This document shows, piece after piece, positions 1 to 64,000 of a stretch of 64,000 bases of DNA. The stretch is from the IMG/VR virus record IMGVR_UViG_3300044701_002789, positions 186,001 through 250,000 of that record, one strand, 5' to 3'. The notes under the pieces were generated by a model. That model was not told the DNA's origin. It searched no databases and saw only the letters and a list, made by a program, of their open reading frames with translations. The translations under genes were made by a program, and so were the position numbers. The stretch is from a virus. How positions within the stretch are numbered: the stretch's first letter is position 1; the number at the start of each line of letters is the position of its first letter.

Positions 1-150
1 AATATCATGAGAAGATTGTATCGCATTATGAGTTTGATACCAGGTCATCAATTCTTCATAAAGTGTTGGAGGTTTGTTTTCTTCAAAGTATTCATCCATT
101 ACACGGAGAATATCTTTCAATCTCTTGTCGTTTTCTTCTTCAGAAATCAT
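1..150 (-). CDS. Hypothetical protein, C-terminally cut by window edge
   Basis: Fifty codons are visible from an ATG at 150 reading leftward off the window, with no stop. The visible part is acidic and Lys-rich at the start (MISEEENDKRLKDILRV) and continues as a soluble helical sequence. The start overlaps the stop of the next gene upstream (stop at 140), the tight coupling seen throughout this operon. I recognise no family and no function can be given. Confidence 0.6.
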   Translation of the reverse strand, partial: MISEEENDKRLKDILRVMDEYFEENKPPTLYEELMTWYQTHNAIQSSHDI

Positions 151-334
151 TATTTACTTTCCCCTGTAACATCTCATTAACTTTGGTGCATTCTTCTGGA
201 GACAAATTGTATTTTCCATTTTCACTCCAAAACTCATTACTTCCATCATAAGAGTACATACCGTAAATGCAATGAACAAGATAAGAAATTTGATTTTTAT
301 TTAGTGTAAGAGTAAAAGTTTCTTCTTCAGTCAT
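140..334 (-). CDS. Hypothetical small acidic protein (64 aa)
   Basis: A 64-residue protein beginning MTEEETFTLTLNKNQISYL. This N terminus (a short beta strand followed by a helix) resembles that of the 149-aa protein at 1941-2390, which begins with TLTITEKQAKAL, so the two may share a small fold. The start is fixed by an ATGA overlap with the stop of the gene at 331-486. No function is assignable. Confidence 0.65.
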   Translation of the reverse strand: MTEEETFTLTLNKNQISYLVHCIYGMYSYDGSNEFWSENGKYNLSPEECTKVNEMLQGKVNNDF

Positions 335-486
335 TTTTGTTCCTCCAGTTTTTCAATACGAGTTAGAATTTCTTTGAGTAATCCAATAAGACAATCATAG
401 TCAATACTTTCAATATTATTCCCATCTTCCATATCAATATAATTAGAATAACAAAGTTCCTGCTTCAGATTTCGGTCGTCACTCAT
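331..486 (-). CDS. Hypothetical small protein (51 aa), C-terminal coiled coil
   Basis: A short gene read directly from the sequence: ATG at 486, TGA at 331-333, encoding 51 residues. The C-terminal half (LIGLLKEILTRIEKLEEQK) has a clear heptad pattern and could form a coiled coil. The stop overlaps the next ATG as ATGA, and the start lies just inside the end of the upstream gene. This tight fit is the main support. Function is unknown. Confidence 0.6.
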   Translation of the reverse strand: MSDDRNLKQELCYSNYIDMEDGNNIESIDYDCLIGLLKEILTRIEKLEEQK

Positions 487-688
487 TTTTCAAAATCTCC
501 ATAATAACATTTACACAATCAGGACAAGGAACCAATCGTCCTCCATTCATCACACTATAAGTTGCGTGGTCAATATCTTGGAATGGAATATCAAAATTAT
601 GTAGTTTTTCTCCACACCAAGATGTTTTAAGTTTATCTGCGTGAGTGTGTTGAATGCACTTGATGTATTCTGGTCGGTTTTTACTCAT
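479..688 (-). CDS. Small Cys/His-rich protein, possible zinc binding
   Basis: About 69 residues from the ATG at 688 (MSKNRPEYIKCIQHTH). An upstream in-frame start at 703 is open, but the internal ATG overlaps the stop of the preceding gene in the pattern used elsewhere here. Conserved-looking metal ligands are spread along the chain: C and H near the N terminus, WCG in the middle and PCPDC near the C terminus. Zn binding is inferred from these residues. No enzymatic motif is visible. Confidence 0.65.
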   Translation of the reverse strand: MSKNRPEYIKCIQHTHADKLKTSWCGEKLHNFDIPFQDIDHATYSVMNGGRLVPCPDCVNVIMEILKNE

Positions 689-866
689 TTTTACCACCAT
701 CAAAGTAATTAGTTGCGTTTAGTGTTTCCATTCTTACAATTTCCTCAAATGCTTCTCCAAGAGTATCAGCATATCCAGAGAATAGGTCAATGTGTTCAGG
801 ACCAGTTTGTAAGTTCCACTGAAACCTACCAGTTCCAGTGCAATCTTGTTCTATTTGGATTTTCAT
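681..866 (-). CDS. Hypothetical protein (61 aa)
   Basis: A 61-residue protein beginning MKIQIEQDCTGTGRFQWNL. It contains a likely beta-hairpin followed by a helix (TLGEAFEEIVRMETL). The start overlaps the stop of the gene at 863 and the stop overlaps the ATG at 688. I recognise it only as a typical small phage accessory protein. No function is assigned. Confidence 0.65.
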   Translation of the reverse strand: MKIQIEQDCTGTGRFQWNLQTGPEHIDLFSGYADTLGEAFEEIVRMETLNATNYFDGGKNE

Positions 867-1126
867 CTATCGCACCACTCTCGTAAATCTATAATGTCCC
901 ACCAATCACAATTCCTATCACCATAAGTCCCACCCTTTACAACATAAGTTTCGTGAGTGGATTTGATTTCTCCTTTGTTTTTACCTTTGGTGTAATAGGT
1001 GTGATGTTGTTTGAATTCTATTTGTTCCTTTGCTTCTTCATAAGTTTCAAAACAGTCAATCCAATCACCAGTGCCTGATGAGGGATAGTAAGCATCTCCC
1101 GCAATAAGCAAAAATGGTTTTCTCAT
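863..1126 (-). CDS. Hypothetical protein (87 aa)
   Basis: The likely start is the ATG at 1126 (MRKPFLLIAGDAYYPSSGTG), which overlaps the stop of the upstream gene as ATGA and is preceded by GGGAGA, a good ribosome-binding site. A longer in-frame start at 1141 is possible. The sequence is rich in aromatic and charged residues (WIDCFETYEEAKEQIEF, DWWDIIDLREW). No family is recognised. Confidence 0.7.
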   Translation of the reverse strand: MRKPFLLIAGDAYYPSSGTGDWIDCFETYEEAKEQIEFKQHHTYYTKGKNKGEIKSTHETYVVKGGTYGDRNCDWWDIIDLREWCDR

Positions 1127-1650
1127 CGTGATTTCTCCCATTCACTATATGCAGCAATTAGTTCTTCTGCAAGTTTATCATCTTCAACAAAAGTCAATAC
1201 AGTCCTTTGAATTCTATACCAAAACCTACCAATCAGTGCATAATCTTTACCATCATAAACAAATTTATCCCCCGCAATACAACTAACATAAGTCAGTTTG
1301 GGTTTATGGAATTTTTCGTATTTCTTTAAAATTGCAATTTGTCGTTCGGTTTTATTGCCGAAAGTTTGATTGAATGCATCGTAAAATTCCGCAGCAATTT
1401 CCTCATAGTTTGGTTCAGTCATTTTGGGTTCTTCTGTGGTTTGAATGGACACAACTGTAGGTTGAATGGATACAATATCATATTTGCTTAATTTATCAAT
1501 TAAAATCTCACCACGTCTGGTATAAAAATTATTTTCAAAAATGTAGGGGTAATCTTTAGCATAAGGAGAACGAAATAGTGTTCCAGTTGCAGTAAAACCA
1601 TTTCTAAATCTTACTGTAACTTTACGATTTACAAATTGGTCAAGGTTCAT
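1123..1650 (-). CDS. Hypothetical protein (175 aa), Sm/Tudor-like N terminus possible
   Basis: A 175-residue protein. Residues 4-55 (FVNRKVTVRFRNGFTATGTL, then a strand-rich stretch) look like a small beta-barrel of the Sm/Tudor type, but this is an impression and not a motif match. A Thr/Pro-rich linker follows, then a mixed C-terminal domain ending AAYSEWEKSR. The stop is coupled to the next ATG (ATGA). Function unknown. Confidence 0.65.
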   Translation of the reverse strand: MNLDQFVNRKVTVRFRNGFTATGTLFRSPYAKDYPYIFENNFYTRRGEILIDKLSKYDIVSIQPTVVSIQTTEEPKMTEPNYEEIAAEFYDAFNQTFGNKTERQIAILKKYEKFHKPKLTYVSCIAGDKFVYDGKDYALIGRFWYRIQRTVLTFVEDDKLAEELIAAYSEWEKSR

Positions 1651-1660
1651 TTTAGTGTCC

Positions 1661-1948
1661 TCAACAATAACTAAAGTGGAATTTTTGTTGAAATGTGAAG
1701 AATGAGGTTTCTTTTTCTTTCATCATTTTCCTAATCTTATAAGGAACATAATCACCATATTTTTCAAGAAATACTTTTTCAGGGAACTCATCAATACCAC
1801 CATAGTAATGTGGAGTTCCTAAAAAGGACTTAAAGTTCTCAAGAATTTCACCTTTGTCCCAATGAGAACTGACCATTATAAAAATGGTTCTACCTTCTCC
1901 AGTCCCAAAATAATCAACAACATAACAAGTGAAATGGTCTTCAGTCAT
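1661..1948 (-). CDS. Hypothetical protein (95 aa)
   Basis: Begins MTEDHFTCYVVDYFGTGEG. The N terminus resembles the 76-aa protein at 12640-12870 (MTQKYFFVVDYFVTTSDGG): both start with a strand ending in a VDYF motif, so they may be distant paralogues. Its ATG lies inside the last codons of the gene at 1941. No catalytic residues stand out. Confidence 0.65.
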   Translation of the reverse strand: MTEDHFTCYVVDYFGTGEGRTIFIMVSSHWDKGEILENFKSFLGTPHYYGGIDEFPEKVFLEKYGDYVPYKIRKMMKEKETSFFTFQQKFHFSYC

Positions 1949-2390
1949 TCACTCTCTCCATTGTTGCTAATTTTTCGGTCCCCCATCGCATAGGTGCATC
2001 ATAATTAACACCTAACATTTTATTCCAATTTCTTGGAGAATTTTCACTCTCAACCACACCTTCTTCCACTGCTCGTTCCCATGAAAGTTTATGTTCAATC
2101 ACTTTATAAAGGTCATAAAGAATTCCATTACTTTCTGGAAGGTCTGGATGACCGATACCCAGTGAAGATGCACTACCGTCAATGTTATCAATCATATGTT
2201 GAGAAAGAATTGAACCAATCAATCTCATATCGTTATGAAATTGTTCATAGTCAATTGGTTTCTTAAGGGGAAGATTATCTTCAATTTCTCTAACCTGACC
2301 TAACTGAATTCTTTGTAAGAGGTTGCAGGCATCCATCAGTGCTTTTGCTTGTTTTTCAGTGATGGTGAGTGTGTATTTTTTAGTCATCAT
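1941..2390 (-). CDS. Hypothetical protein (149 aa)
   Basis: The ATG at 2390 is followed immediately by a second ATG at 2387, and both overlap the stop of the lipoprotein gene. The N terminus reads TLTITEKQAKALMDACNLL, a strand then a long helix, and the body is helical. It sits in the middle of a translationally coupled cluster of small genes. No function is known to me. Confidence 0.65.
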   Translation of the reverse strand: MMTKKYTLTITEKQAKALMDACNLLQRIQLGQVREIEDNLPLKKPIDYEQFHNDMRLIGSILSQHMIDNIDGSASSLGIGHPDLPESNGILYDLYKVIEHKLSWERAVEEGVVESENSPRNWNKMLGVNYDAPMRWGTEKLATMERVND

Positions 2391-2641
2391 TTAGGAAAGA
2401 AACGAATAGTGTAACCCTTCAAAGGTGCAGAACAAACGACACCTCTCACTGGAGTTCCATTAGGACTTGTTGCAGTGAAGTTGAGACGATACATATCGTC
2501 TTGACTACAAGCAAAAGGATTAAATCCAGTAATTTCTACATTGGTGTATCCTTGTTCCTCAAGAATTGTGGTTGATGTTGCATTTCCATTGCAAGATGCA
2601 AGAAGAAAACAAAGAGCAATAATAGCAATTAGTTGTTTCAT
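2387..2641 (-). CDS. Small secreted lipoprotein
   Basis: An 84-residue protein with a clear lipoprotein signal peptide: Lys-containing N terminus, hydrophobic core (IAIIALCFLLA) and a lipobox LASC with the acylated Cys at residue 17. The mature part is about 68 residues with two further Cys. In a lytic phage, such a lipoprotein would be exported to the inner or outer membrane of the infected cell, where roles such as superinfection exclusion are known for other phage lipoproteins; that role is not shown here. The start overlaps the stop of 2638-2895. Confidence 0.75.
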   Translation of the reverse strand: MKQLIAIIALCFLLASCNGNATSTTILEEQGYTNVEITGFNPFACSQDDMYRLNFTATSPNGTPVRGVVCSAPLKGYTIRFFPK

Positions 2642-2895
2642 TGGGAATAATAATCAAGAAGTGAAAGAAGTTGTTCTGTGCCTTTATCAGTGGTAATAAG
2701 ATTTGCAGGAACCTTACCATCCAGATGTTTATTTGGTGTTTGCATCCAGTGGTGCATTAAAACTTCGTCGTGTCCCATTAGATTAGAAAGTTGAGACCAA
2801 ATGAGAAGAAACTTTAAGTCATCATACCACTGAATGAGACCTAATATTTCACCTGCCTTTCCTGCAGATTTTTGTAGAAGGTGTTTGTCGGTCAT
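2638..2895 (-). CDS. Orphan MbcA/ParS/Xre-type antitoxin C-terminal domain protein
   Basis: An 85-residue helical protein. Residues about 50-82 read WMQTPNKHLDGKVP, then LITTDKGTEQLLSLLDYY. This matches the signature of the MbcA/ParS/Xre antitoxin toxin-binding domain (W..PN..L.G..P..LL.T..G...V..LL). The N-terminal 45 residues are helical but I see no clear helix-turn-helix. No RES-type or other toxin gene lies next to it: the neighbours are a lipoprotein and a Cys-rich protein. It may neutralise a host toxin or have been repurposed. The family call rests on pattern alone. Confidence 0.6.
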   Translation of the reverse strand: MTDKHLLQKSAGKAGEILGLIQWYDDLKFLLIWSQLSNLMGHDEVLMHHWMQTPNKHLDGKVPANLITTDKGTEQLLSLLDYYSQ

Positions 2896-3119
2896 TTCCT
2901 ATCCCCCCATAGTTGTTCAAAATACCTACCATTTCTACCACAATACATCTCATATTCTCTAGCATCTTTACACAACTTACCTTTTTTGTCTCCAGTCACC
3001 ATATCACCAGTTATGATTGGGTTGTAACATTTATCAAGTGAGTTGCTCCCAAAAAGATGTCCTAACCAACTTTTCTCATAATAGAGACAATCTTTACATA
3101 GTTTGCGTTGTTCAGTCAT
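2892..3119 (-). CDS. Small Cys-rich protein, possible metal binding
   Basis: About 75 residues from the ATG at 3119 (MTEQRKLCKDCLYYEKSW). The longer frame reaches 3167, but the -10 box at 3141-3146 would place the transcript start inside it, so the internal ATG is preferred. A CKDC pair and three more Cys (DKCYNP, KLCKDA, MYCGRN) suggest a small zinc site. It is the first gene of the leftward operon that runs to the window edge. Confidence 0.65.
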   Translation of the reverse strand: MTEQRKLCKDCLYYEKSWLGHLFGSNSLDKCYNPIITGDMVTGDKKGKLCKDAREYEMYCGRNGRYFEQLWGDRK

Positions 3120-3140
3120 AAGTTTTCTTTGATTACTCAT

Positions 3141-3198
3141 ATCATAACACAAAATCCACCACCCCACAAGAGGTAGTGTGACGGTTTCTCAAGTGTCC
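3141..3198 (-). promoter_or_regulatory. Composite operon-border promoter, copy A
   Basis: Reading leftward: GGACACTTGAGAAACCGTC (3198-3180), a 33-bp spacer, then a -10 box TATGAT (3146-3141). The spacer contains a hairpin (CACTACC/GGTGGTG with one G-T pair) followed by a short T-rich run, likely ending the upstream transcript. The motif overlaps the last codons of the gene at 3189-3647. It is one of at least ten similarly built elements in this window and probably drives the genes from 3119 leftward. Confidence 0.65.
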
Positions 3199-3647
3199 TG
3201 TAGTTTAATGTATTTAAAATCTTGGTCATTAGTGCTCCAATGAATTTCTTTAATTGTAGGACAATTGGTAATGATGTAGTTGTAGCAAATTCTACAACAG
3301 AAACTATTTCTCAAATCATTACCACCGTGACCTCCCACCCTACAAATCACAAGTTTATTCCCAGGTTTTTGTGCTTTCAGGATACAATTGATTTCACAAT
3401 GAAGATATGTCTTGAGACGCAAACTCTTGTCCTTATACTTATTTGCCGCCATTACTGCAGCATAAAACTGTTGAGTATGCGTGTTCTCATAAGAATTAAT
3501 GCCCGAAGAAATCAATTTATTTCTTTTATCCAACAAAATTGCACCCATCTTTTTAGGTGCATTAGATGCTTTTGCAACTGCAATGACTTGATTGAGAATA
3601 GAATTCTTCAAATACGAAGGTTGTGCAATCAACGAGGCATCAATCAT
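3189..3647 (-). CDS. Cytidine/deoxycytidylate deaminase-fold protein
   Basis: A 152-residue protein from the ATG at 3647 (a TTG at 3653 is also open). It carries the zinc signature of the CDA/dCMP deaminase fold: HCE (in LHCEINCILKAQ, about residue 85) supplying His and the catalytic Glu, and a downstream CCRIC supplying two Cys. The usual Pro before the first Cys is replaced by Cys, and the spacing fits the fold. Substrate (dCMP, cytidine or RNA) cannot be decided. It is a single-gene unit between composite promoters A and B. Confidence 0.7.
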   Translation of the reverse strand: MIDASLIAQPSYLKNSILNQVIAVAKASNAPKKMGAILLDKRNKLISSGINSYENTHTQQFYAAVMAANKYKDKSLRLKTYLHCEINCILKAQKPGNKLVICRVGGHGGNDLRNSFCCRICYNYIITNCPTIKEIHWSTNDQDFKYIKLQDT

Positions 3648-3671
3648 TATCAAGGAGTTATCAGTGGTATT

Positions 3672-3729
3672 ATTGTATCACAGGTTCCTTGGATACCTCA
3701 AGGTCATTGTGACGGTTTGGAGAGTGTCC
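3672..3729 (-). promoter_or_regulatory. Composite operon-border promoter, copy B
   Basis: Leftward: GGACACTCTCCAAACCGTC (3729-3711), 33-bp spacer, -10 box TACAAT (3677-3672) with an upstream TG. The spacer holds a 5-bp hairpin (CCTTG/CAAGG). The motif overlaps the end of the gene at 3704-3964, and the promoter faces the deaminase-fold gene. Confidence 0.65.
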
Positions 3730-3964
3730 GGTAGTAATAAAACATTGCTTTAATTCTTAAAAGTATATTCTCATCACTTGCGGGGTTTTCCCTGATATGT
3801 TGAATGAAAGTTCTTGCGGTTACACTCTTTAGATTTTTAAATGAATAATCTAAAATAATATTCAGTTCTTCTGTTGTAGAAAACATAGAATAACTTTTTT
3901 GATATACATAAGACAACTCACTAAAAGATGGATTTGGATTATTAAAGATTTCGTGTAAGTTCAT
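3704..3964 (-). CDS. LRV-like small repeat protein, paralogue 1
   Basis: An 86-residue member of a tandem family. It begins MNLHEIFNNPNPSFSELSYV, has a central EELNIILDY segment and a C-terminal block ENPASDENILLRIKAM. The pattern NP.S.EE...L..KA recurs in the neighbouring genes and resembles leucine-rich repeat variant (LRV) helical repeats. Its last codons (LSKPSQ) are encoded by the regulatory motif of copy B. The two next genes are close paralogues, so it arose by tandem duplication. Function unknown. Confidence 0.7.
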   Translation of the reverse strand: MNLHEIFNNPNPSFSELSYVYQKSYSMFSTTEELNIILDYSFKNLKSVTARTFIQHIRENPASDENILLRIKAMFYYYRTLSKPSQ

Positions 3965-4199
3965 TCACTTTAGTAAGTGCTTTGATTTTTAAAAGTAACT
4001 CCTCATCACTTGCGGGATTTCTTTTGAGGTTTTCTAACAATCCTTCTGTACTAATTAAACCTACTCTTTCATTGGAACCGCAAAAATTTAAAATAAGGTT
4101 TAATTCCTCTAGTGAAGACCCATAACGACTTCTATCTCCAATGAATATTGCTTCTTTAATTGATATGTATTCTTTAAGTAAGATTTCTTTTAAATCCAT
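3942..4199 (-). CDS. LRV-like small repeat protein, paralogue 2
   Basis: An 85-residue protein (MDLKEILLKEYISIKEAIF) aligned end to end with its two neighbours: M.L.EI N terminus, SSLEELNLILNFC in the middle, and RNPASDEELLLKIKAL near the C terminus. It overlaps both flanking genes by 10-23 bp. Helical repeat scaffold is the structural inference. No catalytic residues. Confidence 0.7.
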   Translation of the reverse strand: MDLKEILLKEYISIKEAIFIGDRSRYGSSLEELNLILNFCGSNERVGLISTEGLLENLKRNPASDEELLLKIKALTKVNELTRNL

Positions 4200-4444
4200 C
4201 CTTCAATATCTCCTCTAATAAGTGATTTAATTTTCAAAAATAATTCTTCATCACATGCAGGATTTTCTTTTATGTTTTGGACAAGTAATGCTCCAAAGTA
4301 ACTCCATAATTTATCCGTAAAACAATAATCCACAAGAATATTAAGTTCTTCCAACGAAGACATTACGGAACTACTTTTGTCTAAAATATAAAGAAGTTCA
4401 TTTTCACTTGGATAAGGAATAGATATAATTTCTTGTAAATTCAT
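4190..4444 (-). CDS. LRV-like small repeat protein, paralogue 3
   Basis: An 84-residue paralogue of the preceding two genes (MNLQEIISIPYPSENELLYI; SSLEELNILVDYC; ENPACDEELFLKIKSL). Its first 41 bp overlap, in another frame, the C-terminal codons of the gene at 4404-4856, a larger overlap than elsewhere in the cluster but with both frames supported by family motifs. Confidence 0.7.
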   Translation of the reverse strand: MNLQEIISIPYPSENELLYILDKSSSVMSSLEELNILVDYCFTDKLWSYFGALLVQNIKENPACDEELFLKIKSLIRGDIEGWI

Positions 4445-4856
4445 ATGCTTTAATCAATAAGGCAAGGTCTTCGGTGCAGTTAGGATGTTGGAGAATTCTA
4501 TTCTTAATAAGTAGTCTATCAACATTCCAATACACATCACTAATTTTAAATATAATATTTTCCAAGACTTTTACATTAGTGTTTCTATTGTTTGCAATCA
4601 AATAATACAAATGTGGGTCTGTATTAAGTTCATAAATTTCCTCTATGATTTTAGAAGATGCATTAGGATGCCTTGCAATAGAACTACGAATGTAAGATAA
4701 GTGATTTAATCTACTGAAGATTACTTCCAATTCTTTCGTTGATGAATTGGGATTGTGCGTAATGTCTAATGGACTTTTTAAGGAATAAGTAAAACCATAA
4801 TCATAATACCACAAGAACCAATAACACTGTTTAAGAAACTTGAGTATCTTATTCAT
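4404..4856 (-). CDS. LRV-like repeat protein (150 aa)
   Basis: From the ATG at 4856 (MNKILKFLKQCYWFLWYYDY), which overlaps the upstream stop as ATGA; a longer frame to 4922 lacks support. It contains four repeat units of the type HNPNSSTKELEVI, RHPNASSKIIEEI, NNRNTNVKVLENI and QHPNCTEDLALLIKA. The alternation of H/N-P-N turns with helices is the clearest evidence in the cluster for an LRV-type solenoid. The N terminus is aromatic and may pack against the first repeat or a membrane. Confidence 0.7.
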   Translation of the reverse strand: MNKILKFLKQCYWFLWYYDYGFTYSLKSPLDITHNPNSSTKELEVIFSRLNHLSYIRSSIARHPNASSKIIEEIYELNTDPHLYYLIANNRNTNVKVLENIIFKISDVYWNVDRLLIKNRILQHPNCTEDLALLIKAYEFTRNYIYSLSK

Positions 4857-5002
4857 AAGGTCTCCACAAAATCCATTGCTTTTGTTCTTAAATAAACAGT
4901 TTCTTCTAAATCCGGATAACAATAAGAGAAATGTATTGCACGATTTCTATCATAGAAATTTTTAGAATATGCAAGTTTCAAAATCAATTCTTTAATAGTC
5001 AT
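4853..5002 (-). CDS. LRV-family miniprotein (49 aa)
   Basis: Too short for routine ORF lists: ATG at 5002, TGA at 4853-4855. The 49 residues (MTIKELILKLAYSKNFYDRN) end with DLEETVYLRTKAMDF, the same E-E-x-hydrophobic-L-x-x-KA-M motif found at the C terminus of the neighbouring paralogues. Both ends are coupled to adjacent genes. It is probably a single-repeat member of the family. Confidence 0.65.
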   Translation of the reverse strand: MTIKELILKLAYSKNFYDRNRAIHFSYCYPDLEETVYLRTKAMDFVETL

Positions 5003-5210
5003 CTTCTATTACTAATTGAGACCTATATGAATAACTATCTACCCACCTCTTTGCCTTTACTGTTAATATGATTTCTTCTGTTGAATGTGGGTGGTTTTCT
5101 GCAATTTTCCTATTCAAATAAGAACTGGAGGTAGCAAGTTGCATCAACCATTTTCTTGTGCGTTCAAGTTTAACATAAGGAATTAAACTCTTAAACAAAT
5201 AGTAGGTCAT
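4992..5210 (-). CDS. LRV-family small protein (72 aa)
   Basis: A 72-residue protein with a basic N-terminal half and the family block IAENHPHSTEEIILTVKAKRW at residues about 36-56. The ATG at 5210 overlaps the stop of the next gene upstream (ATGA). Same inferred helical-repeat architecture as its neighbours. No function is known. Confidence 0.65.
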   Translation of the reverse strand: MTYYLFKSLIPYVKLERTRKWLMQLATSSSYLNRKIAENHPHSTEEIILTVKAKRWVDSYSYRSQLVIEDDY

Positions 5211-5368
5211 AAACTCTCCAAGAAGTTCATTGCTTTTGCTAGTAAAATGATTTCTTCTGTTGATGCATAATGATGTAGTGCATAATGTCTAAAATATGAG
5301 TTTTTAGATAAAGCACAATTTATTAAATCACTTTTTAACTTTATCCAATACAAGATTTCATTTTCCAT
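5207..5368 (-). CDS. LRV-family miniprotein (53 aa)
   Basis: ATG at 5368, TGA at 5207-5209, 53 residues starting MENEILYWIKLKSDLINCAL. The C-terminal half (YFRHYALHHYASTEEIILLA, then KAMNF) is very similar to the next gene upstream (YFYRYYAQHHYKSTEEIVLT, then AKAMDF), so the pair is a recent duplication. Coupled at both ends. Confidence 0.65.
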   Translation of the reverse strand: MENEILYWIKLKSDLINCALSKNSYFRHYALHHYASTEEIILLAKAMNFLESL

Positions 5369-5520
5369 TATCTCACCAGACCTTCAATAAAATCCATTGC
5401 TTTTGCAGTGAGAACGATTTCTTCTGTTGATTTATAATGATGCTGTGCATAATACCTATAAAAATAGTGCTCACTTACAGCAAAACGAAGTAATAATATT
5501 AATTCTTCTGTATCTTCCAT
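5368..5520 (-). CDS. LRV-family miniprotein (50 aa)
   Basis: ATG at 5520, TAA at 5368-5370, 50 residues starting MEDTEELILLLRFAVSEHYF. It shares an HHY.STEEI...AKAM block with the gene at 5207-5368. Its ATG overlaps the stop of the PcfJ-like gene as TGATG, which fixes the start and indicates translation coupled to that gene. Confidence 0.65.
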   Translation of the reverse strand: MEDTEELILLLRFAVSEHYFYRYYAQHHYKSTEEIVLTAKAMDFIEGLVR

Positions 5521-6380
5521 CACCCAACAACAGAAGAAATCAGTTCCTCTACCTCTTTGCGTTCTTCAACTGGAATTGAAGAGTTACCAATTCCCACGCA
5601 CTGTTTCACCTGAACCTGACCTTTCTTGAGTGCATTGTAGTCCAACTCAAAGGTATAGGTTGGTTTGTTCTCCTTCTCAATCAGGAAGATTGCACTGCGT
5701 TCTCCAAGGATTTTATCCTCATAAGATGCAACACAATTCCGCACTCTCTTACCCCAGAGTGTGAGTTCCAGAGTATCGTTAGGTTCATAGATTTTATAAG
5801 AGTTCTTCTCAATCGGTAGAGGAATGAACTCTTTCTTATGTTCCTTATTGGTTGTGGTAGAGACAATATAAAGATGAGACATATGGTCGTGGAACTCTTC
5901 CAACCTCCAACGACGAGGACGAGTGATGGTTTCTTTACGAGAAACCAGTTGAACCATCTGTTTGAAAGTATCTGCAATTATATTGTCTGTCTTCTGGAGA
6001 CCTTCCTTATCATAATAAGTTTGAACCATATGCAGGAAAGTCGTAGAGGTCATCTGGTCTTTCATCCAGTCCCTTACTTCTGGTTTTACACAGTTGTAGA
6101 GTTCATAAATTTCCAGGATTTTTTCGTAGGTCTGGAAATAATCTACTGGAACATCATTCCACACTTGATTTACAAATGCAATGTTATTGATATAATTGAC
6201 TGAAGTATAGAACGGCACAAGTTCATTGATTTTCTTGGAACCAAAATACTTCTTGAATGAAGGAGTGTTGAAAAAGTCCTGAATTTTATCAGTAATAGGT
6301 TCTTTTACATAAGTAAGAATTGCATCCAGATTGGTGTTAAAATCAACAGAAAGTTCAACAGGGGATTTAGGTGCGGTCAT
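5520..6380 (-). CDS. PcfJ-like domain protein
   Basis: A 286-residue protein. Residues about 200-286 carry the PcfJ-type pattern: LWGKRVRNCVASYEDKILGE, followed by AIFLIEKENKPTYTFELDYN and a VKQCVGIGNSS strand. In PcfJ proteins of plasmids and phages this region reads as an NCV.SY motif, a strand with basic residues and a Q..G..N ending. The N-terminal 200 residues are helical and not recognised. The biochemical role of PcfJ proteins is unclear. It is the first gene after composite promoter C and heads the LRV miniprotein operon. Confidence 0.65.
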   Translation of the reverse strand: MTAPKSPVELSVDFNTNLDAILTYVKEPITDKIQDFFNTPSFKKYFGSKKINELVPFYTSVNYINNIAFVNQVWNDVPVDYFQTYEKILEIYELYNCVKPEVRDWMKDQMTSTTFLHMVQTYYDKEGLQKTDNIIADTFKQMVQLVSRKETITRPRRWRLEEFHDHMSHLYIVSTTTNKEHKKEFIPLPIEKNSYKIYEPNDTLELTLWGKRVRNCVASYEDKILGERSAIFLIEKENKPTYTFELDYNALKKGQVQVKQCVGIGNSSIPVEERKEVEELISSVVG

Positions 6381-6402
6381 AATAGTTGAATTACTTGGTA
6401 GT

Positions 6403-6460
6403 AGTTTAACAGAAAATCAGTGAGAAAGGGAAGGGTCTTGTGACGGTTTGGAAAGTGTCT
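6403..6460 (-). promoter_or_regulatory. Composite operon-border promoter, copy C
   Basis: Leftward: AGACACTTTCCAAACCGTC (6460-6442), 33-bp spacer, -10 box TAAACT (6408-6403) with an upstream TG. This spacer shows no obvious hairpin. It faces the PcfJ-like gene (ATG at 6380) and lies 12 bp past the stop of the gene at 6472. Confidence 0.6.
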
Positions 6461-6471
6461 TATCGTCTAAA

Positions 6472-6858
6472 TCAACTGGGTTCTTCAAATGGATTCTTTA
6501 AGTAATCAAATGATGATTTTTTAGATAATTGCAAGCAATTCAAAAAATAAAAAGTATTTGGTAATAAGTTAGTAACACCATAATCATTTCTTGAAATAAA
6601 GGTCTCTGCTTTACGCAAGAGATGCAAATAATCTTTCTGTTCTTCTGTTGCGACAGTTTTTGCAATAATAAAATTAATTAGATTAGAATAACTGCAATCA
6701 TAATAATAAAAATTAAACTCATCTTCATCTCTGTAAGAATTTTTTGGTGAGTAATTAAATTTACCCAAATTATCAATGACCCACTGTATGTCTTTTGGGT
6801 CTTGGGTTTTATGCACTAATTTGAAGATGTTTTCAATTTTATGATTGGGATACAACAT
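6472..6858 (-). CDS. Hypothetical helical protein (128 aa), possible LRV-cluster member
   Basis: Begins MLYPNHKIENIFKLVHKTQD. The central block VATEEQKDYLHLLRKAETFI loosely recalls the TEE..L..KA motif of the neighbouring LRV-like proteins, but the spacing differs and I am not certain it belongs to the family. It overlaps the end of 6839-7141 by 20 bp. Confidence 0.6.
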   Translation of the reverse strand: MLYPNHKIENIFKLVHKTQDPKDIQWVIDNLGKFNYSPKNSYRDEDEFNFYYYDCSYSNLINFIIAKTVATEEQKDYLHLLRKAETFISRNDYGVTNLLPNTFYFLNCLQLSKKSSFDYLKNPFEEPS

Positions 6859-7141
6859 TGCAAAAATGATAAGATTTAAGAATTAGATGCATTTTGTCTT
6901 TAGTTTTGACTGATAGTTTCTCATATTGGTGGAGAGGTATAGAGTAAATAATACCCCTAATTAAATCCTTTTGAATGTATTGAAATATAAGATATGAAAA
7001 ACTAATGGAATAAAAGTCATTCTCATCTTCTTCAAATTCATCAATATGCTCCATAATTTCTTCTACTGCTTCTTTTAGACGAAATGTAGGGCATTGATTA
7101 AGAAGTTGAAACACCTCTTTGATTGTGGTGGGTTCAGTCAT
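6839..7141 (-). CDS. Hypothetical helical protein (100 aa)
   Basis: Starts MTEPTTIKEVFQLLNQCPTF and ends with KTKDKMHLILKSYHFC, a weak form of the C-terminal motif of this cluster. Acidic middle segment (EEIMEHIDEFEEDENDFYSI). It is translationally coupled to the gene at 7134. Probably a diverged family member, function unknown. Confidence 0.6.
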   Translation of the reverse strand: MTEPTTIKEVFQLLNQCPTFRLKEAVEEIMEHIDEFEEDENDFYSISFSYLIFQYIQKDLIRGIIYSIPLHQYEKLSVKTKDKMHLILKSYHFCNVVSQS

Positions 7142-7526
7142 TGCGAGTGTCTCCTATCCAGGAGTTAAATGATTTGGTTGTTCTATTCATCCATTTCATT
7201 GCTTTAATTGTCACCAAATCATCTTCCTTTGTATTTGGGTTTTTCCACACTTTAGACCTTACCATTGAAGTGTTGTCTGTGGATAACCGTTGAAGAATTC
7301 CTGAAGGACAATTAGGATTTTCTGCAACTACAGCACGAACAAAACAATCATTATCAAATGAGATTAAATTTAATGTCGTTTGAGACACATTTAGATGTTC
7401 TGCAATGTTTGCAAGAACAATCCAATCCTTAAATGCCCAATAGATTAGGTGAAGGTCTTCTGCAGATGTAGTTGGGTCTTCAGTGAGTTCCTTAAGTTCT
7501 TTAATTGTAAGTTCTTCAGGGTTCAT
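7134..7526 (-). CDS. LRV-repeat protein (130 aa)
   Basis: A 130-residue protein with well-formed LRV-like repeats: TIKELKELTEDPTTSAEDLH, then LANIAEHLNVSQTTLNLI, VRAVVAENPNCPSGILQRLS, VRSKVWKNPNTKEDDLVTIK and finally AMKWMNRT. The V/A-A-x-N-P-N-x-x.x.L..L period of about 24 residues is typical of leucine-rich repeat variants. It is the first gene after composite promoter D. LRV proteins are usually binding scaffolds; the partner here is unknown. Confidence 0.75.
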   Translation of the reverse strand: MNPEELTIKELKELTEDPTTSAEDLHLIYWAFKDWIVLANIAEHLNVSQTTLNLISFDNDCFVRAVVAENPNCPSGILQRLSTDNTSMVRSKVWKNPNTKEDDLVTIKAMKWMNRTTKSFNSWIGDTRND

Positions 7527-7547
7527 TGCAAGTTCTTCAGTTGCATC

Positions 7548-7604
7548 ATTCTACCACAGAAACTTCATCAGTTGGGAAACTCAAAGTCAGTTGCGAAAGT
7601 GTCC
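7548..7604 (-). promoter_or_regulatory. Composite operon-border promoter, copy D
   Basis: Leftward: GGACACTTTCGCAACTGAC (7604-7586), 32-bp spacer with a 4-bp hairpin (AGTT/AACT), -10 box TAGAAT (7553-7548). The motif is embedded in the C-terminal codons of the gene at 7568-7831. It faces the LRV-repeat gene (ATG at 7526). Confidence 0.6.
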
Positions 7605-7831
7605 TTTACCCAGTTGTGATTGAGGATTTCAATACAGAAACAGATTTTCCAACAAGAAATCATAATGTCTATGATACTATTAAGACCAAGATAAAGAATT
7701 AAAGAAGGTCCTGTTGGGTAATCATTCCAACTGAAAGAGAGTTGAAGTAATGACCTTTCTTTGAACTGAATAATTGCGAGGCAGTATTCAGTGCCGAAAT
7801 CCTCACGAATAAAAAAATCCAAGATTTTCAT
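7568..7831 (-). CDS. Hypothetical hydrophobic protein (87 aa)
   Basis: Begins MKILDFFIREDFGTEYCLAI. The second half is strongly hydrophobic (LILYLGLNSIIDIMISCWKI, then CFCIEIL) and could span or associate with a membrane. Its last codons contain the regulatory motif of copy D. The ATG overlaps the stop of 7828-8025 as ATGA. No family recognised. Confidence 0.6.
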   Translation of the reverse strand: MKILDFFIREDFGTEYCLAIIQFKERSLLQLSFSWNDYPTGPSLILYLGLNSIIDIMISCWKICFCIEILNHNWVKDTFATDFEFPN

Positions 7832-8025
7832 GAAGTTAGTTCCTCTGCTAATTGGAGTAAGTCATTTTGGTCTAAGACAATAATACCGTTCTGAGCATTA
7901 TAAAATTTAACTTTAGAAGGAAGCAACTTAAGAATTTCAGCAACTAATTGTTCTTCTGTTTCTGCTCCATTGTTTCTTGCTTCCCATATGGAGTTCATAA
8001 AATCTTTTGTTCTTTCAGTCATCAT
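7828..8025 (-). CDS. Hypothetical small protein (65 aa)
   Basis: Starts with two consecutive Met codons (MMTERTKDFMNSIWEARNNG) and ends LLQLAEELTS. It is a soluble, mixed helix-strand protein translationally coupled to both peptide deformylase upstream and the hydrophobic protein downstream. Function unknown. Confidence 0.65.
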   Translation of the reverse strand: MMTERTKDFMNSIWEARNNGAETEEQLVAEILKLLPSKVKFYNAQNGIIVLDQNDLLQLAEELTS

Positions 8026-8462
8026 TCACTCACATATTTTTTAAATGTAATCCCGTCCAAATGATCAATTTCGTGTAATATGCATCTAGCAATTATTCCG
8101 GTATGAGTTTCAAGAATGGGATGACCAGACAAATTTCTATACTTCACCGTAACTTGCTTTGCCCTCGGAATCTCATAAAACTGCCCAGCAAATGAAAGAC
8201 AACCTTCTTCTTCTGTTACTTTTTCTTCACTCTCAAAGATAATTTCTGGATTAATCATTACCTTTGGGGTTTCATTTACTAAAACAATAATAATTCGTCT
8301 CAGGATTCCAACCTGATTTCCTGCTAATCCTACACCATTATTCTGTAGCATTACTTCAATCATACTTGCAGCAATGTTACGAACTGTATCATCTATTTTG
8401 GCAATACGTTTCGATTTTTGGCGAAGAGGTTTTTCACCATCCTGCAGTATAGTTAATGTCAT
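8022..8462 (-). CDS. def: Peptide deformylase
   Basis: A 146-residue enzyme that removes the N-formyl group from nascent proteins. All three family motifs are intact: GVGLAGNQVG (motif 1, about residues 43-52), EEGCLSF (motif 2, Cys ligand of the metal) and HEIDHLDG (motif 3, HExxH-type metal and catalytic residues). Cellular enzymes are usually about 170 residues; this is a short phage-type version lacking a C-terminal helix. Cyanophages often carry one, thought to help processing of photosystem proteins during infection. It is coupled to both flanking genes by ATGA overlaps. Confidence 0.95.
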   Translation of the reverse strand: MTLTILQDGEKPLRQKSKRIAKIDDTVRNIAASMIEVMLQNNGVGLAGNQVGILRRIIIVLVNETPKVMINPEIIFESEEKVTEEEGCLSFAGQFYEIPRAKQVTVKYRNLSGHPILETHTGIIARCILHEIDHLDGITFKKYVSE

Positions 8463-8734
8463 GTGTTAAAATTCCTTTTGAATTCTTCTAGTTTTTCTGG
8501 TTCATTGATGACAGTCATTAGTCCGTACTGAGCGATGAAGGAATCTAGTGCCGGATCTTGAATGGTTTCTTCCAAGTACAAACCACTTACCTTGTCGTAG
8601 AATTTCTCAACGTCTTCGGAAACGTAAGAACCCACATCACTGTCAAGTCCTGATCTTGCGTAAGAGTAGAGAGCGTCGCTGAGAATTTCTAATTCTTGCT
8701 CAGAGAGTTGGAAAGTTACTTTATACTGGGACAT
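8459..8734 (-). CDS. Hypothetical protein (91 aa)
   Basis: Begins MSQYKVTFQLSEQELEILSD, an initial strand then a long helix, and ends LEEFKRNFNT. Acidic and soluble. Its stop overlaps the deformylase ATG, so it is co-translated with it. No conserved catalytic residue is evident. Confidence 0.65.
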   Translation of the reverse strand: MSQYKVTFQLSEQELEILSDALYSYARSGLDSDVGSYVSEDVEKFYDKVSGLYLEETIQDPALDSFIAQYGLMTVINEPEKLEEFKRNFNT

Positions 8735-8739
8735 TTTGG

Positions 8740-8940
8740 TTAACTTTTTTCTTTATTTAGATAAAAATCCTTTAAAGTGTTTGTGTCAATCGTCAAATGG
8801 TTAGTATTTGAATCATATTCAACTCCACTACCTTTTTCAGTGGAAAGTTGAGAAAGTCCAGCGAAAAGTATATATTGATGCACTTTCCAACCAAGAGCAA
8901 ATCCAATAGCAAAAGCAATAATAAGAAATAGTTGAATCAT
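8740..8940 (-). CDS. Small membrane protein (66 aa)
   Basis: One N-terminal transmembrane segment (IQLFLIIAFAIGFALGWKVH, residues about 2-21) followed by a short polar domain, so type I or III membrane topology with a 40-residue tail. The ATG overlaps the stop of 8937-9170. The gene could encode a membrane-associated regulator, but no family is recognised. Confidence 0.65.
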   Translation of the reverse strand: MIQLFLIIAFAIGFALGWKVHQYILFAGLSQLSTEKGSGVEYDSNTNHLTIDTNTLKDFYLNKEKS

Positions 8941-9170
8941 TCTTCTTTACGTTTAGGTTTGTCGCAATTGTTGCAGTAATAACTGAATCCGTGTTTGAAA
9001 TTTTTCACTTTCTGGAAGTTATCCAGACTGAGTGATTTAGTTTCCTTACACTTGGAGCAAGTTCGTTCAGCGGGGGCAAATGATGACTTCTTTTGCTCCT
9101 TGCTCTTTGACGAGCGATTCCCAATAAAAAGCATCTTCAATTTTAAGAAATGTAGCAGTTTCTTTAGCAT
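8937..9170 (-). CDS. Zinc-ribbon protein with uncertain start
   Basis: The C-terminal 45 residues are convincing: ERTCSKCKETKSLSLDNFQK, then a YYCNNCDKPKRK ending, two CxxC pairs as in small phage zinc ribbons. The N-terminal 30-odd residues overlap, in a different frame, a better supported 48-aa gene (9067-9213) and may not be translated. No good start lies just before the zinc motif. Either translation begins at an internal ATG (9134) or the zinc ribbon is reached by a +1 frameshift from the 48-aa gene. Confidence 0.45.
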   Translation of the reverse strand: MLKKLLHFLKLKMLFIGNRSSKSKEQKKSSFAPAERTCSKCKETKSLSLDNFQKVKNFKHGFSYYCNNCDKPKRKEE

Positions 9171-9213
9171 AACCTTTCTTTTTAGGTTTAAGGTAAGTGA
9201 CTTCGTACTTCAT
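9067..9213 (-). CDS. Conserved-looking small protein (48 aa)
   Basis: ATG at 9213, TGA at 9067-9069. The 48 residues start MKYEVTYLKPKKKGYAKETA and continue with TFLKIEDAFYWESLVKEQGA. The ATG overlaps the stop of the gene at 9210 as ATGA, which supports it. It ends at CCC CGC TGA, and in the +1 frame translation would continue into the zinc ribbon at 8937. The protein looks like a small basic phage protein. Function unknown. Confidence 0.65.
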   Translation of the reverse strand: MKYEVTYLKPKKKGYAKETATFLKIEDAFYWESLVKEQGAKEVIICPR

Positions 9214-9395
9214 TTTTCGCTTTGTTTAAAAAGTTCAATTTTACTATAATCTTTCTGGTAGACAAGTATGCACACATTTCTGCGCTTTTCTTCCGAAAAT
9301 AATCTAACACAAATGGTAACATAATTACTACCAACAAATGTAATAGGTCCGATATAGTTTTCATATCGGACCATTACTCCTTCAGCAAACATCAT
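9210..9395 (-). CDS. Hypothetical small beta protein (61 aa)
   Basis: Starts MMFAEGVMVRYENYIGPITF and is rich in alternating hydrophobic residues (VGSNYVTICVRLF), suggesting a small beta-barrel. It overlaps the end of the phosphoesterase gene by 14 bp. Function unknown. Confidence 0.65.
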   Translation of the reverse strand: MMFAEGVMVRYENYIGPITFVGSNYVTICVRLFSEEKRRNVCILVYQKDYSKIELFKQSEK

Positions 9396-10098
9396 GGAAC
9401 TTCTTGAGAACTTTATTATTTACATCATAAAGCCCAAGAGCACCTCCATTAGAACCACACTCCGGATCAAGGACGATAGAATTTTCACTGATAGCAGTGA
9501 CATGGTAGTGACCAGAAACCATAACATAATCATGATTTCGGTTGTTATTCCACCACTCAACTCTACCCTTGGTTTCCCTATCAATCGGACCGTAGAGCAT
9601 AATAGACTTTGCTGCCTTACTTAGATCATCCTCATAAAGAAGACAATGATCTTCGTACTCCGGAACATTAACGCGACTTGAAAAATAAGCGTGAGAAACA
9701 CGGTATTCTTTTTGATTCTTATCCCGGAACACAACACCATACGGCATGGCGCACAGAAAATCATAAACTTCTTGAAGACTAATTCCGGCATTTTGGAAGT
9801 CATCAAGAGTCTTTTGAAGATCTTCACCAACGAAGACCTTATTTCCTTTGATGTACCGAATCAGTTTGTTTTGATGATTGGATTGGATGCAGATTGCAGA
9901 ATTGTTTTCAACCTGCTCTCGCACCTGAAGGTAAACTGATGCAGAATCCGAATGGTCTACCCGAGAGTCAAACAAATCCCCAAGAAATATCGGAGTCAAA
10001 TTATGATTGATGCAGTATTCAATTGCTTGTTGTAGCAAATGTGCTTGAGAATGCACATCACTGATAAAGGCGAAATTCATGGAGAGGTTCCGTGTCAT
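9382..10098 (-). CDS. Calcineurin-like metallophosphoesterase
   Basis: A 238-residue binuclear metallophosphoesterase. Motifs in order: DVHS (residues 14-17), GDLFD (about 41-45), SNHQNK (a GNHE-like motif with Gly replaced by Ser and Glu by Gln), VSHAYF and SGHYHV near the C terminus. The fold hydrolyses phosphomono- or diesters. The gene follows the RNA ligase and kinase genes but has its own composite promoter E. By analogy with bacterial Pnkp, where kinase, metallophosphatase and ligase are one chain, it could process RNA ends. A protein-phosphatase role is equally possible. An internal Met (residue 7) is an alternative start. Confidence 0.85.
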   Translation of the reverse strand: MTRNLSMNFAFISDVHSQAHLLQQAIEYCINHNLTPIFLGDLFDSRVDHSDSASVYLQVREQVENNSAICIQSNHQNKLIRYIKGNKVFVGEDLQKTLDDFQNAGISLQEVYDFLCAMPYGVVFRDKNQKEYRVSHAYFSSRVNVPEYEDHCLLYEDDLSKAAKSIMLYGPIDRETKGRVEWWNNNRNHDYVMVSGHYHVTAISENSIVLDPECGSNGGALGLYDVNNKVLKKFHDVC

Positions 10099-10104
10099 GC
10101 ATTA

Positions 10105-10161
10105 ATTATACCAGTATGGAGGGGTTCTGGGAACTCCCGATGGTCGGTTTCTAAAGTGTCC
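10105..10161 (-). promoter_or_regulatory. Composite operon-border promoter, copy E
   Basis: Leftward: GGACACTTTAGAAACCGAC (10161-10143), 32-bp spacer with a hairpin (GTTC/GAAC extended by GGG/CCC), and a perfect -10 box TATAAT (10110-10105). The transcript would start almost at the phosphoesterase ATG (10098), so its leader is very short or the internal ATG is used. Confidence 0.7.
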
Positions 10162-10171
10162 CTATATCAAT

Positions 10172-10645
10172 TCAGTTACCACGCTCAATGGTCTCAAAGT
10201 CTTCCGAGTTGTTCGGAACCTCAAATGAATGATACATTGAGGTCAGAACACTTTCGGGAATAACTTTACCTGGACGATGCTTGTTACGTTCGAGTGCTTC
10301 TTTGAGAGGAATCACGAAGTAAACAGCACGTTTACGATACATATCGGCAGGTACTTTGGAAGTTTTATTCTTCCGGGACTTCCGAGTTAGATTAGTCTGA
10401 TCAATGATGATGTCTTTTCCATCACGAATCGCCAACTTCAGTTGCAAATCCATATGACTCGTTGCCTTTGAGATAGTGCTCTTAAAGACATCATCATAGG
10501 TTTTATTCTGTTCTTCCGCAACCCTTTGGATATAATTGTCAGTGGAGATTACCACTGCATTTTCCCAATAGGGCATTGCAAGTAGAGTTTTAACATAGGT
10601 GGATTTTCCAGAAGTAGGAATACCACACAGCATAATCAATTCCAT
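10172..10645 (-). CDS. Polynucleotide 5'-kinase (kinase domain only)
   Basis: About 157 residues from the ATG at 10645, which overlaps the ligase stop; a start at 10666 is possible. The P-loop is GIPTSGKST near the N terminus, followed by the STDNYI and IIDQTNLT motifs of the T4 Pnkp kinase family and a lid region with NKHRPGK. T4 Pnkp is about 300 residues with a C-terminal HAD phosphatase; that half is missing here. It would phosphorylate 5'-OH ends of RNA or DNA for the ligase encoded just upstream. Confidence 0.85.
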   Translation of the reverse strand: MELIMLCGIPTSGKSTYVKTLLAMPYWENAVVISTDNYIQRVAEEQNKTYDDVFKSTISKATSHMDLQLKLAIRDGKDIIIDQTNLTRKSRKNKTSKVPADMYRKRAVYFVIPLKEALERNKHRPGKVIPESVLTSMYHSFEVPNNSEDFETIERGN

Positions 10646-11847
10646 TTGAGATTCCCCCACATCCAACGGTTTTCGTTTACTTTGGTTTGAGTATTGATAG
10701 AAGTTTTAATCTTTTCCACCAGCAAATTTTTGATGGGAACTCCATTACGAAGAGAGAACATAAAACTTTGGTGAGTTTTGGGAATATGGGAGTTTACAAG
10801 GATTGCAAACTCTTTTTGGCTCTGACCCCTTTCAAACTGCTTGTACAGATCATAAATGTCAGTTCCAACATCCTCCAAAGATGCCCAGAACGCAGTCTGG
10901 AACTTCTTGAGACGATCTACATCTTCTTCCGTAAGAAGAGGAATAAGATCATCTACATCATCATTAACAATGGTAGCAATTACATTTTTTTCCTGATTAA
11001 TCGCTTCCTTGGACTTATGGCGAAGAACATATTGATTCGCCTTAATTTTTACCATGTGACCATTTTCAAAGCGCAGAACGATTCCTTCAGAATCCTCCCA
11101 TTCGCGGATCTGATCCACAAACAAATGGATATTCTGAATTGCCAAACCATCTACTGCCTTAACAACAGGAATGTTCCAAGCAGTCGCATAACTAACCATA
11201 GTCTTATAGTTGACATAAGACCCATTGTAATTATAACGAATAGCCGTAAGAATCAGTTGATCTTCAGGATAATCCAGAACAATTCGGTTTTTGCGAGAGC
11301 ACCATTCAAAAATAGGAGTGGTTCCTTTTTGAATACACTTCATAATAAAAGTATGGTATGGTTTATGTCGTTCATTAGTAGGAATCCACTTATCAGAAAT
11401 AAACTTTTCTGCCTGCTCTGAAATTTCGGTTACACCCGCTTTCGTGCCAAGAAGAAAACCATCACCATAAGGAATCGGACGAATCATAGACCCATCCAAT
11501 TTCTCAAGAACCACATGAGGTTCATAGAGATTAATCTTATTAGTTTGAGTTTCCAGTTTTTCACCTACGTTGAAAAACTTGTGATACGGACGAGAAATGA
11601 GTTTTCCATTAGCATCAAAAATCAGACCACGGCACTCGCGTCGGATAGCATACTGTAGAGTACGCTCAGCACGCATTTTCGCAGAACCACCAGAACACTT
11701 TACCTCAGGAAAAGTATCCTCCAGATTTACTGCATAATTAATTACAGTGTACCAACCTTTATTAATAACAAGAAATTCTTCTCTATCTTTGATGTGAGGA
11801 AGAACATCATCAATGGTTTCAATTTGTGGGAAAGAGTAATTAAACAT
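10636..11847 (-). CDS. T4 Rnl1-like RNA ligase
   Basis: A 403-residue protein from the ATG at 11847; an in-frame TTG at 11880 lies inside the promoter and is rejected. Nucleotidyltransferase motifs are clear: motif I EKLDGS with the adenylated Lys, upstream CRGLIFDANGK and RPYHKFFNVGE typical of Rnl1, motif IV EGIVLRF, and motif V VKIKANQY. The C-terminal part is helical as in T4 Rnl1 (374 residues). The likely role is sealing broken RNA, such as tRNA cut by host defence nucleases, together with the adjacent kinase. Confidence 0.9.
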   Translation of the reverse strand: MFNYSFPQIETIDDVLPHIKDREEFLVINKGWYTVINYAVNLEDTFPEVKCSGGSAKMRAERTLQYAIRRECRGLIFDANGKLISRPYHKFFNVGEKLETQTNKINLYEPHVVLEKLDGSMIRPIPYGDGFLLGTKAGVTEISEQAEKFISDKWIPTNERHKPYHTFIMKCIQKGTTPIFEWCSRKNRIVLDYPEDQLILTAIRYNYNGSYVNYKTMVSYATAWNIPVVKAVDGLAIQNIHLFVDQIREWEDSEGIVLRFENGHMVKIKANQYVLRHKSKEAINQEKNVIATIVNDDVDDLIPLLTEEDVDRLKKFQTAFWASLEDVGTDIYDLYKQFERGQSQKEFAILVNSHIPKTHQSFMFSLRNGVPIKNLLVEKIKTSINTQTKVNENRWMWGNLKWN

Positions 11848-11868
11848 AATCAAATCTCGTACATAACT

Positions 11869-11926
11869 ATCATACAACAAAAAAAGGGGGCGTGGATGCC
11901 CCCTTGTGCCAGTTCAGGGATTGGGT
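11869..11926 (-). promoter_or_regulatory. Composite operon-border promoter, copy F (half-site)
   Basis: Leftward: the proximal half of the motif (AACTGGC, up to 11908) is good but the distal half (ACCCAATCC) is degenerate. The 33-bp spacer contains a complete intrinsic terminator, then the -10 box TATGAT (11874-11869). It faces the RNA ligase gene. Confidence 0.55.
11879..11905 (-). terminator. Intrinsic terminator inside promoter spacer
   Basis: Leftward: AAGGGGGC, a 6-base loop (ATCCAC), GCCCCCTT and a run of seven T residues. It is a textbook rho-independent terminator for the gene at 11914-12279, and it occupies the -35 region of the ligase promoter. Confidence 0.85.
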
Positions 11927-12279
11927 TTTCTTGTCATAAGTTTTTTCGCAACATTGACTGTAGATTTGCCCAATTTATATGTTCCCTTTATTGCCTTTTT
12001 AGCATTTTTTGCATTTGCAGATATTTTCTGTCTAGTAAGTTGACTTTGTTGCGCTCTTCTAGCATTCAGTTTTTCAGTTCTTTGCTTTTGTTCAGAACTT
12101 CTTTTTTGTGCTGCTTGTTTTGCCGAAAGAGTTTTTTGTTTATTTTTAGTGACAAATTGTTTAGTTATCTGTTTTCTATTAGAAGATTCCTTACGAGCAT
12201 TTGCTACCCTTTCAAGTCTTTTTTGTCTTTGTTCATCACTGAGACTTGCTTCTTCACAAAATTGCTTAAAGGATTTCAT
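11914..12279 (-). CDS. Putative internal head protein with capsid-targeting N terminus
   Basis: A 121-residue, very basic protein rich in Lys, Arg, Gln and Ala. It begins MKSFKQFCEEA, which aligns without gaps with the capsid-targeting sequence of T4 internal proteins (MKTYQEFIAEA) that is removed by the gp21 prohead protease after Glu-10. The remainder is a highly charged helical tail fit to bind DNA. I infer packaging into the prohead and possible injection with the genome. It has its own T4-like late box upstream and an intrinsic terminator downstream. Confidence 0.65.
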   Translation of the reverse strand: MKSFKQFCEEASLSDEQRQKRLERVANARKESSNRKQITKQFVTKNKQKTLSAKQAAQKRSSEQKQRTEKLNARRAQQSQLTRQKISANAKNAKKAIKGTYKLGKSTVNVAKKLMTRKPNP

Positions 12280-12302
12280 AAACGGAAAAGATATTTTTCT
12301 AA

Positions 12303-12310
12303 TATTTATG
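12303..12310 (-). promoter_or_regulatory. T4-like late promoter box CATAAATA
   Basis: CATAAATA on the minus strand, 24 bp before the ATG of the putative internal head protein. It is one base off the T4 late consensus TATAAATA, with appropriate spacing. A late box here, among early-type promoters, fits a virion role for the gene. Confidence 0.6.
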
Positions 12311-12506
12311 AAATATCTTCATGAAAGGGCATAAAAATGTAGTTATCAGGATCTGGTTCTTCCCCATCAACTACAAACTCTTCAAATATAGAATGAGCGT
12401 CTTCAAAATGCTCATTTTCAACTAAAAATTTCATTCTGGAACAATAAAATTCTTCTATATGATAGATGTTCCATTCCTTTGGAGAAAGATCCATTAACAT
12501 CCTCAT
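12306..12506 (-). CDS. Hypothetical acidic protein (66 aa)
   Basis: Begins MRMLMDLSPKEWNIYHIEEF and is acidic and aromatic (VENEHFEDAHSIFEEFVVDG). The ATG at 12506 overlaps the stop of the 45-aa gene as ATGA. Function unknown. The stop region contains the late box of the next gene. Confidence 0.65.
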   Translation of the reverse strand: MRMLMDLSPKEWNIYHIEEFYCSRMKFLVENEHFEDAHSIFEEFVVDGEEPDPDNYIFMPFHEDIS

Positions 12507-12640
12507 ACGTCATAAATTTTGTTGTGTGTTTCTTTGAGAAGTTTAATTTCTTCTTCCAGTTCTTCAATAGTAACAAGTAACTGCTGCAAAGTTTCTTTTG
12601 CAATTTTAAGATCACTAAAATTTTCCAAATTAAGTTCCAT
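12503..12640 (-). CDS. Coiled-coil miniprotein (45 aa)
   Basis: ATG at 12640, TGA at 12503-12505. The 45 residues start MELNLENFSDLKIAKETLQQ and include LLVTIEELEEEIKLLKETHN, a strong heptad pattern. Couplings at both ends (TGATG upstream, ATGA downstream) support it over a competing 65-aa frame in the same place. Confidence 0.65.
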   Translation of the reverse strand: MELNLENFSDLKIAKETLQQLLVTIEELEEEIKLLKETHNKIYDV

Positions 12641-12870
12641 CAGGGTACGAAAGCCTCCACTACACCAGATTCTTCATCTTCCAATAGAGCAAATCTAGGT
12701 GCTCTTTGAATATTCTCACGCAGTTTAGTGTAATATTCCGGCCATGACTCATTATCCCACTGGACAATAATATCAAAGCATTCATCTTCACTTTCAGCGA
12801 TGACGTTCAAAAGACCGCCATCGGATGTTGTAACGAAATAATCCACTACAAAAAAATATTTTTGAGTCAT
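12640..12870 (-). CDS. Hypothetical protein (76 aa)
   Basis: Starts MTQKYFFVVDYFVTTSDGGL and contains ESEDECFDIIVQWDNESWPE. The N-terminal VDYF strand resembles the gene at 1661-1948. The stop overlaps the next ATG. No known function. Confidence 0.65.
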   Translation of the reverse strand: MTQKYFFVVDYFVTTSDGGLLNVIAESEDECFDIIVQWDNESWPEYYTKLRENIQRAPRFALLEDEESGVVEAFVP

Positions 12871-12896
12871 TGTTGTTTCTGAACTACTCCTTGAGT

Positions 12897-13022
12897 TTAG
12901 GACGGATCTTTGGATTTGTCAATAGGAGCAGAGTTCTTGCCGCTCCCGGCGCGAATTAAATTTCCAACAAACACTGCGATAGGAATGCTAAGAATAAACC
13001 ACCAGATAAAAAATGTGATCAT
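12897..13022 (-). CDS. Single-pass membrane miniprotein (41 aa)
   Basis: ATG at 13022, TAA at 12897-12899. It starts MITFFIWWFILSIPIAVFVG, one transmembrane helix, followed by a short polar tail with GSGKNSAPIDKSKDPS. The ATG overlaps the upstream stop as TAATG. Membrane topology is an inference from hydrophobicity. Function unknown. Confidence 0.65.
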   Translation of the reverse strand: MITFFIWWFILSIPIAVFVGNLIRAGSGKNSAPIDKSKDPS

Positions 13023-13195
13023 TAATAGTCTCCGCAGTTAAATGAGTCTGCAATTTCTGCAACTCTATTGTATTCTGTTAACAATTTAGTTATATGCACA
13101 TGAATAGTCTTCAATTCATCGTCAGTTTTACCGACGATTGCTTCGTGAATCCGTTCAAATGCAGCAGCAGTTTGTAAGGTAAGTTTCTTTTCCAT
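13022..13195 (-). CDS. Hypothetical helical protein (57 aa)
   Basis: ATG at 13195, TAA at 13022-13024. The chain begins MEKKLTLQTAAAFERIHEAI and is helical throughout, ending SFNCGDY. It lies between two membrane-protein genes in the same operon, coupled downstream. Function unknown. Confidence 0.6.
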   Translation of the reverse strand: MEKKLTLQTAAAFERIHEAIVGKTDDELKTIHVHITKLLTEYNRVAEIADSFNCGDY

Positions 13196-13211
13196 AAATT
13201 TGAATTGATAA

Positions 13212-13712
13212 TTATTTTTGACGGACTTGTTCTACTTGAGATTGTTTTCCGTCTAGATTATATTCTTTATTCAGTTCAGAATTCCAAATAGTTCCATGAA
13301 TAAATCCGGCACCACCAAGAAGAATCGCAGATGCCATAATAATTGCACCCTTTTTCACCTCATCTTCCGTTGGATCTTCATTATCCGCAAAATCTGAAAC
13401 AGTGACACCAGTAAATTTTTGTGCCAACCAAGTTCCACCAGATCCATAAATCAACATAAGAACCCAAGGAGTAAAATAAAGGAAAAGAGCTGCTACGCCA
13501 AGAAGTCCTACAAACCAAGTTCCACCCCCAGAGGGCATAGAAATACCATCTCCACTACCAGATCCACGAATTTGACGAAGATTGCGAATGTTCATTGGGG
13601 AATAAATGTGTTGAATATTCCCTTTTGCTTCACCAACTGAACCTCCTTCCACAGTAACAGTAAAATAATTACCAGGATTGTTCAGAAGAATTTCTGCTTG
13701 CCAGGTTGCCAT
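13212..13712 (-). CDS. Membrane protein (166 aa)
   Basis: The start is set at the ATG at 13712 (MATWQAEILLNNPGNYFTVT) because the -10 box lies at 13740-13745 inside the longer frame. A soluble N-terminal region of about 70 residues with a Gly/Ser-rich linker is followed by two hydrophobic segments (FVGLLGVAALFLYFTPWVLM and GAIIMASAILLGGAGFIHGT). Probably a host-membrane protein made early in infection. No family recognised. Confidence 0.7.
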   Translation of the reverse strand: MATWQAEILLNNPGNYFTVTVEGGSVGEAKGNIQHIYSPMNIRNLRQIRGSGSGDGISMPSGGGTWFVGLLGVAALFLYFTPWVLMLIYGSGGTWLAQKFTGVTVSDFADNEDPTEDEVKKGAIIMASAILLGGAGFIHGTIWNSELNKEYNLDGKQSQVEQVRQK

Positions 13713-13739
13713 GATCAATTTATGTTGAATTACCAATAT

Positions 13740-13796
13740 ATCATACAGCAAAATGGGCGCATGTGGTGACTTTTTGTGCCAGTTTTTGAACTGGAT
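13740..13796 (-). promoter_or_regulatory. Composite operon-border promoter, copy G
   Basis: Leftward: ATCCAGTTCAAAAACTGGC (13796-13778), which contains a perfect 16-bp inverted repeat CCAGTTCAAAAACTGG, then a 32-bp spacer and -10 box TATGAT (13745-13740). The palindrome starts immediately after the stop of the 54-aa gene. It faces the membrane-protein gene at 13212. Confidence 0.65.
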
Positions 13797-13960
13797 CAAC
13801 CACCCCTTTGCTGAAGAGAACGAACCATGAGATCCGAAAACCTTTCCATTTTAGTATAATGAACGGACGCTGGATCGTCATTAATAGCATTTTTAAGTGC
13901 AACTAATTCTTCCCACTCTTCTTTTGATAGATTTCCTGTCTTTGTTTTCGTTAAGGTCAT
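13796..13960 (-). CDS. Hypothetical small protein (54 aa)
   Basis: ATG at 13960, TGA at 13796-13798. It starts MTLTKTKTGNLSKEEWEELV, with an N-terminal basic segment and then a helical body including LKNAINDDPASVHYTKMERF. It is isolated between composite promoters G and K. Function unknown. Confidence 0.65.
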   Translation of the reverse strand: MTLTKTKTGNLSKEEWEELVALKNAINDDPASVHYTKMERFSDLMVRSLQQRGG

Positions 13961-13977
13961 AAGTTACTTACAATTAA

Positions 13978-14035
13978 ATTGTCTCACTAATATGTAGTTA
14001 ATTGTGTGGTTTTGCTGACAATTGATTAAAATATC
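13978..14035 (-). promoter_or_regulatory. Possible degenerate composite promoter, copy K
   Basis: At the position expected for the 54-aa gene I find only a weak match: the proximal half-site AATTGTC (to 14017), a 33-bp spacer and a -10 box GACAAT (13983-13978). The distal half is not recognisable. Listed because the spacing agrees with the other copies. Confidence 0.3.
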
Positions 14036-14052
14036 TTCACAAAAATCAAGTG

Positions 14053-14271
14053 TCACTGAAGAAAAGTTCCAAACATACCAGAATCCCCAAACTTACGAGA
14101 TTCAAGTTTATCCATAAGATCTTCAGTTTTTTGAATCATATCTACAGCAAAAAGAAGTTCTGAAATTTGTTTGCAAACTGCAGTTTTTTCATTGACCGCA
14201 GCACTCTTGAGAGCATTGCGAAGATGACTTTGCGCTTCAAGAAGTTCTTCTTTTACTTTATCGGATAGCAT
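14053..14271 (-). CDS. Hypothetical helical protein (72 aa)
   Basis: Start at the ATG at 14271 (MLSDKVKEELLEAQSHLRNA), preceded by a strong Shine-Dalgarno GGAGGA; a frame reaching 14337 lacks one. The body is a long helix (ISELLFAVDMIQKTEDLMDK) ending GDSGMFGTFLQ. It is the last gene of the operon led by composite promoter H. Confidence 0.7.
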   Translation of the reverse strand: MLSDKVKEELLEAQSHLRNALKSAAVNEKTAVCKQISELLFAVDMIQKTEDLMDKLESRKFGDSGMFGTFLQ

Positions 14272-14282
14272 TAGTTTTCCTC

Positions 14283-14468
14283 CTAACTTTGGATTAGTTC
14301 TTGGTATTTTTCTTCGGGTAGCAAACAGAGTACACAAGAAGCAATCTCATAAATGTCTTCTTCTTCAAGACCATCTAGTGTCATTAGAGGTCCATCACCG
14401 AAAGAAATTGAAAATGAATATCCATCGGTGGGATTATACCCACCGCATGTTTGAATTCTACTTGCCAT
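14283..14468 (-). CDS. Hypothetical protein (61 aa)
   Basis: Starts MASRIQTCGGYNPTDGYSFS, beta-rich at first, then an acidic helix with VLCLLPEEKYQELIQS at the C terminus. The ATG overlaps the stop of the AbrB-like gene in another frame. No function assigned. Confidence 0.65.
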   Translation of the reverse strand: MASRIQTCGGYNPTDGYSFSISFGDGPLMTLDGLEEEDIYEIASCVLCLLPEEKYQELIQS

Positions 14469-15057
14469 TTACTTTTTTAAGTATAAAGGTGCCATCATTA
14501 TTATCAATCCAATCCACAGTATCACCCTCTTTTAGGTTTGCTTCTTTCAGCAATTCATCAGGAAACTGGATGAAATACTCACCATTTGTGCTGTCAACTT
14601 CTACTGGAATGACCCAACTTTTTTTATCAGTATTAATCATATCGGTAAGATCATTTCCTGCCGGATCAATCAAATCATTATTTTCTACCCAAAAATTGTA
14701 GTGATCAGGTTCAAATTGATTATCAGGAAAATTAGTGATTCTATCTAGAGTCAAATAGTCATTTGCCAGGTATTCTAGATCACTATGTCCCCAAGGAGGC
14801 ATAAAGTCATCCTTGTTTTGATTTCCTAATTCAACTACAGTTTTATTCCAAGCATCTTTAAATTTTTCATCAAATTCATCCAAATAATATTTAAGAAATT
14901 CATCAGCAGCATACATCAATTTTTCTGCCTTTTCTCTGTTTCCAGATCCTAGGGCATCAATTGCAGAATCTAGAATATCCCGAGCGGTACTCACTTTACA
15001 GACAGTGAGTTCCAGTTCGTTCATTACTTCCCAAACTTTTTCATAATTAAGAGTCAT
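14458..15057 (-). CDS. Protein with C-terminal AbrB/SpoVT-like domain
   Basis: Start taken at the ATG at 15057 (MTLNYEKVWEVMNELELTVC), preceded by GGAGAAA and overlapping the upstream stop; a longer start at 15081 is possible. About 199 residues. The first 130 are helical and acidic. Residues about 150-197 read YFIQFPDELLKEANLKEGDT followed by VDWIDNNDGTFILKKV, a swapped-hairpin AbrB-like pattern. AbrB domains bind DNA as dimers and are common in antitoxins and transition-state regulators. At a C terminus, it may instead serve for dimerisation. Confidence 0.65.
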   Translation of the reverse strand: MTLNYEKVWEVMNELELTVCKVSTARDILDSAIDALGSGNREKAEKLMYAADEFLKYYLDEFDEKFKDAWNKTVVELGNQNKDDFMPPWGHSDLEYLANDYLTLDRITNFPDNQFEPDHYNFWVENNDLIDPAGNDLTDMINTDKKSWVIPVEVDSTNGEYFIQFPDELLKEANLKEGDTVDWIDNNDGTFILKKVNGK

Positions 15058-15244
15058 GCTTTTCTCCATAAAGAATGTCAATACGATTGTCTACTGCTTC
15101 AATAGAAGACTGAAGAGTTTTGATAGATTGGGAAATTTCTTCCAATCTTGTTTGCATCATAAAAAATTCGATCCGATTTTCAATATAAGTAGGATCTTTT
15201 ATTTCCCGCGAAGAAGAAAATAAATTTTTAAAAAACTTCATCAT
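15047..15244 (-). CDS. Hypothetical coiled-coil protein (65 aa)
   Basis: MMKFFKNLFSSSREIKDPTY, then a long heptad-containing helix (LEEISQSIKTLQSSIEAVDN). It sits between and overlaps the AbrB-domain gene and the gene at 15228. A short amphipathic N terminus could touch a membrane. Function unknown. Confidence 0.65.
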   Translation of the reverse strand: MMKFFKNLFSSSREIKDPTYIENRIEFFMMQTRLEEISQSIKTLQSSIEAVDNRIDILYGEKHDS

Positions 15245-15533
15245 TTGGAACAGAAATTTGTCTAAAAGGAATGTTTAGAGTGTCCGCATAAGATGCTGGA
15301 CAACCCTCAGTAGATCCATGAGCAGGAACCCAAGATCTCAAAAGTTTAGCGGCGCATTTTCCGCGATAAGAAAACGCTTCCGATCGTTTATTGAAGTATT
15401 CTTGGGATTTGAACGGAAAATTTTCTGCTTCTAGGAGAAGAGAGTATTCCGTTTGATTTACATATTTGAGGTATCTTTCCCGATTTTCGTCGGTAGGATT
15501 TTCAACGAGTGTTTTGATAATTTCCTCAATCAT
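15228..15533 (-). CDS. Hypothetical protein (101 aa)
   Basis: Begins MIEEIIKTLVENPTDENRER. The second half holds RGKCAAKLLRSWVPAHGSTE with a GCPASYADTLNIP stretch, mixed alpha/beta. First gene after composite promoter H. I recognise no family. Confidence 0.65.
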   Translation of the reverse strand: MIEEIIKTLVENPTDENRERYLKYVNQTEYSLLLEAENFPFKSQEYFNKRSEAFSYRGKCAAKLLRSWVPAHGSTEGCPASYADTLNIPFRQISVPNDEVF

Positions 15534-15553
15534 GGTTTTTTGTTAACAGATCA

Positions 15554-15610
15554 ATAATAGCAGAAACCCTCCGACCATTCAGCAGAGGGTGGACAGTTTT
15601 TGTATTGTCA
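15554..15610 (-). promoter_or_regulatory. Composite operon-border promoter, copy H
   Basis: Leftward: TGACAATACAAAAACTGTC (15610-15592), a 32-bp spacer containing the hairpin ACCCTC/GAGGGT followed by TTT, and a -10 box TATTAT (15559-15554) with an upstream TG. It faces the gene with ATG at 15533. Confidence 0.6.
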
Positions 15611-15615
15611 CACAA

Positions 15616-15909
15616 TTAACTTTTTTCATCCTTCTTTTGTGTTGGAAAGAGTTTATAAGAACCTTTTTTTAAGTTATATCTTTTGATATAGGATTCGCAA
15701 TGTTCTTTACACATAAAAAAACATCTCTTAAAATCTTTACCATCCATGTGTTCCAAAGTTATTGGAAAGGACTCATGAAATGTATCAGATGGAATAATTG
15801 CATTTCCTGGAGATTTAGGTGTTGGGATCTGCGATTTCTTTTTAATATTTGAAGAATTTTTTCTTTTTGTTCCTGTAGGTTTTTTCCCTGTTGGTTTCTT
15901 ATTAGTCAT
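15616..15909 (-). CDS. Basic protein with disordered N terminus (97 aa)
   Basis: The first 35 residues are a Lys/Thr/Ser/Pro-rich, probably disordered tail (MTNKKPTGKKPTGTKRKNSS). The rest carries CFFMCKEHCESYIKRYNLKK, three Cys in close spacing that may bind metal. Nucleic-acid binding is suggested by the charge only. Confidence 0.6.
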   Translation of the reverse strand: MTNKKPTGKKPTGTKRKNSSNIKKKSQIPTPKSPGNAIIPSDTFHESFPITLEHMDGKDFKRCFFMCKEHCESYIKRYNLKKGSYKLFPTQKKDEKS

Positions 15910-16091
15910 TCTTTGAAATTTAATTTATAATATTTGTTATATCTCAAATAAGAAGACACTGAGGGTTTAAATCCTAACGAATAACAACTTTCACAATATA
16001 AATTAAAATTATACCAAGGTGTTGTGTTGTCTAGTGTCGGGAACTTGTTTTGTTTCGTGTAACTTTTTAAGTGCTTCCAAAACTTCAGCAT
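15906..16091 (-). CDS. Hypothetical protein (61 aa), start uncertain
   Basis: The C-terminal 40 residues (TPWYNFNLYCESCYSLGFKP with SVSSYLRYNKYYKLNFKE) look coding and contain a CESC pair. The N-terminal half overlaps a coupled 45-aa gene (16009-16146) in another frame. As with the pair at 8937/9067, the downstream sequence is in the +1 frame relative to the small gene. The start is therefore doubtful. Confidence 0.4.
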   Translation of the reverse strand: MLKFWKHLKSYTKQNKFPTLDNTTPWYNFNLYCESCYSLGFKPSVSSYLRYNKYYKLNFKE

Positions 16092-16146
16092 TTTCTTCCC
16101 AAGTCCATTCGTTATCGTTCTTATCTTTGTAATTTTTTTTAGTCAT
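16009..16146 (-). CDS. Hypothetical small protein (45 aa)
   Basis: ATG at 16146, TAA at 16009-16011. It starts MTKKNYKDKNDNEWTWEENA and continues EVLEALKKLHETKQ. The ATG overlaps the stop of 16143-16367 as ATGA, which supports it. It may continue into the frame of 15906-16091 by a frameshift. Function unknown. Confidence 0.6.
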   Translation of the reverse strand: MTKKNYKDKNDNEWTWEENAEVLEALKKLHETKQVPDTRQHNTLV

Positions 16147-16367
16147 AGTTTACCACCTACAGTAGATTCATAAGTTTTAATAACTTCAACAAAACCTTCT
16201 TGTTTCATTTTGAGATATGATCTAGTAGCATTAATACATTCATCTTCAGTAAGAGAAGTTATAATACATTTACCTTCTAAATCGTAAGATCTCCAAGTAC
16301 CCCATCTTTGCTGAGAAACCGTAAAGCACTCATCATAGATGTTTTTCGTTTCCAATTCTTGCGTCAT
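16143..16367 (-). CDS. Hypothetical protein (74 aa)
   Basis: The ATG at 16367 (MTQELETKNIYDECFTVSQQ) is preferred to an in-frame TTG at 16370. The protein has a strand-rich middle (RWGTWRSYDLEGKCIITSLT) and a helix (EDECINATRSYLKMKQEGFV). It overlaps the upstream membrane-protein gene by 35 bp. Function unknown. Confidence 0.65.
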   Translation of the reverse strand: MTQELETKNIYDECFTVSQQRWGTWRSYDLEGKCIITSLTEDECINATRSYLKMKQEGFVEVIKTYESTVGGKL

Positions 16368-16593
16368 CAAATTCCTTTTGAAGTTCTGTTGCTATCTTAG
16401 CATACTCCCATCTTTTAATCAAATTGGTAATTGGATTTCTGGGATGAAATTTTACCATCCAAAAAAACCGCTCAATATTTAATCTGGTCATTTTAAGGAC
16501 TAAGGTTAAATATTCTGAAACATTTGGATCTACTATCATCATAAACCCAACCACACCAAAAATAATTAAAAGTGTTGCTTGTATGGGAGTCAT
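16333..16593 (-). CDS. Small membrane protein (86 aa)
   Basis: An N-terminal transmembrane segment (ATLLIIFGVVGFMMIVDP, residues about 6-23) is followed by an amphipathic region and a charged helical tail (EYAKIATELQKEFDDARIGN). Single-pass topology is likely. Function unknown. Confidence 0.65.
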   Translation of the reverse strand: MTPIQATLLIIFGVVGFMMIVDPNVSEYLTLVLKMTRLNIERFFWMVKFHPRNPITNLIKRWEYAKIATELQKEFDDARIGNEKHL

Positions 16594-16594
16594 T

Positions 16595-16984
16595 TTATTC
16601 TTCCAGGATTTTAGTATTTAGATCATCCAGTTCAACATCTTCAACAAGATTTTTTATTCTATCCATAAAAGATTCATCTAAAGGAATGACTTTTTCTTTC
16701 CCGGTTTTTATGTCGTGAGACATTTGTAGAAGACTATCTAAGAAGTATTTTGGGCAAATATCATCTTCTAAACTATCCCAAAAATACAGAATACACTGTT
16801 CTAAAGGATCATCTGTTTTTAGTAGAGCGTAATTCTCATAGTTATTTCCCATGAGATCCCCCCAATTCTTAAAAGAGTACCAGCAATTGTGCCATCCTTG
16901 TATGATACAAGAATACCAAATATATTCTAACCAACTTAATTTTACTTTATCGGTATTTGTTCCTAAGATGGGTTTTGAGAACAT
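16595..16984 (-). CDS. Hypothetical protein (129 aa)
   Basis: The N-terminal third is rich in Trp and Tyr (WLEYIWYSCIIQGWHNCWYS) and the rest is acidic (ILYFWDSLEDDICPKYFLDS). The ATG overlaps the upstream stop as TAATG. No family recognised. Confidence 0.65.
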   Translation of the reverse strand: MFSKPILGTNTDKVKLSWLEYIWYSCIIQGWHNCWYSFKNWGDLMGNNYENYALLKTDDPLEQCILYFWDSLEDDICPKYFLDSLLQMSHDIKTGKEKVIPLDESFMDRIKNLVEDVELDDLNTKILEE

Positions 16985-17154
16985 TATTTTTTTACCTCAG
17001 ATTGAATACGAACTGGACAAGATGGAACCACTTCTCCAAGTTCTTTCATTATAGACACTTTTTGTTCTCTTGTCAATCCCACCACAGATTGAATTCTATC
17101 TCCAATTCCAATAACATCATTACAATTTAATAGTGTTATCAGAAAAATATTCAT
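16984..17154 (-). CDS. Hypothetical small protein (56 aa)
   Basis: ATG at 17154, TAA at 16984-16986, starting MNIFLITLLNCNDVIGIGDR. The hydrophobic start with a Cys at residue 11 (TLLNC) recalls a short lipoprotein signal but the charged residue normally before the hydrophobic core is missing. The C-terminal part is KELGEVVPSCPVRIQSEVKK. Function unknown. Confidence 0.6.
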   Translation of the reverse strand: MNIFLITLLNCNDVIGIGDRIQSVVGLTREQKVSIMKELGEVVPSCPVRIQSEVKK

Positions 17155-17477
17155 TAGTCTCTACGCCTCCACTCTCCATTATCATTATTATCCCTACGAA
17201 ACCAGTCTGCAATTTCATCTGGACTATTGAACCCAGTTTTGTGATTGCTGGGATCAGGATCTCCCAAATCAAGTGCGTTGAGAAACCCATCTGTACTATT
17301 TTGATCCATTTCTGGATTCATAGATTTTCTTCGCGCCTGACGAATCATTGTAGCAGCACTAGCATTTACTTTTGCAAGTTTTTCTGCCCAAATCATTTCG
17401 TCTAAACTTACTTCTTCATGGGATACAATTTTTTCACAAATAGACTGAAGTTTTAGACGATAATTAGTGCTCAGCAT
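17154..17477 (-). CDS. Hypothetical protein (107 aa)
   Basis: Well supported start: AAGGAGAG lies just before the ATG at 17477. Helical N-terminal 60 residues (MLSTNYRLKLQSICEKIVSH; IWAEKLAKVNASAATMIRQA), then an acidic, Asn/Asp-rich tail ending RRDNNDNGEWRRRD. The composition suggests an adaptor with a disordered C terminus. Function unknown. Confidence 0.7.
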   Translation of the reverse strand: MLSTNYRLKLQSICEKIVSHEEVSLDEMIWAEKLAKVNASAATMIRQARRKSMNPEMDQNSTDGFLNALDLGDPDPSNHKTGFNSPDEIADWFRRDNNDNGEWRRRD

Positions 17478-17497
17478 GAATTCTCTCCTTAGTAGTA

Positions 17498-17505
17498 GTA
17501 TTTAG
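17498..17505 (-). promoter_or_regulatory. Late-promoter-like box CTAAATAC
   Basis: CTAAATAC on the minus strand, 20 bp before the ATG at 17477. It is a weaker variant of the TATAAATA late box. The spacing is right, but the match is short and low-specificity in AT-rich DNA. Confidence 0.35.
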
Positions 17506-17507
17506 AA

Positions 17508-18308
17508 TTAAATTTCAATCCCAAAATCAGCATTGAAATTAAGATTAAGTCCATGATTGTTGTATCCATTGTAATAACCCCTAGGATTGCAAATGATTCT
17601 ACATTCCCCAATAGTGTAGTCAAAACTCTCATGAGTATGACCATGACTCCAATATTTAATCTGAGGATGATCTAAAATGAGATCGTCAAGATCACTGACA
17701 TAGGCACCGTTTGCAATTCCACTATTTCGGTATTTTTCATGAACAGACTGATAGGAAGGTGCATGGTGAGTGAGAACCCAGATTTTATCATTTTTAAATT
17801 CTTCTAGTTTCTCTAGAAGATATTGCTTGGATTTTTTATGAAATCCTAGAGTATCATCAGGATTCATCTTACGAAACTTTGGAGTAATACGAATGATTTT
17901 ATAGTCATTCATACACTGAGAAGCTTCCATCATTTCCAGAGCATTCTCATTCCGAAAATCAGTCCAAAAAGTTGAACCAATAAAAATCCAGTCTTTAATT
18001 TTCACATAATCATTCTCAAGAAGGTGAACACCAACTGGCATCTGTTCTCTAAGAACATTCCAAGATCCTTCATAATTGTATCCGTATGCTTCATGATTGC
18101 CTGCAATATACAGGACATGCTCAAAGTTGTCGGAACACTTCTTTAGAAAGTCATCGTAGACCTTATGGAGTTTTCCATTGGTTTTAAAGTGGCGAGCACA
18201 AAGAATGTCACCACCAAGAATCAGAACGTCACCTTCACCTAGGTCTGGGACTCCATGACCATATTCACACATTTCCAGGTGAAGATCACTAACAACTTTA
18301 ACTTTCAT
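17508..18308 (-). CDS. Calcineurin-like metallophosphoesterase
   Basis: A 266-residue phosphoesterase with a full motif set: SDLHLE (residues 7-12), GGDILC (about 32-37), AGNHEAYG, LTHHAPS and SHGHTHES. The canonical GNHE and GHTH motifs contrast with the diverged NHQNK motif of the phage's other phosphoesterase (9382-10098), so the two probably act on different substrates. The substrate is unknown. It starts overlapping the end of the gene at 18305 (ATGA). Confidence 0.85.
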   Translation of the reverse strand: MKVKVVSDLHLEMCEYGHGVPDLGEGDVLILGGDILCARHFKTNGKLHKVYDDFLKKCSDNFEHVLYIAGNHEAYGYNYEGSWNVLREQMPVGVHLLENDYVKIKDWIFIGSTFWTDFRNENALEMMEASQCMNDYKIIRITPKFRKMNPDDTLGFHKKSKQYLLEKLEEFKNDKIWVLTHHAPSYQSVHEKYRNSGIANGAYVSDLDDLILDHPQIKYWSHGHTHESFDYTIGECRIICNPRGYYNGYNNHGLNLNFNADFGIEI

Positions 18309-18538
18309 TTCTCAACCTTCCAGTGTTCATTTCCTTCTTTTTGAATCCAAAAAAAGTATTTGCGATTTATGGACGCCAAGAAAAACATAGTTTCAGTTTC
18401 TTGTTCCACTTCGCAAGCATGAAAAGAATTCATTATATTTGCAAATCTATTCTTTGCTTTTGAACTTAGTGGAATCACATTAACAATCTTTCTTTTCACT
18501 TTACCAAGTTTCAGTGGTGTACTAGTGCAGTTTAGCAT
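18305..18538 (-). CDS. Hypothetical basic protein (77 aa)
   Basis: I take the ATG at 18538 (MLNCTSTPLKLGKVKRKIVN), 13 bp after the upstream stop and preceded by GGGGATGA. The longer frame reaching 18634 would overlap the upstream gene heavily. The C-terminal half is aromatic (FFLASINRKYFFWIQKEGNE). Function unknown. Confidence 0.6.
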   Translation of the reverse strand: MLNCTSTPLKLGKVKRKIVNVIPLSSKAKNRFANIMNSFHACEVEQETETMFFLASINRKYFFWIQKEGNEHWKVEK

Positions 18539-18551
18539 GATCTCATCCCCA

Positions 18552-18734
18552 TCAGAGGAACTGAGTGACACCTTGCCCACTGTCCTCCCTGTGTGATTTG
18601 ATGAACGCATTTGCTTCATGAACAGTTCTAACATCCCCGATTTGCTGACCTCTATGGATAATCACAAGTCTCTTTCCCCAAGGAACTGCCATGTATCCAT
18701 CTGGAGTTTCAAACCCATCACTTTTTCTGGGCAT
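18552..18734 (-). CDS. Hypothetical protein (60 aa)
   Basis: MPRKSDGFETPDGYMAVPWG followed by KRLVIIHRGQQIGDVRTVHE: a basic, beta-rich miniprotein with a helical end (ANAFIKSHRE). The ATG overlaps the end of the gene at 18718 by 17 bp. Function unknown. Confidence 0.65.
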   Translation of the reverse strand: MPRKSDGFETPDGYMAVPWGKRLVIIHRGQQIGDVRTVHEANAFIKSHREDSGQGVTQFL

Positions 18735-19302
18735 AATATTCTAAATCTTCATTATATCTTTGTATAATCATGAGGCAAATGTTATCAAAATTTATAATAT
18801 TTTTTTCCAACTGCTCCAAAGAAGAATCAAAATTATTTGTCATTGATTCTATTAAATCAAAAGAAGGAATGCATGATGACAATAACGCCAGTGCAGATAT
18901 GATATAAGCAGCAGTATGATGACCAGGAGAAATATCTGGCATTTTAATAATCTGCTCAAAAGGATTTACTGGAGCGTCTTCATATAGTGGATGATTTTCC
19001 GAATACCAATAGATTGCCGCCAAACCACAAAGATACACACAGTCTTTGATTAAAAAATCTTTAGATTGAACATCCATTTTATCCAAATCTTCTTTACTAG
19101 GCATCATTCCATTTTTCAGTGCCGAAGATACTTCTTCTGGAACATCGCCAAATTCTTGATCTTCATCCATAACCCTAAAAAGATCATGCCGATTTGCCAA
19201 ACATTCCAAATATCTTAAAGCAAACTCTGTAGTTTGTTCGGTCTGCTCTTTTACTTCACTGATTCGTGTCTGTAGTGCTTTGATGTTAAATTTATCTTCC
19301 AT
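18718..19302 (-). CDS. Hypothetical helical protein (194 aa)
   Basis: MEDKFNIKALQTRISEVKEQ opens a helical protein with acidic loops and several Cys. One hydrophobic stretch (TAAYIISALALLSSCIPSFD) is helix-like but not clearly transmembrane. It is coupled to the gene at 19302 by a 1-bp overlap. Function unknown. Confidence 0.7.
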   Translation of the reverse strand: MEDKFNIKALQTRISEVKEQTEQTTEFALRYLECLANRHDLFRVMDEDQEFGDVPEEVSSALKNGMMPSKEDLDKMDVQSKDFLIKDCVYLCGLAAIYWYSENHPLYEDAPVNPFEQIIKMPDISPGHHTAAYIISALALLSSCIPSFDLIESMTNNFDSSLEQLEKNIINFDNICLMIIQRYNEDLEYYAQKK

Positions 19303-19871
19303 TATTCTACCAAAAATTGTTTTTCATAGTCCAAAATTTCTTGAGGAGTTTCAATATAATTACTCACATAATCTGTTGGAGTATTATACCAGTTTCTTCC
19401 GTAATTTCTTCTGAGCAATCTAATGTCAAGATGCTGATACTTTTTATCAGTGGGCACATATATCTTAAAATCGCCCGCCTTATTGGACGTTAATAAAGAA
19501 AGTCTTCGGTTTTCATCCGAAGTAATGTCTATGGTGGTACACGCTATGAGAAAAATCTCTTTGAACTTATCGTAGTCTGTCAGGTATATATCTGGATTAT
19601 CCATGATCATCCTAGCAATAAACTGAGGAGAGTAGCAGTGGTCTTTACAGATCGTCCATTTTGGGTTGCTTCTCTTCTCCAGTAAAGCGTTTTCTGTGAT
19701 GTACCCCGAGGGCATTGAGAGAGCGTGTACTAGGTCGTAGTACGGTCTCGTAACCCCTCGGAGCACATCCTTATCATTCGGTTTGGACTGCCATAGATCT
19801 AAACATGCTCGTAAGCAGTGAAAAGCAATTAAACAATAAATATCAATTCTGTATTGAGTTGTTAGTTTCAT
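19302..19871 (-). CDS. Hypothetical protein (189 aa)
   Basis: MKLTTQYRIDIYCLIAFHCL begins a mixed alpha/beta protein with several conserved-looking segments (LRGVTRPYYDLVHALSMPSG; YSPQFIARMIMDNPDIYLTD; LDIRLLRRNYGRNWYNTP). The many charged and aromatic residues suggest an enzyme or DNA-binding protein but I cannot place it. Unlike most units here it has no composite promoter upstream; the homing endonuclease gene sits there instead. Confidence 0.7.
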   Translation of the reverse strand: MKLTTQYRIDIYCLIAFHCLRACLDLWQSKPNDKDVLRGVTRPYYDLVHALSMPSGYITENALLEKRSNPKWTICKDHCYSPQFIARMIMDNPDIYLTDYDKFKEIFLIACTTIDITSDENRRLSLLTSNKAGDFKIYVPTDKKYQHLDIRLLRRNYGRNWYNTPTDYVSNYIETPQEILDYEKQFLVE

Positions 19872-19895
19872 TCAATAAAATAAAATAATTTGCAA

Positions 19896-19912
19896 CCTAA
19901 TTTTATATTAGG
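19896..19912 (-). terminator. Weak hairpin at end of the endonuclease gene
   Basis: CCTAAT-ATAAA-ATTAGG on the minus strand, overlapping the stop of the GIY-YIG gene and followed by an AT-rich stretch rather than a clean T-run. A possible weak terminator only. Confidence 0.3.
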
Positions 19913-20468
19913 ATCTACCAAGTCTCCACCCATCCCCAGGACACTCTACACTCATAGTTGTTTTTTGTCCATCTGTCCACCACACTTTTCCTTTTGTTGG
20001 ACTAGATTTTCCTTTTCTAGTTCTACTCATCTTTTGTCTAGCTTCAAAACTATGATTTTTTCCCGACCAATAATCACATTTTTTTCTATATTCGTCATTC
20101 ATTTTTTTACCTTTATTCCAAACATCATAACTTAAAGGTTTATTTTTTCTGGATTCTGAAAGTTTTCTTTTAGTTTCCAATGATCTTTTTCTGCCCAAAT
20201 GATTTGGTGGATGATCGCCACCATTAGTCATATTAATAAGAATTCCTGTGCCCAAATCTTTTCTTCCAAATAAAGAAATCATGTATATTTCATGATTAAA
20301 AGCATGTATTTCATCCTTAAAATATTTTAAAATAATTATATTTTTGGGATTATTTGGTCGTATATCCAAAGATCCTCTTTTATGTGATTGATATGCTCTA
20401 TTTTTAGATCCTTTTCCAATATAATAAGGAGTTTTATCTTCTCGCAGATATGCGTAGGTATAATACAT
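19908..20468 (-). CDS. GIY-YIG homing endonuclease
   Basis: A 186-residue protein. The N-terminal nuclease domain has YTYAYLREDKTPYYIGKG (the GIY-YIG pair written here as YAY/YIG) and a catalytic-type HEIYMI helix. The C-terminal half carries NUMOD3-like DNA-binding repeats (HLGRKRSLETKRKLSESRKN; SFEARQKMSRTRKGKSS) and ends GDGWRLGRS. Such enzymes cut a specific intronless target and spread by gene conversion. It stands free between the helicase gene and the gene at 19302. The AT-rich composition is similar to its neighbours. Confidence 0.9.
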   Translation of the reverse strand: MYYTYAYLREDKTPYYIGKGSKNRAYQSHKRGSLDIRPNNPKNIIILKYFKDEIHAFNHEIYMISLFGRKDLGTGILINMTNGGDHPPNHLGRKRSLETKRKLSESRKNKPLSYDVWNKGKKMNDEYRKKCDYWSGKNHSFEARQKMSRTRKGKSSPTKGKVWWTDGQKTTMSVECPGDGWRLGRS

Positions 20469-20470
20469 TT

Positions 20471-20531
20471 ATGTCTGGGGATAACTGCTGATATTTATAT
20501 GGGACTTACACAATTATATCTCCCCAGACAT
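20471..20531. repeat. Perfect 11-bp inverted repeat upstream of the endonuclease
   Basis: ATGTCTGGGGA at 20471-20481 and TCCCCAGACAT at 20521-20531 are perfect reverse complements with 39 bp between them. The interval contains a TATAAATA late box. The proximal arm nearly touches the endonuclease ATG, so the element could be a long stem in the leader RNA, an operator or a trace of the insertion site. Confidence 0.6.
20492..20499 (-). promoter_or_regulatory. T4-like late promoter box TATAAATA
   Basis: Exact TATAAATA on the minus strand, 24 bp before the ATG of the homing endonuclease and inside the loop of the 11-bp inverted repeat. T4 homing endonuclease genes are also often late-transcribed. 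Confidence 0.65.
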
Positions 20532-20533
20532 TA

Positions 20534-20551
20534 ATTGATGCCCACATCAAT
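20534..20551 (-). terminator. Hairpin downstream of the helicase gene
   Basis: ATTGATG-TGGG-CATCAAT, a 7-bp stem with a 4-base loop, 9 bp after the helicase stop. No long T-run follows on the minus strand, so termination may be partial. Confidence 0.45.
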
Positions 20552-20559
20552 AATTTAGA

Positions 20560-21789
20560 TCATTTAATTACATCAGCAACAATATTTCCCCTAACGAACA
20601 CCTCATCAACAACATTTTCAACTCTTTTAGCAGTTGCAACACCTACTTTATTATTGTAAACTGGAATAACTATTTTACCAAAAGGTTTTAGATAATTATC
20701 AAAATCACCAGGAATAAGTTCGCCAGATTTGATACGAAGAGTATCTACAGGGTGAACTCTGATACAACGACCAATACTTTGAACAGTTGAAACAAAATTT
20801 TGCTGCCGCAAAAAAATGCATGATTGAATACCAGGAACGCTGATTCCCTCAGTCAAAATCCCAATATGAAGAACAACAAATTTTCTATTAGGATCAGAAC
20901 CATAATTATTCAGGGTTTCTAAAAATTCTCTACGCGAAACTTTACGATTATTAATGTGAGCTCCCCAACGGCTAGTAATATGCATAACATCATAACCATT
21001 CTCTCGCATTTCTTCCAGGAAGGAAGTCATGGCAAACATTGCCATCATAACCCTGGTACTGGGAGCGACAATCAGAACTTTATCCATTTGTTCTTCATTG
21101 AAGATAGTATCACAGAGAGTATAGAAGTCTCGCTCAGCAGCATTGTTCTTGTCACGATAAGATCCAATTTCCATAACAGAAGTCTTCGGAGGAAGAATGC
21201 TACCGTTCTTGAGAAGTTCTGGTGCGCTAACATTATGAATCTTGCTACCAAACACTTCAGCATCGTTGTTTCCGGGTTTGGAAGCAACCTGACTGAACTT
21301 AGGAGTTGCAGTCATAGAATAGAAGTGATTGGACATCGCACTGAGATCCTTGACAGAATCAAAGAACCGACGATTAACAGCATTGTGACACTCATCAAGA
21401 TACACAGTATCAATCTCAATCTCTGCCTTGACGATTTTATCAAGAGAGTGGTAAGTAGTGAAGATAAGTTTGTTACCTTCTGTAGTCTCATGCCAATAGG
21501 CAAGTTCTAGAAAATCTTTGATGCGAGTGTGCTTGGTTTCACCACTATGTACATGAGCAACGTGAACACCACTAATGAGCGTCTCAAACTCATGAGACAG
21601 TTGTTGACAAAGAAGAATCTTCGGTGCAACAACTACAATGGTTTTGTTCTGACCTTGCTCAAAGCGATACTTCGCATCAGCAATCATCATGATGGTCTTA
21701 CCCGCACTCGTAGGAGCGACTGTAAGCATCATGGAATGCTCACGCATCAGAGAAAAAACTTCTTCTTGTTGGGGACGGAGTTCAATCAT
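20560..21789 (-). CDS. UvsW-like SF2 DNA helicase
   Basis: A 409-residue superfamily 2 helicase. The Q-like motif RPQQEEVF is at residues 4-11, Walker A is APTSAGKT, Walker B is DECH, motif III is TATP, and QSIGRCIRVHP is motif VI in the second RecA-like domain. T4 UvsW is about 500 residues with an extra N-terminal domain that is absent here. UvsW-type enzymes unwind branched DNA and R-loops and help switch replication modes, but the exact orthology is inferred. It has its own composite promoter I, and is followed by a hairpin and a homing endonuclease gene. Confidence 0.85.
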   Translation of the reverse strand: MIELRPQQEEVFSLMREHSMMLTVAPTSAGKTIMMIADAKYRFEQGQNKTIVVVAPKILLCQQLSHEFETLISGVHVAHVHSGETKHTRIKDFLELAYWHETTEGNKLIFTTYHSLDKIVKAEIEIDTVYLDECHNAVNRRFFDSVKDLSAMSNHFYSMTATPKFSQVASKPGNNDAEVFGSKIHNVSAPELLKNGSILPPKTSVMEIGSYRDKNNAAERDFYTLCDTIFNEEQMDKVLIVAPSTRVMMAMFAMTSFLEEMRENGYDVMHITSRWGAHINNRKVSRREFLETLNNYGSDPNRKFVVLHIGILTEGISVPGIQSCIFLRQQNFVSTVQSIGRCIRVHPVDTLRIKSGELIPGDFDNYLKPFGKIVIPVYNNKVGVATAKRVENVVDEVFVRGNIVADVIK

Positions 21790-21812
21790 GGCGAATGGTT
21801 TTCTATGAGGTT

Positions 21813-21869
21813 ATTGTACAGCAAAAAAAGCCTCTACAAGAACCAGAGTGGACAGTCTTTAAAGTGTCC
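21813..21869 (-). promoter_or_regulatory. Composite operon-border promoter, copy I
   Basis: Leftward: GGACACTTTAAAGACTGTC (21869-21851), the most palindromic copy of the GGACA-type motif, then a 32-bp spacer with a T-run and a -10 box TACAAT (21818-21813). It faces the helicase gene. Confidence 0.65.
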
Positions 21870-21929
21870 TGATTCTTATAGAAGCTTATAACTTGTCTTG
21901 AAGCGGCACAAACCTATCCTAGGTATGTT

Positions 21930-22361
21930 TTAGATTCTTGTCAAGCCCTTGTGTTTTAGGTAATCTTGGTATAGGATTGACTCAAAATAATGTGCCTCAA
22001 TCTCATGAGGTTGTTCCCAATAATCCAAATCATCAACACACTCCCCATCAAAATATCTTTTGGATGATCGGTATTTCATCTCCCCTTTCACCCATTGATA
22101 CATATGCCAGAGTTCATGGCAAAGAACCTTAATGTAATCTTTTTTACTTAGGTAAGTGTTTATTTCAATTAAAAAACTTCTTGGTCTATAGGTTTCTCCG
22201 GATATGTCACAATATCCGATTACTTTTTCTTTATTGAGACCACGATGGAGAACTTCAATCTCTAACTTATATCTTGGGAGGTATTCGGACACGAACCAAC
22301 AAACAACATCTTTACATAGACGCTTTGAGTATCCGTATCCAGTTGTTTCAAGGATGATCAT
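21930..22361 (-). CDS. SprT-like zinc metalloprotease domain protein
   Basis: A 143-residue protein with an HELWH active-site motif (LCHELWHMYQW, about residue 80-90), a third-ligand-like EQPHEIEAHYFE segment downstream and the usual amphipathic strand before HExxH. The size and layout fit a minimal SprT/SprT-like gluzincin. Cellular SprT proteins act on DNA-protein crosslinks; a phage copy might do similar work or process a virion protein. First gene right of the helicase, with its own composite promoter J. Confidence 0.75.
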   Translation of the reverse strand: MIILETTGYGYSKRLCKDVVCWFVSEYLPRYKLEIEVLHRGLNKEKVIGYCDISGETYRPRSFLIEINTYLSKKDYIKVLCHELWHMYQWVKGEMKYRSSKRYFDGECVDDLDYWEQPHEIEAHYFESILYQDYLKHKGLTRI

Positions 22362-22393
22362 TGGAGGTCATATGGGCACTAGGATGCCTTCAT

Positions 22394-22451
22394 AGCATAA
22401 GGCACCTCACAGGCGCTCCTGGAGGTGCCTCAGACGGTTTCTGATCCGTCC
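22394..22451 (-). promoter_or_regulatory. Composite operon-border promoter, copy J
   Basis: Leftward: GGACGGATCAGAAACCGTC (22451-22433), with a GACGG/CCGTC palindrome, a 33-bp spacer holding a strong 9-bp hairpin (AGGCACCTC/GAGGTGCCT), and a -10 box TATGCT (22399-22394). It is the rightmost copy in the window and separates the metalloprotease gene from the fibre island. Confidence 0.6.
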
Positions 22452-22452
22452 T

Positions 22453-23934
22453 TCAGTCGGTGTCAAAGAAAAACATTTGCCATAGTCGTCCATTGTCCAT
22501 AACTGTCCCAAAGTATTGAGAAGCACTATGAATACAACTTGCATCAAAGATAACCAGACGATTATAAACATTTCCTAGAACATCAACAGGTTCAAATGGG
22601 GTTCCATCTAAATGACACCCTCCAGGAACATCAATCCACGCATCATTCCATCCTTCCTCATAATAAGTTCTTGCTTTTGTTTTCTTGTTAGCGTATAATG
22701 TGGTTCCACACTGATATGGTGCATTCGGTGTGAGGTACAACATACCACCCCACTTTTGATCGTCGCAATGATAAACTAAAGGTTCACCAGACCACGCAAC
22801 TTGAAATCTCCCATTCATCCCATGTTCTTCCCACTTTGTTATTTTTCTTCCCATGATTTCTTCAAATTTTTCTTTGAGTCCAGGAAATAAAAATTGTTGA
22901 TGAGTTCTTCTTCCAATGAATCCCCTACCCAAACCACCTTCAAGATAGTCTTGTTTTAATGCAAACTCTCTTACTTCATCTGGGTTCTCATAAAAGTTAT
23001 CTATAATCCAAGAAGTTGATTTGGAGTTAATATTAATATTAAATAGATTTTCTTGTTTAGGAAGCAAGAAATTTCTTACATTTGGCAAATTGAAGATAAT
23101 TTGTGGTAACAGATTAACTGGATAATTTTTTTGACTTAGTTTACTAGTTTGTTCTACTTCAATAATATCTTTCATAGATTCTGAACTTAAAGTATTAAGG
23201 TTGGAAAGATTATCGGATAAAACAGTAGTTTTTGCTTTATATTTTCTTAAAGTTTCATCTCCCATCCAAGTAAAATGCCACCCACAGTCTTCAATTATTT
23301 TTCCATTTTCAGTAATCCAAACCGGATCCAATGGACTACCATATTGTCCCCTGAATTTTGTCGGAGATCCTCCATTTGATAATTGTCTTTTAGTACACAA
23401 AAGAAGAGATTGACTCCAATCTGCCGGCACATCTCCCTCATAAAGTCTTTTATTCGCTTGACCTTCTAAAAGAACTAAAGGAACTTTAATGATATTGTTT
23501 GGAATATTTCTACAACATGTTGAAAAATATAGAATAAATTCTGGATTGATTATTTCATCACAATCACTTACGATAAAAACATCATCATCATCGTATTCAT
23601 CTATTACAGACATTAGAGCATCTCTTTGTAATCTTTCTCTAGTCCAATTTTTAACTTGAGTTGATTTTGCTTCTAATGAATAGACATAATCAGATTCATC
23701 TGGAATTAAATCTTCACTATCCGGCACAATAGTTTCAATAACCTGAATTTTATCCTTTGGTAAATTAAGATCTTCTATTAGTTTTTTACAAATAAAATCT
23801 TTATCATCTCCATTATGTGTTTTATTTGATTCAGAGATAATAAACTTATCCACATGATCTTTTAGTAGATTAATTCTAAGTTCTAATAATTCTTTTTCAA
23901 TGAAAAAAGTAAAATAATCAATAATCTTTTTCAT
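22453..23934 (-). CDS. GT17-like glycosyltransferase fused to 2OG-oxygenase-like domain
   Basis: A 493-residue two-domain protein. Residues 1-260 resemble glycosyltransferase family 17: DYFTFFIEKELLELRINLLK at the start, ESNKTHNGDDKDF, WTRERLQRDALM, DDDDVFIVSDCDE as the metal/donor site, and GWHFTWMGDETLRKYKAK. Residues about 280-493 resemble a 2-oxoglutarate/Fe(II) oxygenase: YHCDDQKWGGMLYL gives an HxD pair, and IHSASQYFG with NGRLWQMFFFD gives the distal His and the Arg. No signal peptide. The fusion suggests hydroxylation plus glycosylation of one substrate, plausibly a fibre protein encoded in this island. Confidence 0.75.
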   Translation of the reverse strand: MKKIIDYFTFFIEKELLELRINLLKDHVDKFIISESNKTHNGDDKDFICKKLIEDLNLPKDKIQVIETIVPDSEDLIPDESDYVYSLEAKSTQVKNWTRERLQRDALMSVIDEYDDDDVFIVSDCDEIINPEFILYFSTCCRNIPNNIIKVPLVLLEGQANKRLYEGDVPADWSQSLLLCTKRQLSNGGSPTKFRGQYGSPLDPVWITENGKIIEDCGWHFTWMGDETLRKYKAKTTVLSDNLSNLNTLSSESMKDIIEVEQTSKLSQKNYPVNLLPQIIFNLPNVRNFLLPKQENLFNININSKSTSWIIDNFYENPDEVREFALKQDYLEGGLGRGFIGRRTHQQFLFPGLKEKFEEIMGRKITKWEEHGMNGRFQVAWSGEPLVYHCDDQKWGGMLYLTPNAPYQCGTTLYANKKTKARTYYEEGWNDAWIDVPGGCHLDGTPFEPVDVLGNVYNRLVIFDASCIHSASQYFGTVMDNGRLWQMFFFDTD

Positions 23935-24516
23935 TTAATACCACTCTGTAAATTTAATTCTATTTTCCGAAAATACTTTTTTGTAATTTTCTATTTTATT
24001 TCTATAAACAACTAAATCATCAAAAAAATGTGGATGAAATTCAATGTAAATTTCATTAATGTATTTAATTGTGCCAGATGATATTAATTTATCTATAATA
24101 TCAAATTCGCTTCCTTCAACATCTAATTTTACAACAATAAAATCATTAATACTAGAAAATGTTTCTATAATATTTGAAAAATCTAATACCCTTACTATCT
24201 CTGTTTCTGAATTATATTTAATTGGATTCTCTTGTAATTTTTGTGGGGGATTTAATAATATATTAGAAGACTGCCCAGTAAATGTACCAACTTCAGTTCC
24301 ATCCCAAATAGTAGATTCGGATAGGTTTAAATTTACATAATCATTTTTATTAGATACACCAGCATTAAAATGAATAATATTCAATCCATCATCTAATAAT
24401 TTTAAATAATTTTCTTTTGAACTAATATATGTTTTTGGATTTGGTTCAAAACAATAACATTCCCAACTAGAATCTATACCATAGATTTTAGATATTTCGT
24501 TGAACCCCTGAAACAA
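23935..24516 (-). pseudogene. FkbM-type methyltransferase domain, start lost or frameshift-dependent
   Basis: The 193 codons encode an FkbM-type SAM methyltransferase: CFEPNPKTY (SAM pocket), VKLDVEGSEFDII and a C-terminal IYIEFHPHFF strand. The usual FkbM N terminus (KKFFDCGTHLFQGF) extends upstream in this frame to the poly-A tract at 24538-24549, after which a stop closes the frame; no ATG is available, only a TTG at 24516. It therefore looks like the second half of a TPR-FkbM-FkbM protein, joined to the upstream gene by a -1 shift at the homopolymer, or a frameshifted remnant. Expression from TTG cannot be excluded. Confidence 0.6.
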
Positions 24517-25844
24517 GTGTGTTCCGCAGTCAAAGAATTTTTTTTTTTTAAATTTTTATTAGTACTCTGAATTTCATTATTAATATAAACCATAAATTCA
24601 CAATTATAAGTGTCAATAAAAGTATCATCAAATATTTTATCAGTTATGTCTAGTGATTTTCCCCAAGAAATATTTTGTCTGGTGCAAGACATTACCTTGT
24701 AATCGTTGAACTTAGTTAAATATGTATCTCTGAATTTTTTGAATTTTTCTCTGAAATTATAACCTTTGAGGTGAATTTCTATTGATATAAATTTAACATT
24801 ATTGAATATAAAATCTATATTTTCTTCGGTAAAAATATTATATTCACCACCTTCACAGTCAACTTTCATATAATCAATATGATTAATTGAATATGTTGAT
24901 ATAAGTTCTTTAAAAGTAATGGGAATAAAACTCTTATCATTCCCAAAAACATTAATTTCATCAGTATTATTACTTACTATTCCATTATTAATATAAGTTA
25001 TTGATGTATTAAAGTTATTGAATAATTTTTCGGAACAGTTTTTAACCAATGTTTTTAGTAAATTTTTAGATGGTTCAACACAATATACTTTTTTTGGTTT
25101 TTGATCTAAAATTGATATAGTATATGCACCAACACTTGCACCAATATCCAAAACAATATCATTTTCTTTTACATCTTTCCAAAATCTATAAACATTTTCA
25201 TGTATCACTTCTCTTTCTATTGTAACAATGTCTTCTTCCGTTAGGTCTGCCCAATCAAAGTTGTTTGGATAATTAAATGTTTGACCGATTGAATTTTTTC
25301 CTAATCTAATTAAGTTTTGATTTATACTATTTTTGTGTAATTCATCAAAATTATCCCAGTAATTTTTTGTAAGAAGATCAAATAGATTTCTACTTTCATC
25401 ACCTTTACCCCACCACCAAGCTGCAACTGCTTTTTGGAATAACAATAAATGTTTTCCACTATACTCAGGAATGTTAATACTTTCTATTTCATTATTATGA
25501 CATTGTAGACCAAGATTTGCATAGGTATAACAACTTTGCCATTCTTGGTTCTTTTCATACAATAGAGATAAGAAATAATATGCCTCTGGTCTTTGTGGCA
25601 ATAAGTTTAAGGCATTTTCTAATGTTACTTTTTCAGTATTATCTCTTGAACCTTGTAATTTATAACAAAACGCTGATTTTAGTAAACATTCATAAGCAAG
25701 TAAATCATTTTTAGATCTTTCCGCAGTTCTTAGATAATAAGTGTGTGCGGGTGCATACTGACCTTGTTTTTCATACCATTTCGCGAGATTATAATTATTT
25801 TCTGGATTTTCGGTATCTAGTGAAAATTTAATAAGCTCATTCAT
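24474..25844 (-). CDS. TPR protein with FkbM methyltransferase domain
   Basis: From the ATG at 25844 (MNELIKFSLDTENPENNYNL), preceded by GAGGAC; a start at 25859 is possible. Residues 1-150 hold TPR-like repeats (NYNLAKWYEKQGQYAPAHTY). Residues about 225-430 are an FkbM methyltransferase: DIVLDIGASVGAYTISIL for SAM binding and YMKVDCEGGEYNIF. After the natural end of that domain (NCEFMVYINNE) the frame runs through AAAAAAAAAAAA into about 22 unrelated residues and stops. The second FkbM domain lies in the other frame just beyond. Likely methylates a glycan or protein. Confidence 0.75.
   Translation of the reverse strand: MNELIKFSLDTENPENNYNLAKWYEKQGQYAPAHTYYLRTAERSKNDLLAYECLLKSAFCYKLQGSRDNTEKVTLENALNLLPQRPEAYYFLSLLYEKNQEWQSCYTYANLGLQCHNNEIESINIPEYSGKHLLLFQKAVAAWWWGKGDESRNLFDLLTKNYWDNFDELHKNSINQNLIRLGKNSIGQTFNYPNNFDWADLTEEDIVTIEREVIHENVYRFWKDVKENDIVLDIGASVGAYTISILDQKPKKVYCVEPSKNLLKTLVKNCSEKLFNNFNTSITYINNGIVSNNTDEINVFGNDKSFIPITFKELISTYSINHIDYMKVDCEGGEYNIFTEENIDFIFNNVKFISIEIHLKGYNFREKFKKFRDTYLTKFNDYKVMSCTRQNISWGKSLDITDKIFDDTFIDTYNCEFMVYINNEIQSTNKNLKKKNSLTAEHTCFRGSTKYLKSMV
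24538..24549 (-). other. Poly-A(12) slippery tract between two FkbM domains
   Basis: Twelve consecutive A residues on the coding strand. With 12 A the first FkbM frame leaves into a short nonsense tail. With 13 A, or by a -1 ribosomal or transcriptional slip, it continues directly into KKFFDCGTHLFQGF, the start of the second FkbM domain. Confidence 0.7.
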
Positions 25845-26814
25845 TAATAAAGTCCTCAACTACTGATTTTGAAATTCTGAGTATATACGCTGCGTTGTCT
25901 TGCGTTCCAAATGTAATTAGAAAATCATCATTATATTCGGCCATGCCACAAGAAAATTCAATTTTAAAATTTAAAAATGAAAATAACTTTGATACTTTTT
26001 GAAGTTTAAAATTCTTATCCCATATAACAAACCGATGACGATAAGTTGCATCTTTTCTACCTTGTTCTGAATTATAAAGTTCTGTTTCATGGAGAAGAGA
26101 AAGATATCCATTTTGATATGGAATAACTTGTGAACCACCTCTTAAATCATTTTTTAATTCTGTAGTGTAAGGACTTGTTTCAATTATTGTGGAATCTTTT
26201 CCTGTAATATCAAATTTCAATAATGCAGTTGGATTAGTCCATTTTAAAAGATGAAAAGGTTTATCTTCAATTGGAGTACAATTTTTCATACAATATTCAT
26301 CATCTGGTGGAGGACCTGGAATTCTATATCTAGAAACTTCTTTAACTTCAGAACCATTGAACCTCAATTCAGAAAGTTCCATTCTTCCAGTTCCAATAGT
26401 GTCTACATCTCTGCGTACACCTATAGCGTAAATCTTACCGTTCCATTGAATCAAACGAACATCTTCCAACCCAACAAATTCCCATTGTGGTTGATAAGTA
26501 TCAAAATTTGATGTATCTATTTTTGAGTAATGGAGTATATTTAAATCTTCATCTAATTCTGCAATATGATTTGCAGTTCTGAGGTGCATATCATTCTCTG
26601 GGTGTATGTAGGATAATGGTCCCCACATATGTTCAAATTTATTTAATTCCGAATGATATAATGTGTAATTTACATTTCTGATATTGACTAATATTCTTCC
26701 ATCAACTACTAAAACTGATGGATTTGTGAGAGAAGGTCCACAGAGATCTTCGGGATTTATGAGAAGTGGTTTAATAATGCCACCATTATCTAATGCAAGT
26801 TTTACAAAATTCAT
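25837..26814 (-). CDS. GH130/GH43-like beta-propeller protein
   Basis: A 325-residue protein with a five-bladed propeller pattern: LTNPSVLVVDGRILVNIRN, GLEDVRLIQWNGKIYAIGVR, CTPIEDKPFHLLKWTNP, LRGGSQVIPYQNGYLSLLHE, YRHRFVIWDKNFKL and EFSCGMAEYNDDFLITFG. These resemble glycoside phosphorylases and hydrolases of family 130 and related clans. The substrate is probably a mannan-like or surface glycan. It is coupled to the TPR-FkbM gene, so it works with glycan-related neighbours. Confidence 0.65.
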   Translation of the reverse strand: MNFVKLALDNGGIIKPLLINPEDLCGPSLTNPSVLVVDGRILVNIRNVNYTLYHSELNKFEHMWGPLSYIHPENDMHLRTANHIAELDEDLNILHYSKIDTSNFDTYQPQWEFVGLEDVRLIQWNGKIYAIGVRRDVDTIGTGRMELSELRFNGSEVKEVSRYRIPGPPPDDEYCMKNCTPIEDKPFHLLKWTNPTALLKFDITGKDSTIIETSPYTTELKNDLRGGSQVIPYQNGYLSLLHETELYNSEQGRKDATYRHRFVIWDKNFKLQKVSKLFSFLNFKIEFSCGMAEYNDDFLITFGTQDNAAYILRISKSVVEDFINE

Positions 26815-26838
26815 AATACTATAACGAGTTCTTGAATG

Positions 26839-26846
26839 TATTTATT
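26839..26846 (-). promoter_or_regulatory. Late-promoter-like box AATAAATA
   Basis: AATAAATA on the minus strand, 25 bp before the ATG at 26814 and inside the last codons of the tail-assembly gene. One mismatch from TATAAATA. Confidence 0.4.
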
Positions 26847-27192
26847 CTGGTTTAATGGGCCAAATAATTTCTCTAGGAAATTTTGATTGTTGAGGAATAT
26901 CTAAAAGTAATTGTCTATATTCAGTCCAATTGTCTTTTTCTTCTTGAGTAAAAGAATTCCAACGAATAACATTTATTGTATCAATGTAAATTGAAAGATA
27001 CTTATTTCTTCGGATTCTTTGTTTTTGGCACCATTCCTCATAGGTCATCCATCCATTTTCATTCCAAAACCATCCAATTTCTCCGTCGTTTTGTGGAGTA
27101 GAAATAAGTTCTTCTGTATCAGTCCAAGATTGGTCGTATAGAATATCTACACATTCTCTTGTATTCTTATTAATGACACATATTTTATTCAT
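26842..27192 (-). CDS. Tail-fibre assembly chaperone-like protein
   Basis: A 116-residue protein with the layout of phage tail-assembly proteins: an N-terminal strand-rich part followed by RRNKYLSIYIDTINVIRWNS, FTQEEKDNWTEYRQLLLDIP and a C-terminal EIIWPIKPE. The pattern of RN.LL...DW......W..YR..L.DIP is typical. AAGGAG precedes the ATG. It lies directly downstream of the collagen-like fibre gene, as expected for a dedicated chaperone. Confidence 0.7.
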   Translation of the reverse strand: MNKICVINKNTRECVDILYDQSWTDTEELISTPQNDGEIGWFWNENGWMTYEEWCQKQRIRRNKYLSIYIDTINVIRWNSFTQEEKDNWTEYRQLLLDIPQQSKFPREIIWPIKPE

Positions 27193-27204
27193 TTATTTTA
27201 CTCC

Positions 27205-28659
27205 TTATAGTTTTAAATATTCTACTATTAAAATTGTACCCGCAGCTCCGGTTCCACCAACAACACCTGTAAGTAAATTTATATTTACTGCACCAGAACC
27301 TCCTGCACCGGGTTGTGTTGCGTTTATTCCAGCATTTGAACCTGCAGTAAATCTTACTGGTCCGTTTGCTCCGCCGCCCCAATATGATGCACCACCGTTC
27401 CCCGCAGTAACCGTATTGTTACCCACACCCAAACCGGGCAAACCATCGAGTCCAGTATGAAGAATGTCACCTCCAGTAGGAATTCCACCATTTCCACCAT
27501 TAAATGCCGATGTGTTGGCTGCATAAGCACTTCCAGTTCCAAATCCACCTTCTCCACCAGTTCCGACTAAAACAATGGAATCAATTCCAGTACAGGTAAA
27601 AATTGAGTTAGATCCATTTCCACCATTTCCGCCAAGAACAGTACCTGCAGCACCTCCACCTCCAACAGTATAGGTGGCGGTTGTCCCCAATTGTGCGGCA
27701 GTTAACCATTTAATTGATGTTCCTCCTCCTCCTCCGCCTCCAGAGCAACTACCAGATGAACCATCGGAGTCGGATCCTCCTCCTCCACCACCTCCACCAG
27801 TGACGAATACTTGAGCAATTATTGTTTTTGGATCTCTAGTAAAAGTTCCTGAACCTACTGAATTATATCTGGTTATTTTTACTGATGATATTCCTACGCT
27901 TCCATCTACTTCCACACTCCCATCCACTTTTACATTTCCAGCAACATGGAGTTTTGAATTTAATTGTGGATTCAATGTTCCTATACTAATAGAACCATCT
28001 AGAAATAAATTACTTGTACTCGGATTAAAACTGAATGGGGGTGATGTTGTTCTTATACTTGGCGTCTGATTTCCAGTTCCTGCAACAAACACTGGATAAA
28101 ATGTCGAATTGGTAGTAGTATCAAATGCTGAAATGACATTAGATGGTCCATTTAATCCTTGAATTCCTTGAGATCCTGTAGTTCCTTGAATTGATATTCC
28201 CTGAGTTCCTTGAATACCAAAATTACCTTGAATACCTTGAATTCCTTGAGATCCTGTAGTTCCTTGAATTGATATTCCCTGAGTTCCTTGAATACCAAAA
28301 TTACCTTGAATACCTTGAATTCCTTGAGATCCTGTAGTTCCTTGAATTGATATTCCCTGAGTTCCTTGAATACCAAAATTACCTTGAATACCTTGAATTC
28401 CTTGAGATCCTGTAGTTCCTTGACGACCTTGAATACCTTGAGTTCCTTGAGATCCTGTAGATCCTTGAGTACCTTGAATACCTTGAGTTCCTTGAGATCC
28501 TGTAGATCCTTGAGTACCTTGAATACCTTGAGTTCCTTGAGATCCTGTAGTTCCTTGACGACCTTGAATACCCTGAGTTCCTTGAGATCCTGTAGATCCT
28601 TGAATTCCCTGAGTGCCCCTAAAACTTGAATCTAAAAATGCGGAAAGATTTACTGGCAT
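27205..28659 (-). CDS. Collagen-like tail fibre with glycine-rich C-terminal domain
   Basis: A 484-residue fibre protein. After MPVNLSAFLDSSFR, residues about 14-172 are Gly-X-Y repeats with the motif GTQGIQGSTGSQ. In the middle a 26-residue unit (GNFGIQGTQGISIQGTTGSQ plus GIQGIQ) is repeated three times and breaks the triplet phase at GISIQG. A beta-rich stalk with VAGNVKVDGSVEVDGSVGIS follows, then from about residue 280 a glycine-rich head (VTGGGGGGGGSDSDGSSGS) like T-even gp38-type adhesins. The head is probably the receptor-binding part. Proline is absent from the collagen repeats. Confidence 0.8.
   Translation of the reverse strand: MPVNLSAFLDSSFRGTQGIQGSTGSQGTQGIQGRQGTTGSQGTQGIQGTQGSTGSQGTQGIQGTQGSTGSQGTQGIQGRQGTTGSQGIQGIQGNFGIQGTQGISIQGTTGSQGIQGIQGNFGIQGTQGISIQGTTGSQGIQGIQGNFGIQGTQGISIQGTTGSQGIQGLNGPSNVISAFDTTTNSTFYPVFVAGTGNQTPSIRTTSPPFSFNPSTSNLFLDGSISIGTLNPQLNSKLHVAGNVKVDGSVEVDGSVGISSVKITRYNSVGSGTFTRDPKTIIAQVFVTGGGGGGGGSDSDGSSGSCSGGGGGGGTSIKWLTAAQLGTTATYTVGGGGAAGTVLGGNGGNGSNSIFTCTGIDSIVLVGTGGEGGFGTGSAYAANTSAFNGGNGGIPTGGDILHTGLDGLPGLGVGNNTVTAGNGGASYWGGGANGPVRFTAGSNAGINATQPGAGGSGAVNINLLTGVVGGTGAAGTILIVEYLKL
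28138..28620 (-). repeat. Short tandem repeats coding collagen triplets
   Basis: Units of 36 nt and a 78-nt triplicate encode Gly-X-Y triplets of the 484-aa fibre. High identity between units makes this a place for slippage, length variation and misassembly. Confidence 0.8.
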
Positions 28660-28740
28660 ATTAAAATATTTTTAACTGTTTATTTTTTATATTATATCCC
28701 TGAACCACAAGATTTTTATGTATTATATGCGTTAAAATAT

Positions 28741-29100
28741 TTATGTGTATATTTTTATTTCTTTATAAAGAGAATTATGTGTCTCGTTAATTTCTCTTTT
28801 TATTCTTGCTCTTTCATCATTAGTAATATAAACACCTCTCGCAAGTTCTATAAATTTCTCATCAAACACTTGAGATTTTTCCATCACTCTTAATTCATCT
28901 TCAATTTTCCAGAGTTTACGATTGATTGTAAGTAATTTTGAAACATAAGATGCATCATAAACCTTATGTTCTTGTGCAATTTGAATAAGTTCTTGAAGTT
29001 CCTTCTTTACATATTCATTAGAAGTGTGTTGTGACTTAATGGAAAGTATAGAAATTTTATCTAAAAGTTCACCGACTGATACTGGAATTTCAATTCTCAT
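28741..29100 (-). CDS. DUF6165-like protein
   Basis: A 119-residue protein starting MRIEIPVSVGELLDKISILS, then helical with ELIQIAQEHKVYDASYVSKL. This N terminus matches the DUF6165 family, whose members are commonly found among glycan-biosynthesis genes. The stop is followed by a late-like AT-rich region. It overlaps the end of the methyltransferase-GT2 gene. Confidence 0.6.
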   Translation of the reverse strand: MRIEIPVSVGELLDKISILSIKSQHTSNEYVKKELQELIQIAQEHKVYDASYVSKLLTINRKLWKIEDELRVMEKSQVFDEKFIELARGVYITNDERARIKREINETHNSLYKEIKIYT

Positions 29101-30646
29101 TTGTAGTATTATAAAGATTTAAAATTGCATCAGTTCTTTCTTTGAGATTTATTGTTTCTTGTGAAAATCCAGATGCAAATATAATGATATTTGGATTTTG
29201 TGTGAGTTTTCCAATGTTTAATAGATGAGTAAATGCCTTACCCATTAAATGACCACCAAGGTTCATTGCTTCACTTAATGCGTGAAATGCATAATTAGAT
29301 GCTCTTGAAATATCTTGAAGTTGTATGAGACAAATACTCGTCATAATAAACACATCAACTCTTGTCGGGTCAAAATAAGGTTTAGACATATTCAAATATT
29401 CTTGACCCAATTCAACTGCTTTTTGAATGTTTTGAACTTGATAATAATGTTTAAATATAAACCAGAGATAATAAATGTTTTGATACTGTTCATACTCTCT
29501 TTCACAAATTGAAAGATAGAATAATTCCTTATCTATTGTATTATGAATATTTTTTGTAATCTTAATTGTGGTATCTACTGCAACTTCATTTAGATAATCT
29601 TTTGTTGGAATAAACATTGGAGTTTCATGAACTGAATTCACCCAGGTATAATTCTTGGTTCGGTGAAAGCGAATATGTGAAGTTTGACCCAAGGTTGGTT
29701 CATTGTCTCCTTCTTTATCATATCGTTCGTGTCTAAATGCAGTGAATTCATTTGAGATTACTTCAAGACCTTCTGGAAAGAAATCATCTAAATCTTCATT
29801 AAAATCCAATGAAAATGCCCAGTCAGTTTTTACATAAGATAATGCTTGATTTCTTGCGATTGAGAAATCAAACTCTTCTCTGGTTTGTGAGTGTTGATGA
29901 ACTTCAATTCCCGCTTCTTGCAGTAGTTCTACTGTTTTATCAGTACTTCCGGTATCAACTACAACAGTGTGAGTGAATTTCTTTGAGTTCTCAATGAACT
30001 TTTGAATATTCTTTTCTTCGTTTTTGCAAATTGCATATAATGTAATTTCCATTTTATCTCCTTGTTTTTGATGTAACCAAACTTTACTTAATGTACAATC
30101 TCCACGATTAAGAAGAACTACAGATTTACCTGTAAAATATTCATTAACTGCTTGAATAACTCCATTCCAACTAATTACATAATCATCGCCGGTAATAAAA
30201 CCTCCCGGTTTGACCTTTGGATACCATGCAATAATGTCTGCAAGAACATTTTCATAATCGTGAGATGCATCAATATGAACAAAATCAAGACTATTATCTT
30301 CAAACTGTTTTGCTGCCTCAATACTTGTGGTTTGTAATGGTATTACATAATTACTTACACCACATTGTTCAAGATTATATTTAAATGCATCAAATAAAGT
30401 AAAATTCTGTGTCTTTAATCTATTTAATGCTTCTTTATGAGCATCTTCATCACTACCTTCCCAAGTATCTACTGCATAAAACTTGATGTTTTTATTTGAG
30501 TTCTTAATCTGTTCTCCCATATAACAAGTTGATTGCCCCATCCAAGAACCCACTTCTACGAAAGTTGAGTTATCTGGGCAGTATTTGATTGCTAAATCAT
30601 AAAGATTAGTATAAGAAAAATAACCCTCAATGTCTTTCCAATTCAT
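29090..30646 (-). CDS. Methyltransferase-GT2 glycosyltransferase-TPR fusion
   Basis: 518 residues from the ATG at 30646 (MNWKDIEGYFSYTNLYDLAI), overlapping the upstream stop as ATGA; the open TTG at 30661 is rejected. Domain 1 (about 1-185) is a class I methyltransferase: FVEVGSWMGQSTCYMGE, FYAVDTWEGSDEDAH and DFVHIDASHDYENVLADI. Domain 2 (about 200-380) is a GT2 glycosyltransferase: ITLYAICKNEEKNIQKFIEN, VVVDTGSTDKTVELL and a DFNEDL acidic site in place of DxD. The C-terminal 120 residues are helical and TPR-like. Confidence 0.8.
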   Translation of the reverse strand: MNWKDIEGYFSYTNLYDLAIKYCPDNSTFVEVGSWMGQSTCYMGEQIKNSNKNIKFYAVDTWEGSDEDAHKEALNRLKTQNFTLFDAFKYNLEQCGVSNYVIPLQTTSIEAAKQFEDNSLDFVHIDASHDYENVLADIIAWYPKVKPGGFITGDDYVISWNGVIQAVNEYFTGKSVVLLNRGDCTLSKVWLHQKQGDKMEITLYAICKNEEKNIQKFIENSKKFTHTVVVDTGSTDKTVELLQEAGIEVHQHSQTREEFDFSIARNQALSYVKTDWAFSLDFNEDLDDFFPEGLEVISNEFTAFRHERYDKEGDNEPTLGQTSHIRFHRTKNYTWVNSVHETPMFIPTKDYLNEVAVDTTIKITKNIHNTIDKELFYLSICEREYEQYQNIYYLWFIFKHYYQVQNIQKAVELGQEYLNMSKPYFDPTRVDVFIMTSICLIQLQDISRASNYAFHALSEAMNLGGHLMGKAFTHLLNIGKLTQNPNIIIFASGFSQETINLKERTDAILNLYNTTNEN

Positions 30647-31341
30647 AAGTATTTTTTCCAATCAATACAAGGTGATAAGAGGTCTGCTTCGCAATGTGTA
30701 GAATAACCAGGAATGGAAGATATTAATACTCTTCCATTTTGTGATAGTTCTATAAATTTTGAATGGTCTGTTGATGGTTCTACATCTGTTGAATGTTTGA
30801 TATGAGTATCAAAATCATTCATTAAAGTTGAATATTCAACCGCAAAAGTATTTGTAGTTGAAGGGGTCGCCATCCAATGAGATGAGTTGGTATGAAGAAC
30901 CTTGGTTCTAAAATCTCTGTAGAACTCCATGTATTTATCTCTATGGTCATATAGGGTTACATAATCTGCATAAAGTTCAAAACCCTCTAAAAGAATTTTA
31001 TCCCAACCTGGACGATGAATATAGTCATCTTCTAAAAAGTAAATGATTTCTCCTTTACGATGAACAGTATTTTTAACAAGATTTAGAGTTTCAATAAAAC
31101 TCTTTGCTTCTCCACCAGAGTTAATAATATGAACTTTTTCTTCTTGGGATAAAAAGGTGTCTTCAATCTTACCGTAATATTCATCATACACAATAGTGTA
31201 ATTGGTGGTTTCTGGATTTAAAGTGTTCTTAAAATTTTGAAAAACCTTTTCTTTACTCCACCACTTTGGTCTTTGTTTTCCGGGAGTTTCTTGTATTTTA
31301 GACTGATAACAGTGTCTTAAATAAACATTAATTTTTTTCAT
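30643..31341 (-). CDS. GT-A type glycosyltransferase-like protein
   Basis: 232 residues from the ATG at 31341 (MKKINVYLRHCYQSKIQETP), preceded by GGAGAAA; a longer frame to 31386 is open. Residues about 105-125 contain IIYFLEDDYIHRPGWDKILL, an EDD site in a GT-A context, followed by YVTLYDHRDKYMEFY. The end of the protein binds metal or sugar candidates (STHCEADLL). The specific sugar is unknown. Confidence 0.65.
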   Translation of the reverse strand: MKKINVYLRHCYQSKIQETPGKQRPKWWSKEKVFQNFKNTLNPETTNYTIVYDEYYGKIEDTFLSQEEKVHIINSGGEAKSFIETLNLVKNTVHRKGEIIYFLEDDYIHRPGWDKILLEGFELYADYVTLYDHRDKYMEFYRDFRTKVLHTNSSHWMATPSTTNTFAVEYSTLMNDFDTHIKHSTDVEPSTDHSKFIELSQNGRVLISSIPGYSTHCEADLLSPCIDWKKYL

Positions 31342-32131
31342 TGAGTTTCTCCAAATCATATTCATTCCACCAGGATTTCCAATCAATAAAGAAATCTTTA
31401 TCCCAATCTGTTTGCATATGTAATGCTAACGATGGAATTGGATTAAAACAGTAGTATCCTCTTTCATAATAAATTCGGTCAATACTTTCCATTTCCATTA
31501 CTGGTGAGACTTCACTGGTTCCCATCTTGTAGAATAAATCCCAGTTCTTTTCTATTATACTCACATGGGTCATTAAAGTAAATGCAGGATGAATATTTGT
31601 TCTCCAGTATCTGTCTTTGCCGACAACGATGTTACAAGGTACTGCAGTGTTTTGTGGGTCGTGATATTCTGCAGGTTTGTTAAAAGGAAAGATACTTGCA
31701 GGAGCACCTAAATTACAACTGAATTGATTGATTGCGTGTATCATCAGTTCAATTGAATTCTTTTGATGAAGAAAATCATCTTGAACAAAATAAACCCAAT
31801 CTCTTCCAAATGATTTTCCATACTCATAACATCTCAAAATAGAAGGCATAATACCATAAGTTTCAAGATGTGTTAGGTTAATCTTGAATTTTGCAATATT
31901 GATTAATTTTTGAAGAATATCTAAGAATTCTTGAGATGAATGGTCATCAAAAATTTGCAGTTGTATTTCATAATCAGGATATTTTTCTTGAGCAAAATTC
32001 AAACTATCAATTAAAGAAAATACACAATGAGATGATACTTCTATCTTTGGTGCATTGCAGTATCTTGTTTGACTATCATCCCGATTTCCTTTTGAGTGAG
32101 TTTGCAAAACAACTAACAAATGAGTTTTCAT
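31328..32131 (-). CDS. GT2-like glycosyltransferase
   Basis: A 267-residue protein with QIFDDHSSQEFLDILQKLIN in the nucleotide-binding half and VYFVQDDFLHQKNSIELMIH as the DxD-like site. The C-terminal part contains PVMEMESIDRIYYERGYYCF. The tight overlaps with the genes on either side place it in a co-translated glycosyltransferase group. Confidence 0.65.
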   Translation of the reverse strand: MKTHLLVVLQTHSKGNRDDSQTRYCNAPKIEVSSHCVFSLIDSLNFAQEKYPDYEIQLQIFDDHSSQEFLDILQKLINIAKFKINLTHLETYGIMPSILRCYEYGKSFGRDWVYFVQDDFLHQKNSIELMIHAINQFSCNLGAPASIFPFNKPAEYHDPQNTAVPCNIVVGKDRYWRTNIHPAFTLMTHVSIIEKNWDLFYKMGTSEVSPVMEMESIDRIYYERGYYCFNPIPSLALHMQTDWDKDFFIDWKSWWNEYDLEKLNEKN

Positions 32132-32910
32132 ATATCAAATTTGGAATATAGTTTCATATTTTCTTCTCCTATAATTTCTATAGGGTCTTGTGAGATTTTA
32201 GAAAGATTTGGACGAATAGTGTGAAGGTCTTTCAGTCCCCATGCCTCATCTTTTTCTTCTCCACAAGCATTTTCAATATTGTGAAAAGTATTTGTGTGAG
32301 ATGTAACTTCTAAAAACTCATAGATTTTATTGAGTTCTTGTTGTGGATTGTTTAGTAGTTGATTGTATTCTACCAGATGAACCCACTCCGGATATTTATT
32401 CAGTCCATAAATCATACTCTCATAAGAAGGAGAAACATAATATCTCCAAATGTATTCTGCACGATTGTTATTTGTAATGGAAAGATTATCTTTTTTTAAG
32501 TGATTATCAATAAAGTTATCTTGATGTCCTGTTCTTTCTATGAGGGAGATATAGGAAGTAAGAACTTCTGGAATGGGACGATAAGTTGCGACAATCTTGG
32601 GTTTGTTTGATAAGAACATTTGTACTGTATCAAGGTTCTTGCCCCAAAATCTATGTTTGTCTAATATGATTGATTTTGGAATATGATTATAGAAATTTGC
32701 AAGAACTGACTTATAGACATTATAAGAGATTGATTTGCGGTCAAAGGTGAATTGTTGGTCTATACGATTAAAAGATTTCTCAATATCAGTCACTACATCT
32801 CCTAATGGTGATGTAGGAGATACATAAATTTCTGGATGTTGATTGAGAATTGAACCTAATAATGTTGAACCACTTCTTGGAAGTCCTCCAAGAAAATATA
32901 AAGTTTTCAT
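32128..32910 (-). CDS. Sulfotransferase-family protein
   Basis: 260 residues from the ATG at 32910 (MKTLYFLGGLPRSGSTLLGS); an upstream extension in-frame to 32985 overlaps the RCC1 gene and is rejected. The GLPRSGST loop is the 5'-phosphosulfate (PAPS) binding motif of sulfotransferases. PKIVATYRPIPEVLTSYISL is the expected 3'-phosphate binding region. The C terminus has a late helix. Sulfation of fibre protein Tyr or of a glycan is plausible; a PAPS-dependent phage enzyme would rely on host PAPS. Confidence 0.75.
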   Translation of the reverse strand: MKTLYFLGGLPRSGSTLLGSILNQHPEIYVSPTSPLGDVVTDIEKSFNRIDQQFTFDRKSISYNVYKSVLANFYNHIPKSIILDKHRFWGKNLDTVQMFLSNKPKIVATYRPIPEVLTSYISLIERTGHQDNFIDNHLKKDNLSITNNNRAEYIWRYYVSPSYESMIYGLNKYPEWVHLVEYNQLLNNPQQELNKIYEFLEVTSHTNTFHNIENACGEEKDEAWGLKDLHTIRPNLSKISQDPIEIIGEENMKLYSKFDI

Positions 32911-32918
32911 AGTTGTTT

Positions 32919-34109
32919 TTATAATGTTGGGTCGTTGTATGTGAGTGCTACCGTATGAGTAGCTCCACCATTCACTTGTTTCCAATTAGTTCCACCGGCA
33001 AATGTAGTGATTGGAGTACTTCTGTTTCCTGTAGTTGCTCCATTTCCAAGTCGTCCACTATCTCCACTACCCCAAATCCAAAGGGTTCCATCGGTCTTGA
33101 TTGCTACTATGTGATCACTTCCAGCATTCACCTGTTTCCAGGTGGTTCCTCCAGCAAATGTGGTGACTGGAGTACTTATATTTCCAGTAGTTACTCCATT
33201 TCCAAGTTCTCCAGTACTTCCAAAACCCCAAGTCCATAGAGTTCCATCAGTCTTGATTGCTGCTGTGTTTGCTCTACTAACACTCACTTGTTTCCAATTG
33301 GTTCCGCCAGCAAATGTGGTGACTGGAGTACTTCTGTCTGTGGTTGAGGCATTCCCAAGATTTCCATATTGATTTCTACCCCAAGTCCATAGAGTTCCAT
33401 CGGTTTTGATTGCTGCTGTGTGAGGGGCGGCGGTGCCGCTGACAGCACTTACTTGTTTCCAATTCTTGCCACCGGCAAATGTGGTGACTGGAGTGCTTCT
33501 ATTTGTAGTTTGTGCATTTCCAAGTGATCCATTACCATTAAACCCCCAAGTCCAAAGGGTTCCATCGGTTTTGATTGCTGATATGTAATCACCACCAGCA
33601 CTCACTTGTTTCCAGTTAGTTCCACCAGCAAATGTGGTGACTGGAGTGCTTCTATCTGTAGTATTTGCATTTCCAAGTTGTCCATTAGTTCCATATCCCC
33701 AAGTCCAAAGAGTTCCATCAGTTTTGATTGCTGCCGTATTCCTACCACCAACACTCACTTGTTTCCAATTGGTTCCTCCAGCAAATGTGGTGATTGGAGT
33801 ACTAAAGGTTCCAGTAGTTGCTCCATTTCCAAGTTGTCCGTATCTCCCATAACCCCAAGTCCAAAGAGTTCCATCGGTTTTGATTGCTGCTACGATAGAA
33901 TTTCCGCAACTTACTTGTTTCCAATTAGTTCCACCAGCAAATGTAGTAACTGGAGTGCTTCTATTTGTAGTTTGTGCATTTCCAAGTCTTCCATTACTTC
34001 CAAAACCCCACACCCATAAGTTTCCATCACGAAATAAATCCGCAGGAATAAAGACATCATCAAAAGAATAATCAACTCCGTCTTGTCTAAAGTTGTAAAA
34101 TGTGGGCAT
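32919..34109 (-). CDS. RCC1-type seven-bladed beta-propeller fibre protein
   Basis: A 396-residue protein. An N-terminal segment of about 30 residues precedes seven RCC1 repeats, each starting with GGTNWKQVS and containing AIKTDGTLWTWG...G.LGNA. The blades would close a seven-bladed propeller. In phages such propellers act as fibre tips or protein-binding modules; the repeat count equals one complete propeller. AAGGATTT precedes the ATG. Confidence 0.8.
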   Translation of the reverse strand: MPTFYNFRQDGVDYSFDDVFIPADLFRDGNLWVWGFGSNGRLGNAQTTNRSTPVTTFAGGTNWKQVSCGNSIVAAIKTDGTLWTWGYGRYGQLGNGATTGTFSTPITTFAGGTNWKQVSVGGRNTAAIKTDGTLWTWGYGTNGQLGNANTTDRSTPVTTFAGGTNWKQVSAGGDYISAIKTDGTLWTWGFNGNGSLGNAQTTNRSTPVTTFAGGKNWKQVSAVSGTAAPHTAAIKTDGTLWTWGRNQYGNLGNASTTDRSTPVTTFAGGTNWKQVSVSRANTAAIKTDGTLWTWGFGSTGELGNGVTTGNISTPVTTFAGGTTWKQVNAGSDHIVAIKTDGTLWIWGSGDSGRLGNGATTGNRSTPITTFAGGTNWKQVNGGATHTVALTYNDPTL

Positions 34110-34125
34110 TTTGGAAATCCTTAAG

Positions 34126-34479
34126 TTACTCTACAAATATTACTGAAGTATTCATCTTATCACCCCAATTTTGAAGATACTTTTTAACATCAGGGTTCAT
34201 CTTCATATTATTTATTGCAAGTGCCTTTAAGTATTGTCCGTTCTCATTATTTTCCACAGAAACCAGTACATCACACTTATCAGGTCTCATTTCTTCAGGA
34301 AGTAGATGTTGAGACCATGCACACTGATAATTTCTACAAACCTCTGGTCGTGCCTTATGAACTCCACAACCTCCCTCTTCAAGAAACTTACATGACTTTC
34401 CGCATCCAAAGTTCCAACCAAATGCATCACCAACCAACCAAGAACAACACGCAGTGCATTCTCCACATTCACGAAACAT
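34126..34479 (-). CDS. YkgJ-like Cys-cluster (Fe-S or Zn) protein
   Basis: A 117-residue protein with CGECTACCSW at residues 5-14, followed by CGKSCKFLEEGGCGVHKARP and VCRNYQCAW. This is the CxxCxxCC signature of the YkgJ/UPF0153 family, implicated in metal or Fe-S binding. The C-terminal half is acidic. Its role in the fibre island is unclear; it might assist a metal-dependent modification enzyme. Confidence 0.75.
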   Translation of the reverse strand: MFRECGECTACCSWLVGDAFGWNFGCGKSCKFLEEGGCGVHKARPEVCRNYQCAWSQHLLPEEMRPDKCDVLVSVENNENGQYLKALAINNMKMNPDVKKYLQNWGDKMNTSVIFVE

Positions 34480-35122
34480 AATTCACCTCTCTATAAAAGT
34501 ATGTATAAGGTTCGTGGTCTTCTGGTTGATATAATGACTTGAATTTACCTTCACCACTACCAATCCAAAATTCACGGTCTAATCTAAAATCACTTTTCAA
34601 AAACTCATCATTTAATCTATTTACATAAGATGCATTTGCCCACCAAAAGTTTCCAACAAAGTGTTGAGTTCCTGCTTTCTCCCAAGATTGTCTCCCATCA
34701 CTCCAAGTAGTCGGTCCTAAAATCTTAAGATTACTTCCCACTGCATCATAATTCTCCAAATACTTCACACACTCCTTCCATCTATCAATGACGAAATACT
34801 CCATCATCAATCTCCAACTCTCTGCATTCATACTTTCTTTTGATACTCCTTTTGTATGAAAGTAAAGAACTCTATAATCTGGATTTTCTTTACAAAAATC
34901 TCTTAAGGAAATTAGAGTATCTGTTTCTTCCTTATGATTTTGATTATAGGTCACAATGGTTTTTTCTGGAATATTAAAGAGTTCCTTATTTCCATTTACT
35001 CCAAAGTGTATATGAAATGCCTCTTGTATTAATCCTGAAGTATATAATCTATGAACCTGTTGTTGGTAAATAAATGCACCCAAATTACATTGAAAAATAT
35101 GGTAAAAGATTGCAAGTTTCAT
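34469..35122 (-). CDS. Glycan-synthesis-like protein (217 aa)
   Basis: MKLAIFYHIFQCNLGAFIYQ begins a mixed alpha/beta protein. YRVLYFHTKGVSKESMNAES and GTQHFVGNFWWANASYVNRL are typical of rhamnan-synthesis and related polysaccharide proteins. I infer a glycosyltransferase-type role, not a proven reaction. It is coupled to both neighbours. Confidence 0.6.
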   Translation of the reverse strand: MKLAIFYHIFQCNLGAFIYQQQVHRLYTSGLIQEAFHIHFGVNGNKELFNIPEKTIVTYNQNHKEETDTLISLRDFCKENPDYRVLYFHTKGVSKESMNAESWRLMMEYFVIDRWKECVKYLENYDAVGSNLKILGPTTWSDGRQSWEKAGTQHFVGNFWWANASYVNRLNDEFLKSDFRLDREFWIGSGEGKFKSLYQPEDHEPYTYFYREVNYVS

Positions 35123-35898
35123 ATTTTGTAACTGTCTCCCTCCATTCCTTTAATTGTAGTCAATCCAAGATTAGGAATACTAATCACATTTTTTTGATTT
35201 AAGAACCGATATAAAGAGTGTTCTACATCAGTACCTGCAGTGTATTGCATCATCTTTTCAAGATAAGTAAAAGTTTTTTCAAGAGAACTTACAATCTCAT
35301 TAAAGAGTATTCGGTCAAAAGACCAAAGACCAGTCACCATCATTCCTTTTGCACCATAAAGATATGCATAGACATTCTCAAGTTCTTTTTCATCATAATT
35401 TTCTGCCTCTTGAGAAAGGTAATCATATTTTTTAATTACATATCGTTCTTCAAGAAACTTTGATTTATAATCATTAATATCAAAGTATTCATTTAATAAG
35501 TATCTTCCAGTAAGTTTAAAAACTCTTTGACTATCTGGAAAAAGATTATGAGTTTTTATGTAATATAAAGTATTCAATAGTCCTCTGGTTTCTAATAAAG
35601 ATTTACCATAAGTAATCAGTTCTGGTCTTTTTTCAAGATTGGAATAGATTTGTTGAAGAACTGGTTCATTTGAAAAATCTAAAAACAAGTCACATTTATT
35701 TCTTAAAATATTCTTATATTCTTCCGCAAGTGTTTGATGAGAACATTCAAATAAAATAATATAAGAAGTTGGTACTTTTTCTCTTACACATTCAATTGTT
35801 TTAAGTGTCTGTTCAAATCGTTGTTCTTCTGTAAATGCACTAAAGTTATTTTCCTGAAAATGTTTGAGTGCAGAACCAATTAGGAATAAAAATTTCAT
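35119..35898 (-). CDS. Possible glycosyltransferase (259 aa)
   Basis: MKFLFLIGSALKHFQENNFS opens an alpha/beta protein with YIILFECSHQTLAEEY and RVFKLTGRYLLNEYFDINDY. KLTGRY-type motifs occur in capsular and O-antigen glycosyltransferases. No DxD is clearly visible, so the assignment stays tentative. Its place between glycan genes supports it. Confidence 0.5.
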   Translation of the reverse strand: MKFLFLIGSALKHFQENNFSAFTEEQRFEQTLKTIECVREKVPTSYIILFECSHQTLAEEYKNILRNKCDLFLDFSNEPVLQQIYSNLEKRPELITYGKSLLETRGLLNTLYYIKTHNLFPDSQRVFKLTGRYLLNEYFDINDYKSKFLEERYVIKKYDYLSQEAENYDEKELENVYAYLYGAKGMMVTGLWSFDRILFNEIVSSLEKTFTYLEKMMQYTAGTDVEHSLYRFLNQKNVISIPNLGLTTIKGMEGDSYKI

Positions 35899-36353
35899 AG
35901 GTAATCTGTATTAAAACTAATAATTATTCTTTCTTCTGTTTCTTCTTCAGTATAATGAATTAAATCACTTGAGAAAATAACCAAAAGACCTGGATAGGGT
36001 GCAATAGATTTATTTGGAAATATCAATGGTGTCTTTCCTGAAATATAAAATGCACCACTGATGATACTTTCTTCGTGTTTATGTGCCTTGAGTTTATTTC
36101 CTGGTTGTGATATATTGAACCAACTGTTGATAATCTTAAGTGATGGAATGTGATATTTATTGCAATATGTATGAATATATTTTTCTATGATGACTTTTAA
36201 TCCATTTAACTCTGGATACATTAAAATCGGCATTCCATAATTATAAGTAGAAACTCCATTTGTTACAAGACCGTGAGTACTGGTTTTGATTTGTAGAAGT
36301 TTATTTTTAATAGAATTTAGATTGAGAAAAGAAAGATTATATTCCTCTATCAT
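35895..36353 (-). CDS. 2OG-Fe(II) oxygenase-like protein
   Basis: A 152-residue double-stranded beta-helix candidate. SWFNISQPGNKLKAHKHEES supplies the HxE/HxH metal pair, LVIFSSDLIHYTEEETEERI gives the distal His, and an Arg follows in ERIIISFN. The arrangement matches small phage dioxygenases of the 2OG-FeII_Oxy_5 type. The substrate may be a tail-fibre residue. The ATG overlaps the stop of the GT9-like gene. Confidence 0.7.
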   Translation of the reverse strand: MIEEYNLSFLNLNSIKNKLLQIKTSTHGLVTNGVSTYNYGMPILMYPELNGLKVIIEKYIHTYCNKYHIPSLKIINSWFNISQPGNKLKAHKHEESIISGAFYISGKTPLIFPNKSIAPYPGLLVIFSSDLIHYTEEETEERIIISFNTDYL

Positions 36354-37677
36354 TCAAAAACTCCTTTAGTTGTTTGAGGGGTTCATTCCAGTTTCTGGGT
36401 TTCTTTTGTTTAAAAAGATGAACATTATTTCCATACCACCAAGATTTATTTGTAGAACTTGTCCAAACATAGTATTCCATAATGGGAACAAAGACACAAA
36501 CTTCTTTACCTTGTGATGCTGCGATGTGTGCAATGGAAGTACAGGAAGTAATCACCAAGTCCATTTGAGATACCAGTGAGAATGTATCTGTAAAATCACG
36601 ATTTTGAATATCAAAGGTTTTGATATCATAACCTTCTGGTGGTGTTTGGTCTGGTAGTTGAAGTGAATATAGGGATGCTGAGGTTTTTGAAAGAACATCA
36701 AATAATGGTTCGGGTTCAATGGAACGAAAATGTGCCTGTTCAAATCCAGAACCAGAATTCCAGAACACTCCAATCTTATATTTTTGGTCTTCTTTTAGGT
36801 ATGAATATTGTTGTTCTTTTTCTGGAAGTGGTTGAAGATAGGGTTCTTGACCTAAATCTTGAACTGTGAGATTGAGATAATAAGGTAATGCAAGAGCATA
36901 AACCCAAACTGAATTTTCTGGAAAAGTGATTTTATCATAGACACAAACTGAAGTAAACCCGTTATAATTGAAGAGTTTCACCATTTCTTTTCTGGTAGAA
37001 GTCCAGATTGGTTTCATTCCAAGTTCTTTTAGGTGTTTCATAAACCGAATGTGAATAATCTCGTCTCCTGCACCACATTGACTGTCTATGATGATTGTTT
37101 GACCTGGTGTTACGGTTCCGTCCCACTTTTTGAAAGGTGGGAGTTTCTTATTCTTATATGCTTCTACTTCTCCTGCTTTGAGAAAGTGTTGAAGACCTAT
37201 ATGTAAGTCATCTTTACGAAAATAATGTCCTGAAAGATTATGATATGCTTTTCGTTCTATTTCAGGTGAAAGTGATTTTTGAAGTAATTGAAACAAAAGT
37301 TTCTCTGACTTTTCTTTTTGATTAAGTGCAGAATAAGAAAATGTTTCTTCTAAAAGAAGTTCAATATCTTGTGAGTTTTTTGATTTAATCTTTGAGATTT
37401 GAGTGAGTGCCTTATCTGGGTAATTGTTTTGATTGTATGCGTTGATGAGGTTTTTTGTGGTGATATAATTTTCTTCTTTGGTTTTTGTGAGTTTTAATGC
37501 TTTTTCGCCATAGGTAATTGCATTGGAGAAGTCTTTGATTTCAAAGAATATCTTTGCAACATCATTGTATTGTTCAAATGTTTCTGCTCTTTTTCCAAAT
37601 GCAAGGAGAACTTGTGTTGTAAGTTCCTTTTCTTCAAAGGAATGCAGGGTTTTTGTGACCAACTCAAGGGGGTTCAT
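36337..37677 (-). CDS. TPR and GT9-like glycosyltransferase
   Basis: A 446-residue protein. Residues 1-170 are TPR-like helical repeats (FSNAITYGEKALKLTKTKEE). Residues about 180-440 resemble heptosyltransferase-type GT-B enzymes (GT9): IDSQCGAGDEIIHIRFMKHL near the start, KIGVFWNSGSGFEQAHFRSI and SQMDLVITSCTSIAHIAASQ near the C terminus. TPR-GT9 fusions act on proteins or cell-surface glycans. The donor sugar is unknown. Confidence 0.75.
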   Translation of the reverse strand: MNPLELVTKTLHSFEEKELTTQVLLAFGKRAETFEQYNDVAKIFFEIKDFSNAITYGEKALKLTKTKEENYITTKNLINAYNQNNYPDKALTQISKIKSKNSQDIELLLEETFSYSALNQKEKSEKLLFQLLQKSLSPEIERKAYHNLSGHYFRKDDLHIGLQHFLKAGEVEAYKNKKLPPFKKWDGTVTPGQTIIIDSQCGAGDEIIHIRFMKHLKELGMKPIWTSTRKEMVKLFNYNGFTSVCVYDKITFPENSVWVYALALPYYLNLTVQDLGQEPYLQPLPEKEQQYSYLKEDQKYKIGVFWNSGSGFEQAHFRSIEPEPLFDVLSKTSASLYSLQLPDQTPPEGYDIKTFDIQNRDFTDTFSLVSQMDLVITSCTSIAHIAASQGKEVCVFVPIMEYYVWTSSTNKSWWYGNNVHLFKQKKPRNWNEPLKQLKEFLNDRGI

Positions 37678-37704
37678 TGTGTGATTATAGTGTATCTTGA
37701 GTAT

Positions 37705-40083
37705 TTAGAATGATACAAAATCTACTGATTGGATTGCTGTTGTGTGAGCATTTCCAGCACTCACTTGTTTCCAATTATTCCCTCCAGCAAATGTAGTGAC
37801 TGGAGTGATTCTACTTATATTATTTGCATTTCCAAGTCTACCATTAGTTCCCTCACCCCAAGTCCAAAGGGTTCCATCGGTTTTGATTGCTGCTGTGTGA
37901 AAACCTCCAGCACTCACTTGTTTCCAATTCGTTCCTCCAGAAAATGTGGTGACTGGAGTACTTATGTTTGTAGTTTGTGCATTTCCAAGATTTCCATTAT
38001 TTCCAAAACCCCAAGTCCAAAGAGTTCCATCGGTTTTGACTACTGATGTATGTTGATTTCCTGCACTCACTTGTTTCCAATTCGTTCCTCCAGCGAATGT
38101 TGTGACTGGAGTGCTTCTATTTGTAATATCATTAGTTCCAAGTCTTCCGTTATTTCCATAACCCCAAGTCCAAAGGGTTCCATCGGTTTTGATTGCTGCT
38201 GTATGTTCATTTCCAGCACTCACTTGTTTCCAATTAGTTCCTCCCGCAAATGTTTCATTTGGAACCCAATCAATACTATCAAGTCCTGATCCAAGTTGAC
38301 CGTTAAGATTTATACCGAACAAATAAAGCTCTTTATTTACACCATCATCATATAAAGAAATTGTATGATCTCTACCACAACTTACTTGTTTCCAATTCGT
38401 TCCTCCAGCGAATGTTGTGACTGGAGTGCTTCTATTTGTAATATCATTAGTTCCAAGTCTTCCGTTATTTCCATAACCCCAAGTCCAAAGGGTTCCATCG
38501 GTTTTGATTGCTGCTGTGTGAAAACCTCCAGCACTCACTTGTTTCCAATTCGTTCCTCCGGCAAATGTTGTGACTGGAGTGCTTCTATTTGTAGTTTGTG
38601 CATTTCCAAGTTGTCCAAAACCTCCATAACCCCAAGTCCAAAGGGTTCCATCGGTTTTGATTGCTGCGGTAAAACTACCTCCAGCACTCACTTGTTTCCA
38701 ATTCGTTCCTCCAGCGAATGTTGTGACTGGAGTGCTTCTATTTGTAGTTTGTGCATTTCCAAGTTGTCCAAATGGACTACTAAAAAGACTATTTGACCCC
38801 CAAGTCCAAAGAGTTCCATCGGTTTTGATTGCTGCCGTATGAGTGGAAAAATTACTCGCCGATATTGCTGTTCCACAACTTACTTGTTTCCAATTGGTTC
38901 CTCCAGCAAAGGTGGTAACTGGAGTACTAAAGGTTCCTGTAGTTGCTCCATTTCCAAGTCTTCCATTACTACCAAGACCCCAAGTCCAAAGAGTACCATC
39001 TGTTTTAATTGCTGCTGTGTAATTAACTCCAGCACTCACTTGTTTCCAATTGGTTCCTCCAGAAAATGTGGTGACTGGAGTGCTTCTATTTGTAGTTTGT
39101 GCATTTCCAAGTTGTCCAAAACCTCCATAACCCCAAGTCCAAAGGGTTCCATCGGTTTTGACTACTGCTGTATAATAACCTCCAGCACTTACTTGTTTCC
39201 AGTTAGTTCCTCCAGCAAAGGTGGTAACTGGAGTACTAAAGGTTCCTGTAGTTGCTCCATTTCCAAGTCTTCCGTTATTTCCATAACCCCAAGTCCAAAG
39301 AGTTCCATCGGTTTTGATTGCTGCTGTGTGAAAACCTCCAGCACTTATTGTATATAAATCTTCTGGTTCTGATGAAGGTACATCTTTCCAATTTATTCCT
39401 CCAGCGAATGTAGTTACAGGAGTAACTTTATTGGTTCCTATAGCAAATCTTCCAAGCCTTCCATTACCTCCATAACCCCAAGTCCAAAGGGTTCCATCGG
39501 TTTTGATTGCCGTTACATGAATAGTTCCTAAACTCACTTGTTTCCAATTCGTTCCTCCAGCAAATGTTGTGACTGGAGTGCTTCTATTTGTAATATCATT
39601 AGCTCCAAGTTTTCCATTATCACCATAACCCCAAGTCCAAAGAGTACCATCTGTTTTAATTGCTGCTGTGTAATTAACTCCAGCACTCACTTGTTTCCAA
39701 TTGGTTCCTCCAGAAAATGTGGTGACTGGAGTACTTGTATCAGTAATAGTTGCATTTCCAAGTCGTCCACCACTTCCACTACCCCAAACCCAAAGGGTTC
39801 CATCGGTTTTGATTGCTGCTGTGTGAAAACCTCCAGCACTCACTTGTTTCCAATTCGTTCCTCCAGCAAATGTGGTAACTGGAGTAATTCTATCTGTAAT
39901 TGCTGAATTTCCAAGATTTCCATTATTTCCAAAACCCCAACACCAAAGTTCTGGAGGAATACCAATCTGTTGTCCAATAGAAGGATAAACACTCAACAAA
40001 TAATCCTTACGAACTAACTTACTTCCCAAATCAACTCCATTACTATCTTTAAAATTGGTAGTGATATTTTGATTAGAACTCAT
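37705..40083 (-). CDS. Double RCC1 propeller fibre protein
   Basis: A 792-residue protein with an N-terminal segment of about 45 residues and 14 RCC1 repeats (seven per propeller), each starting NWKQVSAG and containing AIKTDGTLWTWGYG. The repeat number is exactly twice that of the other two RCC1 proteins. Several repeats are identical at DNA level over about 100 bp. One repeat (about residue 232) has an insertion (PSSEPEDLYT). Probably a tail-fibre head made by duplication of a single-propeller gene. Confidence 0.8.
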   Translation of the reverse strand: MSSNQNITTNFKDSNGVDLGSKLVRKDYLLSVYPSIGQQIGIPPELWCWGFGNNGNLGNSAITDRITPVTTFAGGTNWKQVSAGGFHTAAIKTDGTLWVWGSGSGGRLGNATITDTSTPVTTFSGGTNWKQVSAGVNYTAAIKTDGTLWTWGYGDNGKLGANDITNRSTPVTTFAGGTNWKQVSLGTIHVTAIKTDGTLWTWGYGGNGRLGRFAIGTNKVTPVTTFAGGINWKDVPSSEPEDLYTISAGGFHTAAIKTDGTLWTWGYGNNGRLGNGATTGTFSTPVTTFAGGTNWKQVSAGGYYTAVVKTDGTLWTWGYGGFGQLGNAQTTNRSTPVTTFSGGTNWKQVSAGVNYTAAIKTDGTLWTWGLGSNGRLGNGATTGTFSTPVTTFAGGTNWKQVSCGTAISASNFSTHTAAIKTDGTLWTWGSNSLFSSPFGQLGNAQTTNRSTPVTTFAGGTNWKQVSAGGSFTAAIKTDGTLWTWGYGGFGQLGNAQTTNRSTPVTTFAGGTNWKQVSAGGFHTAAIKTDGTLWTWGYGNNGRLGTNDITNRSTPVTTFAGGTNWKQVSCGRDHTISLYDDGVNKELYLFGINLNGQLGSGLDSIDWVPNETFAGGTNWKQVSAGNEHTAAIKTDGTLWTWGYGNNGRLGTNDITNRSTPVTTFAGGTNWKQVSAGNQHTSVVKTDGTLWTWGFGNNGNLGNAQTTNISTPVTTFSGGTNWKQVSAGGFHTAAIKTDGTLWTWGEGTNGRLGNANNISRITPVTTFAGGNNWKQVSAGNAHTTAIQSVDFVSF

Positions 40084-40757
40084 TCCAGTCCTCCTAAGAA
40101 ATCAAAAGGTCTTTCTGGTTGTTCACGAACCACTACATTATAAACATCATCAATGGTCGCACACGCATCAATTTCCTGAAGTTTTGAGAGTTCCCAGTCA
40201 AATGCCTCTTGAACTTTTAAGTCAACCTGATGAATAATATATTGAAGTTCTTCAGTGGTAATCTCCAACCAAGTGTTTTTAAACTTAAAGTTATGAGGAC
40301 CAGGAGATGCAGAAAGTTTTGCTGCTAATAAAATTCTTTCTTCTCTTGAGGTTGATACTTCTACTTCAGTTTCATTTACTGTGAGTGTAATTGTAGTATT
40401 TTCTTTTTCTCTTCTATAAGGTGCAACTTCTTGTTTGCGACGTTCTTTGACTTCTTCAAGGGTTTTATCAGTAACTGGATAAGTCAATAAAACCTTAATA
40501 GGAACATTGTTCTCTTCAACAATTGACCAAGTAAAATTACCAATATTTTGATACTTGGGGTCGTGTGATGGAATATCTTTTTCTATTTGTAAAAGATGTG
40601 TAAGACCATCACTAAAATGAATTGGAATTTCTGTGTAACTTGAAGGATTGAGAGTTTCTTCTACTTCAAGGTCTTCTAATTCAGCATTCATCATTCGGAC
40701 ATTGTAACCAATCGGTCCTAAAATCAATGAGTTGTTATGAATAAGTGCGAGTTCCAT
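40080..40757 (-). CDS. Fibre-associated protein with DUF4376-like C terminus
   Basis: A 225-residue protein. Residues about 105-225 include TLTVNETEVEVSTSREERIL, FKNTWLEITTEELQYIIHQV and DLKVQEAFDWELSKLQEIDA, matching the DUF4376 pattern often next to tail fibres. The N-terminal half is beta-rich. It lies between two RCC1 fibre genes and may be a chaperone or connector. Confidence 0.65.
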   Translation of the reverse strand: MELALIHNNSLILGPIGYNVRMMNAELEDLEVEETLNPSSYTEIPIHFSDGLTHLLQIEKDIPSHDPKYQNIGNFTWSIVEENNVPIKVLLTYPVTDKTLEEVKERRKQEVAPYRREKENTTITLTVNETEVEVSTSREERILLAAKLSASPGPHNFKFKNTWLEITTEELQYIIHQVDLKVQEAFDWELSKLQEIDACATIDDVYNVVVREQPERPFDFLGGLE

Positions 40758-40770
40758 TGGTCTTTATGAG

Positions 40771-40778
40771 TATTTATG
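40771..40778 (-). promoter_or_regulatory. Late-promoter-like box CATAAATA
   Basis: CATAAATA on the minus strand, 14 bp before the ATG at 40757, one mismatch from TATAAATA. The short distance makes the leader very brief, so the call is tentative. Confidence 0.35.
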
Positions 40779-41955
40779 AGAGTGGAAGGTCTGCTGGGAT
40801 ACCTGCGGTGACTGCTGCTGTGTTAGAAATCTGTTTCCAGTTAGTTCCACCAGCAAATGTAGTGACTGGAGTACTTCTATCAGTATTATTTGCATTTCCG
40901 AGTTTTCCACTAACTCCAGAGCCCCAAATCCACAAGGTTCCATCAGTCTTAATTGCTGTTATGTAATTAACTCCACAACTAACTTGTTTCCAATTAGTCC
41001 CCCCAGCAAATGTAGTGACTGGAGTACTTCTATCAGTATTATTTGCATTTCCAAGTTGTCCAGAAGTCCCAGTACCCCAAGTCCACAAGGTTCCATCAGT
41101 CTTAATTGCTGTTGTGTGATAAAATCCACAACTTACTTGTTTCCAATTAGTCCCCCCAGCAAATGTAGTGACTGGAGTACTTCTATCAGTATTATTTGCA
41201 TTTCCAAGTTGTCCAGCATACCCATAACCCCAAGTCCAAAGAGTTCCATCGGTTTTGACTGCTGCTGTATGACTATATCCACAACTCACTTGTTTCCAGT
41301 TCGTCCCTCCGGCAAATGTGGTGACCGGAGTACTCGTGTTTCCAGTAACTATCCCGTTTCCAAGTTCTCCAAAAGACTCACTACCCCAAAGCCAAAGAGT
41401 TCCATCGGTTTTGATTGCTGCTGTACAATAACCTACAGAACTCACTTGTTTCCAGTTCGTCCCCCCGGCAAAAGTGGTAATGGGGGTGCTTCTATTTGTA
41501 GCATTTGCATTTCCAAGTTGTCCAGAATACCCACGACCCCAGGTCCAAAGAGTTCCATCTGTTTTAATTGCTGTTGTGTGATAACTTCCAAATCCCGAAC
41601 TCACTTGTTTCCAGTTGGTTCCTCCTGCAAATGTGGTAACCGGGGTACTTCTTACTGTATAACCTGCATTTCCAAGTTGTCCACTATCTCCACTACCCCA
41701 AGTCCAAAGCGTACCATCAGTTTTAATTGCTGTTGTGTGAACACTTCCAGCACTCACTTGTTTCCAATTAGTCCCCCCAGCAAATGTAGTGAGGGGGGTA
41801 CTAAAGTTTCCAGTAGTTGCTCCATTTCCAAGTCTTCCATTATCACCATAACCCCAAGTCCAAAGTTCATCACCAATATATTGGTCAATTAACCAATATT
41901 CACTCACATAATAATTCTCAATGTCTCCTTCTGGGGATAAGAACTGATTAGGCAT
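40774..41955 (-). CDS. RCC1-type propeller fibre protein (393 aa)
   Basis: Seven RCC1 repeats (TNWKQVSAG to NWKQISNTA) follow a 30-residue N-terminal segment (MPNQFLSPEGDIENYYVSEY). The repeats are nearly as similar to those of the two other RCC1 proteins as to each other. The start overlaps the end of the big collagen-like gene by 8 bp, so it is probably its partner or cap. Confidence 0.8.
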   Translation of the reverse strand: MPNQFLSPEGDIENYYVSEYWLIDQYIGDELWTWGYGDNGRLGNGATTGNFSTPLTTFAGGTNWKQVSAGSVHTTAIKTDGTLWTWGSGDSGQLGNAGYTVRSTPVTTFAGGTNWKQVSSGFGSYHTTAIKTDGTLWTWGRGYSGQLGNANATNRSTPITTFAGGTNWKQVSSVGYCTAAIKTDGTLWLWGSESFGELGNGIVTGNTSTPVTTFAGGTNWKQVSCGYSHTAAVKTDGTLWTWGYGYAGQLGNANNTDRSTPVTTFAGGTNWKQVSCGFYHTTAIKTDGTLWTWGTGTSGQLGNANNTDRSTPVTTFAGGTNWKQVSCGVNYITAIKTDGTLWIWGSGVSGKLGNANNTDRSTPVTTFAGGTNWKQISNTAAVTAGIPADLPLS

Positions 41956-44900
41956 TTATCTTATCCTCCAATTCTTCAATGCGAATTTGTTGTTCCTTAA
42001 TTGCTTCAATTAATACTGCAACAATGTTTCCGTAAGAAACTGTTTTCAATCCTTTTGCATTTGTAGTTACAACTTCAGGTAATACCTTTTCAATTTCTTG
42101 TGCAATCACACCGATAGATGATTTATTATGTCCATCAATCCAATCATAATAAACACCATCAATTCGTTTTACCAATTCCACTGCATTCTCAATGGGTCTT
42201 ATATTTTCTTTCTGGGTTTGGTCAGATAGTGATGTGAATACAGTTGCATAAAGAGTTCCAGTGCTTGGTTGGAATTCTAATTTATTGTCTGATGCATATG
42301 TTGCGGTAGGTGTTCCGGTTGCAACATCCGAGAATGTTGGGAAGAAAATGTTTGAAGATGCAGTTTCGTTAGTGATGCTACCACTTCCACCGGAGGTTCC
42401 TTGAATACCTTGAATTGAAGTTCCTTGAGTACCTTGAATACCTGTGGTTCCTTGAATACCTTGTGTTCCTTGAGATCCTGTGGTTCCTTGGCGACCCTGT
42501 ATACCTTGAGTACCTTGAGATCCTGTGATACCTTGTGTTCCTTGAGATCCTGAACCTGTAATTCCTTGAGTACCTTGAATACCTTGGATACCTTGTGATC
42601 CTGTGATACCTTGTGTTCCTTGAGATCCTGAACCTGTAATTCCTTGGCGACCTTGAATACCTTGTGATCCCGTGGTTCCCTGGATACCTTGTGTTCCTTG
42701 TGATCCCGTGGTTCCCTGGATACCTTGTGTTCCTTGAGATCCTGTAGTTCCTTGAATACCTTGTGTTCCTTGAGATCCTGTGGTTCCTTGGATACCTTGT
42801 GTTCCTTGAGATCCTGTGGTTCCTTGGCGACCCTGTATACCTTGAGTACCTTGAGATCCTGTGGTTCCTTGGATACCTTGAGTTCCTTGAGAACCAGTAG
42901 TTCCTTGAATACCTTGAGTTCCTTGAGATCCTGTGGTTCCTTGGAGACCCTGTATACCTTGAGTTCCTCCAGATGACCAACTTACTCCAATTCCAGTAGA
43001 AATTAATATCGAACCTGCAGTACCTACCTGATTATTACTATCATAAAGACCATTGCGAATTCTAATATTTCCAACTATATCTAATTTTTGTGATGGATTG
43101 GTAGTTCCCAAACCAATGTTCCCATCAAAAGGTGCAAGTTGTATAGTTCCATTTGCATCCACATCAATACTTGGAATACCGGAAACATCGTTAACACTAA
43201 AGATAGAACCACTTGTAAGATTATTTGTAATGCTGAATAATTGTCCAGCAGACGCTTCAAATGATAGTGTCCCAGAATTGAGAGTATCATAATGAATAAT
43301 ATCAATAATAGTTCCAATACCAACTGTACCAATACCAGATGATGGTCCACTATAAGTTAAACTTGTACTTCCAGTTGGGTTATTAGATGCATCTTTATAA
43401 ACAATTTGATTTGCAGAACCAGCAACAGGACCTGTTATTCCTTGAATACCTTGAGTTCCTTGAGATCCTGTGGTTCCCTGAATACCTTGAGTTCCTTGAG
43501 ATCCTGTGGTTCCCTGAATACCTTGAGTACCTTGAGATCCTGTGGTTCCTTGAGATCCTGTGGTTCCCTGAATACCTTGAGTACCTTGAGAACCAGTGGT
43601 TCCTTGAATACCTTGAGTTCCTTGAGATCCTGTGGTTCCTTGACGACCTTGAATACCTTGAGAACCAGTGGTTCCTTGAATACCTTGAGTTCCTTGAGAT
43701 CCTGTGGTTCCCTGAATACCTTGAGTACCTTGAGATCCTGTGGTTCCCTGGATACCTTGAGTTCCTTGAGATCCTGTGGTTCCTTGAATTCCTTGAGTAC
43801 CTTGAGATCCTGTGGTTCCTTGAGATCCTGTGGTTCCCTGAATACCTTGTGTTCCCTGGATACCTTGTGTTCCTTGAGAACCTGTGGTTCCCTGAGAACC
43901 TGTGGTTCCTTGAATTCCTTGAGTACCTTGAGATCCTGTGGTTCCTTGAGATCCTGTGGTTCCCTGGATACCTTGTGTTCCTTGAGAACCAGTTGTTCCT
44001 TGACGACCTTGAATACCTTGAGATCCTGTGGTTCCTTGAATTCCTTGTGTTCCCTGGATACCTTGTGTTCCTTGAGATCCTGTGGTTCCCTGAGAACCTG
44101 TGGTTCCTTGAATTCCTTGAGTACCTTGAGATCCTGTGGTTCCCTGGATACCTTGTGTTCCTTGAGATCCTGTGGTTCCCTGGATACCTTGTGTTCCTTG
44201 AGATCCTGTGGTTCCTTGACGACCTTGAATACCTTGAGAACCTGTGGTTCCTTGAATACCTTGAGTTCCTTGAGATCCTGTGGTTCCCTGAATACCTTGA
44301 GTACCTTGAGATCCTGTGGTTCCTTGGATACCCTGAACACCTTGCAGTGCAGCACTTTGAATAGTATCTTTCTTTAACTGACCATCAGTTACATCATAGA
44401 ATAAAATAAAATCATTACTTGCTGCGGCAGTTTGAGTTCTATCATTAATTAATCCAGGATTTGCACTTCTAATATTGGAAATTGTTACTCCAGTACCTAA
44501 AGTAGTAGAAGATAAAACCTCAGTACCCCCAATTTCATATACTTTTCCAACTTCAAGATTAACATTATCACTAAATTTTAATGCGGAATTAGTGTTATCC
44601 CAGGTAATTGTTTTTCTTATATTTGTAGAACCAATACCAATTCCTGCACCATCAAGGAGTATATTTGTTCCAATAGTAGATGCAACTCCAATTTGATAAT
44701 CTGCAAGTTCAATAGTTGTAGAATTTACTTGTGTAGTTGTTCCGTCAACATACAAATCACCTTTAATTCTTACAAGTCCAGTATTATCTCCTATTGTAGT
44801 TGGGTCAATAATAAGTTCAGTTGGACCATTAATTTGATTTACATACAGTGATGTTCCATCAAAAGTTAAATTTGGAGAACCAGTTGGATTATTTGAACCA

Positions 44901-45943
44901 TCTTTATATACTACTTGATTTGCAGAACCAGCAACAGGACCTGTTGTTCCTTGAATTCCTTGAGTACCTTGAGATCCTGTGGTTCCTTGAATTCCTTGAG
45001 TACCTTGAGATCCTGTGGTTCCTTGAGATCCTGTGGTTCCTTGGATTCCTTGAGTTCCTTGAGATCCTGTGGTTCCCTGGATACCTTGAGTTCCTTGAGA
45101 TCCTGTGGTTCCTTGACGACCTTGAATACCTTGAGATCCTGTGGTTCCTTGACGACCTTGAATACCTTGAGATCCTGTGGTTCCTTGAATACCTTGTGTT
45201 CCTTGAGATCCTGTGGTTCCCTGAGAACCTGTGGTTCCCTGAATACCTTGAGTTCCTTGAGAACCTGTGGTTCCCTGAATACCTTGAGTTCCTTGAGATC
45301 CTGTGGTTCCCTGGATACCTTGAGTTCCTTGAGATCCTGTGGTTCCCTGGATACCTTGAGTACCTTGAGTACCTTGAGTACCTTGAGATCCTGTAGTTCC
45401 TTGAGATCCTGTGGTTCCTTGAATACCTTGTGTTCCTTGAGATCCTGTGGTTCCTTGAGAACCTGTGGTTCCCTGAATACCTTGAGTTCCTTGAGATCCT
45501 GTGGTTCCTTGAATACCTTGAGTACCTTGAGTACCTTGAGAACCTGTGGTTCCTTGACGACCTTGAATACCTTGAGAACCTGTGGTTCCCTGGATACCTT
45601 GAGTACCTTGAGTACCTTGAGATCCTGTAGTTCCTTGGATTCCTTGAGTACCTTGTGATCCTGTGGTTCCTTGAACTCCTTGCAATGCAGCAGTTGATAT
45701 TGATTCCCACTTAATACCAGAACCAGTGGATAATAGAACTGATGTTGCAGCACCCACTTGATCAAAACTATCATAAATTCCACCACGAATTCTTACATCT
45801 CCCGCAACATCTAATTCTTGTGTTGCATTCGTGGTTCCAATACCAACCTTACCAGTAACCTCAAGTACTATTTGATTTTCAGTATAAGAAGTAATACCGA
45901 TTCTGAGATTTCTTTGACGATTACTAATATATCCTTTAGGCAT
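41948..45943 (-). CDS. Giant collagen-like fibre with C-terminal S74 chaperone
   Basis: A 1331-residue fibre. Residues 1-87 are a beta-rich head ending in VGIGTTNATQELDVAGDVRI. Three Gly-X-Y blocks follow at about 87-336, 533-836 and 993-1182, built from GTQGIQGTTGSQ and variants with GRQ or GSQ. They are separated by two beta-domains (PVAGSANQVVYKDGSNNPTG and similar). From about residue 1237 (LSDQTQKENIRPIENAVELV, then IGVIAQEIEKVLPEVV and LIEAIKEQQIRIEELED) is a peptidase S74-type intramolecular chaperone that is normally cleaved off after trimer assembly. Proline is nearly absent in the repeats. Confidence 0.85.
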   Translation of the reverse strand: MPKGYISNRQRNLRIGITSYTENQIVLEVTGKVGIGTTNATQELDVAGDVRIRGGIYDSFDQVGAATSVLLSTGSGIKWESISTAALQGVQGTTGSQGTQGIQGTTGSQGTQGTQGIQGTTGSQGIQGRQGTTGSQGTQGTQGIQGTTGSQGTQGIQGTTGSQGTTGSQGTQGIQGTTGSQGTTGSQGTQGTQGTQGIQGTTGSQGTQGIQGTTGSQGTQGIQGTTGSQGTQGIQGTTGSQGTTGSQGTQGIQGTTGSQGIQGRQGTTGSQGIQGRQGTTGSQGTQGIQGTTGSQGTQGIQGTTGSQGTTGSQGTQGIQGTTGSQGTQGIQGTTGPVAGSANQVVYKDGSNNPTGSPNLTFDGTSLYVNQINGPTELIIDPTTIGDNTGLVRIKGDLYVDGTTTQVNSTTIELADYQIGVASTIGTNILLDGAGIGIGSTNIRKTITWDNTNSALKFSDNVNLEVGKVYEIGGTEVLSSTTLGTGVTISNIRSANPGLINDRTQTAAASNDFILFYDVTDGQLKKDTIQSAALQGVQGIQGTTGSQGTQGIQGTTGSQGTQGIQGTTGSQGIQGRQGTTGSQGTQGIQGTTGSQGTQGIQGTTGSQGTQGIQGTTGSQGTTGSQGTQGIQGTQGIQGTTGSQGIQGRQGTTGSQGTQGIQGTTGSQGTTGSQGTQGIQGTTGSQGTTGSQGTQGIQGTQGIQGTTGSQGTTGSQGTQGIQGTTGSQGTQGIQGTTGSQGTQGIQGTTGSQGTQGIQGTTGSQGIQGRQGTTGSQGTQGIQGTTGSQGTQGIQGTTGSQGTTGSQGTQGIQGTTGSQGTQGIQGTTGSQGTQGIQGITGPVAGSANQIVYKDASNNPTGSTSLTYSGPSSGIGTVGIGTIIDIIHYDTLNSGTLSFEASAGQLFSITNNLTSGSIFSVNDVSGIPSIDVDANGTIQLAPFDGNIGLGTTNPSQKLDIVGNIRIRNGLYDSNNQVGTAGSILISTGIGVSWSSGGTQGIQGLQGTTGSQGTQGIQGTTGSQGTQGIQGTTGSQGTQGIQGRQGTTGSQGTQGIQGTTGSQGTQGIQGTTGSQGTQGIQGTTGSQGTQGIQGTTGSQGIQGRQGITGSGSQGTQGITGSQGIQGIQGTQGITGSGSQGTQGITGSQGTQGIQGRQGTTGSQGTQGIQGTTGIQGTQGTSIQGIQGTSGGSGSITNETASSNIFFPTFSDVATGTPTATYASDNKLEFQPSTGTLYATVFTSLSDQTQKENIRPIENAVELVKRIDGVYYDWIDGHNKSSIGVIAQEIEKVLPEVVTTNAKGLKTVSYGNIVAVLIEAIKEQQIRIEELEDKINA
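42396..42970 (-). repeat. Collagen-coding repeat block 3
   Basis: Tandem 36-nt-type units coding Gly-X-Y triplets 993-1182 of the giant fibre. Units vary by synonymous and Thr/Arg/Ile changes. It is the block with most interruptions (GSGSQG). Confidence 0.75.
43435..44343 (-). repeat. Collagen-coding repeat block 2
   Basis: Longest uninterrupted array of Gly-X-Y coding units (about 300 codons). Antisense frames are also free of stops because of the regular repeat, which explains long spurious ORFs here. Confidence 0.75.
44935..45681 (-). repeat. Collagen-coding repeat block 1
   Basis: About 250 codons of Gly-X-Y units near the N terminus of the giant fibre, with the same 12-residue unit as blocks 2 and 3. 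The three blocks share near-identical segments, so recombination between them is likely. Confidence 0.75.
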
Positions 45944-45952
45944 TGTTCTTAA

Positions 45953-46282
45953 TTAGTTGAGGGTTTCTAAAATACTTGCGATAAATTTCAAGTTGGTCCC
46001 ATTACTACCCGATAGAACTAATCTATCACCACTTTCTAATACTAACTTTCCCGGAAGAAGATTTGCAGTATCATTACCAGAAATTGGAAATTGTTTCAAT
46101 ATTTCCGTATCAGTAGAACTTCTACGATGCGTAAAAGATATATCTTGAGAAGTTGACCCAATATTCGTGACTTGCGCAAGAAGAACTACTCCAGTATAAC
46201 CAACTGGTGCAGTATAAATTGAAGTTGTTGCGACACCAACAACTGCAGTGACTGTTTTAAAAACATTAAGTGCTAACGCCAT
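45953..46282 (-). CDS. Putative structural protein (109 aa)
   Basis: MALALNVFKTVTAVVGVATT starts a beta-rich protein of the size and sequence style of small cyanophage virion proteins (SGNDTANLLPGKLVLESGDR). A strong AGGAGGA precedes the ATG. It is directly upstream of the giant fibre and could be its attachment protein. Confidence 0.65.
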   Translation of the reverse strand: MALALNVFKTVTAVVGVATTSIYTAPVGYTGVVLLAQVTNIGSTSQDISFTHRRSSTDTEILKQFPISGNDTANLLPGKLVLESGDRLVLSGSNGTNLKFIASILETLN

Positions 46283-46286
46283 CTTA

Positions 46287-48644
46287 TTAATCTCCTCCTA
46301 ATGCAAGAATGAATGGGGTTACTGTTGAGAACAAACTCTTTGAATAAAATGTTCCACTAATGGTTCCAGTTTGTTGATTGATTACAACACCATCACCAAT
46401 TCGGAAGTTACCAGATTGGTCTGTGGTTGTAAAAACAACAATACCTCCATTATTTGTGACTGTTTCATTTTCCTGAATTGGAACACCACCAGCAGCAGGA
46501 AGTGCAGTTGCAATATTTGTTCCAGAACCAATATATTCAAGTGAATGTCCTGATGCTAATACACGACTTTGTTTAAAGAAAGGAACCTCCATTCCCGCAG
46601 TGACTGCATAAGGAACATTATCAGTAAAGGTAATCGTACAAATACCTGCAGAAACTGGAGTACATTTTTCAATGATATAATAAGTTGGGATCATATTTAC
46701 ACTTCCAGTTGCAGTATTAATTCCTACATCTGGTGTGTTGAATGTAACTCTTGGAGTTGTTGTATATCCTCTTCCGTTTGAAATCATTTCAACAGAAACT
46801 ACAGAACCGTTTTTAACCTCTGCAACTGCAGTTGCTGGAATTCCCCAAGGTGTTTCTGGGTCTTCTATAGTAAGTTCTGCAGTTCCCGTATATCCAGTTC
46901 CACCAGAACCAACCGTAACTCCACCAATACTATAATAAAGTTTATCAAAATAAACTACCTGACCATCAAAAGGTCTGATGATATTAATTTTTGCGGTTCC
47001 GCCTGAATCATAAGTATGGGAAAGTGTAGATACTCCCACATAAACACTGAATGTTGTACTTGCAGCAGATACTGTGGGAAGTGCATTTCCGCCATTAATA
47101 TTTCCAGCATCCAAACGAGTTGTAATAATTCCTACAAGATTATCAATAAAGGATTGAACATCCGCACAAGAATTTACACTTGTATTTGAACCAGTTGCAG
47201 GGTCGGGTGCAATTGTTAAGTCCTTATTGGTTAGATTATTTGTAATTGCAAGTTTCATCAAATCTCTTGCAGATGTAAACCCTACAATTGTTTGTGGAAC
47301 TTCCCCATCTACACCATTTGTAAGTATAGTTCCATCTATCTTAAAATATGCTTTGGTTGCTTCTAAAGTATTTCTTGATGTGAAATCTCGTACATCAAGA
47401 GATACTGCATCCACAATAAATCCTAAGTCTCTTTTACATTTATCGGGACTTGGATTTGAGAACGAAGGATATGCAATTCCAATGGCATCATATGCATCAT
47501 CAATGATTTCTTGACGATTTGCTTGAATAAGATTATAAGAATCTACATATCTTCCGGGCGCAACAGTGACCGTTTCAAATATATACCCTTTATTCCCGGA
47601 TGGGTAAGTTACAATTCCTGGACCAGAAGAACAAGTAAATGCAAGTCCTGCAAGTGAAATTCCCATTCCCACTGAAAAATTATGTGCAGAATTCGTAGTT
47701 GCAGTAAGAATTCCAGTTACATTATCATATTTTGCAGAAGTGATATTTAAAGTTGGAGTATTTAAATCAACAACAAATTCAAATGCATTTGGTTCTTCGG
47801 TACTTGTAATAATTCCAGTGTATTTTCTTGGTCCAACTCCATCAGCAACCAATCCAAAATTACCAAATGAAGAGTTTGAGTTTGTTAAATCACACGCAGC
47901 ACCACTACCGCAGAAGATTGCAGTATCATTACAGATTGTAAAAATTGAAACTAACTGTGCGTATCCTTCATTGGTAATGGAAACTCCAATACCACCTTGA
48001 TTGTATTGAGTATAACTATCAACAACCATTGACTTTAATGGTCCAATTGCCTTGGAACCATCAATTTTCATTCCAATACTATTTGGAATAAAATTGGTGC
48101 AGTTCTGCACATAAGGTGATTGATTGAAGTATCCAATTTGATTTGGATTAAATGCAAAAATTGCCTTACCTGAATTTAAAGTTCCAGTGTAAGACATCTC
48201 CGCAATATAGTTTCCATTTGAAACATAAAACAAGTCCTGATTTGCATTTAATGGTTGAACAGATACCTCTCTTAAACTATCTCCAACAATTGAAACTTGT
48301 TCTGGAATAACTAATGGATTGTTTTCTAAATAAGATCCAGCACTAACTTTAATAACTGTTCCTGTTGTTGCTGCTGTGAGTGCTGCTCCGATTGTTGCCT
48401 TTGCGTCTCCAAGTTTTTTTCCGGTGTTGTTGTTGCTTCCGTCTTTTGTGACATATAGGATATTAGTAACTGTTGCTCCGGCACCAATTCTTATAATATC
48501 GGTGCCTATTCCTACTCTTTCTCTGCGGGCAAAGAGTTCTGCGTCGTATGTATTAAGACCAAGTTCCCCTAACGGTAATTGTTCTATTGATGGTATCTTG
48601 CCGGGAACCGCCGACCTTTTAATTCTTATATTTGGATTACTCAT
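46287..48644 (-). CDS. Virion structural protein with beta-helix region (785 aa)
   Basis: The N terminus (MSNPNIRIKRSAVPGKIPSI) is followed by LPLGELGLNTYDAELFARRE, the usual N-terminal module of cyanophage fibres. From about residue 65 a pectate-lyase-like beta-helix (KLGDAKATIGAALTAATTGT, VSIVGDSLREVSVQPLNANQ) is suggested, and then a region with repeated FNTPD and GGTGYTG turns. The C terminus ends in a VFTTTDQSGNFRIGDG domain. Likely a tail-fibre or baseplate-associated protein. Confidence 0.75.
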   Translation of the reverse strand: MSNPNIRIKRSAVPGKIPSIEQLPLGELGLNTYDAELFARRERVGIGTDIIRIGAGATVTNILYVTKDGSNNNTGKKLGDAKATIGAALTAATTGTVIKVSAGSYLENNPLVIPEQVSIVGDSLREVSVQPLNANQDLFYVSNGNYIAEMSYTGTLNSGKAIFAFNPNQIGYFNQSPYVQNCTNFIPNSIGMKIDGSKAIGPLKSMVVDSYTQYNQGGIGVSITNEGYAQLVSIFTICNDTAIFCGSGAACDLTNSNSSFGNFGLVADGVGPRKYTGIITSTEEPNAFEFVVDLNTPTLNITSAKYDNVTGILTATTNSAHNFSVGMGISLAGLAFTCSSGPGIVTYPSGNKGYIFETVTVAPGRYVDSYNLIQANRQEIIDDAYDAIGIAYPSFSNPSPDKCKRDLGFIVDAVSLDVRDFTSRNTLEATKAYFKIDGTILTNGVDGEVPQTIVGFTSARDLMKLAITNNLTNKDLTIAPDPATGSNTSVNSCADVQSFIDNLVGIITTRLDAGNINGGNALPTVSAASTTFSVYVGVSTLSHTYDSGGTAKINIIRPFDGQVVYFDKLYYSIGGVTVGSGGTGYTGTAELTIEDPETPWGIPATAVAEVKNGSVVSVEMISNGRGYTTTPRVTFNTPDVGINTATGSVNMIPTYYIIEKCTPVSAGICTITFTDNVPYAVTAGMEVPFFKQSRVLASGHSLEYIGSGTNIATALPAAGGVPIQENETVTNNGGIVVFTTTDQSGNFRIGDGVVINQQTGTISGTFYSKSLFSTVTPFILALGGD

Positions 48645-48696
48645 TTAATTAAGAATGGTATTTACCGCAGAACTCCTTATATAAGAAGTTATTAGT

Positions 48697-48704
48697 TATT
48701 TATA
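48697..48704 (-). promoter_or_regulatory. T4-like late promoter box TATAAATA
   Basis: Exact TATAAATA on the minus strand, about 53 bp before the ATG at 48644, with a downstream AAGGAG-containing leader. Consistent with late transcription of the fibre genes. Confidence 0.6.
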
Positions 48705-48736
48705 GTTTTTTATAATCCAAAATGAGATTGAATTTA

Positions 48737-51586
48737 TTATGCCTGTGCCTCAGACCAAGAAATTCTTGCATTGATAGTAGTTGCAGCAGCACCTACATTT
48801 CTTGCTGCCACAATAATTAAATCTGGACCATCTGGATATATATTGCTAACAGTAGTTGGTGCAGTTAATGTTGTTCCTCCTCCCAATATACCATTACCCA
48901 AATCTCTAACTAGATTCAATTCTCTGACAATAATACCATTGTTAACAAAAAAGGAATACACAGTTTCGCCACCTGTAATAGTTGTTCCCGCTGCATGAAC
49001 ACATATTTGGGAAAGAGATGATCCACCGGCTGCTGCATATGTTCCTGCAGAAACACGTCCATTTAGTATTAAACTGATTAGAAAATTTCCACCAGAAAGA
49101 ATTCCAACCTCACGAAGAGTTAATTGCATTCGGTTAATGAGTTCCCTCGCACCAAGAGTTCCAGTAAGTCCAGAATCAACACTAGGAGCAAGACGAAGAG
49201 AAAGAAGTGCATTAGTAGCCCCAGCATTCACAGATAATGCAGTAACCATACCTGAAGTAAATACAAAAGATCTATCATCATCATATCTACCATCCATAAT
49301 AATTGATGAACCCCAGTGACCAACATTTAATGCAGTTTGTGGGGAATGCAATTCTACTGAAATTGGAGCAGTTGCGGAAAAAGTAAATGTTCCTCCGCCA
49401 GCAGTTGAAGTTCCTCCACCTCCAGTTAATCCACCAGGACCAGTTAAAGATGTTACTGCTCTAGTTAGTCCAGTAAATGATGTGGTGGTTTTTCCAGTAT
49501 AATTTACATATTCAACAACAGCACCAGTATTTCCAGCAGCACGAATACACAAAGTTCCAGAAGATGGAAATTCACTTGTACTAGCAACGTTCACTGTAGT
49601 TGCAGCATTTGCTAAAGTTGATGTTATATAGGTAATTGGTGGAATTGTATTACATTCATATCTTGCTGGCAAATTACCAGATCTCATATATGCTTCAGTT
49701 CTATAGTTCGCATTAGGAATTCTATGCGCATGAATCACTTCACCTCTTTGATTTTTAAAACCGTAACGAATTGCACCAGCACCATACCAGGAATAATCAA
49801 TATAAATCATCTGCATCTTAGTAAGATCGAGATTGAATCCCGAAGGACCAGTTCCATCACACTTATCAATATTCCATTCAGATTGTGGTACTCTTTGTTG
49901 TGTTCTTTTTGTAACAATAACTGCACCACTAGAAATTGTAGTTCCTCTATATTCTGGAGAAACAATCATTTGAGTATCACTTGTAATAGAAAGAACAAGA
50001 TATGACATTCCACGAATGGTAACATAATCACCGGGTTTCAATTGAGATGAGAAGAAAGTCTGAAAGTTTCCACTCGCATTTCCTGTAATCACAGGAGAAC
50101 CATTTGTAACAGAAACTCCTCCAGAGATTTGATCTGTGCTCGATCTTCTTACTGCATATAAAGTTTGTCCATCATATTCATAGAAAAATCCATTTTGTTC
50201 ATCAAACATTCCAATTCTAATTCTAGATCCATACCAATTTCCTGGTGAAATAGTAATCGGAAATCCAGTTGCCGGAGAAGATGAAGGAGTACTCAATGCA
50301 GTATATGTGAATGTCAAATCTGTTGGTACAGTTGCAACTGTAAAAGTGCCATTATATGCAGTCTGATCTGCACCAGAAACAATTACAGTTGCACCTGGAC
50401 CCAAATTATGTGGGAATTTTGTTCTTACGGTTACTGTAGTTCCAGATGATGTAACTGCGTCAACTTGCAATGCTGCCTTTAAATTAGTTCCAGTACTAAA
50501 CTGAATACCTTTACCGGATTGATAACGAAAATATCTTCTTGTCTGTCTTATTAATTGATTTCCATGATATGGGCTTCCTGCTGAGAAATTAACACCACCA
50601 TCAAAAGGTCTATGAATGGATGAAGTATAAGGTCTTGCATAGAGATTTTGTGACCCTCCATTTGCAGTAATTGTACCAGTTGGTGCTATGTCAACATCAA
50701 AAGTAAATGTATTTGATGTTGGAACTGTCTTTACAAAAAATGCTCCATTTGGAGGATTGCCAGCTGCGGTTGTGTTTCTTACAAAAATACCATCACCCAC
50801 CGTTAATCCATGAGCATTTGTTGTAGTGCAAGTAACTGTAGTTCCACTATTAGTAAATGCAGCACCTGCAGTAGCACTTACTGTAATTTGAGATCCAGTA
50901 AAGAAACTTCCACCAAATACATAAGTTTTTGATGCATCAAAGATCTGTCCATTAAATACGTTTGCTCGTGCGACATAAGTAAATGATGACGCTGAACTTG
51001 TTTCGGTTAACTGCCATCCATTTGCAATTGGATCTTCTGTATCCTGGACAAAAATAGGTACACCAACACCAGGGTTTGTTGTTGAGGTTACAGTAACAGT
51101 TCTAGTACCATTTCCTGTTATATTAGTAACATTATAGGGTAAAACTGGATCATAAAATACTGATGGCCTATTGTTAAGTAGTGTAGTAGTTTCCCATTTT
51201 GTTTGTTGAGTACCATATTCAAAGTCAGTATCAATTAATGCCTGTGGCGTAGACACACGCATCTTACCAACGGGATCCATCAGTTCTTCAGATGGTTCTA
51301 TTTTCTGTGCAGGATCATCTACAATAATCTGTAGTTTATCACCTGAACTCATTCCTGTGGTACTGTAATTTAATACTACCGTTGTTGTATCTGTAGTTCC
51401 ATTTATTGTATATGAGGTTGCTCTTAAATTTGAATCTGCAAAATTATAAATTACTACATTCGTTGTTACATTTGTAATTAATATTAATCTTTCTCTAGGT
51501 ATTGCTCTAGGTAAGACAACATTACCTATACCACTTTCTCCAGGTGTAAATGTATATCCACTTTCCAATATTACTTTTCTTGCCAT
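48737..51586 (-). CDS. Large virion structural protein (949 aa)
   Basis: MARKVILESGYTFTPGESGI begins a beta-rich protein with repeated Ig-like or fibronectin-like strands (TVTVTSTTNPGVGVPIFVQD; FTVATVPTDLTFTYTALSTP). LDLTKMQMIYIDYSWYGAGA and YGFKNQRGEVIHAHRIPNAN resemble phage tail proteins with a conserved central domain. The C-terminal part ends NARISWSEAQA. It is likely a baseplate or tail-fibre component. Confidence 0.7.
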   Translation of the reverse strand: MARKVILESGYTFTPGESGIGNVVLPRAIPRERLILITNVTTNVVIYNFADSNLRATSYTINGTTDTTTVVLNYSTTGMSSGDKLQIIVDDPAQKIEPSEELMDPVGKMRVSTPQALIDTDFEYGTQQTKWETTTLLNNRPSVFYDPVLPYNVTNITGNGTRTVTVTSTTNPGVGVPIFVQDTEDPIANGWQLTETSSASSFTYVARANVFNGQIFDASKTYVFGGSFFTGSQITVSATAGAAFTNSGTTVTCTTTNAHGLTVGDGIFVRNTTAAGNPPNGAFFVKTVPTSNTFTFDVDIAPTGTITANGGSQNLYARPYTSSIHRPFDGGVNFSAGSPYHGNQLIRQTRRYFRYQSGKGIQFSTGTNLKAALQVDAVTSSGTTVTVRTKFPHNLGPGATVIVSGADQTAYNGTFTVATVPTDLTFTYTALSTPSSSPATGFPITISPGNWYGSRIRIGMFDEQNGFFYEYDGQTLYAVRRSSTDQISGGVSVTNGSPVITGNASGNFQTFFSSQLKPGDYVTIRGMSYLVLSITSDTQMIVSPEYRGTTISSGAVIVTKRTQQRVPQSEWNIDKCDGTGPSGFNLDLTKMQMIYIDYSWYGAGAIRYGFKNQRGEVIHAHRIPNANYRTEAYMRSGNLPARYECNTIPPITYITSTLANAATTVNVASTSEFPSSGTLCIRAAGNTGAVVEYVNYTGKTTTSFTGLTRAVTSLTGPGGLTGGGGTSTAGGGTFTFSATAPISVELHSPQTALNVGHWGSSIIMDGRYDDDRSFVFTSGMVTALSVNAGATNALLSLRLAPSVDSGLTGTLGARELINRMQLTLREVGILSGGNFLISLILNGRVSAGTYAAAGGSSLSQICVHAAGTTITGGETVYSFFVNNGIIVRELNLVRDLGNGILGGGTTLTAPTTVSNIYPDGPDLIIVAARNVGAAATTINARISWSEAQA

Positions 51587-51615
51587 AATTTTGGTAATTT
51601 TTTATTAGTTATTAA

Positions 51616-51623
51616 TATTTATA
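51616..51623 (-). promoter_or_regulatory. T4-like late promoter box TATAAATA
   Basis: Exact TATAAATA on the minus strand, 29 bp before the ATG at 51586. It overlaps the end of the LamG-like gene at 51619-52377. Confidence 0.6.
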
Positions 51624-52377
51624 AATTAAATCTACCTTTACTTGAGTTGTAATTTATAATTATTTCTTCAGTAGTAAGTGATCTATTATAAATCGATAAA
51701 AAAGCAAGAGACATAGGCATTTCATAACCAAAAAACCTTTGCCAAGATGCAATTCTTCCACTTCCATTATTAAAATTTCTATTTGAACTATTTTCTGTAC
51801 CCTGTTGTTGAGATAAAGTTTGTTCTACTGTATTAATATACATTTTATTATTTGTATAAGAAACATCACTTCTCATTTCAAAAACATAATGTTTCCAATT
51901 ATTCACAAGACCTAAAGAAGATACAGTTCCTGAAGATATTCCATAGAGATCATTATTTGATGTATTAAATCCAAATGATCCATTTCCTCCCCAAATAGTA
52001 TAAGAACCAAATCCAAACAAGGTATTATTTGTATAATTTGATCCAATATTTGCCCAAATTTCAATCGTAGTAGTAGTGTTTAAATTTGATACAGTAATAT
52101 CTAAATAATTTCCTATTCCATTAAAAGTTATGATTCCTCCATTTGAGGAACTATATGATGGTAAAGATGTTGATGGTGAATTTGGAATAATATAATCGGC
52201 AACTTCTAAATCATAAACTTTATAAAAAGTATCCTTTACGGATAGTTCAGTATTTGTTTGATTGATTGGATTTGTAACAGTTGTTCCAGAACCAGAATAC
52301 GATTTTGTATTCCCAATATCTATTACTAATCCAAAATTACTTGATCCTGAATTTTTTGGTCCAGCATAAGCACCCAC
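51619..52377 (-). CDS. LamG/concanavalin-like fibre protein, paralogue 1
   Basis: A 252-residue protein. Residues about 15-240 have the jelly-roll pattern of a LamG-like lectin (GLVIDIGNTKSYSGSGTT; TTTTIEIWANIGSNYTNN; LGLVNNWKHYVFEMRSDVSY; LAFLSIYNRSLTTEEIIINY). It shares the SIYNR.LT..EI..N ending with the two genes to the right. Sugar binding at the host surface is plausible. It is the most diverged of the three. Confidence 0.7.
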   Translation of the reverse strand: MGAYAGPKNSGSSNFGLVIDIGNTKSYSGSGTTVTNPINQTNTELSVKDTFYKVYDLEVADYIIPNSPSTSLPSYSSSNGGIITFNGIGNYLDITVSNLNTTTTIEIWANIGSNYTNNTLFGFGSYTIWGGNGSFGFNTSNNDLYGISSGTVSSLGLVNNWKHYVFEMRSDVSYTNNKMYINTVEQTLSQQQGTENSSNRNFNNGSGRIASWQRFFGYEMPMSLAFLSIYNRSLTTEEIIINYNSSKGRFNL

Positions 52378-52378
52378 C

Positions 52379-52633
52379 TTACTCTTCCTCCATCGGTGAA
52401 GACCATTCGGAAGTACTCAAAATACTCAACATTTCTTCATAAGTATAATAACCAACAATAGATGTGAGTGCTTGTACTGATGGTGGTGGAGTTTCTCCGT
52501 CCCATTTTACAAAAGTCAAATCACCCGATGTAGAAACTCTTACAGTCTCTGCAGAAGTTTCCAGGACTTCTTCAAAGTTGATTTGGTTGAGTTCTGATGT
52601 TGCAAAGATTGCGAACTGTCTGTTTTCGTACAT
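52379..52633 (-). CDS. Hypothetical fibre-associated protein (84 aa)
   Basis: MYENRQFAIFATSELNQINF, acidic, ending EEMLSILSTSEWSSPMEEE. It separates two LamG-like genes and may be a small chaperone or connector. No family recognised. Confidence 0.6.
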   Translation of the reverse strand: MYENRQFAIFATSELNQINFEEVLETSAETVRVSTSGDLTFVKWDGETPPPSVQALTSIVGYYTYEEMLSILSTSEWSSPMEEE

Positions 52634-52645
52634 AGTTTTTTTAGT

Positions 52646-52653
52646 TATTTATT
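52646..52653 (-). promoter_or_regulatory. Late-promoter-like box AATAAATA
   Basis: AATAAATA on the minus strand, 12 bp before the ATG at 52633; one mismatch from the late consensus. The short distance weakens the call. Confidence 0.3.
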
Positions 52654-53437
52654 AGAAGTATCTGGATTTAGTTGCATTAAAGTTTTGTTGGATTTCTGAT
52701 GCTGTGAGGACACGGTTATATATAGAATAGGATGCAATATTGAGATTTGTTTTCGCAAGCTCTCCTGAAATTACATCTAGATTTGTGCTAATTCTAGAGG
52801 TATTTTGAAAATTTATTGGATAAAGACTATCTGACCAATTTTGAGATCCAATTGAGATACCATTAACATAAACGGTGATAGTGTGGGTTATTCCAGAAAA
52901 TTCATGAACCATGTCTGCTCTATACCATTGTTCCGGTTCTAGAGTTGCTTCCGCATTTTCAAAAGAAATAGATCCATACCCCTGCGTTACTCCTGGTGTT
53001 CCATTTAAATTTCTAACTCCGCATCTAAGAGTAGCCCTTGTCCAAAATCCGTCTACACCATCTAAGTACGCCAAATTGATTCCATATGATGGATTATATG
53101 AACCTTTCTGTAAAAGTCCGCATATTCGCGGACCCCTAGGAGGGAAAGGTAAGTTGTATCTAAATGTGACCGAAAAGGTGAAAGAAGAACTATTTCCTAT
53201 GTTGTTAACAGGTGTTAAGTTGGTTGTGAACTGTATTGAGTCATCAGCATTATCCAATACAATATTTTCCGGACCAGAACTACTATAGGTTGGACCATTT
53301 ACAAGAGACGCATTAATGTTATTACCACTCAAATCAGTCCAAGTGGTTCCACTACCAGGATAAGATTTTGGATTTGCTGCGTCAAGACACAAAACCAATC
53401 CATCAGTAACCACCCGACTATTGTATGCTACTCCCAT
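52652..53437 (-). CDS. LamG/concanavalin-like fibre protein, paralogue 2
   Basis: 261 residues. The N-terminal strand DGLVLCLDAANPKSYPGSGT is shared almost unchanged with paralogue 3. The domain continues with SSSFTFSVTFRYNLPFPPRG and a closing strand LNIASYSIYNRVLTASEIQQ. A jelly-roll lectin fold is likely, with variation in the loops. Confidence 0.75.
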   Translation of the reverse strand: MGVAYNSRVVTDGLVLCLDAANPKSYPGSGTTWTDLSGNNINASLVNGPTYSSSGPENIVLDNADDSIQFTTNLTPVNNIGNSSSFTFSVTFRYNLPFPPRGPRICGLLQKGSYNPSYGINLAYLDGVDGFWTRATLRCGVRNLNGTPGVTQGYGSISFENAEATLEPEQWYRADMVHEFSGITHTITVYVNGISIGSQNWSDSLYPINFQNTSRISTNLDVISGELAKTNLNIASYSIYNRVLTASEIQQNFNATKSRYF

Positions 53438-53471
53438 ATTCTCTCAGTGCCTCTTCGTTTTTGTATTTAGG

Positions 53472-54194
53472 TTATTGGTAACGGGACTTGAGTGCATTGT
53501 AGTTTTGTTGGATTTCTGATGCGGTGAGTGCTCTGTTGTATATGGATACTTGTGCGATGTTTCCTTTAAGTAATCTATCAGTATTTGATATCTCCCCCCT
53601 ACCAATTATCCATCTTGCACTTGTTCCACTTACGGGAGTTCTAAAGTTTCCAGTAAAAGAAACTTGATTACTCAAAGTACCATTAATATAAATTGATGCA
53701 GTTGAACCATTATAAGTTCCAACTAAATTGTAATAAGTGGATTCTAAGGTAGTTGTAATACCGGAGACAAATGTTACAATACCAGATGTATTAACTAATT
53801 CAAAATGAGGAAAACTATCAGAAAAACCATTTATACATAATCTAATTGGTTCATTATTATTAACATTAATTTGGTCTTCCCACATTACAAGATTTTGAAA
53901 AGATATTCCAATACCAGTCGTTCTCCCCCAACAAGAAACTGTTACCTGTGAAGTTCCTGCAAAATATAATCCATTGGTTGATGGTACAGTTACATAGTCA
54001 TTAGTTGCATCAAAACTCAAAGAACCTAAATTACCACTACTATAAGTAGGTCCATTCACAAGAGTTCCATTGTTCCCACGACCACTCAAATCAGTCCAAG
54101 TGGTTCCACTACCAGGATAAGACTTTGGATTTGCTGCGTCTAAACAAAGGACTAAATTTTGAAGCACTATCTGCGGACTGTGAGACAAAGACAT
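53472..54194 (-). CDS. LamG/concanavalin-like fibre protein, paralogue 3
   Basis: 240 residues, closely related to paralogue 2 at both ends (NLVLCLDAANPKSYPGSGTT and SIYNRALTASEIQQNYNALK) and diverged in the middle (GISFQNLVMWEDQINVNNNE). The pattern of conserved ends and varied middle fits diversification of binding loops after duplication. It starts one base before the stop of the gene at 54194. Confidence 0.75.
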   Translation of the reverse strand: MSLSHSPQIVLQNLVLCLDAANPKSYPGSGTTWTDLSGRGNNGTLVNGPTYSSGNLGSLSFDATNDYVTVPSTNGLYFAGTSQVTVSCWGRTTGIGISFQNLVMWEDQINVNNNEPIRLCINGFSDSFPHFELVNTSGIVTFVSGITTTLESTYYNLVGTYNGSTASIYINGTLSNQVSFTGNFRTPVSGTSARWIIGRGEISNTDRLLKGNIAQVSIYNRALTASEIQQNYNALKSRYQ

Positions 54195-54403
54195 TATTCA
54201 AACTCTCCTTCTACCTTTGTGCCTCTTTTGGGTTTTTTGAGTTTTTCAATTTCTTCATTAAGTTCTATTACTTTCTTATTCAATGCCTCAATAAGTTGAT
54301 TTGAATTCATTAGTCGTGCTTCTAATGCAATCGTTTGTGCAGTTAAATCACTTACTCTTTGTTGATATACTGTAAGAAGATTTTTAATTTCTTGTTCGTT
54401 CAT
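54194..54403 (-). CDS. Coiled-coil protein (69 aa)
   Basis: MNEQEIKNLLTVYQQRVSDL then a continuous heptad-repeat helix (TAQTIALEARLMNSNQLIEA; LNKKVIELNEEIEKLKKPKR). Likely a short coiled-coil chaperone or structural connector. A CTAAATAA box lies upstream, and it is followed by the LamG genes. Confidence 0.7.
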   Translation of the reverse strand: MNEQEIKNLLTVYQQRVSDLTAQTIALEARLMNSNQLIEALNKKVIELNEEIEKLKKPKRGTKVEGEFE

Positions 54404-54432
54404 TTCAATTCATTCTACTGTCTTATTTAGAA

Positions 54433-54462
54433 TAAAAAAGGAGTGAGATAAATCTCACTCCT
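54433..54462 (-). terminator. Intrinsic terminator
   Basis: On the minus strand AGGAGTGAGA-TTTA-TCTCACTCCT, a 10-bp stem, followed by TTTTTATT. It ends the transcript of the Mtd-like fibre gene at 54488. Confidence 0.85.
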
Positions 54463-54487
54463 ATTGAATAAGATTAAAAATTAATTA

Positions 54488-56131
54488 TCAGACAAAAAAC
54501 CCACCATCAATAACAACATTAGAAAGTGCAAGTTCATTGTTTACACAAGAGATAACTGTATCAGTACCACCTGTGCAAGTATTATTAATTTCTAAACCAC
54601 CAGCAAGAACTGTTGCATAAGCAGATGCAGTGAGAACACCGTTAGACTCACTAACTTCACTTGCGAAAGTAATTCTTGAAGTACTTTCATCCCAGTAAAC
54701 CGCTGCTTTCTTAGCTGCAGTATCATAATAATGGAATACTACACCGATATCAACTGTAGTATCAGTTGAAGGAGCAATAAGGTTGCCACTGCCATCGTCA
54801 ACAAGACCAACTTCAATTAGGGAGTCCTTAACAAGAAGAGTCTCTGTTTCAATAGTGGTTGTAGAACCATTAACAGTGAGGTTTCCTGCAATGGTAACAC
54901 TACTTGCAAATGAAACATTACCGGTTGTATCGGCAATAGTGATAGCAGCAGCACCATTAGAAGCCTTAACTGCACCAGTCTCAACAGTTGAAACATCAAG
55001 AGTATTTGATGATGGATTATAAGAAATTCCAGCATCTACACGAATTGTTTCACTTTGAGTTGAAGAACTATTTGTAACAAATGGAATATAGAAAGATGCA
55101 TCAGTTGATGTTGCAGTAGTATCAACTTGAGTTGAACGAGTTGCAGTTGAAATAGTACCAGTTAGAGTACCGAGGAATGTAGCATTAGCGTTAACAGTAA
55201 GAGTATCTCCACTGTCACTACCAAGAGTTACATTACCATTCGCAGTAACGGCACCAGTAAATGTGGAAACACCAGTTACGCCAAGATCATTATTTAGAGT
55301 TGTTTGACCGGTTACATCTAATCCAGCATTAGCGTCAAGAAGACCACCGATAGTGCTGATTCCAGCGACATTGAGAGTATCAAAGTCGTTAGGATCTAAT
55401 GAAAGTAAATCTTCAAAAGTTGCCTTGGTTGTTGCATCAAGTGTTGCAATTCCAGAAAGTGCAACTAAACCACCTTCAGTGGAAAGAACTTTAGTAGATC
55501 CAACATAAAGTGAACCTACAGTAGAAATACCAGAGGTTGTTGAATTATTATAAGCAAGTTCAGTGAAAGTACCTGCAGCAGCAGAAGATGCACCGATTAC
55601 AGTACCATCAATGTTACCACCGTTGATATCGGTACTTGTAATAGTACCTACACCAGTTACATTGATGTTATCAAAAGTTGAACCACCGGTTACATCAATA
55701 CCACCATTTGCATCAATAAGACCACTGAAAGTTGAAATTCCACTAAAAGTTGAATTGCTAATGGTAACATTATCAAATGAAGCGCCAGAAGTTACTGATG
55801 CCCATTCAAGAACACCAGAGTTACCTAATTTGAGGAAGTGACCTGTTGTACCGCCACCCTGAGGTAGAGTATAAGTTACAGGAGTAGTTACTGTTGCTGG
55901 AGCGCGAAGTGAAACGCTATTAGTACCATCTTTATCTACAAGATTTAACTTGAGAGATTCGTCAGTACCATTTTCTTTGGTCCAATAACGGTGTGATCCG
56001 AAAAACTTGTTTCCGCCTACACCACCTACATAAAAATCGTTTTTGTCTGTTGTAAATCCTGGTTCGCCTGCACGAAGTTCAGGAAGATTTACAAACAGAC
56101 CTCTTTTAAACTGAAGTGTTGGAGATGCCAT
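54488..56131 (-). CDS. Fibre protein with Mtd-like N terminus (547 aa)
   Basis: MASPTLQFKRGLFVNLPELR followed by AGEPGFTTDKNDFYVG is the N-terminal attachment module of phage fibres (like major tropism determinant N-terminal domain). The long central part is a stalk of repeated strands with GISTFSGLIDANGGIDVTGG, SGISTVGSLYVGS and VTGVSTFTGAVTANGNVTLG. The C terminus has AYATVLAGGLEINNTCTGGT. It is an obvious tail-fibre protein; composition is slightly less AT-rich than its neighbours. It has its own terminator. Confidence 0.8.
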   Translation of the reverse strand: MASPTLQFKRGLFVNLPELRAGEPGFTTDKNDFYVGGVGGNKFFGSHRYWTKENGTDESLKLNLVDKDGTNSVSLRAPATVTTPVTYTLPQGGGTTGHFLKLGNSGVLEWASVTSGASFDNVTISNSTFSGISTFSGLIDANGGIDVTGGSTFDNINVTGVGTITSTDINGGNIDGTVIGASSAAAGTFTELAYNNSTTSGISTVGSLYVGSTKVLSTEGGLVALSGIATLDATTKATFEDLLSLDPNDFDTLNVAGISTIGGLLDANAGLDVTGQTTLNNDLGVTGVSTFTGAVTANGNVTLGSDSGDTLTVNANATFLGTLTGTISTATRSTQVDTTATSTDASFYIPFVTNSSSTQSETIRVDAGISYNPSSNTLDVSTVETGAVKASNGAAAITIADTTGNVSFASSVTIAGNLTVNGSTTTIETETLLVKDSLIEVGLVDDGSGNLIAPSTDTTVDIGVVFHYYDTAAKKAAVYWDESTSRITFASEVSESNGVLTASAYATVLAGGLEINNTCTGGTDTVISCVNNELALSNVVIDGGFFV

Positions 56132-56243
56132 ATTTGATTTGTCCTAAATTGTTAATTTGACTACTAGTAGTACAAAATCAAATCAAAAGATAATACTATG
56201 TAAAACTAAAATTCCATTATATTTATTTATTTAAAATTAAAAA

Positions 56244-56522
56244 TTAAAAATCTCCACCATCAAAATTAACCCTATCATCAAGATCTTCATCAAGTTTGTT
56301 AATAAAATCTTCAGGTAAAAAGTTATCTGCAACCGATTTACTTAGTATTGTATCAGGATCTGAAAATTCATATTTTTTATCTTCATCGTTATACATTAAA
56401 ACATAACCATCTTGAACGTTGGAAATATCTATATCGTCAAGAACAGTTATGGTATCTGGTATTACAATCTGAGTTTTGACTTTTATTTGAGGCGTTCTTG
56501 AGAGTTTGATTTGAATTGCCAT
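56244..56522 (-). CDS. Small virion-type protein (92 aa), paralogous module
   Basis: MAIQIKLSRTPQIKVKTQIV and then a segment aligned with the C-terminal 80 residues of the next gene upstream (ISNVQDGYVLMYNDEDKKYE; DPDTILSKSV; LPEDFINKLDEDLDD). It appears to be a duplicated C-terminal module with a new N-terminal strand. Confidence 0.65.
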   Translation of the reverse strand: MAIQIKLSRTPQIKVKTQIVIPDTITVLDDIDISNVQDGYVLMYNDEDKKYEFSDPDTILSKSVADNFLPEDFINKLDEDLDDRVNFDGGDF

Positions 56523-57100
56523 TAGAATTCTCCAGAATCTGCAAAATTTCCGGCATCTAGATCAATCTTATCATCCAAAATTTCATCAAGTTTACCAATG
56601 AAATCACTAGGAAGAGAATTATCTTCTACAGACTTACTTAAGATTGTATCTGGATCAACAAAAACATACTTTCTTCTTTCTGCATCATACATGAGAACAT
56701 ATCCATCTTGAATATTAGTAATATCAATGTTTCCAAGACCATCTAGATTATCACTAATTGCTGAACCTAGAGTTGCACTCTCATTTACAATAATATTTCC
56801 TTCAATGACTTTTTTAATTTTACCATTCCTATCAATAAGAAACATATCATAATAATTTCTACCACTTGTAAGACCAGAAGTTTGGTCACTATCTAGTGAT
56901 ATTTTTATTCTTCCTTGTTCTCTATTAATAAAAGTAATTGTAAAAGATTTGTGTTTTGGTGATGTTGGATATTTTCTTATTTTTGCAGAACAAGTGTAAT
57001 CCGAAAGATTTAGTGGAGATCCATCATCTTCGGTAAGATTTAATTCTGTCTCAAAATCAGTTCCTTTATCTAAGATATAATTGACGGCGTATACTGCCAT
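56522..57100 (-). CDS. Structural protein with Ig-like N-terminal part (192 aa)
   Basis: The N-terminal 100 residues (YILDKGTDFETELNLTEDDG; LSDYTCSAKIRKYPTSPKHK) have a beta-sandwich-like pattern similar to phage baseplate-upper proteins. The C-terminal module (ITNIQDGYVLMYDAERRKYV; DPDTILSKSVEDNSLPSDF) is shared with the neighbouring gene. Likely a small tail component. Confidence 0.65.
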   Translation of the reverse strand: MAVYAVNYILDKGTDFETELNLTEDDGSPLNLSDYTCSAKIRKYPTSPKHKSFTITFINREQGRIKISLDSDQTSGLTSGRNYYDMFLIDRNGKIKKVIEGNIIVNESATLGSAISDNLDGLGNIDITNIQDGYVLMYDAERRKYVFVDPDTILSKSVEDNSLPSDFIGKLDEILDDKIDLDAGNFADSGEF

Positions 57101-57122
57101 TTGAGTATTTGTGTCTTTTAAT

Positions 57123-57130
57123 TATTTATA
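57123..57130 (-). promoter_or_regulatory. T4-like late promoter box TATAAATA
   Basis: Exact TATAAATA on the minus strand, 22 bp before the ATG at 57100. Good spacing for a late promoter. Confidence 0.65.
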
Positions 57131-57136
57131 GTTTTT

Positions 57137-58030
57137 TTATAGATCTCCGGTATTTGTGGATGGGTATTCTCTTTGCAATCCCCATATGATTCTTACTGCA
57201 CCATCCGCACCATCTGCACTATCATGACCTGCAGTAATATCTCCACCACCTCCTCCGCCACCATAAAGACCACCATTACCAGCACGAGAATTGATATTGC
57301 CGGGATCTCCATTATTACCACCACTTCCAGATCCTCCACCAGCAGCATCATTAATTCCAGCAGAACCAGTAGAACCAAATTGTATTATTCCTACTCCACC
57401 ACCTCCACCACCTGATTGACCTCCTCCGGCACCACCTCCACCTGAACCCGAATTAGTTGTTCCAGGATTTCCACTATTTGTTCCTCCAGCACCTCCATTC
57501 CCAAAATATCCACCAGCGCCTCCTCCACCACCAGCATTTCCGTTTAATAATTGTCCATCTCCACCTTTCCCACCATTTCCGCCACCAATATTTCCTCCAA
57601 TTGTAGATCCTCCGCCACCAAGACCCCCAGCATCATCTACTCCAGATTTTCCACCATCTGCAAATAGTAATTTAATCACACCTCTAGATAATGATGATTC
57701 TCCACCATCTGTTCCATTTATTGTATTTATTGTATTATCAGCAAGTCCACCAGTTCCTCCATAACCAACTACAACGGTTAATGTTTCTCCTGGAACTACA
57801 TCTAAATCTTTAATCCATCGCAATCCTCCTCCACCACCACCCGAACCATCATTTACATCAGAACCTCCACCAGCACTGGATCCAGTATCTCCACCTCCAC
57901 CACCACCAACACAAACTGCAGATATTCTAAAAACATTTTGAGGTACTGTAAAACTATAAGTTCCCTTTTCTGTAAATGCGGATTGTCCTATAGACACATT
58001 TGATGCAAAAAAAGATTGTATGATTGTCAT
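57137..58030 (-). CDS. Glycine-rich adhesin-like fibre protein (297 aa)
   Basis: After FTEKGTYSFTVPQNVFRISA the protein is dominated by Gly-rich runs (VGGGGGGDTGSSAGGGSDVN; GGNIGGGNGGKGGDGQLLNG; GGGGAGGGQSGGGGGGVGII). The arrangement resembles polyglycine-II sandwich domains of T-even gp38 adhesins, which recognise outer-membrane receptors. It shares this style of head with the fibre at 27205-28659. The start is 3 bp from the next gene's stop. Confidence 0.7.
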   Translation of the reverse strand: MTIIQSFFASNVSIGQSAFTEKGTYSFTVPQNVFRISAVCVGGGGGGDTGSSAGGGSDVNDGSGGGGGGLRWIKDLDVVPGETLTVVVGYGGTGGLADNTINTINGTDGGESSLSRGVIKLLFADGGKSGVDDAGGLGGGGSTIGGNIGGGNGGKGGDGQLLNGNAGGGGGAGGYFGNGGAGGTNSGNPGTTNSGSGGGGAGGGQSGGGGGGVGIIQFGSTGSAGINDAAGGGSGSGGNNGDPGNINSRAGNGGLYGGGGGGGDITAGHDSADGADGAVRIIWGLQREYPSTNTGDL

Positions 58031-58032
58031 AA

Positions 58033-59724
58033 TTATACTATAACTCCAGCGATAACGAATGTGGAAATACCTGCATTAGAACTTACGCAAAGAATGTTTG
58101 CAATTCCATAAGCTAAAATTGTTCTATTTCCGGTCAATGTAGTTCCAGAAAAACGAAGAGTCACATTACTTCCTTGAGTAATTGTCTGTCCTGTAGCAGA
58201 GTCATTGTAAATTGTAATTGCATCGCCAGGATTAAATATCCCAGCAGGAACTGTAACTCCACCACTAGTAATTGAAATATGTTTTCCTGCATCAGATATC
58301 TGTAAAGTATATGATGTTGTTTGTGAGTTTTGTGGAATATCTCTAAGATTTCCTGAAGTATCTGAAACTATTCCAGAGAAGTTTCCGTTGTTTACATTAA
58401 TAAGATTTCTAGAAGAATCAATTACCTGATTAGAACCCACATAAAAACTGTTCGCAGTTACAATACCACTAAAGTTTGCTCCAACGACATTAATAAGATT
58501 TCTGGTATTATTAATTACTTGATTTGCATCAACATAAAAACTGTTTGCAGTTACAATGCCACTAAAGTTACCACCAACGACATTAATAAGATTTCTAGAA
58601 GAATCAATTACCTGATTAGAACCCACATAAAAACTGTTTGCAGTTACAACACCACTAGAATTTAGTGAGGTTACTGATATATTTCCTACAGAAAATCCTC
58701 CATTACTTCTTGCAACTATAGTATTTCCAGTAGTATCTGAACTTTCTGCATTTAATCCCAACGTAACCGATGATGATCCATTATAAGATGAACCAGTAAA
58801 ATATGTTCCGAAAGTTAATGTATTTAAATCACTGCCTAATCCAACTCCAGAAATAGTAGAATTCTCAAGTTGTCCATTTGTAATTGCTGCACCAACCGCA
58901 ATATCACTACTTGTAATTGAATTTGTGAGATTTAACTTACTATATGATATTGCCGCATTTGTAGAAACATCTGAATTAGTAATTCCGGAACCATCTACAG
59001 AATCAAATGATAATTTACCATAAGTAATGCCTGCACCAACTTCAATATCTTCTGATTTGATTGTACCATTGGCAATCATTCCAGTTGTAATTACACCCAC
59101 TGACTGCGGTGTAATTAATGTAGCGATTCCAGAAACTGAAGGTAAAACAAGAACTCCAGATGCAGTAGGTGAAACAGTTAATGTTACTATTCCGCTTGAA
59201 GAACCTTCAAACAAAAGTCCCGATCCTATGCCACTTATAATTGGAGATGTTAGTTGTTTATTTGTTAATGTCTGATTGTCGGTGGTTCCTACTATATCAC
59301 CAGATGGTGCCGATTTACCTTCAAGAAAAGAAACATTTAAATTTCCTACTTGCGCAGTAGAATTTACTGAAAATGGTGGAAGTGAAGACTCTTCAGAAAT
59401 AAATCTTGCGGATTTTACAGTTCCAGATACTTCTAATTTTTCTGAAGGAATAGAGGTTCCAATACCAACATTTCCAGTTGGACGGTAAATATCACTTCCG
59501 GATTCTTGCCAACGATCTAAAGTTGGATTAACTAATGGTGTTCCATTTAAAGTAAATGATTCTGCGTTTATATTCCCTAAAACATCTAATTTATATTGGG
59601 GATTCGTAGTACCAATTCCAACATAAGGAAGTTCTCCTGATGTAATCGCAATTTCCTGCGAAGAATTCTCCACATAGATGAAGGAACCAAATTGCGAAAG
59701 TTCTCGGTTTCTTATGATAGACAT
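58033..59724 (-). CDS. Fibre protein with GIGTTNP modules (563 aa)
   Basis: MSIIRNRELSQFGSFIYVEN followed by VGIGTTNPQYKLDVLGNINA and PTGNVGIGTSIPSEKLEVSG, the stalk modules typical of cyanophage fibres. Near the middle a unit of about 28 residues (SGIVTANSFYVGSNQVIDSS and relatives) is repeated three to four times. The C-terminal domain is a small beta fold (TLQISDAGKHISITSGGVTV). A tail-fibre role is likely. Confidence 0.75.
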   Translation of the reverse strand: MSIIRNRELSQFGSFIYVENSSQEIAITSGELPYVGIGTTNPQYKLDVLGNINAESFTLNGTPLVNPTLDRWQESGSDIYRPTGNVGIGTSIPSEKLEVSGTVKSARFISEESSLPPFSVNSTAQVGNLNVSFLEGKSAPSGDIVGTTDNQTLTNKQLTSPIISGIGSGLLFEGSSSGIVTLTVSPTASGVLVLPSVSGIATLITPQSVGVITTGMIANGTIKSEDIEVGAGITYGKLSFDSVDGSGITNSDVSTNAAISYSKLNLTNSITSSDIAVGAAITNGQLENSTISGVGLGSDLNTLTFGTYFTGSSYNGSSSVTLGLNAESSDTTGNTIVARSNGGFSVGNISVTSLNSSGVVTANSFYVGSNQVIDSSRNLINVVGGNFSGIVTANSFYVDANQVINNTRNLINVVGANFSGIVTANSFYVGSNQVIDSSRNLINVNNGNFSGIVSDTSGNLRDIPQNSQTTSYTLQISDAGKHISITSGGVTVPAGIFNPGDAITIYNDSATGQTITQGSNVTLRFSGTTLTGNRTILAYGIANILCVSSNAGISTFVIAGVIV

Positions 59725-59744
59725 TTAAAATCTTCCTTATGAAT

Positions 59745-59752
59745 ATATTTAG
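59745..59752 (-). promoter_or_regulatory. Late-promoter-like box CTAAATAT
   Basis: CTAAATAT on the minus strand, 20 bp before the ATG at 59724, followed by AAGGAAG near the start. One or two mismatches from TATAAATA. Confidence 0.4.
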
Positions 59753-60372
59753 AATAATGTAAATGATGTACTACCTATTCCAGACACGGAAATGGTAATT
59801 ACATTATTGGAATAAGAAATATTAATTGGTGCCGAACTTTCTACATTAAAATATCCACCAAAATAATTTTCATCAGAATTTATAGATATAATTTCTACAG
59901 TTTCTCCACCAAAACATGAATCATTTAAAATGATACTTTCGCCATCTGATGCGTCATATTCATTGGATGAAAGTTTAACACCATTTATGAAAACATCCAT
60001 TAAATTTGGAGTATATGGTGTTAAAAATGTAGTTTGTAATTCTGATGCAGTAAATGTAACTGAGGTTCTTTCCGTCACATTACTTTTCCAAGTAACACCT
60101 GTACCAGTTGAAACCAAATATTGACCAGCAGATCCTAATGAACTTCCTGCACTTAACCTCCCATCAATTCTTATGTTATTGACTGTAGAGACGCCAGCAA
60201 CAATTGAATTTCTGGTTATGTTTAAATCAGTAGCACCAATTCCCCCATTTACATCTAATCTATAAAGTGGATTGGTTGTTCCTACACCAACTCTATTATC
60301 AAAATCTCTTGCGAAGATTAAATTTTCATTGACTTCAAGACCGTTTTTTACAACAAAATTTTTATTTGCCAT
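59749..60372 (-). CDS. Fibre protein with GIGTTNP module (207 aa)
   Basis: MANKNFVVKNGLEVNENLIF precedes VGVGTTNPLYRLDVNGGIGA. A stalk segment with AGVSTVNNIRIDGRLSAGSS and a C-terminal beta domain (FLTPYTPNLMDVFINGVKLS; SYSNNVITISVSGIGSTSF) follow. A shorter paralogue of the 563-aa fibre. Confidence 0.75.
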   Translation of the reverse strand: MANKNFVVKNGLEVNENLIFARDFDNRVGVGTTNPLYRLDVNGGIGATDLNITRNSIVAGVSTVNNIRIDGRLSAGSSLGSAGQYLVSTGTGVTWKSNVTERTSVTFTASELQTTFLTPYTPNLMDVFINGVKLSSNEYDASDGESIILNDSCFGGETVEIISINSDENYFGGYFNVESSAPINISYSNNVITISVSGIGSTSFTLF

Positions 60373-60401
60373 TCGGTTTCACTCTCCACCGATTTTTATA
60401 C

Positions 60402-60409
60402 TATTTATA
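60402..60409 (-). promoter_or_regulatory. Late promoter box TATAAATA (leftward)
   Basis: Exact TATAAATA on the minus strand, 30 bp before the ATG of the 207-aa fibre gene. It overlaps the plus-strand late-like boxes of the divergent gene. Confidence 0.6.
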
Positions 60410-60420
60410 AATCTAAATAG
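60406..60420 (+). promoter_or_regulatory. Late-like boxes for the divergent plus-strand gene
   Basis: TATAAATC at 60406-60413 and CTAAATAG at 60413-60420 on the plus strand, 24-32 bp before the ATG at 60445. Either could serve as a late box for the only plus-strand gene. Confidence 0.45.
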
Positions 60421-60444
60421 TAAAAAGAAATATTGAAGATAAAA

Positions 60445-61086
60445 ATGACAACACAAGTATTAACTGGATATTTTGCCAGAACTGGAGATTTAAATCTTTA
60501 TACTAATAATACTGGACAAAATGTGAGAGTAATATTTAATTATCTGTCCATTGAAGGTACTGGAACAAATGAGATGCGTATTGTTACTCCAGCACAAACA
60601 AACCAAACACCAGCGTTTGATGAACTTGGTAGGGCGATAACTCAACAAACATCCGTACCATCCACTTATGTGCAATTACCAAATCTTCCCGATGTTGATA
60701 ATGATTGGATTGAAGGCATTATTGGAAATAAATTAACTTCTTCTGGAATAAATTATGATTGGTATTGGAGAAGATGGTGGGGATTTAGTAGATATAGACA
60801 AGGTGGTGGAGATAATGCTTATGGTTATATATTTTTAACCTCAAGAGAAGATGTTGTTGGAACTAAGTATAAATTTTTTGGATTTGATTATAATTGGTGG
60901 AGAAAATATAGAAGATCTATGGAGATTCCTTTTCCAGTAGAAGTATTTTTAACTCCAAACCAATCTATTGTTTTTGTTTCCAGAAAGCAATTAGCCATAG
61001 ATGAAAGAAATAGAGCTACAATTCCTGTGGCACCACAACAAATCACATATAATGTATTAGTGATGCCAGAAGGAGGTTGTGCTTAA
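60445..61086 (+). CDS. Hypothetical virion-type protein on opposite strand (213 aa)
   Basis: The only convincing plus-strand gene. Start at the ATG at 60445 (MTTQVLTGYFARTGDLNLYT); an in-frame TTG at 60433 is less likely. The first part is beta-rich (NVRVIFNYLSIEGTGTNEMR) and the centre is aromatic and basic (YDWYWRRWWGFSRYRQGGGD), then EIPFPVEVFLTPNQSIVFVS. Its context among tail-fibre genes suggests a structural role. It overlaps the stop of the leftward gene at 61083 by 4 bp, tail to tail. Confidence 0.7.
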   Translation: MTTQVLTGYFARTGDLNLYTNNTGQNVRVIFNYLSIEGTGTNEMRIVTPAQTNQTPAFDELGRAITQQTSVPSTYVQLPNLPDVDNDWIEGIIGNKLTSSGINYDWYWRRWWGFSRYRQGGGDNAYGYIFLTSREDVVGTKYKFFGFDYNWWRKYRRSMEIPFPVEVFLTPNQSIVFVSRKQLAIDERNRATIPVAPQQITYNVLVMPEGGCA

Positions 61087-64000
61087 ATAGGAAGTGCAAA
61101 TCCTCGGGTATTGAATGGGGAGAAGTTTGAAGTGACTGTAACCTTATAATCAATTTTATCAGTAATGTCATTATATTCAATAGTCATTCCACAAACTACT
61201 CCCAGTTTGTTTATAATTGCTCTAGCAACTCTATCTTCCCTAAAGTATAGATTTGTATTACCTTCAGGAAGATCATCGGTTGTAGAGAGACTTAAGAAAG
61301 ACTTAATTGAAGTCCAACCAAGAACACCAGGAGATACTGAATAAAGTATACTATTTGCAGCACCAACTACATTTGGAAGTGTCCAAATTAGATTTGTATT
61401 TAATGATGGTACTTGGAATCCTGCATAATTTGATCTGGATGAATTATAAATTCTTATTTGTCCAGTAACTGCAGTATTTCCAATTACATCTAATGCAATT
61501 CCGGAAAGAACAGTCAAAGTATTAATTCCAACATTACCATTTACATCAATTATAAATGGTGTAGTGTCCCCAACTGTATTATCAATTCTTACTATATTTT
61601 CAATCGGGGCGCCAGCAGAAGAACGAATGCGAAGACCTGGCTGATCAACAACTTGCACATCAAGTTTTGCTTGCGGAACTGCAATACCAACACCGATTGA
61701 TCCATTATTAGTAATTACAAATGGCGACGCATCGTTTGCCTCGTCTTCAATTAAGACAGCATTTCCGGTTCCAGTTTGTGTTACTCTTATTGCAGAAGAT
61801 TCTGTTGTCACTGCCACATTAACAGTGGAAACAAGATTAACTATATTATCAACAGTATCATAAGATGAACCAGTTACTCCAGCGAACAGTAATCCATCTT
61901 TATTATATTGAAGTTCTCCGATAGCACCGCCCACTGGTGGAATATCTGGAAGTTCATCCAATGATAACCCATCCATTGTAATAGTTGCAATTCCCGTAGT
62001 TGGATCAAACGCAGATGTGATTGTTATTCCAACACCAACAAAGTTTAACTGAGTTGCCATACCAACATAGTTGTTGGTAACATTTCTAGAAACCCCGATT
62101 CTATTTGCGCCAGTGATAGTAAGAGTCGTGATTCCTACTTCATCATTATTTTCTCCAGTAATATTAATATCACCTAAAGTCTTGAAGTCTATTAATGTGC
62201 AGATTCCAACAAAATTATTATTTGTTGAAATGCCAATTCTATTAGATGGACTTCTTTGCTGTTCACCAATAATTCCAAACTTTTCCCAAATATTATTGGT
62301 AGTGTAAACCCAACCATAATGTTTTCCACTTTCAGGGAATGCATTAATTACAACATCTCCTGGGTTTCCAGATTCTATGGGAGTAGAAATTCCAACAGTG
62401 GTTTTTCTGGAAACAGTGGCGTCACCTTGCAGATAAAGTGAAGATGCTTCTATACCCTTAGGAGAAGTTGATGTAATCTTGTTATTGAAAATTACTGGGC
62501 CATCAAATTGTGAAACTAATTTTCCATTTTCTCCACCTTCAACACGAATGGATCTATTGACATTTATTTCCAGAGGAGTAATAACATCAAATCCAATATT
62601 TACAATACTAGAATTTAAATCTTCTCCAGTTACTGTGGGAATAGGTGCATCAAATATTTCTTCTTGTCCGGTAGTTGAATTTATTTTCTTATTACCAGTG
62701 TAGAAATCTCCATCACTATTCATACCAGTAAAGATACTTACCCCACCATCAATTTTTGTTGACTGTGAAAGTAATTCTTCTTGACCCGAAATTACACGAT
62801 CTTGTCTTTCTGGTAATGCTGTGGAATAATTACCGGGACCAAATCCCATATATTCAAAGGTATGTCCAGATGCACGAATAATAGAATTTCTTCTAAATTC
62901 AATCGGAAGAACTTTTATCTTCTTAACAACTGAATTATCTAAGTGTACTTGTTTTTGAGTTCCGAGAACTGCACGGAAACATCTTACACTATTACTTACA
63001 ACAGATTCTTTGATTCTGAAAATTTCATTATCAATTTGTAAGTAATCACCAATTTTTAGTCCAAGTTGAACAGCATTTTCTATTTGCAGAGGATCATCAT
63101 CTGTTGCAGTTATATCAATTAATGCAGTTGAAATAGTAGTTACACCATCATAATATGTAATCAAACGAGAAGAAGTTATTTCATTGTCTCTCGCAATGCT
63201 ACCACCATAGGATGATGCACCAAAAGGATAAACCGTAATATCTCCACCTGTTACAATTGTATTATCTTTAATTCCTAGATCAATAGTAATTGAAGTAGTT
63301 GCAGTTCCTCCTGGGCCAAATGTAGATTTAATAATAAAATCGCGGTTGAATGAACTATTTTCGGCACCAGCAATACGAATCTTATCATTGACCTTAAGAC
63401 CATGGGCAGAATTAAAGACAATAGTAGAAATGCCAGTGTTGGAATTATAAAAAGAAGTTGTAATTCCTAGAGTCTTTCCAACCAAAATTACATTTGATTT
63501 TTCTGTAGCAAAACTTCCAAGACCAACAGTGGATGGGTTTTCTACTATAGTTGAAGATTCAATTTCAATTTGTTTGGAATTTCCGGTTGTAATTCCTACA
63601 ATTTTATAAAGAGTATCATAATCTTTAGATATTCCGGAAATACTTAAACAGTCTCCAATATTTTGTTGAATATTTTCTACACGAACAACCGCATCAAAAG
63701 AACCAAAGTTTCTTGGTACATCTTTAATTGCAAGAGTATTTCCGATACCATAAGCACTACCACCATCCATTATAACAACATTACTAATGGTTCCTGCAGC
63801 ACTTACTGTTACTCTTGCAGTTGCACTATTACCTCCTACTGATTCACTTATCAGAGGAACATTATAATATATTCCAGTGACATAAGTTGATCCTCCACCA
63901 ACAATACTTAAGTTGGTGATTGATAATAATCCATGATCTTCATTTGTAAATATTGTGTGCGCCGTTCCGGTTGGATTGGATACAATATCAGTAACACCAA
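61083..64000 (-). CDS. Large fibre or baseplate protein, N terminus beyond window
   Basis: The reading frame continues without a stop from 61083 to the right edge, so the true start is outside and the ATG at 63770 is internal. At least 970 residues are visible. They include beta-rich repeats with I..TTGNSKQIEIESSTIV and FNSAHGLKVNDKIRIAGAEN, a HTFEYMGFGPGNYSTALPER segment that resembles the end of the 785-aa protein (GHSLEYIGSGTNIATALPAA), GIGIAVPQAKLDVQVVDQPG stalk modules and a C-terminal EYNDITDKIDYKVTVTSNFS. A tail-fibre or baseplate protein is most likely. Confidence 0.75.
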   Translation of the reverse strand, partial: GVTDIVSNPTGTAHTIFTNEDHGLLSITNLSIVGGGSTYVTGIYYNVPLISESVGGNSATARVTVSAAGTISNVVIMDGGSAYGIGNTLAIKDVPRNFGSFDAVVRVENIQQNIGDCLSISGISKDYDTLYKIVGITTGNSKQIEIESSTIVENPSTVGLGSFATEKSNVILVGKTLGITTSFYNSNTGISTIVFNSAHGLKVNDKIRIAGAENSSFNRDFIIKSTFGPGGTATTSITIDLGIKDNTIVTGGDITVYPFGASSYGGSIARDNEITSSRLITYYDGVTTISTALIDITATDDDPLQIENAVQLGLKIGDYLQIDNEIFRIKESVVSNSVRCFRAVLGTQKQVHLDNSVVKKIKVLPIEFRRNSIIRASGHTFEYMGFGPGNYSTALPERQDRVISGQEELLSQSTKIDGGVSIFTGMNSDGDFYTGNKKINSTTGQEEIFDAPIPTVTGEDLNSSIVNIGFDVITPLEINVNRSIRVEGGENGKLVSQFDGPVIFNNKITSTSPKGIEASSLYLQGDATVSRKTTVGISTPIESGNPGDVVINAFPESGKHYGWVYTTNNIWEKFGIIGEQQRSPSNRIGISTNNNFVGICTLIDFKTLGDINITGENNDEVGITTLTITGANRIGVSRNVTNNYVGMATQLNFVGVGITITSAFDPTTGIATITMDGLSLDELPDIPPVGGAIGELQYNKDGLLFAGVTGSSYDTVDNIVNLVSTVNVAVTTESSAIRVTQTGTGNAVLIEDEANDASPFVITNNGSIGVGIAVPQAKLDVQVVDQPGLRIRSSAGAPIENIVRIDNTVGDTTPFIIDVNGNVGINTLTVLSGIALDVIGNTAVTGQIRIYNSSRSNYAGFQVPSLNTNLIWTLPNVVGAANSILYSVSPGVLGWTSIKSFLSLSTTDDLPEGNTNLYFREDRVARAIINKLGVVCGMTIEYNDITDKIDYKVTVTSNFSPFNTRGFALPI

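Follow-up and report, generated by a model that had tools for sequence, protein, structure and literature searches.

The 64,000-nucleotide stretch analysed here (the window) comes from the 258-kb genome of a T4-like (Kyanoviridae) phage infecting cyanobacteria. Between 22.4 and 46.0 kb, a single (minus) strand carries two collagen-like fibres, three RCC1 propellers, two fibre-assembly chaperones and 14 enzyme or accessory genes. Most neighbouring genes overlap by 4–67 nt or are spaced by 30 nt or less, bearing out the coupled frames of fibre and enzyme genes that a sequence-only reading had described; the fibre genes and enzymes named there are likewise all present, the GH130-like and YkgJ-like proteins as sub-threshold matches only. 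In a whole-genome Pfam search, this island represents 9% of the genome yet contains three of the four Glycos_transf_2 matches, both FkbM domains, the sole PF13759 domain and every RCC1 match.

Following the minus strand, the island begins with a large collagen-like fibre of 1331 aa (41948–45943) whose C-terminus resembles an S74-type chaperone by eye, followed by RCC1 propeller 3 (40774–41955, 393 aa; PF25390, E 8e-114), a DUF4376 protein matched by Pfam that is a probable tail-fibre assembly chaperone (40080–40757) and RCC1 propeller 2 (37705–40083, 792 aa; RCC1 repeat matches). Directly downstream of propeller 2 lies a glycosyltransferase with TPR and GT-B domains (TPR-GT, 36337–37677), then a 2OG-Fe(II) oxygenase (35895–36353; PF13759, 2OG-FeII_Oxy_5), two proteins lacking a Pfam glycosyltransferase (GT) match, of which one is modeled by AlphaFold as a GT-A enzyme with glycogenin as its nearest fold (35119–35898) and the other is glycosyltransferase-like by eye (34469–35122), and a YkgJ/CxxCxxCC-like Cys protein (34126–34479) that falls below the Pfam cut-off and is kept in 22/22 window-type loci. 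RCC1 propeller 1 (32919–34109, 396 aa; Pfam) precedes a sulfotransferase identified by Pfam with an intact PRSGST loop (32128–32910, 260 aa from a probable internal ATG start; the ORF extends to 32985), two GT2-like glycosyltransferases, GTb (31328–32131; Pfam GT2), which has homologues in Patescibacteria islands, and GTa (30643–31386; weak Pfam GT2), and a Methyltransf_24–GT2 fusion (29090–30661; Pfam). The remainder comprises, by Pfam match, a DUF6165 protein (28741–29100), a 484-aa fibre with collagen-like and Gly-rich domains (27205–28659), a Phage_tail_APC fibre assembly chaperone (26842–27192), a TPR-FkbM methyltransferase (24474–25859), a second FkbM methyltransferase (23935–24516) and a GT17 fusion to a DUF6445 2OG-oxygenase-like domain (22453–23934) whose HxD...H motif is intact by eye, together with a GH130-like protein (25837–26814) that is below cut-off at E 0.04 and has relatives deposited as 'beta-mannosyltransferase' or 'MGP'. 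The DUF4376, Phage_tail_APC and DUF6165 genes had been overlooked in the sequence-only reading. The three propellers together contain 28 PF00415 repeat matches, all above cut-off.

The AlphaFold model of TPR-GT (pLDDT 92) consists of helices from residue 3 to 173 followed by alternating strands and helices, that is, an N-terminal TPR superhelix and a C-terminal GT-B domain as in enzymes of the FlmG type. Its best PDB matches by Foldseek are the protein O-glycosyltransferases OGT and SPINDLY, and also the GT9 structure 3tov; since the TM-scores of the whole model against OGT are low (0.3), it is the domain pattern that carries the fold match. TPR provided the only Pfam matches, with no GT match and no PF13844, the GT41 domain, so the enzyme does not classify as GT41. 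Across 42 sequences, the motifs of the GT domain are nearly invariant. In a tree to which the FlmG sequence itself is external, TPR-GTs of Alphaproteobacteria retrieved by homology group apart in a clade of their own (support 100/100), and a simple motif search near them recognised no flagellin gene.

The linkage of this enzyme to RCC1 extends well beyond the window. Among 73 non-redundant phage TPR-GT loci from three clades, which share 20–30% identity with each other, an RCC1 propeller lies directly upstream of TPR-GT in 62, compared with 9.6 expected on within-locus shuffling (0/20,000 simulations), and within three genes in 71, the conserved order inside one clade being partly due to common descent. 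The phage S-SRM01 (Serangoonvirus) has the same gene order as the window (RCC1, chaperone, RCC1, TPR-GT, 2OG, GTs, Cys, RCC1, sulfotransferase), its genes having been deposited with no functional link among them, and phage BUCT-ZZ01 has a minimal pair of RCC1 and GT. Exceptions include a locus where another beta-propeller, judged by eye, replaces RCC1 (L122/L123) and one where the GT follows a Gly-rich fibre (L186). RCC1 fibres also exist without the enzyme (L311 and L313), and those of the Gram-positive phages LIBA6276 (Clostridioides), SP-15 (Bacillus) and Jenst (Brevibacillus), tried as further members, have no adjacent GT; modification is therefore accessory. A scan with the AG-345 RCC1 protein returned just three loci. 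Used as an independent marker, the sulfotransferase has RCC1 directly upstream in 37 of the 43 loci having an upstream ORF, which adds little because nearly all of these loci belong to one clade.

The pair is also present in bacterial chromosomes. Of the 10 Bdellovibrionota genomes in which the GT match is strong, 8 have RCC1 adjoining the GT or one gene away, in complete chromosomes of up to 4.15 Mb and with no other obvious polysaccharide genes around; two strong bacterial GT matches (G157 and G134) have no RCC1 nearby. A motif search in Bdellovibrionota identified a Tat signal, which directs export of folded proteins, on 10/10 GT-paired RCC1 proteins vs 0/7 unpaired paralogues (Fisher p 5e-5). 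The repeats of paired RCC1 proteins are weakly enriched in Ser/Thr (p 0.03), not enough to serve as main evidence for acceptor sites. In Patescibacteria, one locus (L198) has a GT-sulfotransferase fusion beside three RCC1 genes and tatC, and another (L201) has a fusion of sulfotransferase, GT, methyltransferase and GT41 (O-GlcNAc transferase) adjoining RCC1. The enzyme appears rare in the phylum of L198, as it was found only in L198's own genome among the 380 surveyed. A 'Bacteroidetes' MAG (L199) was dropped as a bacterial case as its neighbouring genes resemble those of T4-like phages.

Which molecule the enzymes modify can be approached through what travels with them. The sequence-only reading favoured O-glycosylation of the Thr/Ser-rich collagen-like repeats over prolyl hydroxylation, pointing to BclA, and its description of these repeats holds: Ser/Thr occurs in 176 of the 245 GXY units of the large fibre and 27 of the 46 units of the small one, whereas Pro occurs in two and none. 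This Thr-rich composition is a BclA-like trait, yet Gly-X-Thr glycosylation itself gained no specific support; RCC1 is the main evolutionary partner and collagen is patchy. Where the upstream flank spans 8 kb or more, a collagen-like ORF is present in 9/12 window-type, 7/26 BUCT-type and 0/5 AG-345-type loci, and the bacterial loci that were looked at showed none; collagen fibres are thus optional to the RCC1-GT unit, and that the enzymes chiefly decorate Gly-X-Y repeats is quite improbable. Collagen may nevertheless be the acceptor for a separable cassette (GH130-like, TPR-FkbM and DUF6445), an option we retain because the cassette adjoins collagen-like fibres in phage DSL-LC02; in S-SCSM2R it has no directly adjacent fibre.

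The alternative named in the sequence-only reading, that the enzymes remodel host glycans, would have them alter the capsule of infected cells or the O-chain of their LPS and so block competing phages, with fibres nearby simply because both are parts of one host-recognition cluster. This is how the relevant passages of a published study interpret GTs of the same region in pelagimyophages and cyanomyophages (PMC7029224), and S-SRM01 has a second GT cluster distant from its fibres. We nonetheless consider it unlikely: it is RCC1 specifically that precedes TPR-GT, across three phage clades and also in bacteria, where no tail-mediated infection is involved, and the absence of other obvious polysaccharide genes around the Bdellovibrionota pair is difficult to reconcile with it. 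A functionally unlinked collection of morons, gathered where tail fibres recombine, would fit both the hypervariability of the region in T4-like cyanophages, as described in the same passages (PMC7029224), and the variation of accessory genes between loci, but the excess of RCC1 as the adjacent gene and the persistence of the pair in unrelated bacterial chromosomes speak against it, and we rate it marginally below collagen decoration. Finally, TPR domains serve as chaperone adaptors, and fibre chaperones are among the adjacent genes, so TPR-GT might have lost enzyme activity and instead assist the propeller in folding or assembly. The near-invariant GT motifs and the sulfotransferase, methyltransferase and GT41 domains fused or adjacent to its relatives make this very improbable.

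The most reasonable explanation, to which we assign a probability of roughly 0.7, is that the island is an operon for fibre modification, built around an RCC1 beta-propeller fibre and its dedicated TPR-GT. The pairing is found again in phages that are only remotely related and on chromosomes of predatory bacteria, which makes the propeller protein, and not the host cell, the probable target of decoration; the RCC1-GT linkage, the Tat/Sec contrast and the Patescibacteria fusions favour cytoplasmic propeller glycosylation over host LPS remodelling. Fibre self-modification as first proposed is thus the better supported direction; the emphasis shifts from collagen to the propeller. We envisage that the propeller would be synthesised and folded in the cytoplasm, where the TPR domain of TPR-GT would dock on it and the GT-B domain add a first sugar, either to a Ser/Thr-rich loop or to a residue that the adjacent 2OG oxygenase has hydroxylated. 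The remaining GTs might then lengthen the sugar, with the sulfotransferase and methyltransferases capping it, before the two chaperones help to fit the decorated propeller to the tail; the Bdellovibrionota counterpart would be exported folded via Tat.

More tentatively, with slightly less than even confidence, we suggest that RCC1 propellers and TPR-GT, often with a sulfotransferase and methyltransferase, constitute a previously undescribed protein-decoration system common to bacteriophages, predatory Bdellovibrionota and some Patescibacteria, in which sulfated or methylated glyco-propellers act as attachment tips. All three are agents that need to attach to bacterial cells. Host-range prediction normally treats phage fibres as bare proteins; if sugars and sulfates made by the phage are present on propeller tips, both adsorption and host range would depend on the enzymes adjoining the fibre gene. 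GTs are abundant around the tail-fibre genes of marine and freshwater phages, where they are currently ascribed to host LPS, and the pairing offers a testable acceptor for them. The Bdellovibrionota link suggests that phages share a surface chemistry with predatory bacteria, and the minimal pair of RCC1 and GT is of a size within reach of co-expression.

A literature search for an RCC1-glycosyltransferase link found nothing on point, and the known systems each resemble the island in part. The host recognition clusters of pelagimyophages and cyanomyophages also mix tail fibres and glycosyltransferases, but the passages concerned read the enzymes as host O-chain modifiers and describe no RCC1 pairing (PMC7029224). 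Glycosylated virions are known for mycobacteriophages (Che8 and others; Freeman et al. 2023, as cited in PMC11256854), where, according to that citing text, phage-encoded glycosyltransferases place sugars on capsid proteins; here the candidate substrate is a fibre propeller accompanied by a sulfotransferase, an oxygenase and methyltransferases. OGT and SPINDLY (GT41) are the nearest solved structures in combining TPR and GT-B, and one Patescibacteria protein joins a genuine GT41 domain to the homologous enzymes, whereas TPR-GT in the window lacks PF13844 and has an SCTSxAHxA motif that looks GT9-like by eye. Another close parallel is FlmG of Caulobacter, in which an N-terminal TPR domain binds flagellin and a C-terminal GT-B domain modifies it, in the cytoplasm and prior to export of this surface filament protein (PMC7591256); the substrate there is flagellin, whereas linkage here points to the product of an RCC1 propeller gene.

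The window spans positions 186001-250000 of a virus record of 258,362 bases whose nearest cultured relatives are Kyanoviridae (T4-like cyanophages), foremost S-SRM01 (freshwater Synechococcus). The record's glyco-enzyme families are concentrated in an island of tightly coupled minus-strand genes that, read in transcription order from 45943 downwards, encodes a large collagen-like fibre, an RCC1-repeat propeller protein (RCC1), a DUF4376 chaperone, another RCC1, a TPR-glycosyltransferase (TPR-GT, 36337-37677), a 2OG oxygenase, two glycosyltransferase (GT)-like genes, a Cys-rich protein and a further RCC1, followed down to 22453 by a sulfotransferase, two GT2-like genes, a methyltransferase-GT2 fusion, DUF6165, a collagen/Gly-rich fibre, a tail assembly chaperone, a GH130-like gene, TPR-FkbM, FkbM and GT17-DUF6445. 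From their position amid tail genes and chaperones, we infer that the RCC1 proteins are virion fibres. More collagen-like ORFs lie one at each end of the phage record (G000:C1:68-1534 and G000:C1:257665-258276), suggesting a single fibre gene split by the contig ends.

Structures were predicted for two window proteins without a Pfam GT match. The 36337-37677 model combines TPRs with a GT-B fold (pLDDT 92) and its top PDB matches are the protein O-glycosyltransferases OGT and SPINDLY; that of 35119-35898 is GT-A (pLDDT 85), closest to glycogenin.

Three rounds of collection from IMG/VR yielded phage TPR-GTs that sort into a window type and two others, BUCT-ZZ01 and the marine AG-345, both of which share 19-31% identity with the window protein. 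Some neighbours were labelled by eye (fibre-like, carbamoyltransferase-like, Ycf48-like, methyltransferase-like). After GTs >90% identical were dropped, RCC1 was the directly upstream gene in 62 of 73 phage loci and lay within three genes of the GT in 71. Shuffling RCC1 genes inside the same loci, which preserves locus make-up though not within-clade descent, gave an expected upstream count of 9.6 against the 62 seen (0/20,000 simulations as high). Window-type loci mostly preserve the order RCC1 - chaperone - RCC1 - TPR-GT - 2OG - GTs - Cys - RCC1 - sulfotransferase - GT - MT-GT2 - DUF6165, down to 52% identity. The Cys-rich YkgJ/phrog_9155 protein (34126-34479), present in 22/22 non-redundant window-type loci, perhaps supplies metal to the oxygenase. 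All six AG-345-type loci carry an oxygenase-like gene (by eye) between RCC1 and GT. BUCT-type GTs, whose C-terminal extension looks methyltransferase-like by eye, sit directly 3' of an RCC1 gene encoding up to about 3,300 residues; L112, L115, L118, L129 and L138 have such very long propeller-repeat fibres (~3,300 residues) directly upstream. Among the exceptions are L186, with a Gly-rich fibre instead of RCC1, and L122/L123, with another propeller, Ycf48/BNR-like by eye; in L123 (2099-9823) a 2575-aa fibre with a Ycf48/BNR-type propeller-like C-terminal part occupies the RCC1 position of its relatives. One RCC1-GT-sulfotransferase island includes a carbamoyltransferase-like protein (L309:12089-13690; NodU/CmcH-like by eye).

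The nearest bacterial relatives, found by genome scan with the TPR-GT alignment, likewise adjoin RCC1 genes. A Nomurabacteria contig carries tatC and, after it, three RCC1 genes, a GT-sulfotransferase fusion and homologues of window gene 31328-32131 (GTb) and DUF6165. On a Patescibacteria contig RCC1 adjoins a 1349-residue fusion (L201:1649-5695 = L246:13901-17947) of sulfotransferase, RCC1-type GT, methyltransferase, TPRs and a genuine GT41 domain (PF13844, E 2.5e-62). The collections include MAGs, and one 'Bacteroidetes' MAG holds a 132 kb contig (L199) that looks like a T4-like phage, seemingly binned with a bacterium; the firmest bacterial cases are Bdellovibrionota chromosomes. Strong GT matches (E < 1e-100) came from 10 of 291 genomes of this phylum (that of bacterial locus L200); in 8 of the 10, RCC1 was adjacent or one gene off, several pairs lying on contigs of whole-chromosome size (3.0-4.15 Mb). 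Next to these pairs are fibre-like proteins that, by eye, look like the MAT fibres described in prey recognition by Bdellovibrio (PMC10769870).

Evidence that occurrences of the pairing are independent comes from the three phage clades, which are far apart, and from bacteria of two groups. In the tree, whose long deep branches leave branching order unsure, alphaproteobacterial TPR-GTs form a separate clade (100/100) and the Bdellovibrionota GTs a well-supported one (100/99). RCC1-linked GTs spread over several mixed phage/bacteria clades; thus the link predates the phage clades or arose more than once. Collagen-like ORFs are optional, since among loci with enough flank they occur in 9/12 window-type, 7/26 BUCT-type and 0/5 AG-type loci. 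Searching in reverse from RCC1 recovered paired loci (L308, L309/L310, L312) and enzyme-free RCC1 genes (L311, L313, others), and no TPR-GT was found in the Gram-positive phages with RCC1 fibres examined; modification would therefore be accessory.

By motif-based calls, all ten GT-paired Bdellovibrionota RCC1 proteins carry a twin-arginine (Tat) motif, whereas all seven GT-less RCC1 paralogues, taken from genomes within this group, lack the motif and have N termini that look Sec- or lipoprotein-like (Fisher p 5e-5). Tat exports folded proteins, which would fit a propeller modified in the cytoplasm before export.

The sequence-only reading proposed that the island modifies the phage's own fibres and named host glycan remodelling as the alternative. 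Published work reads such regions as serving to modify the host O-chain (PMC7029224), and the S-SRM01 record does hold a second glycosyltransferase cluster near photosynthesis genes and distant from fibres (L009:1-4187; 200.3-205.0 kb), a better host-glycan candidate. Host O-chain modification leaves unexplained why the enzyme accompanies a single kind of fibre in phages and bacterial chromosomes alike. What the analysis shows directly is the gene linkage, the gene fusions, the protein fold and the difference in Tat motifs. Best supported is a reading in which the TPR domain would dock on the RCC1 propeller for glycosylation by the GT domain, and neighbouring enzymes would hydroxylate, extend, sulfate and methylate. 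Among mycobacteriophages, glycosylated virion proteins are already known (cited in PMC11256854). A model for the proposed action is Caulobacter FlmG, which recognises flagellin through its TPR domain and glycosylates it through its GT domain (PMC7591256); the proposed counterpart here would be TPR-GT acting on the RCC1 propeller.
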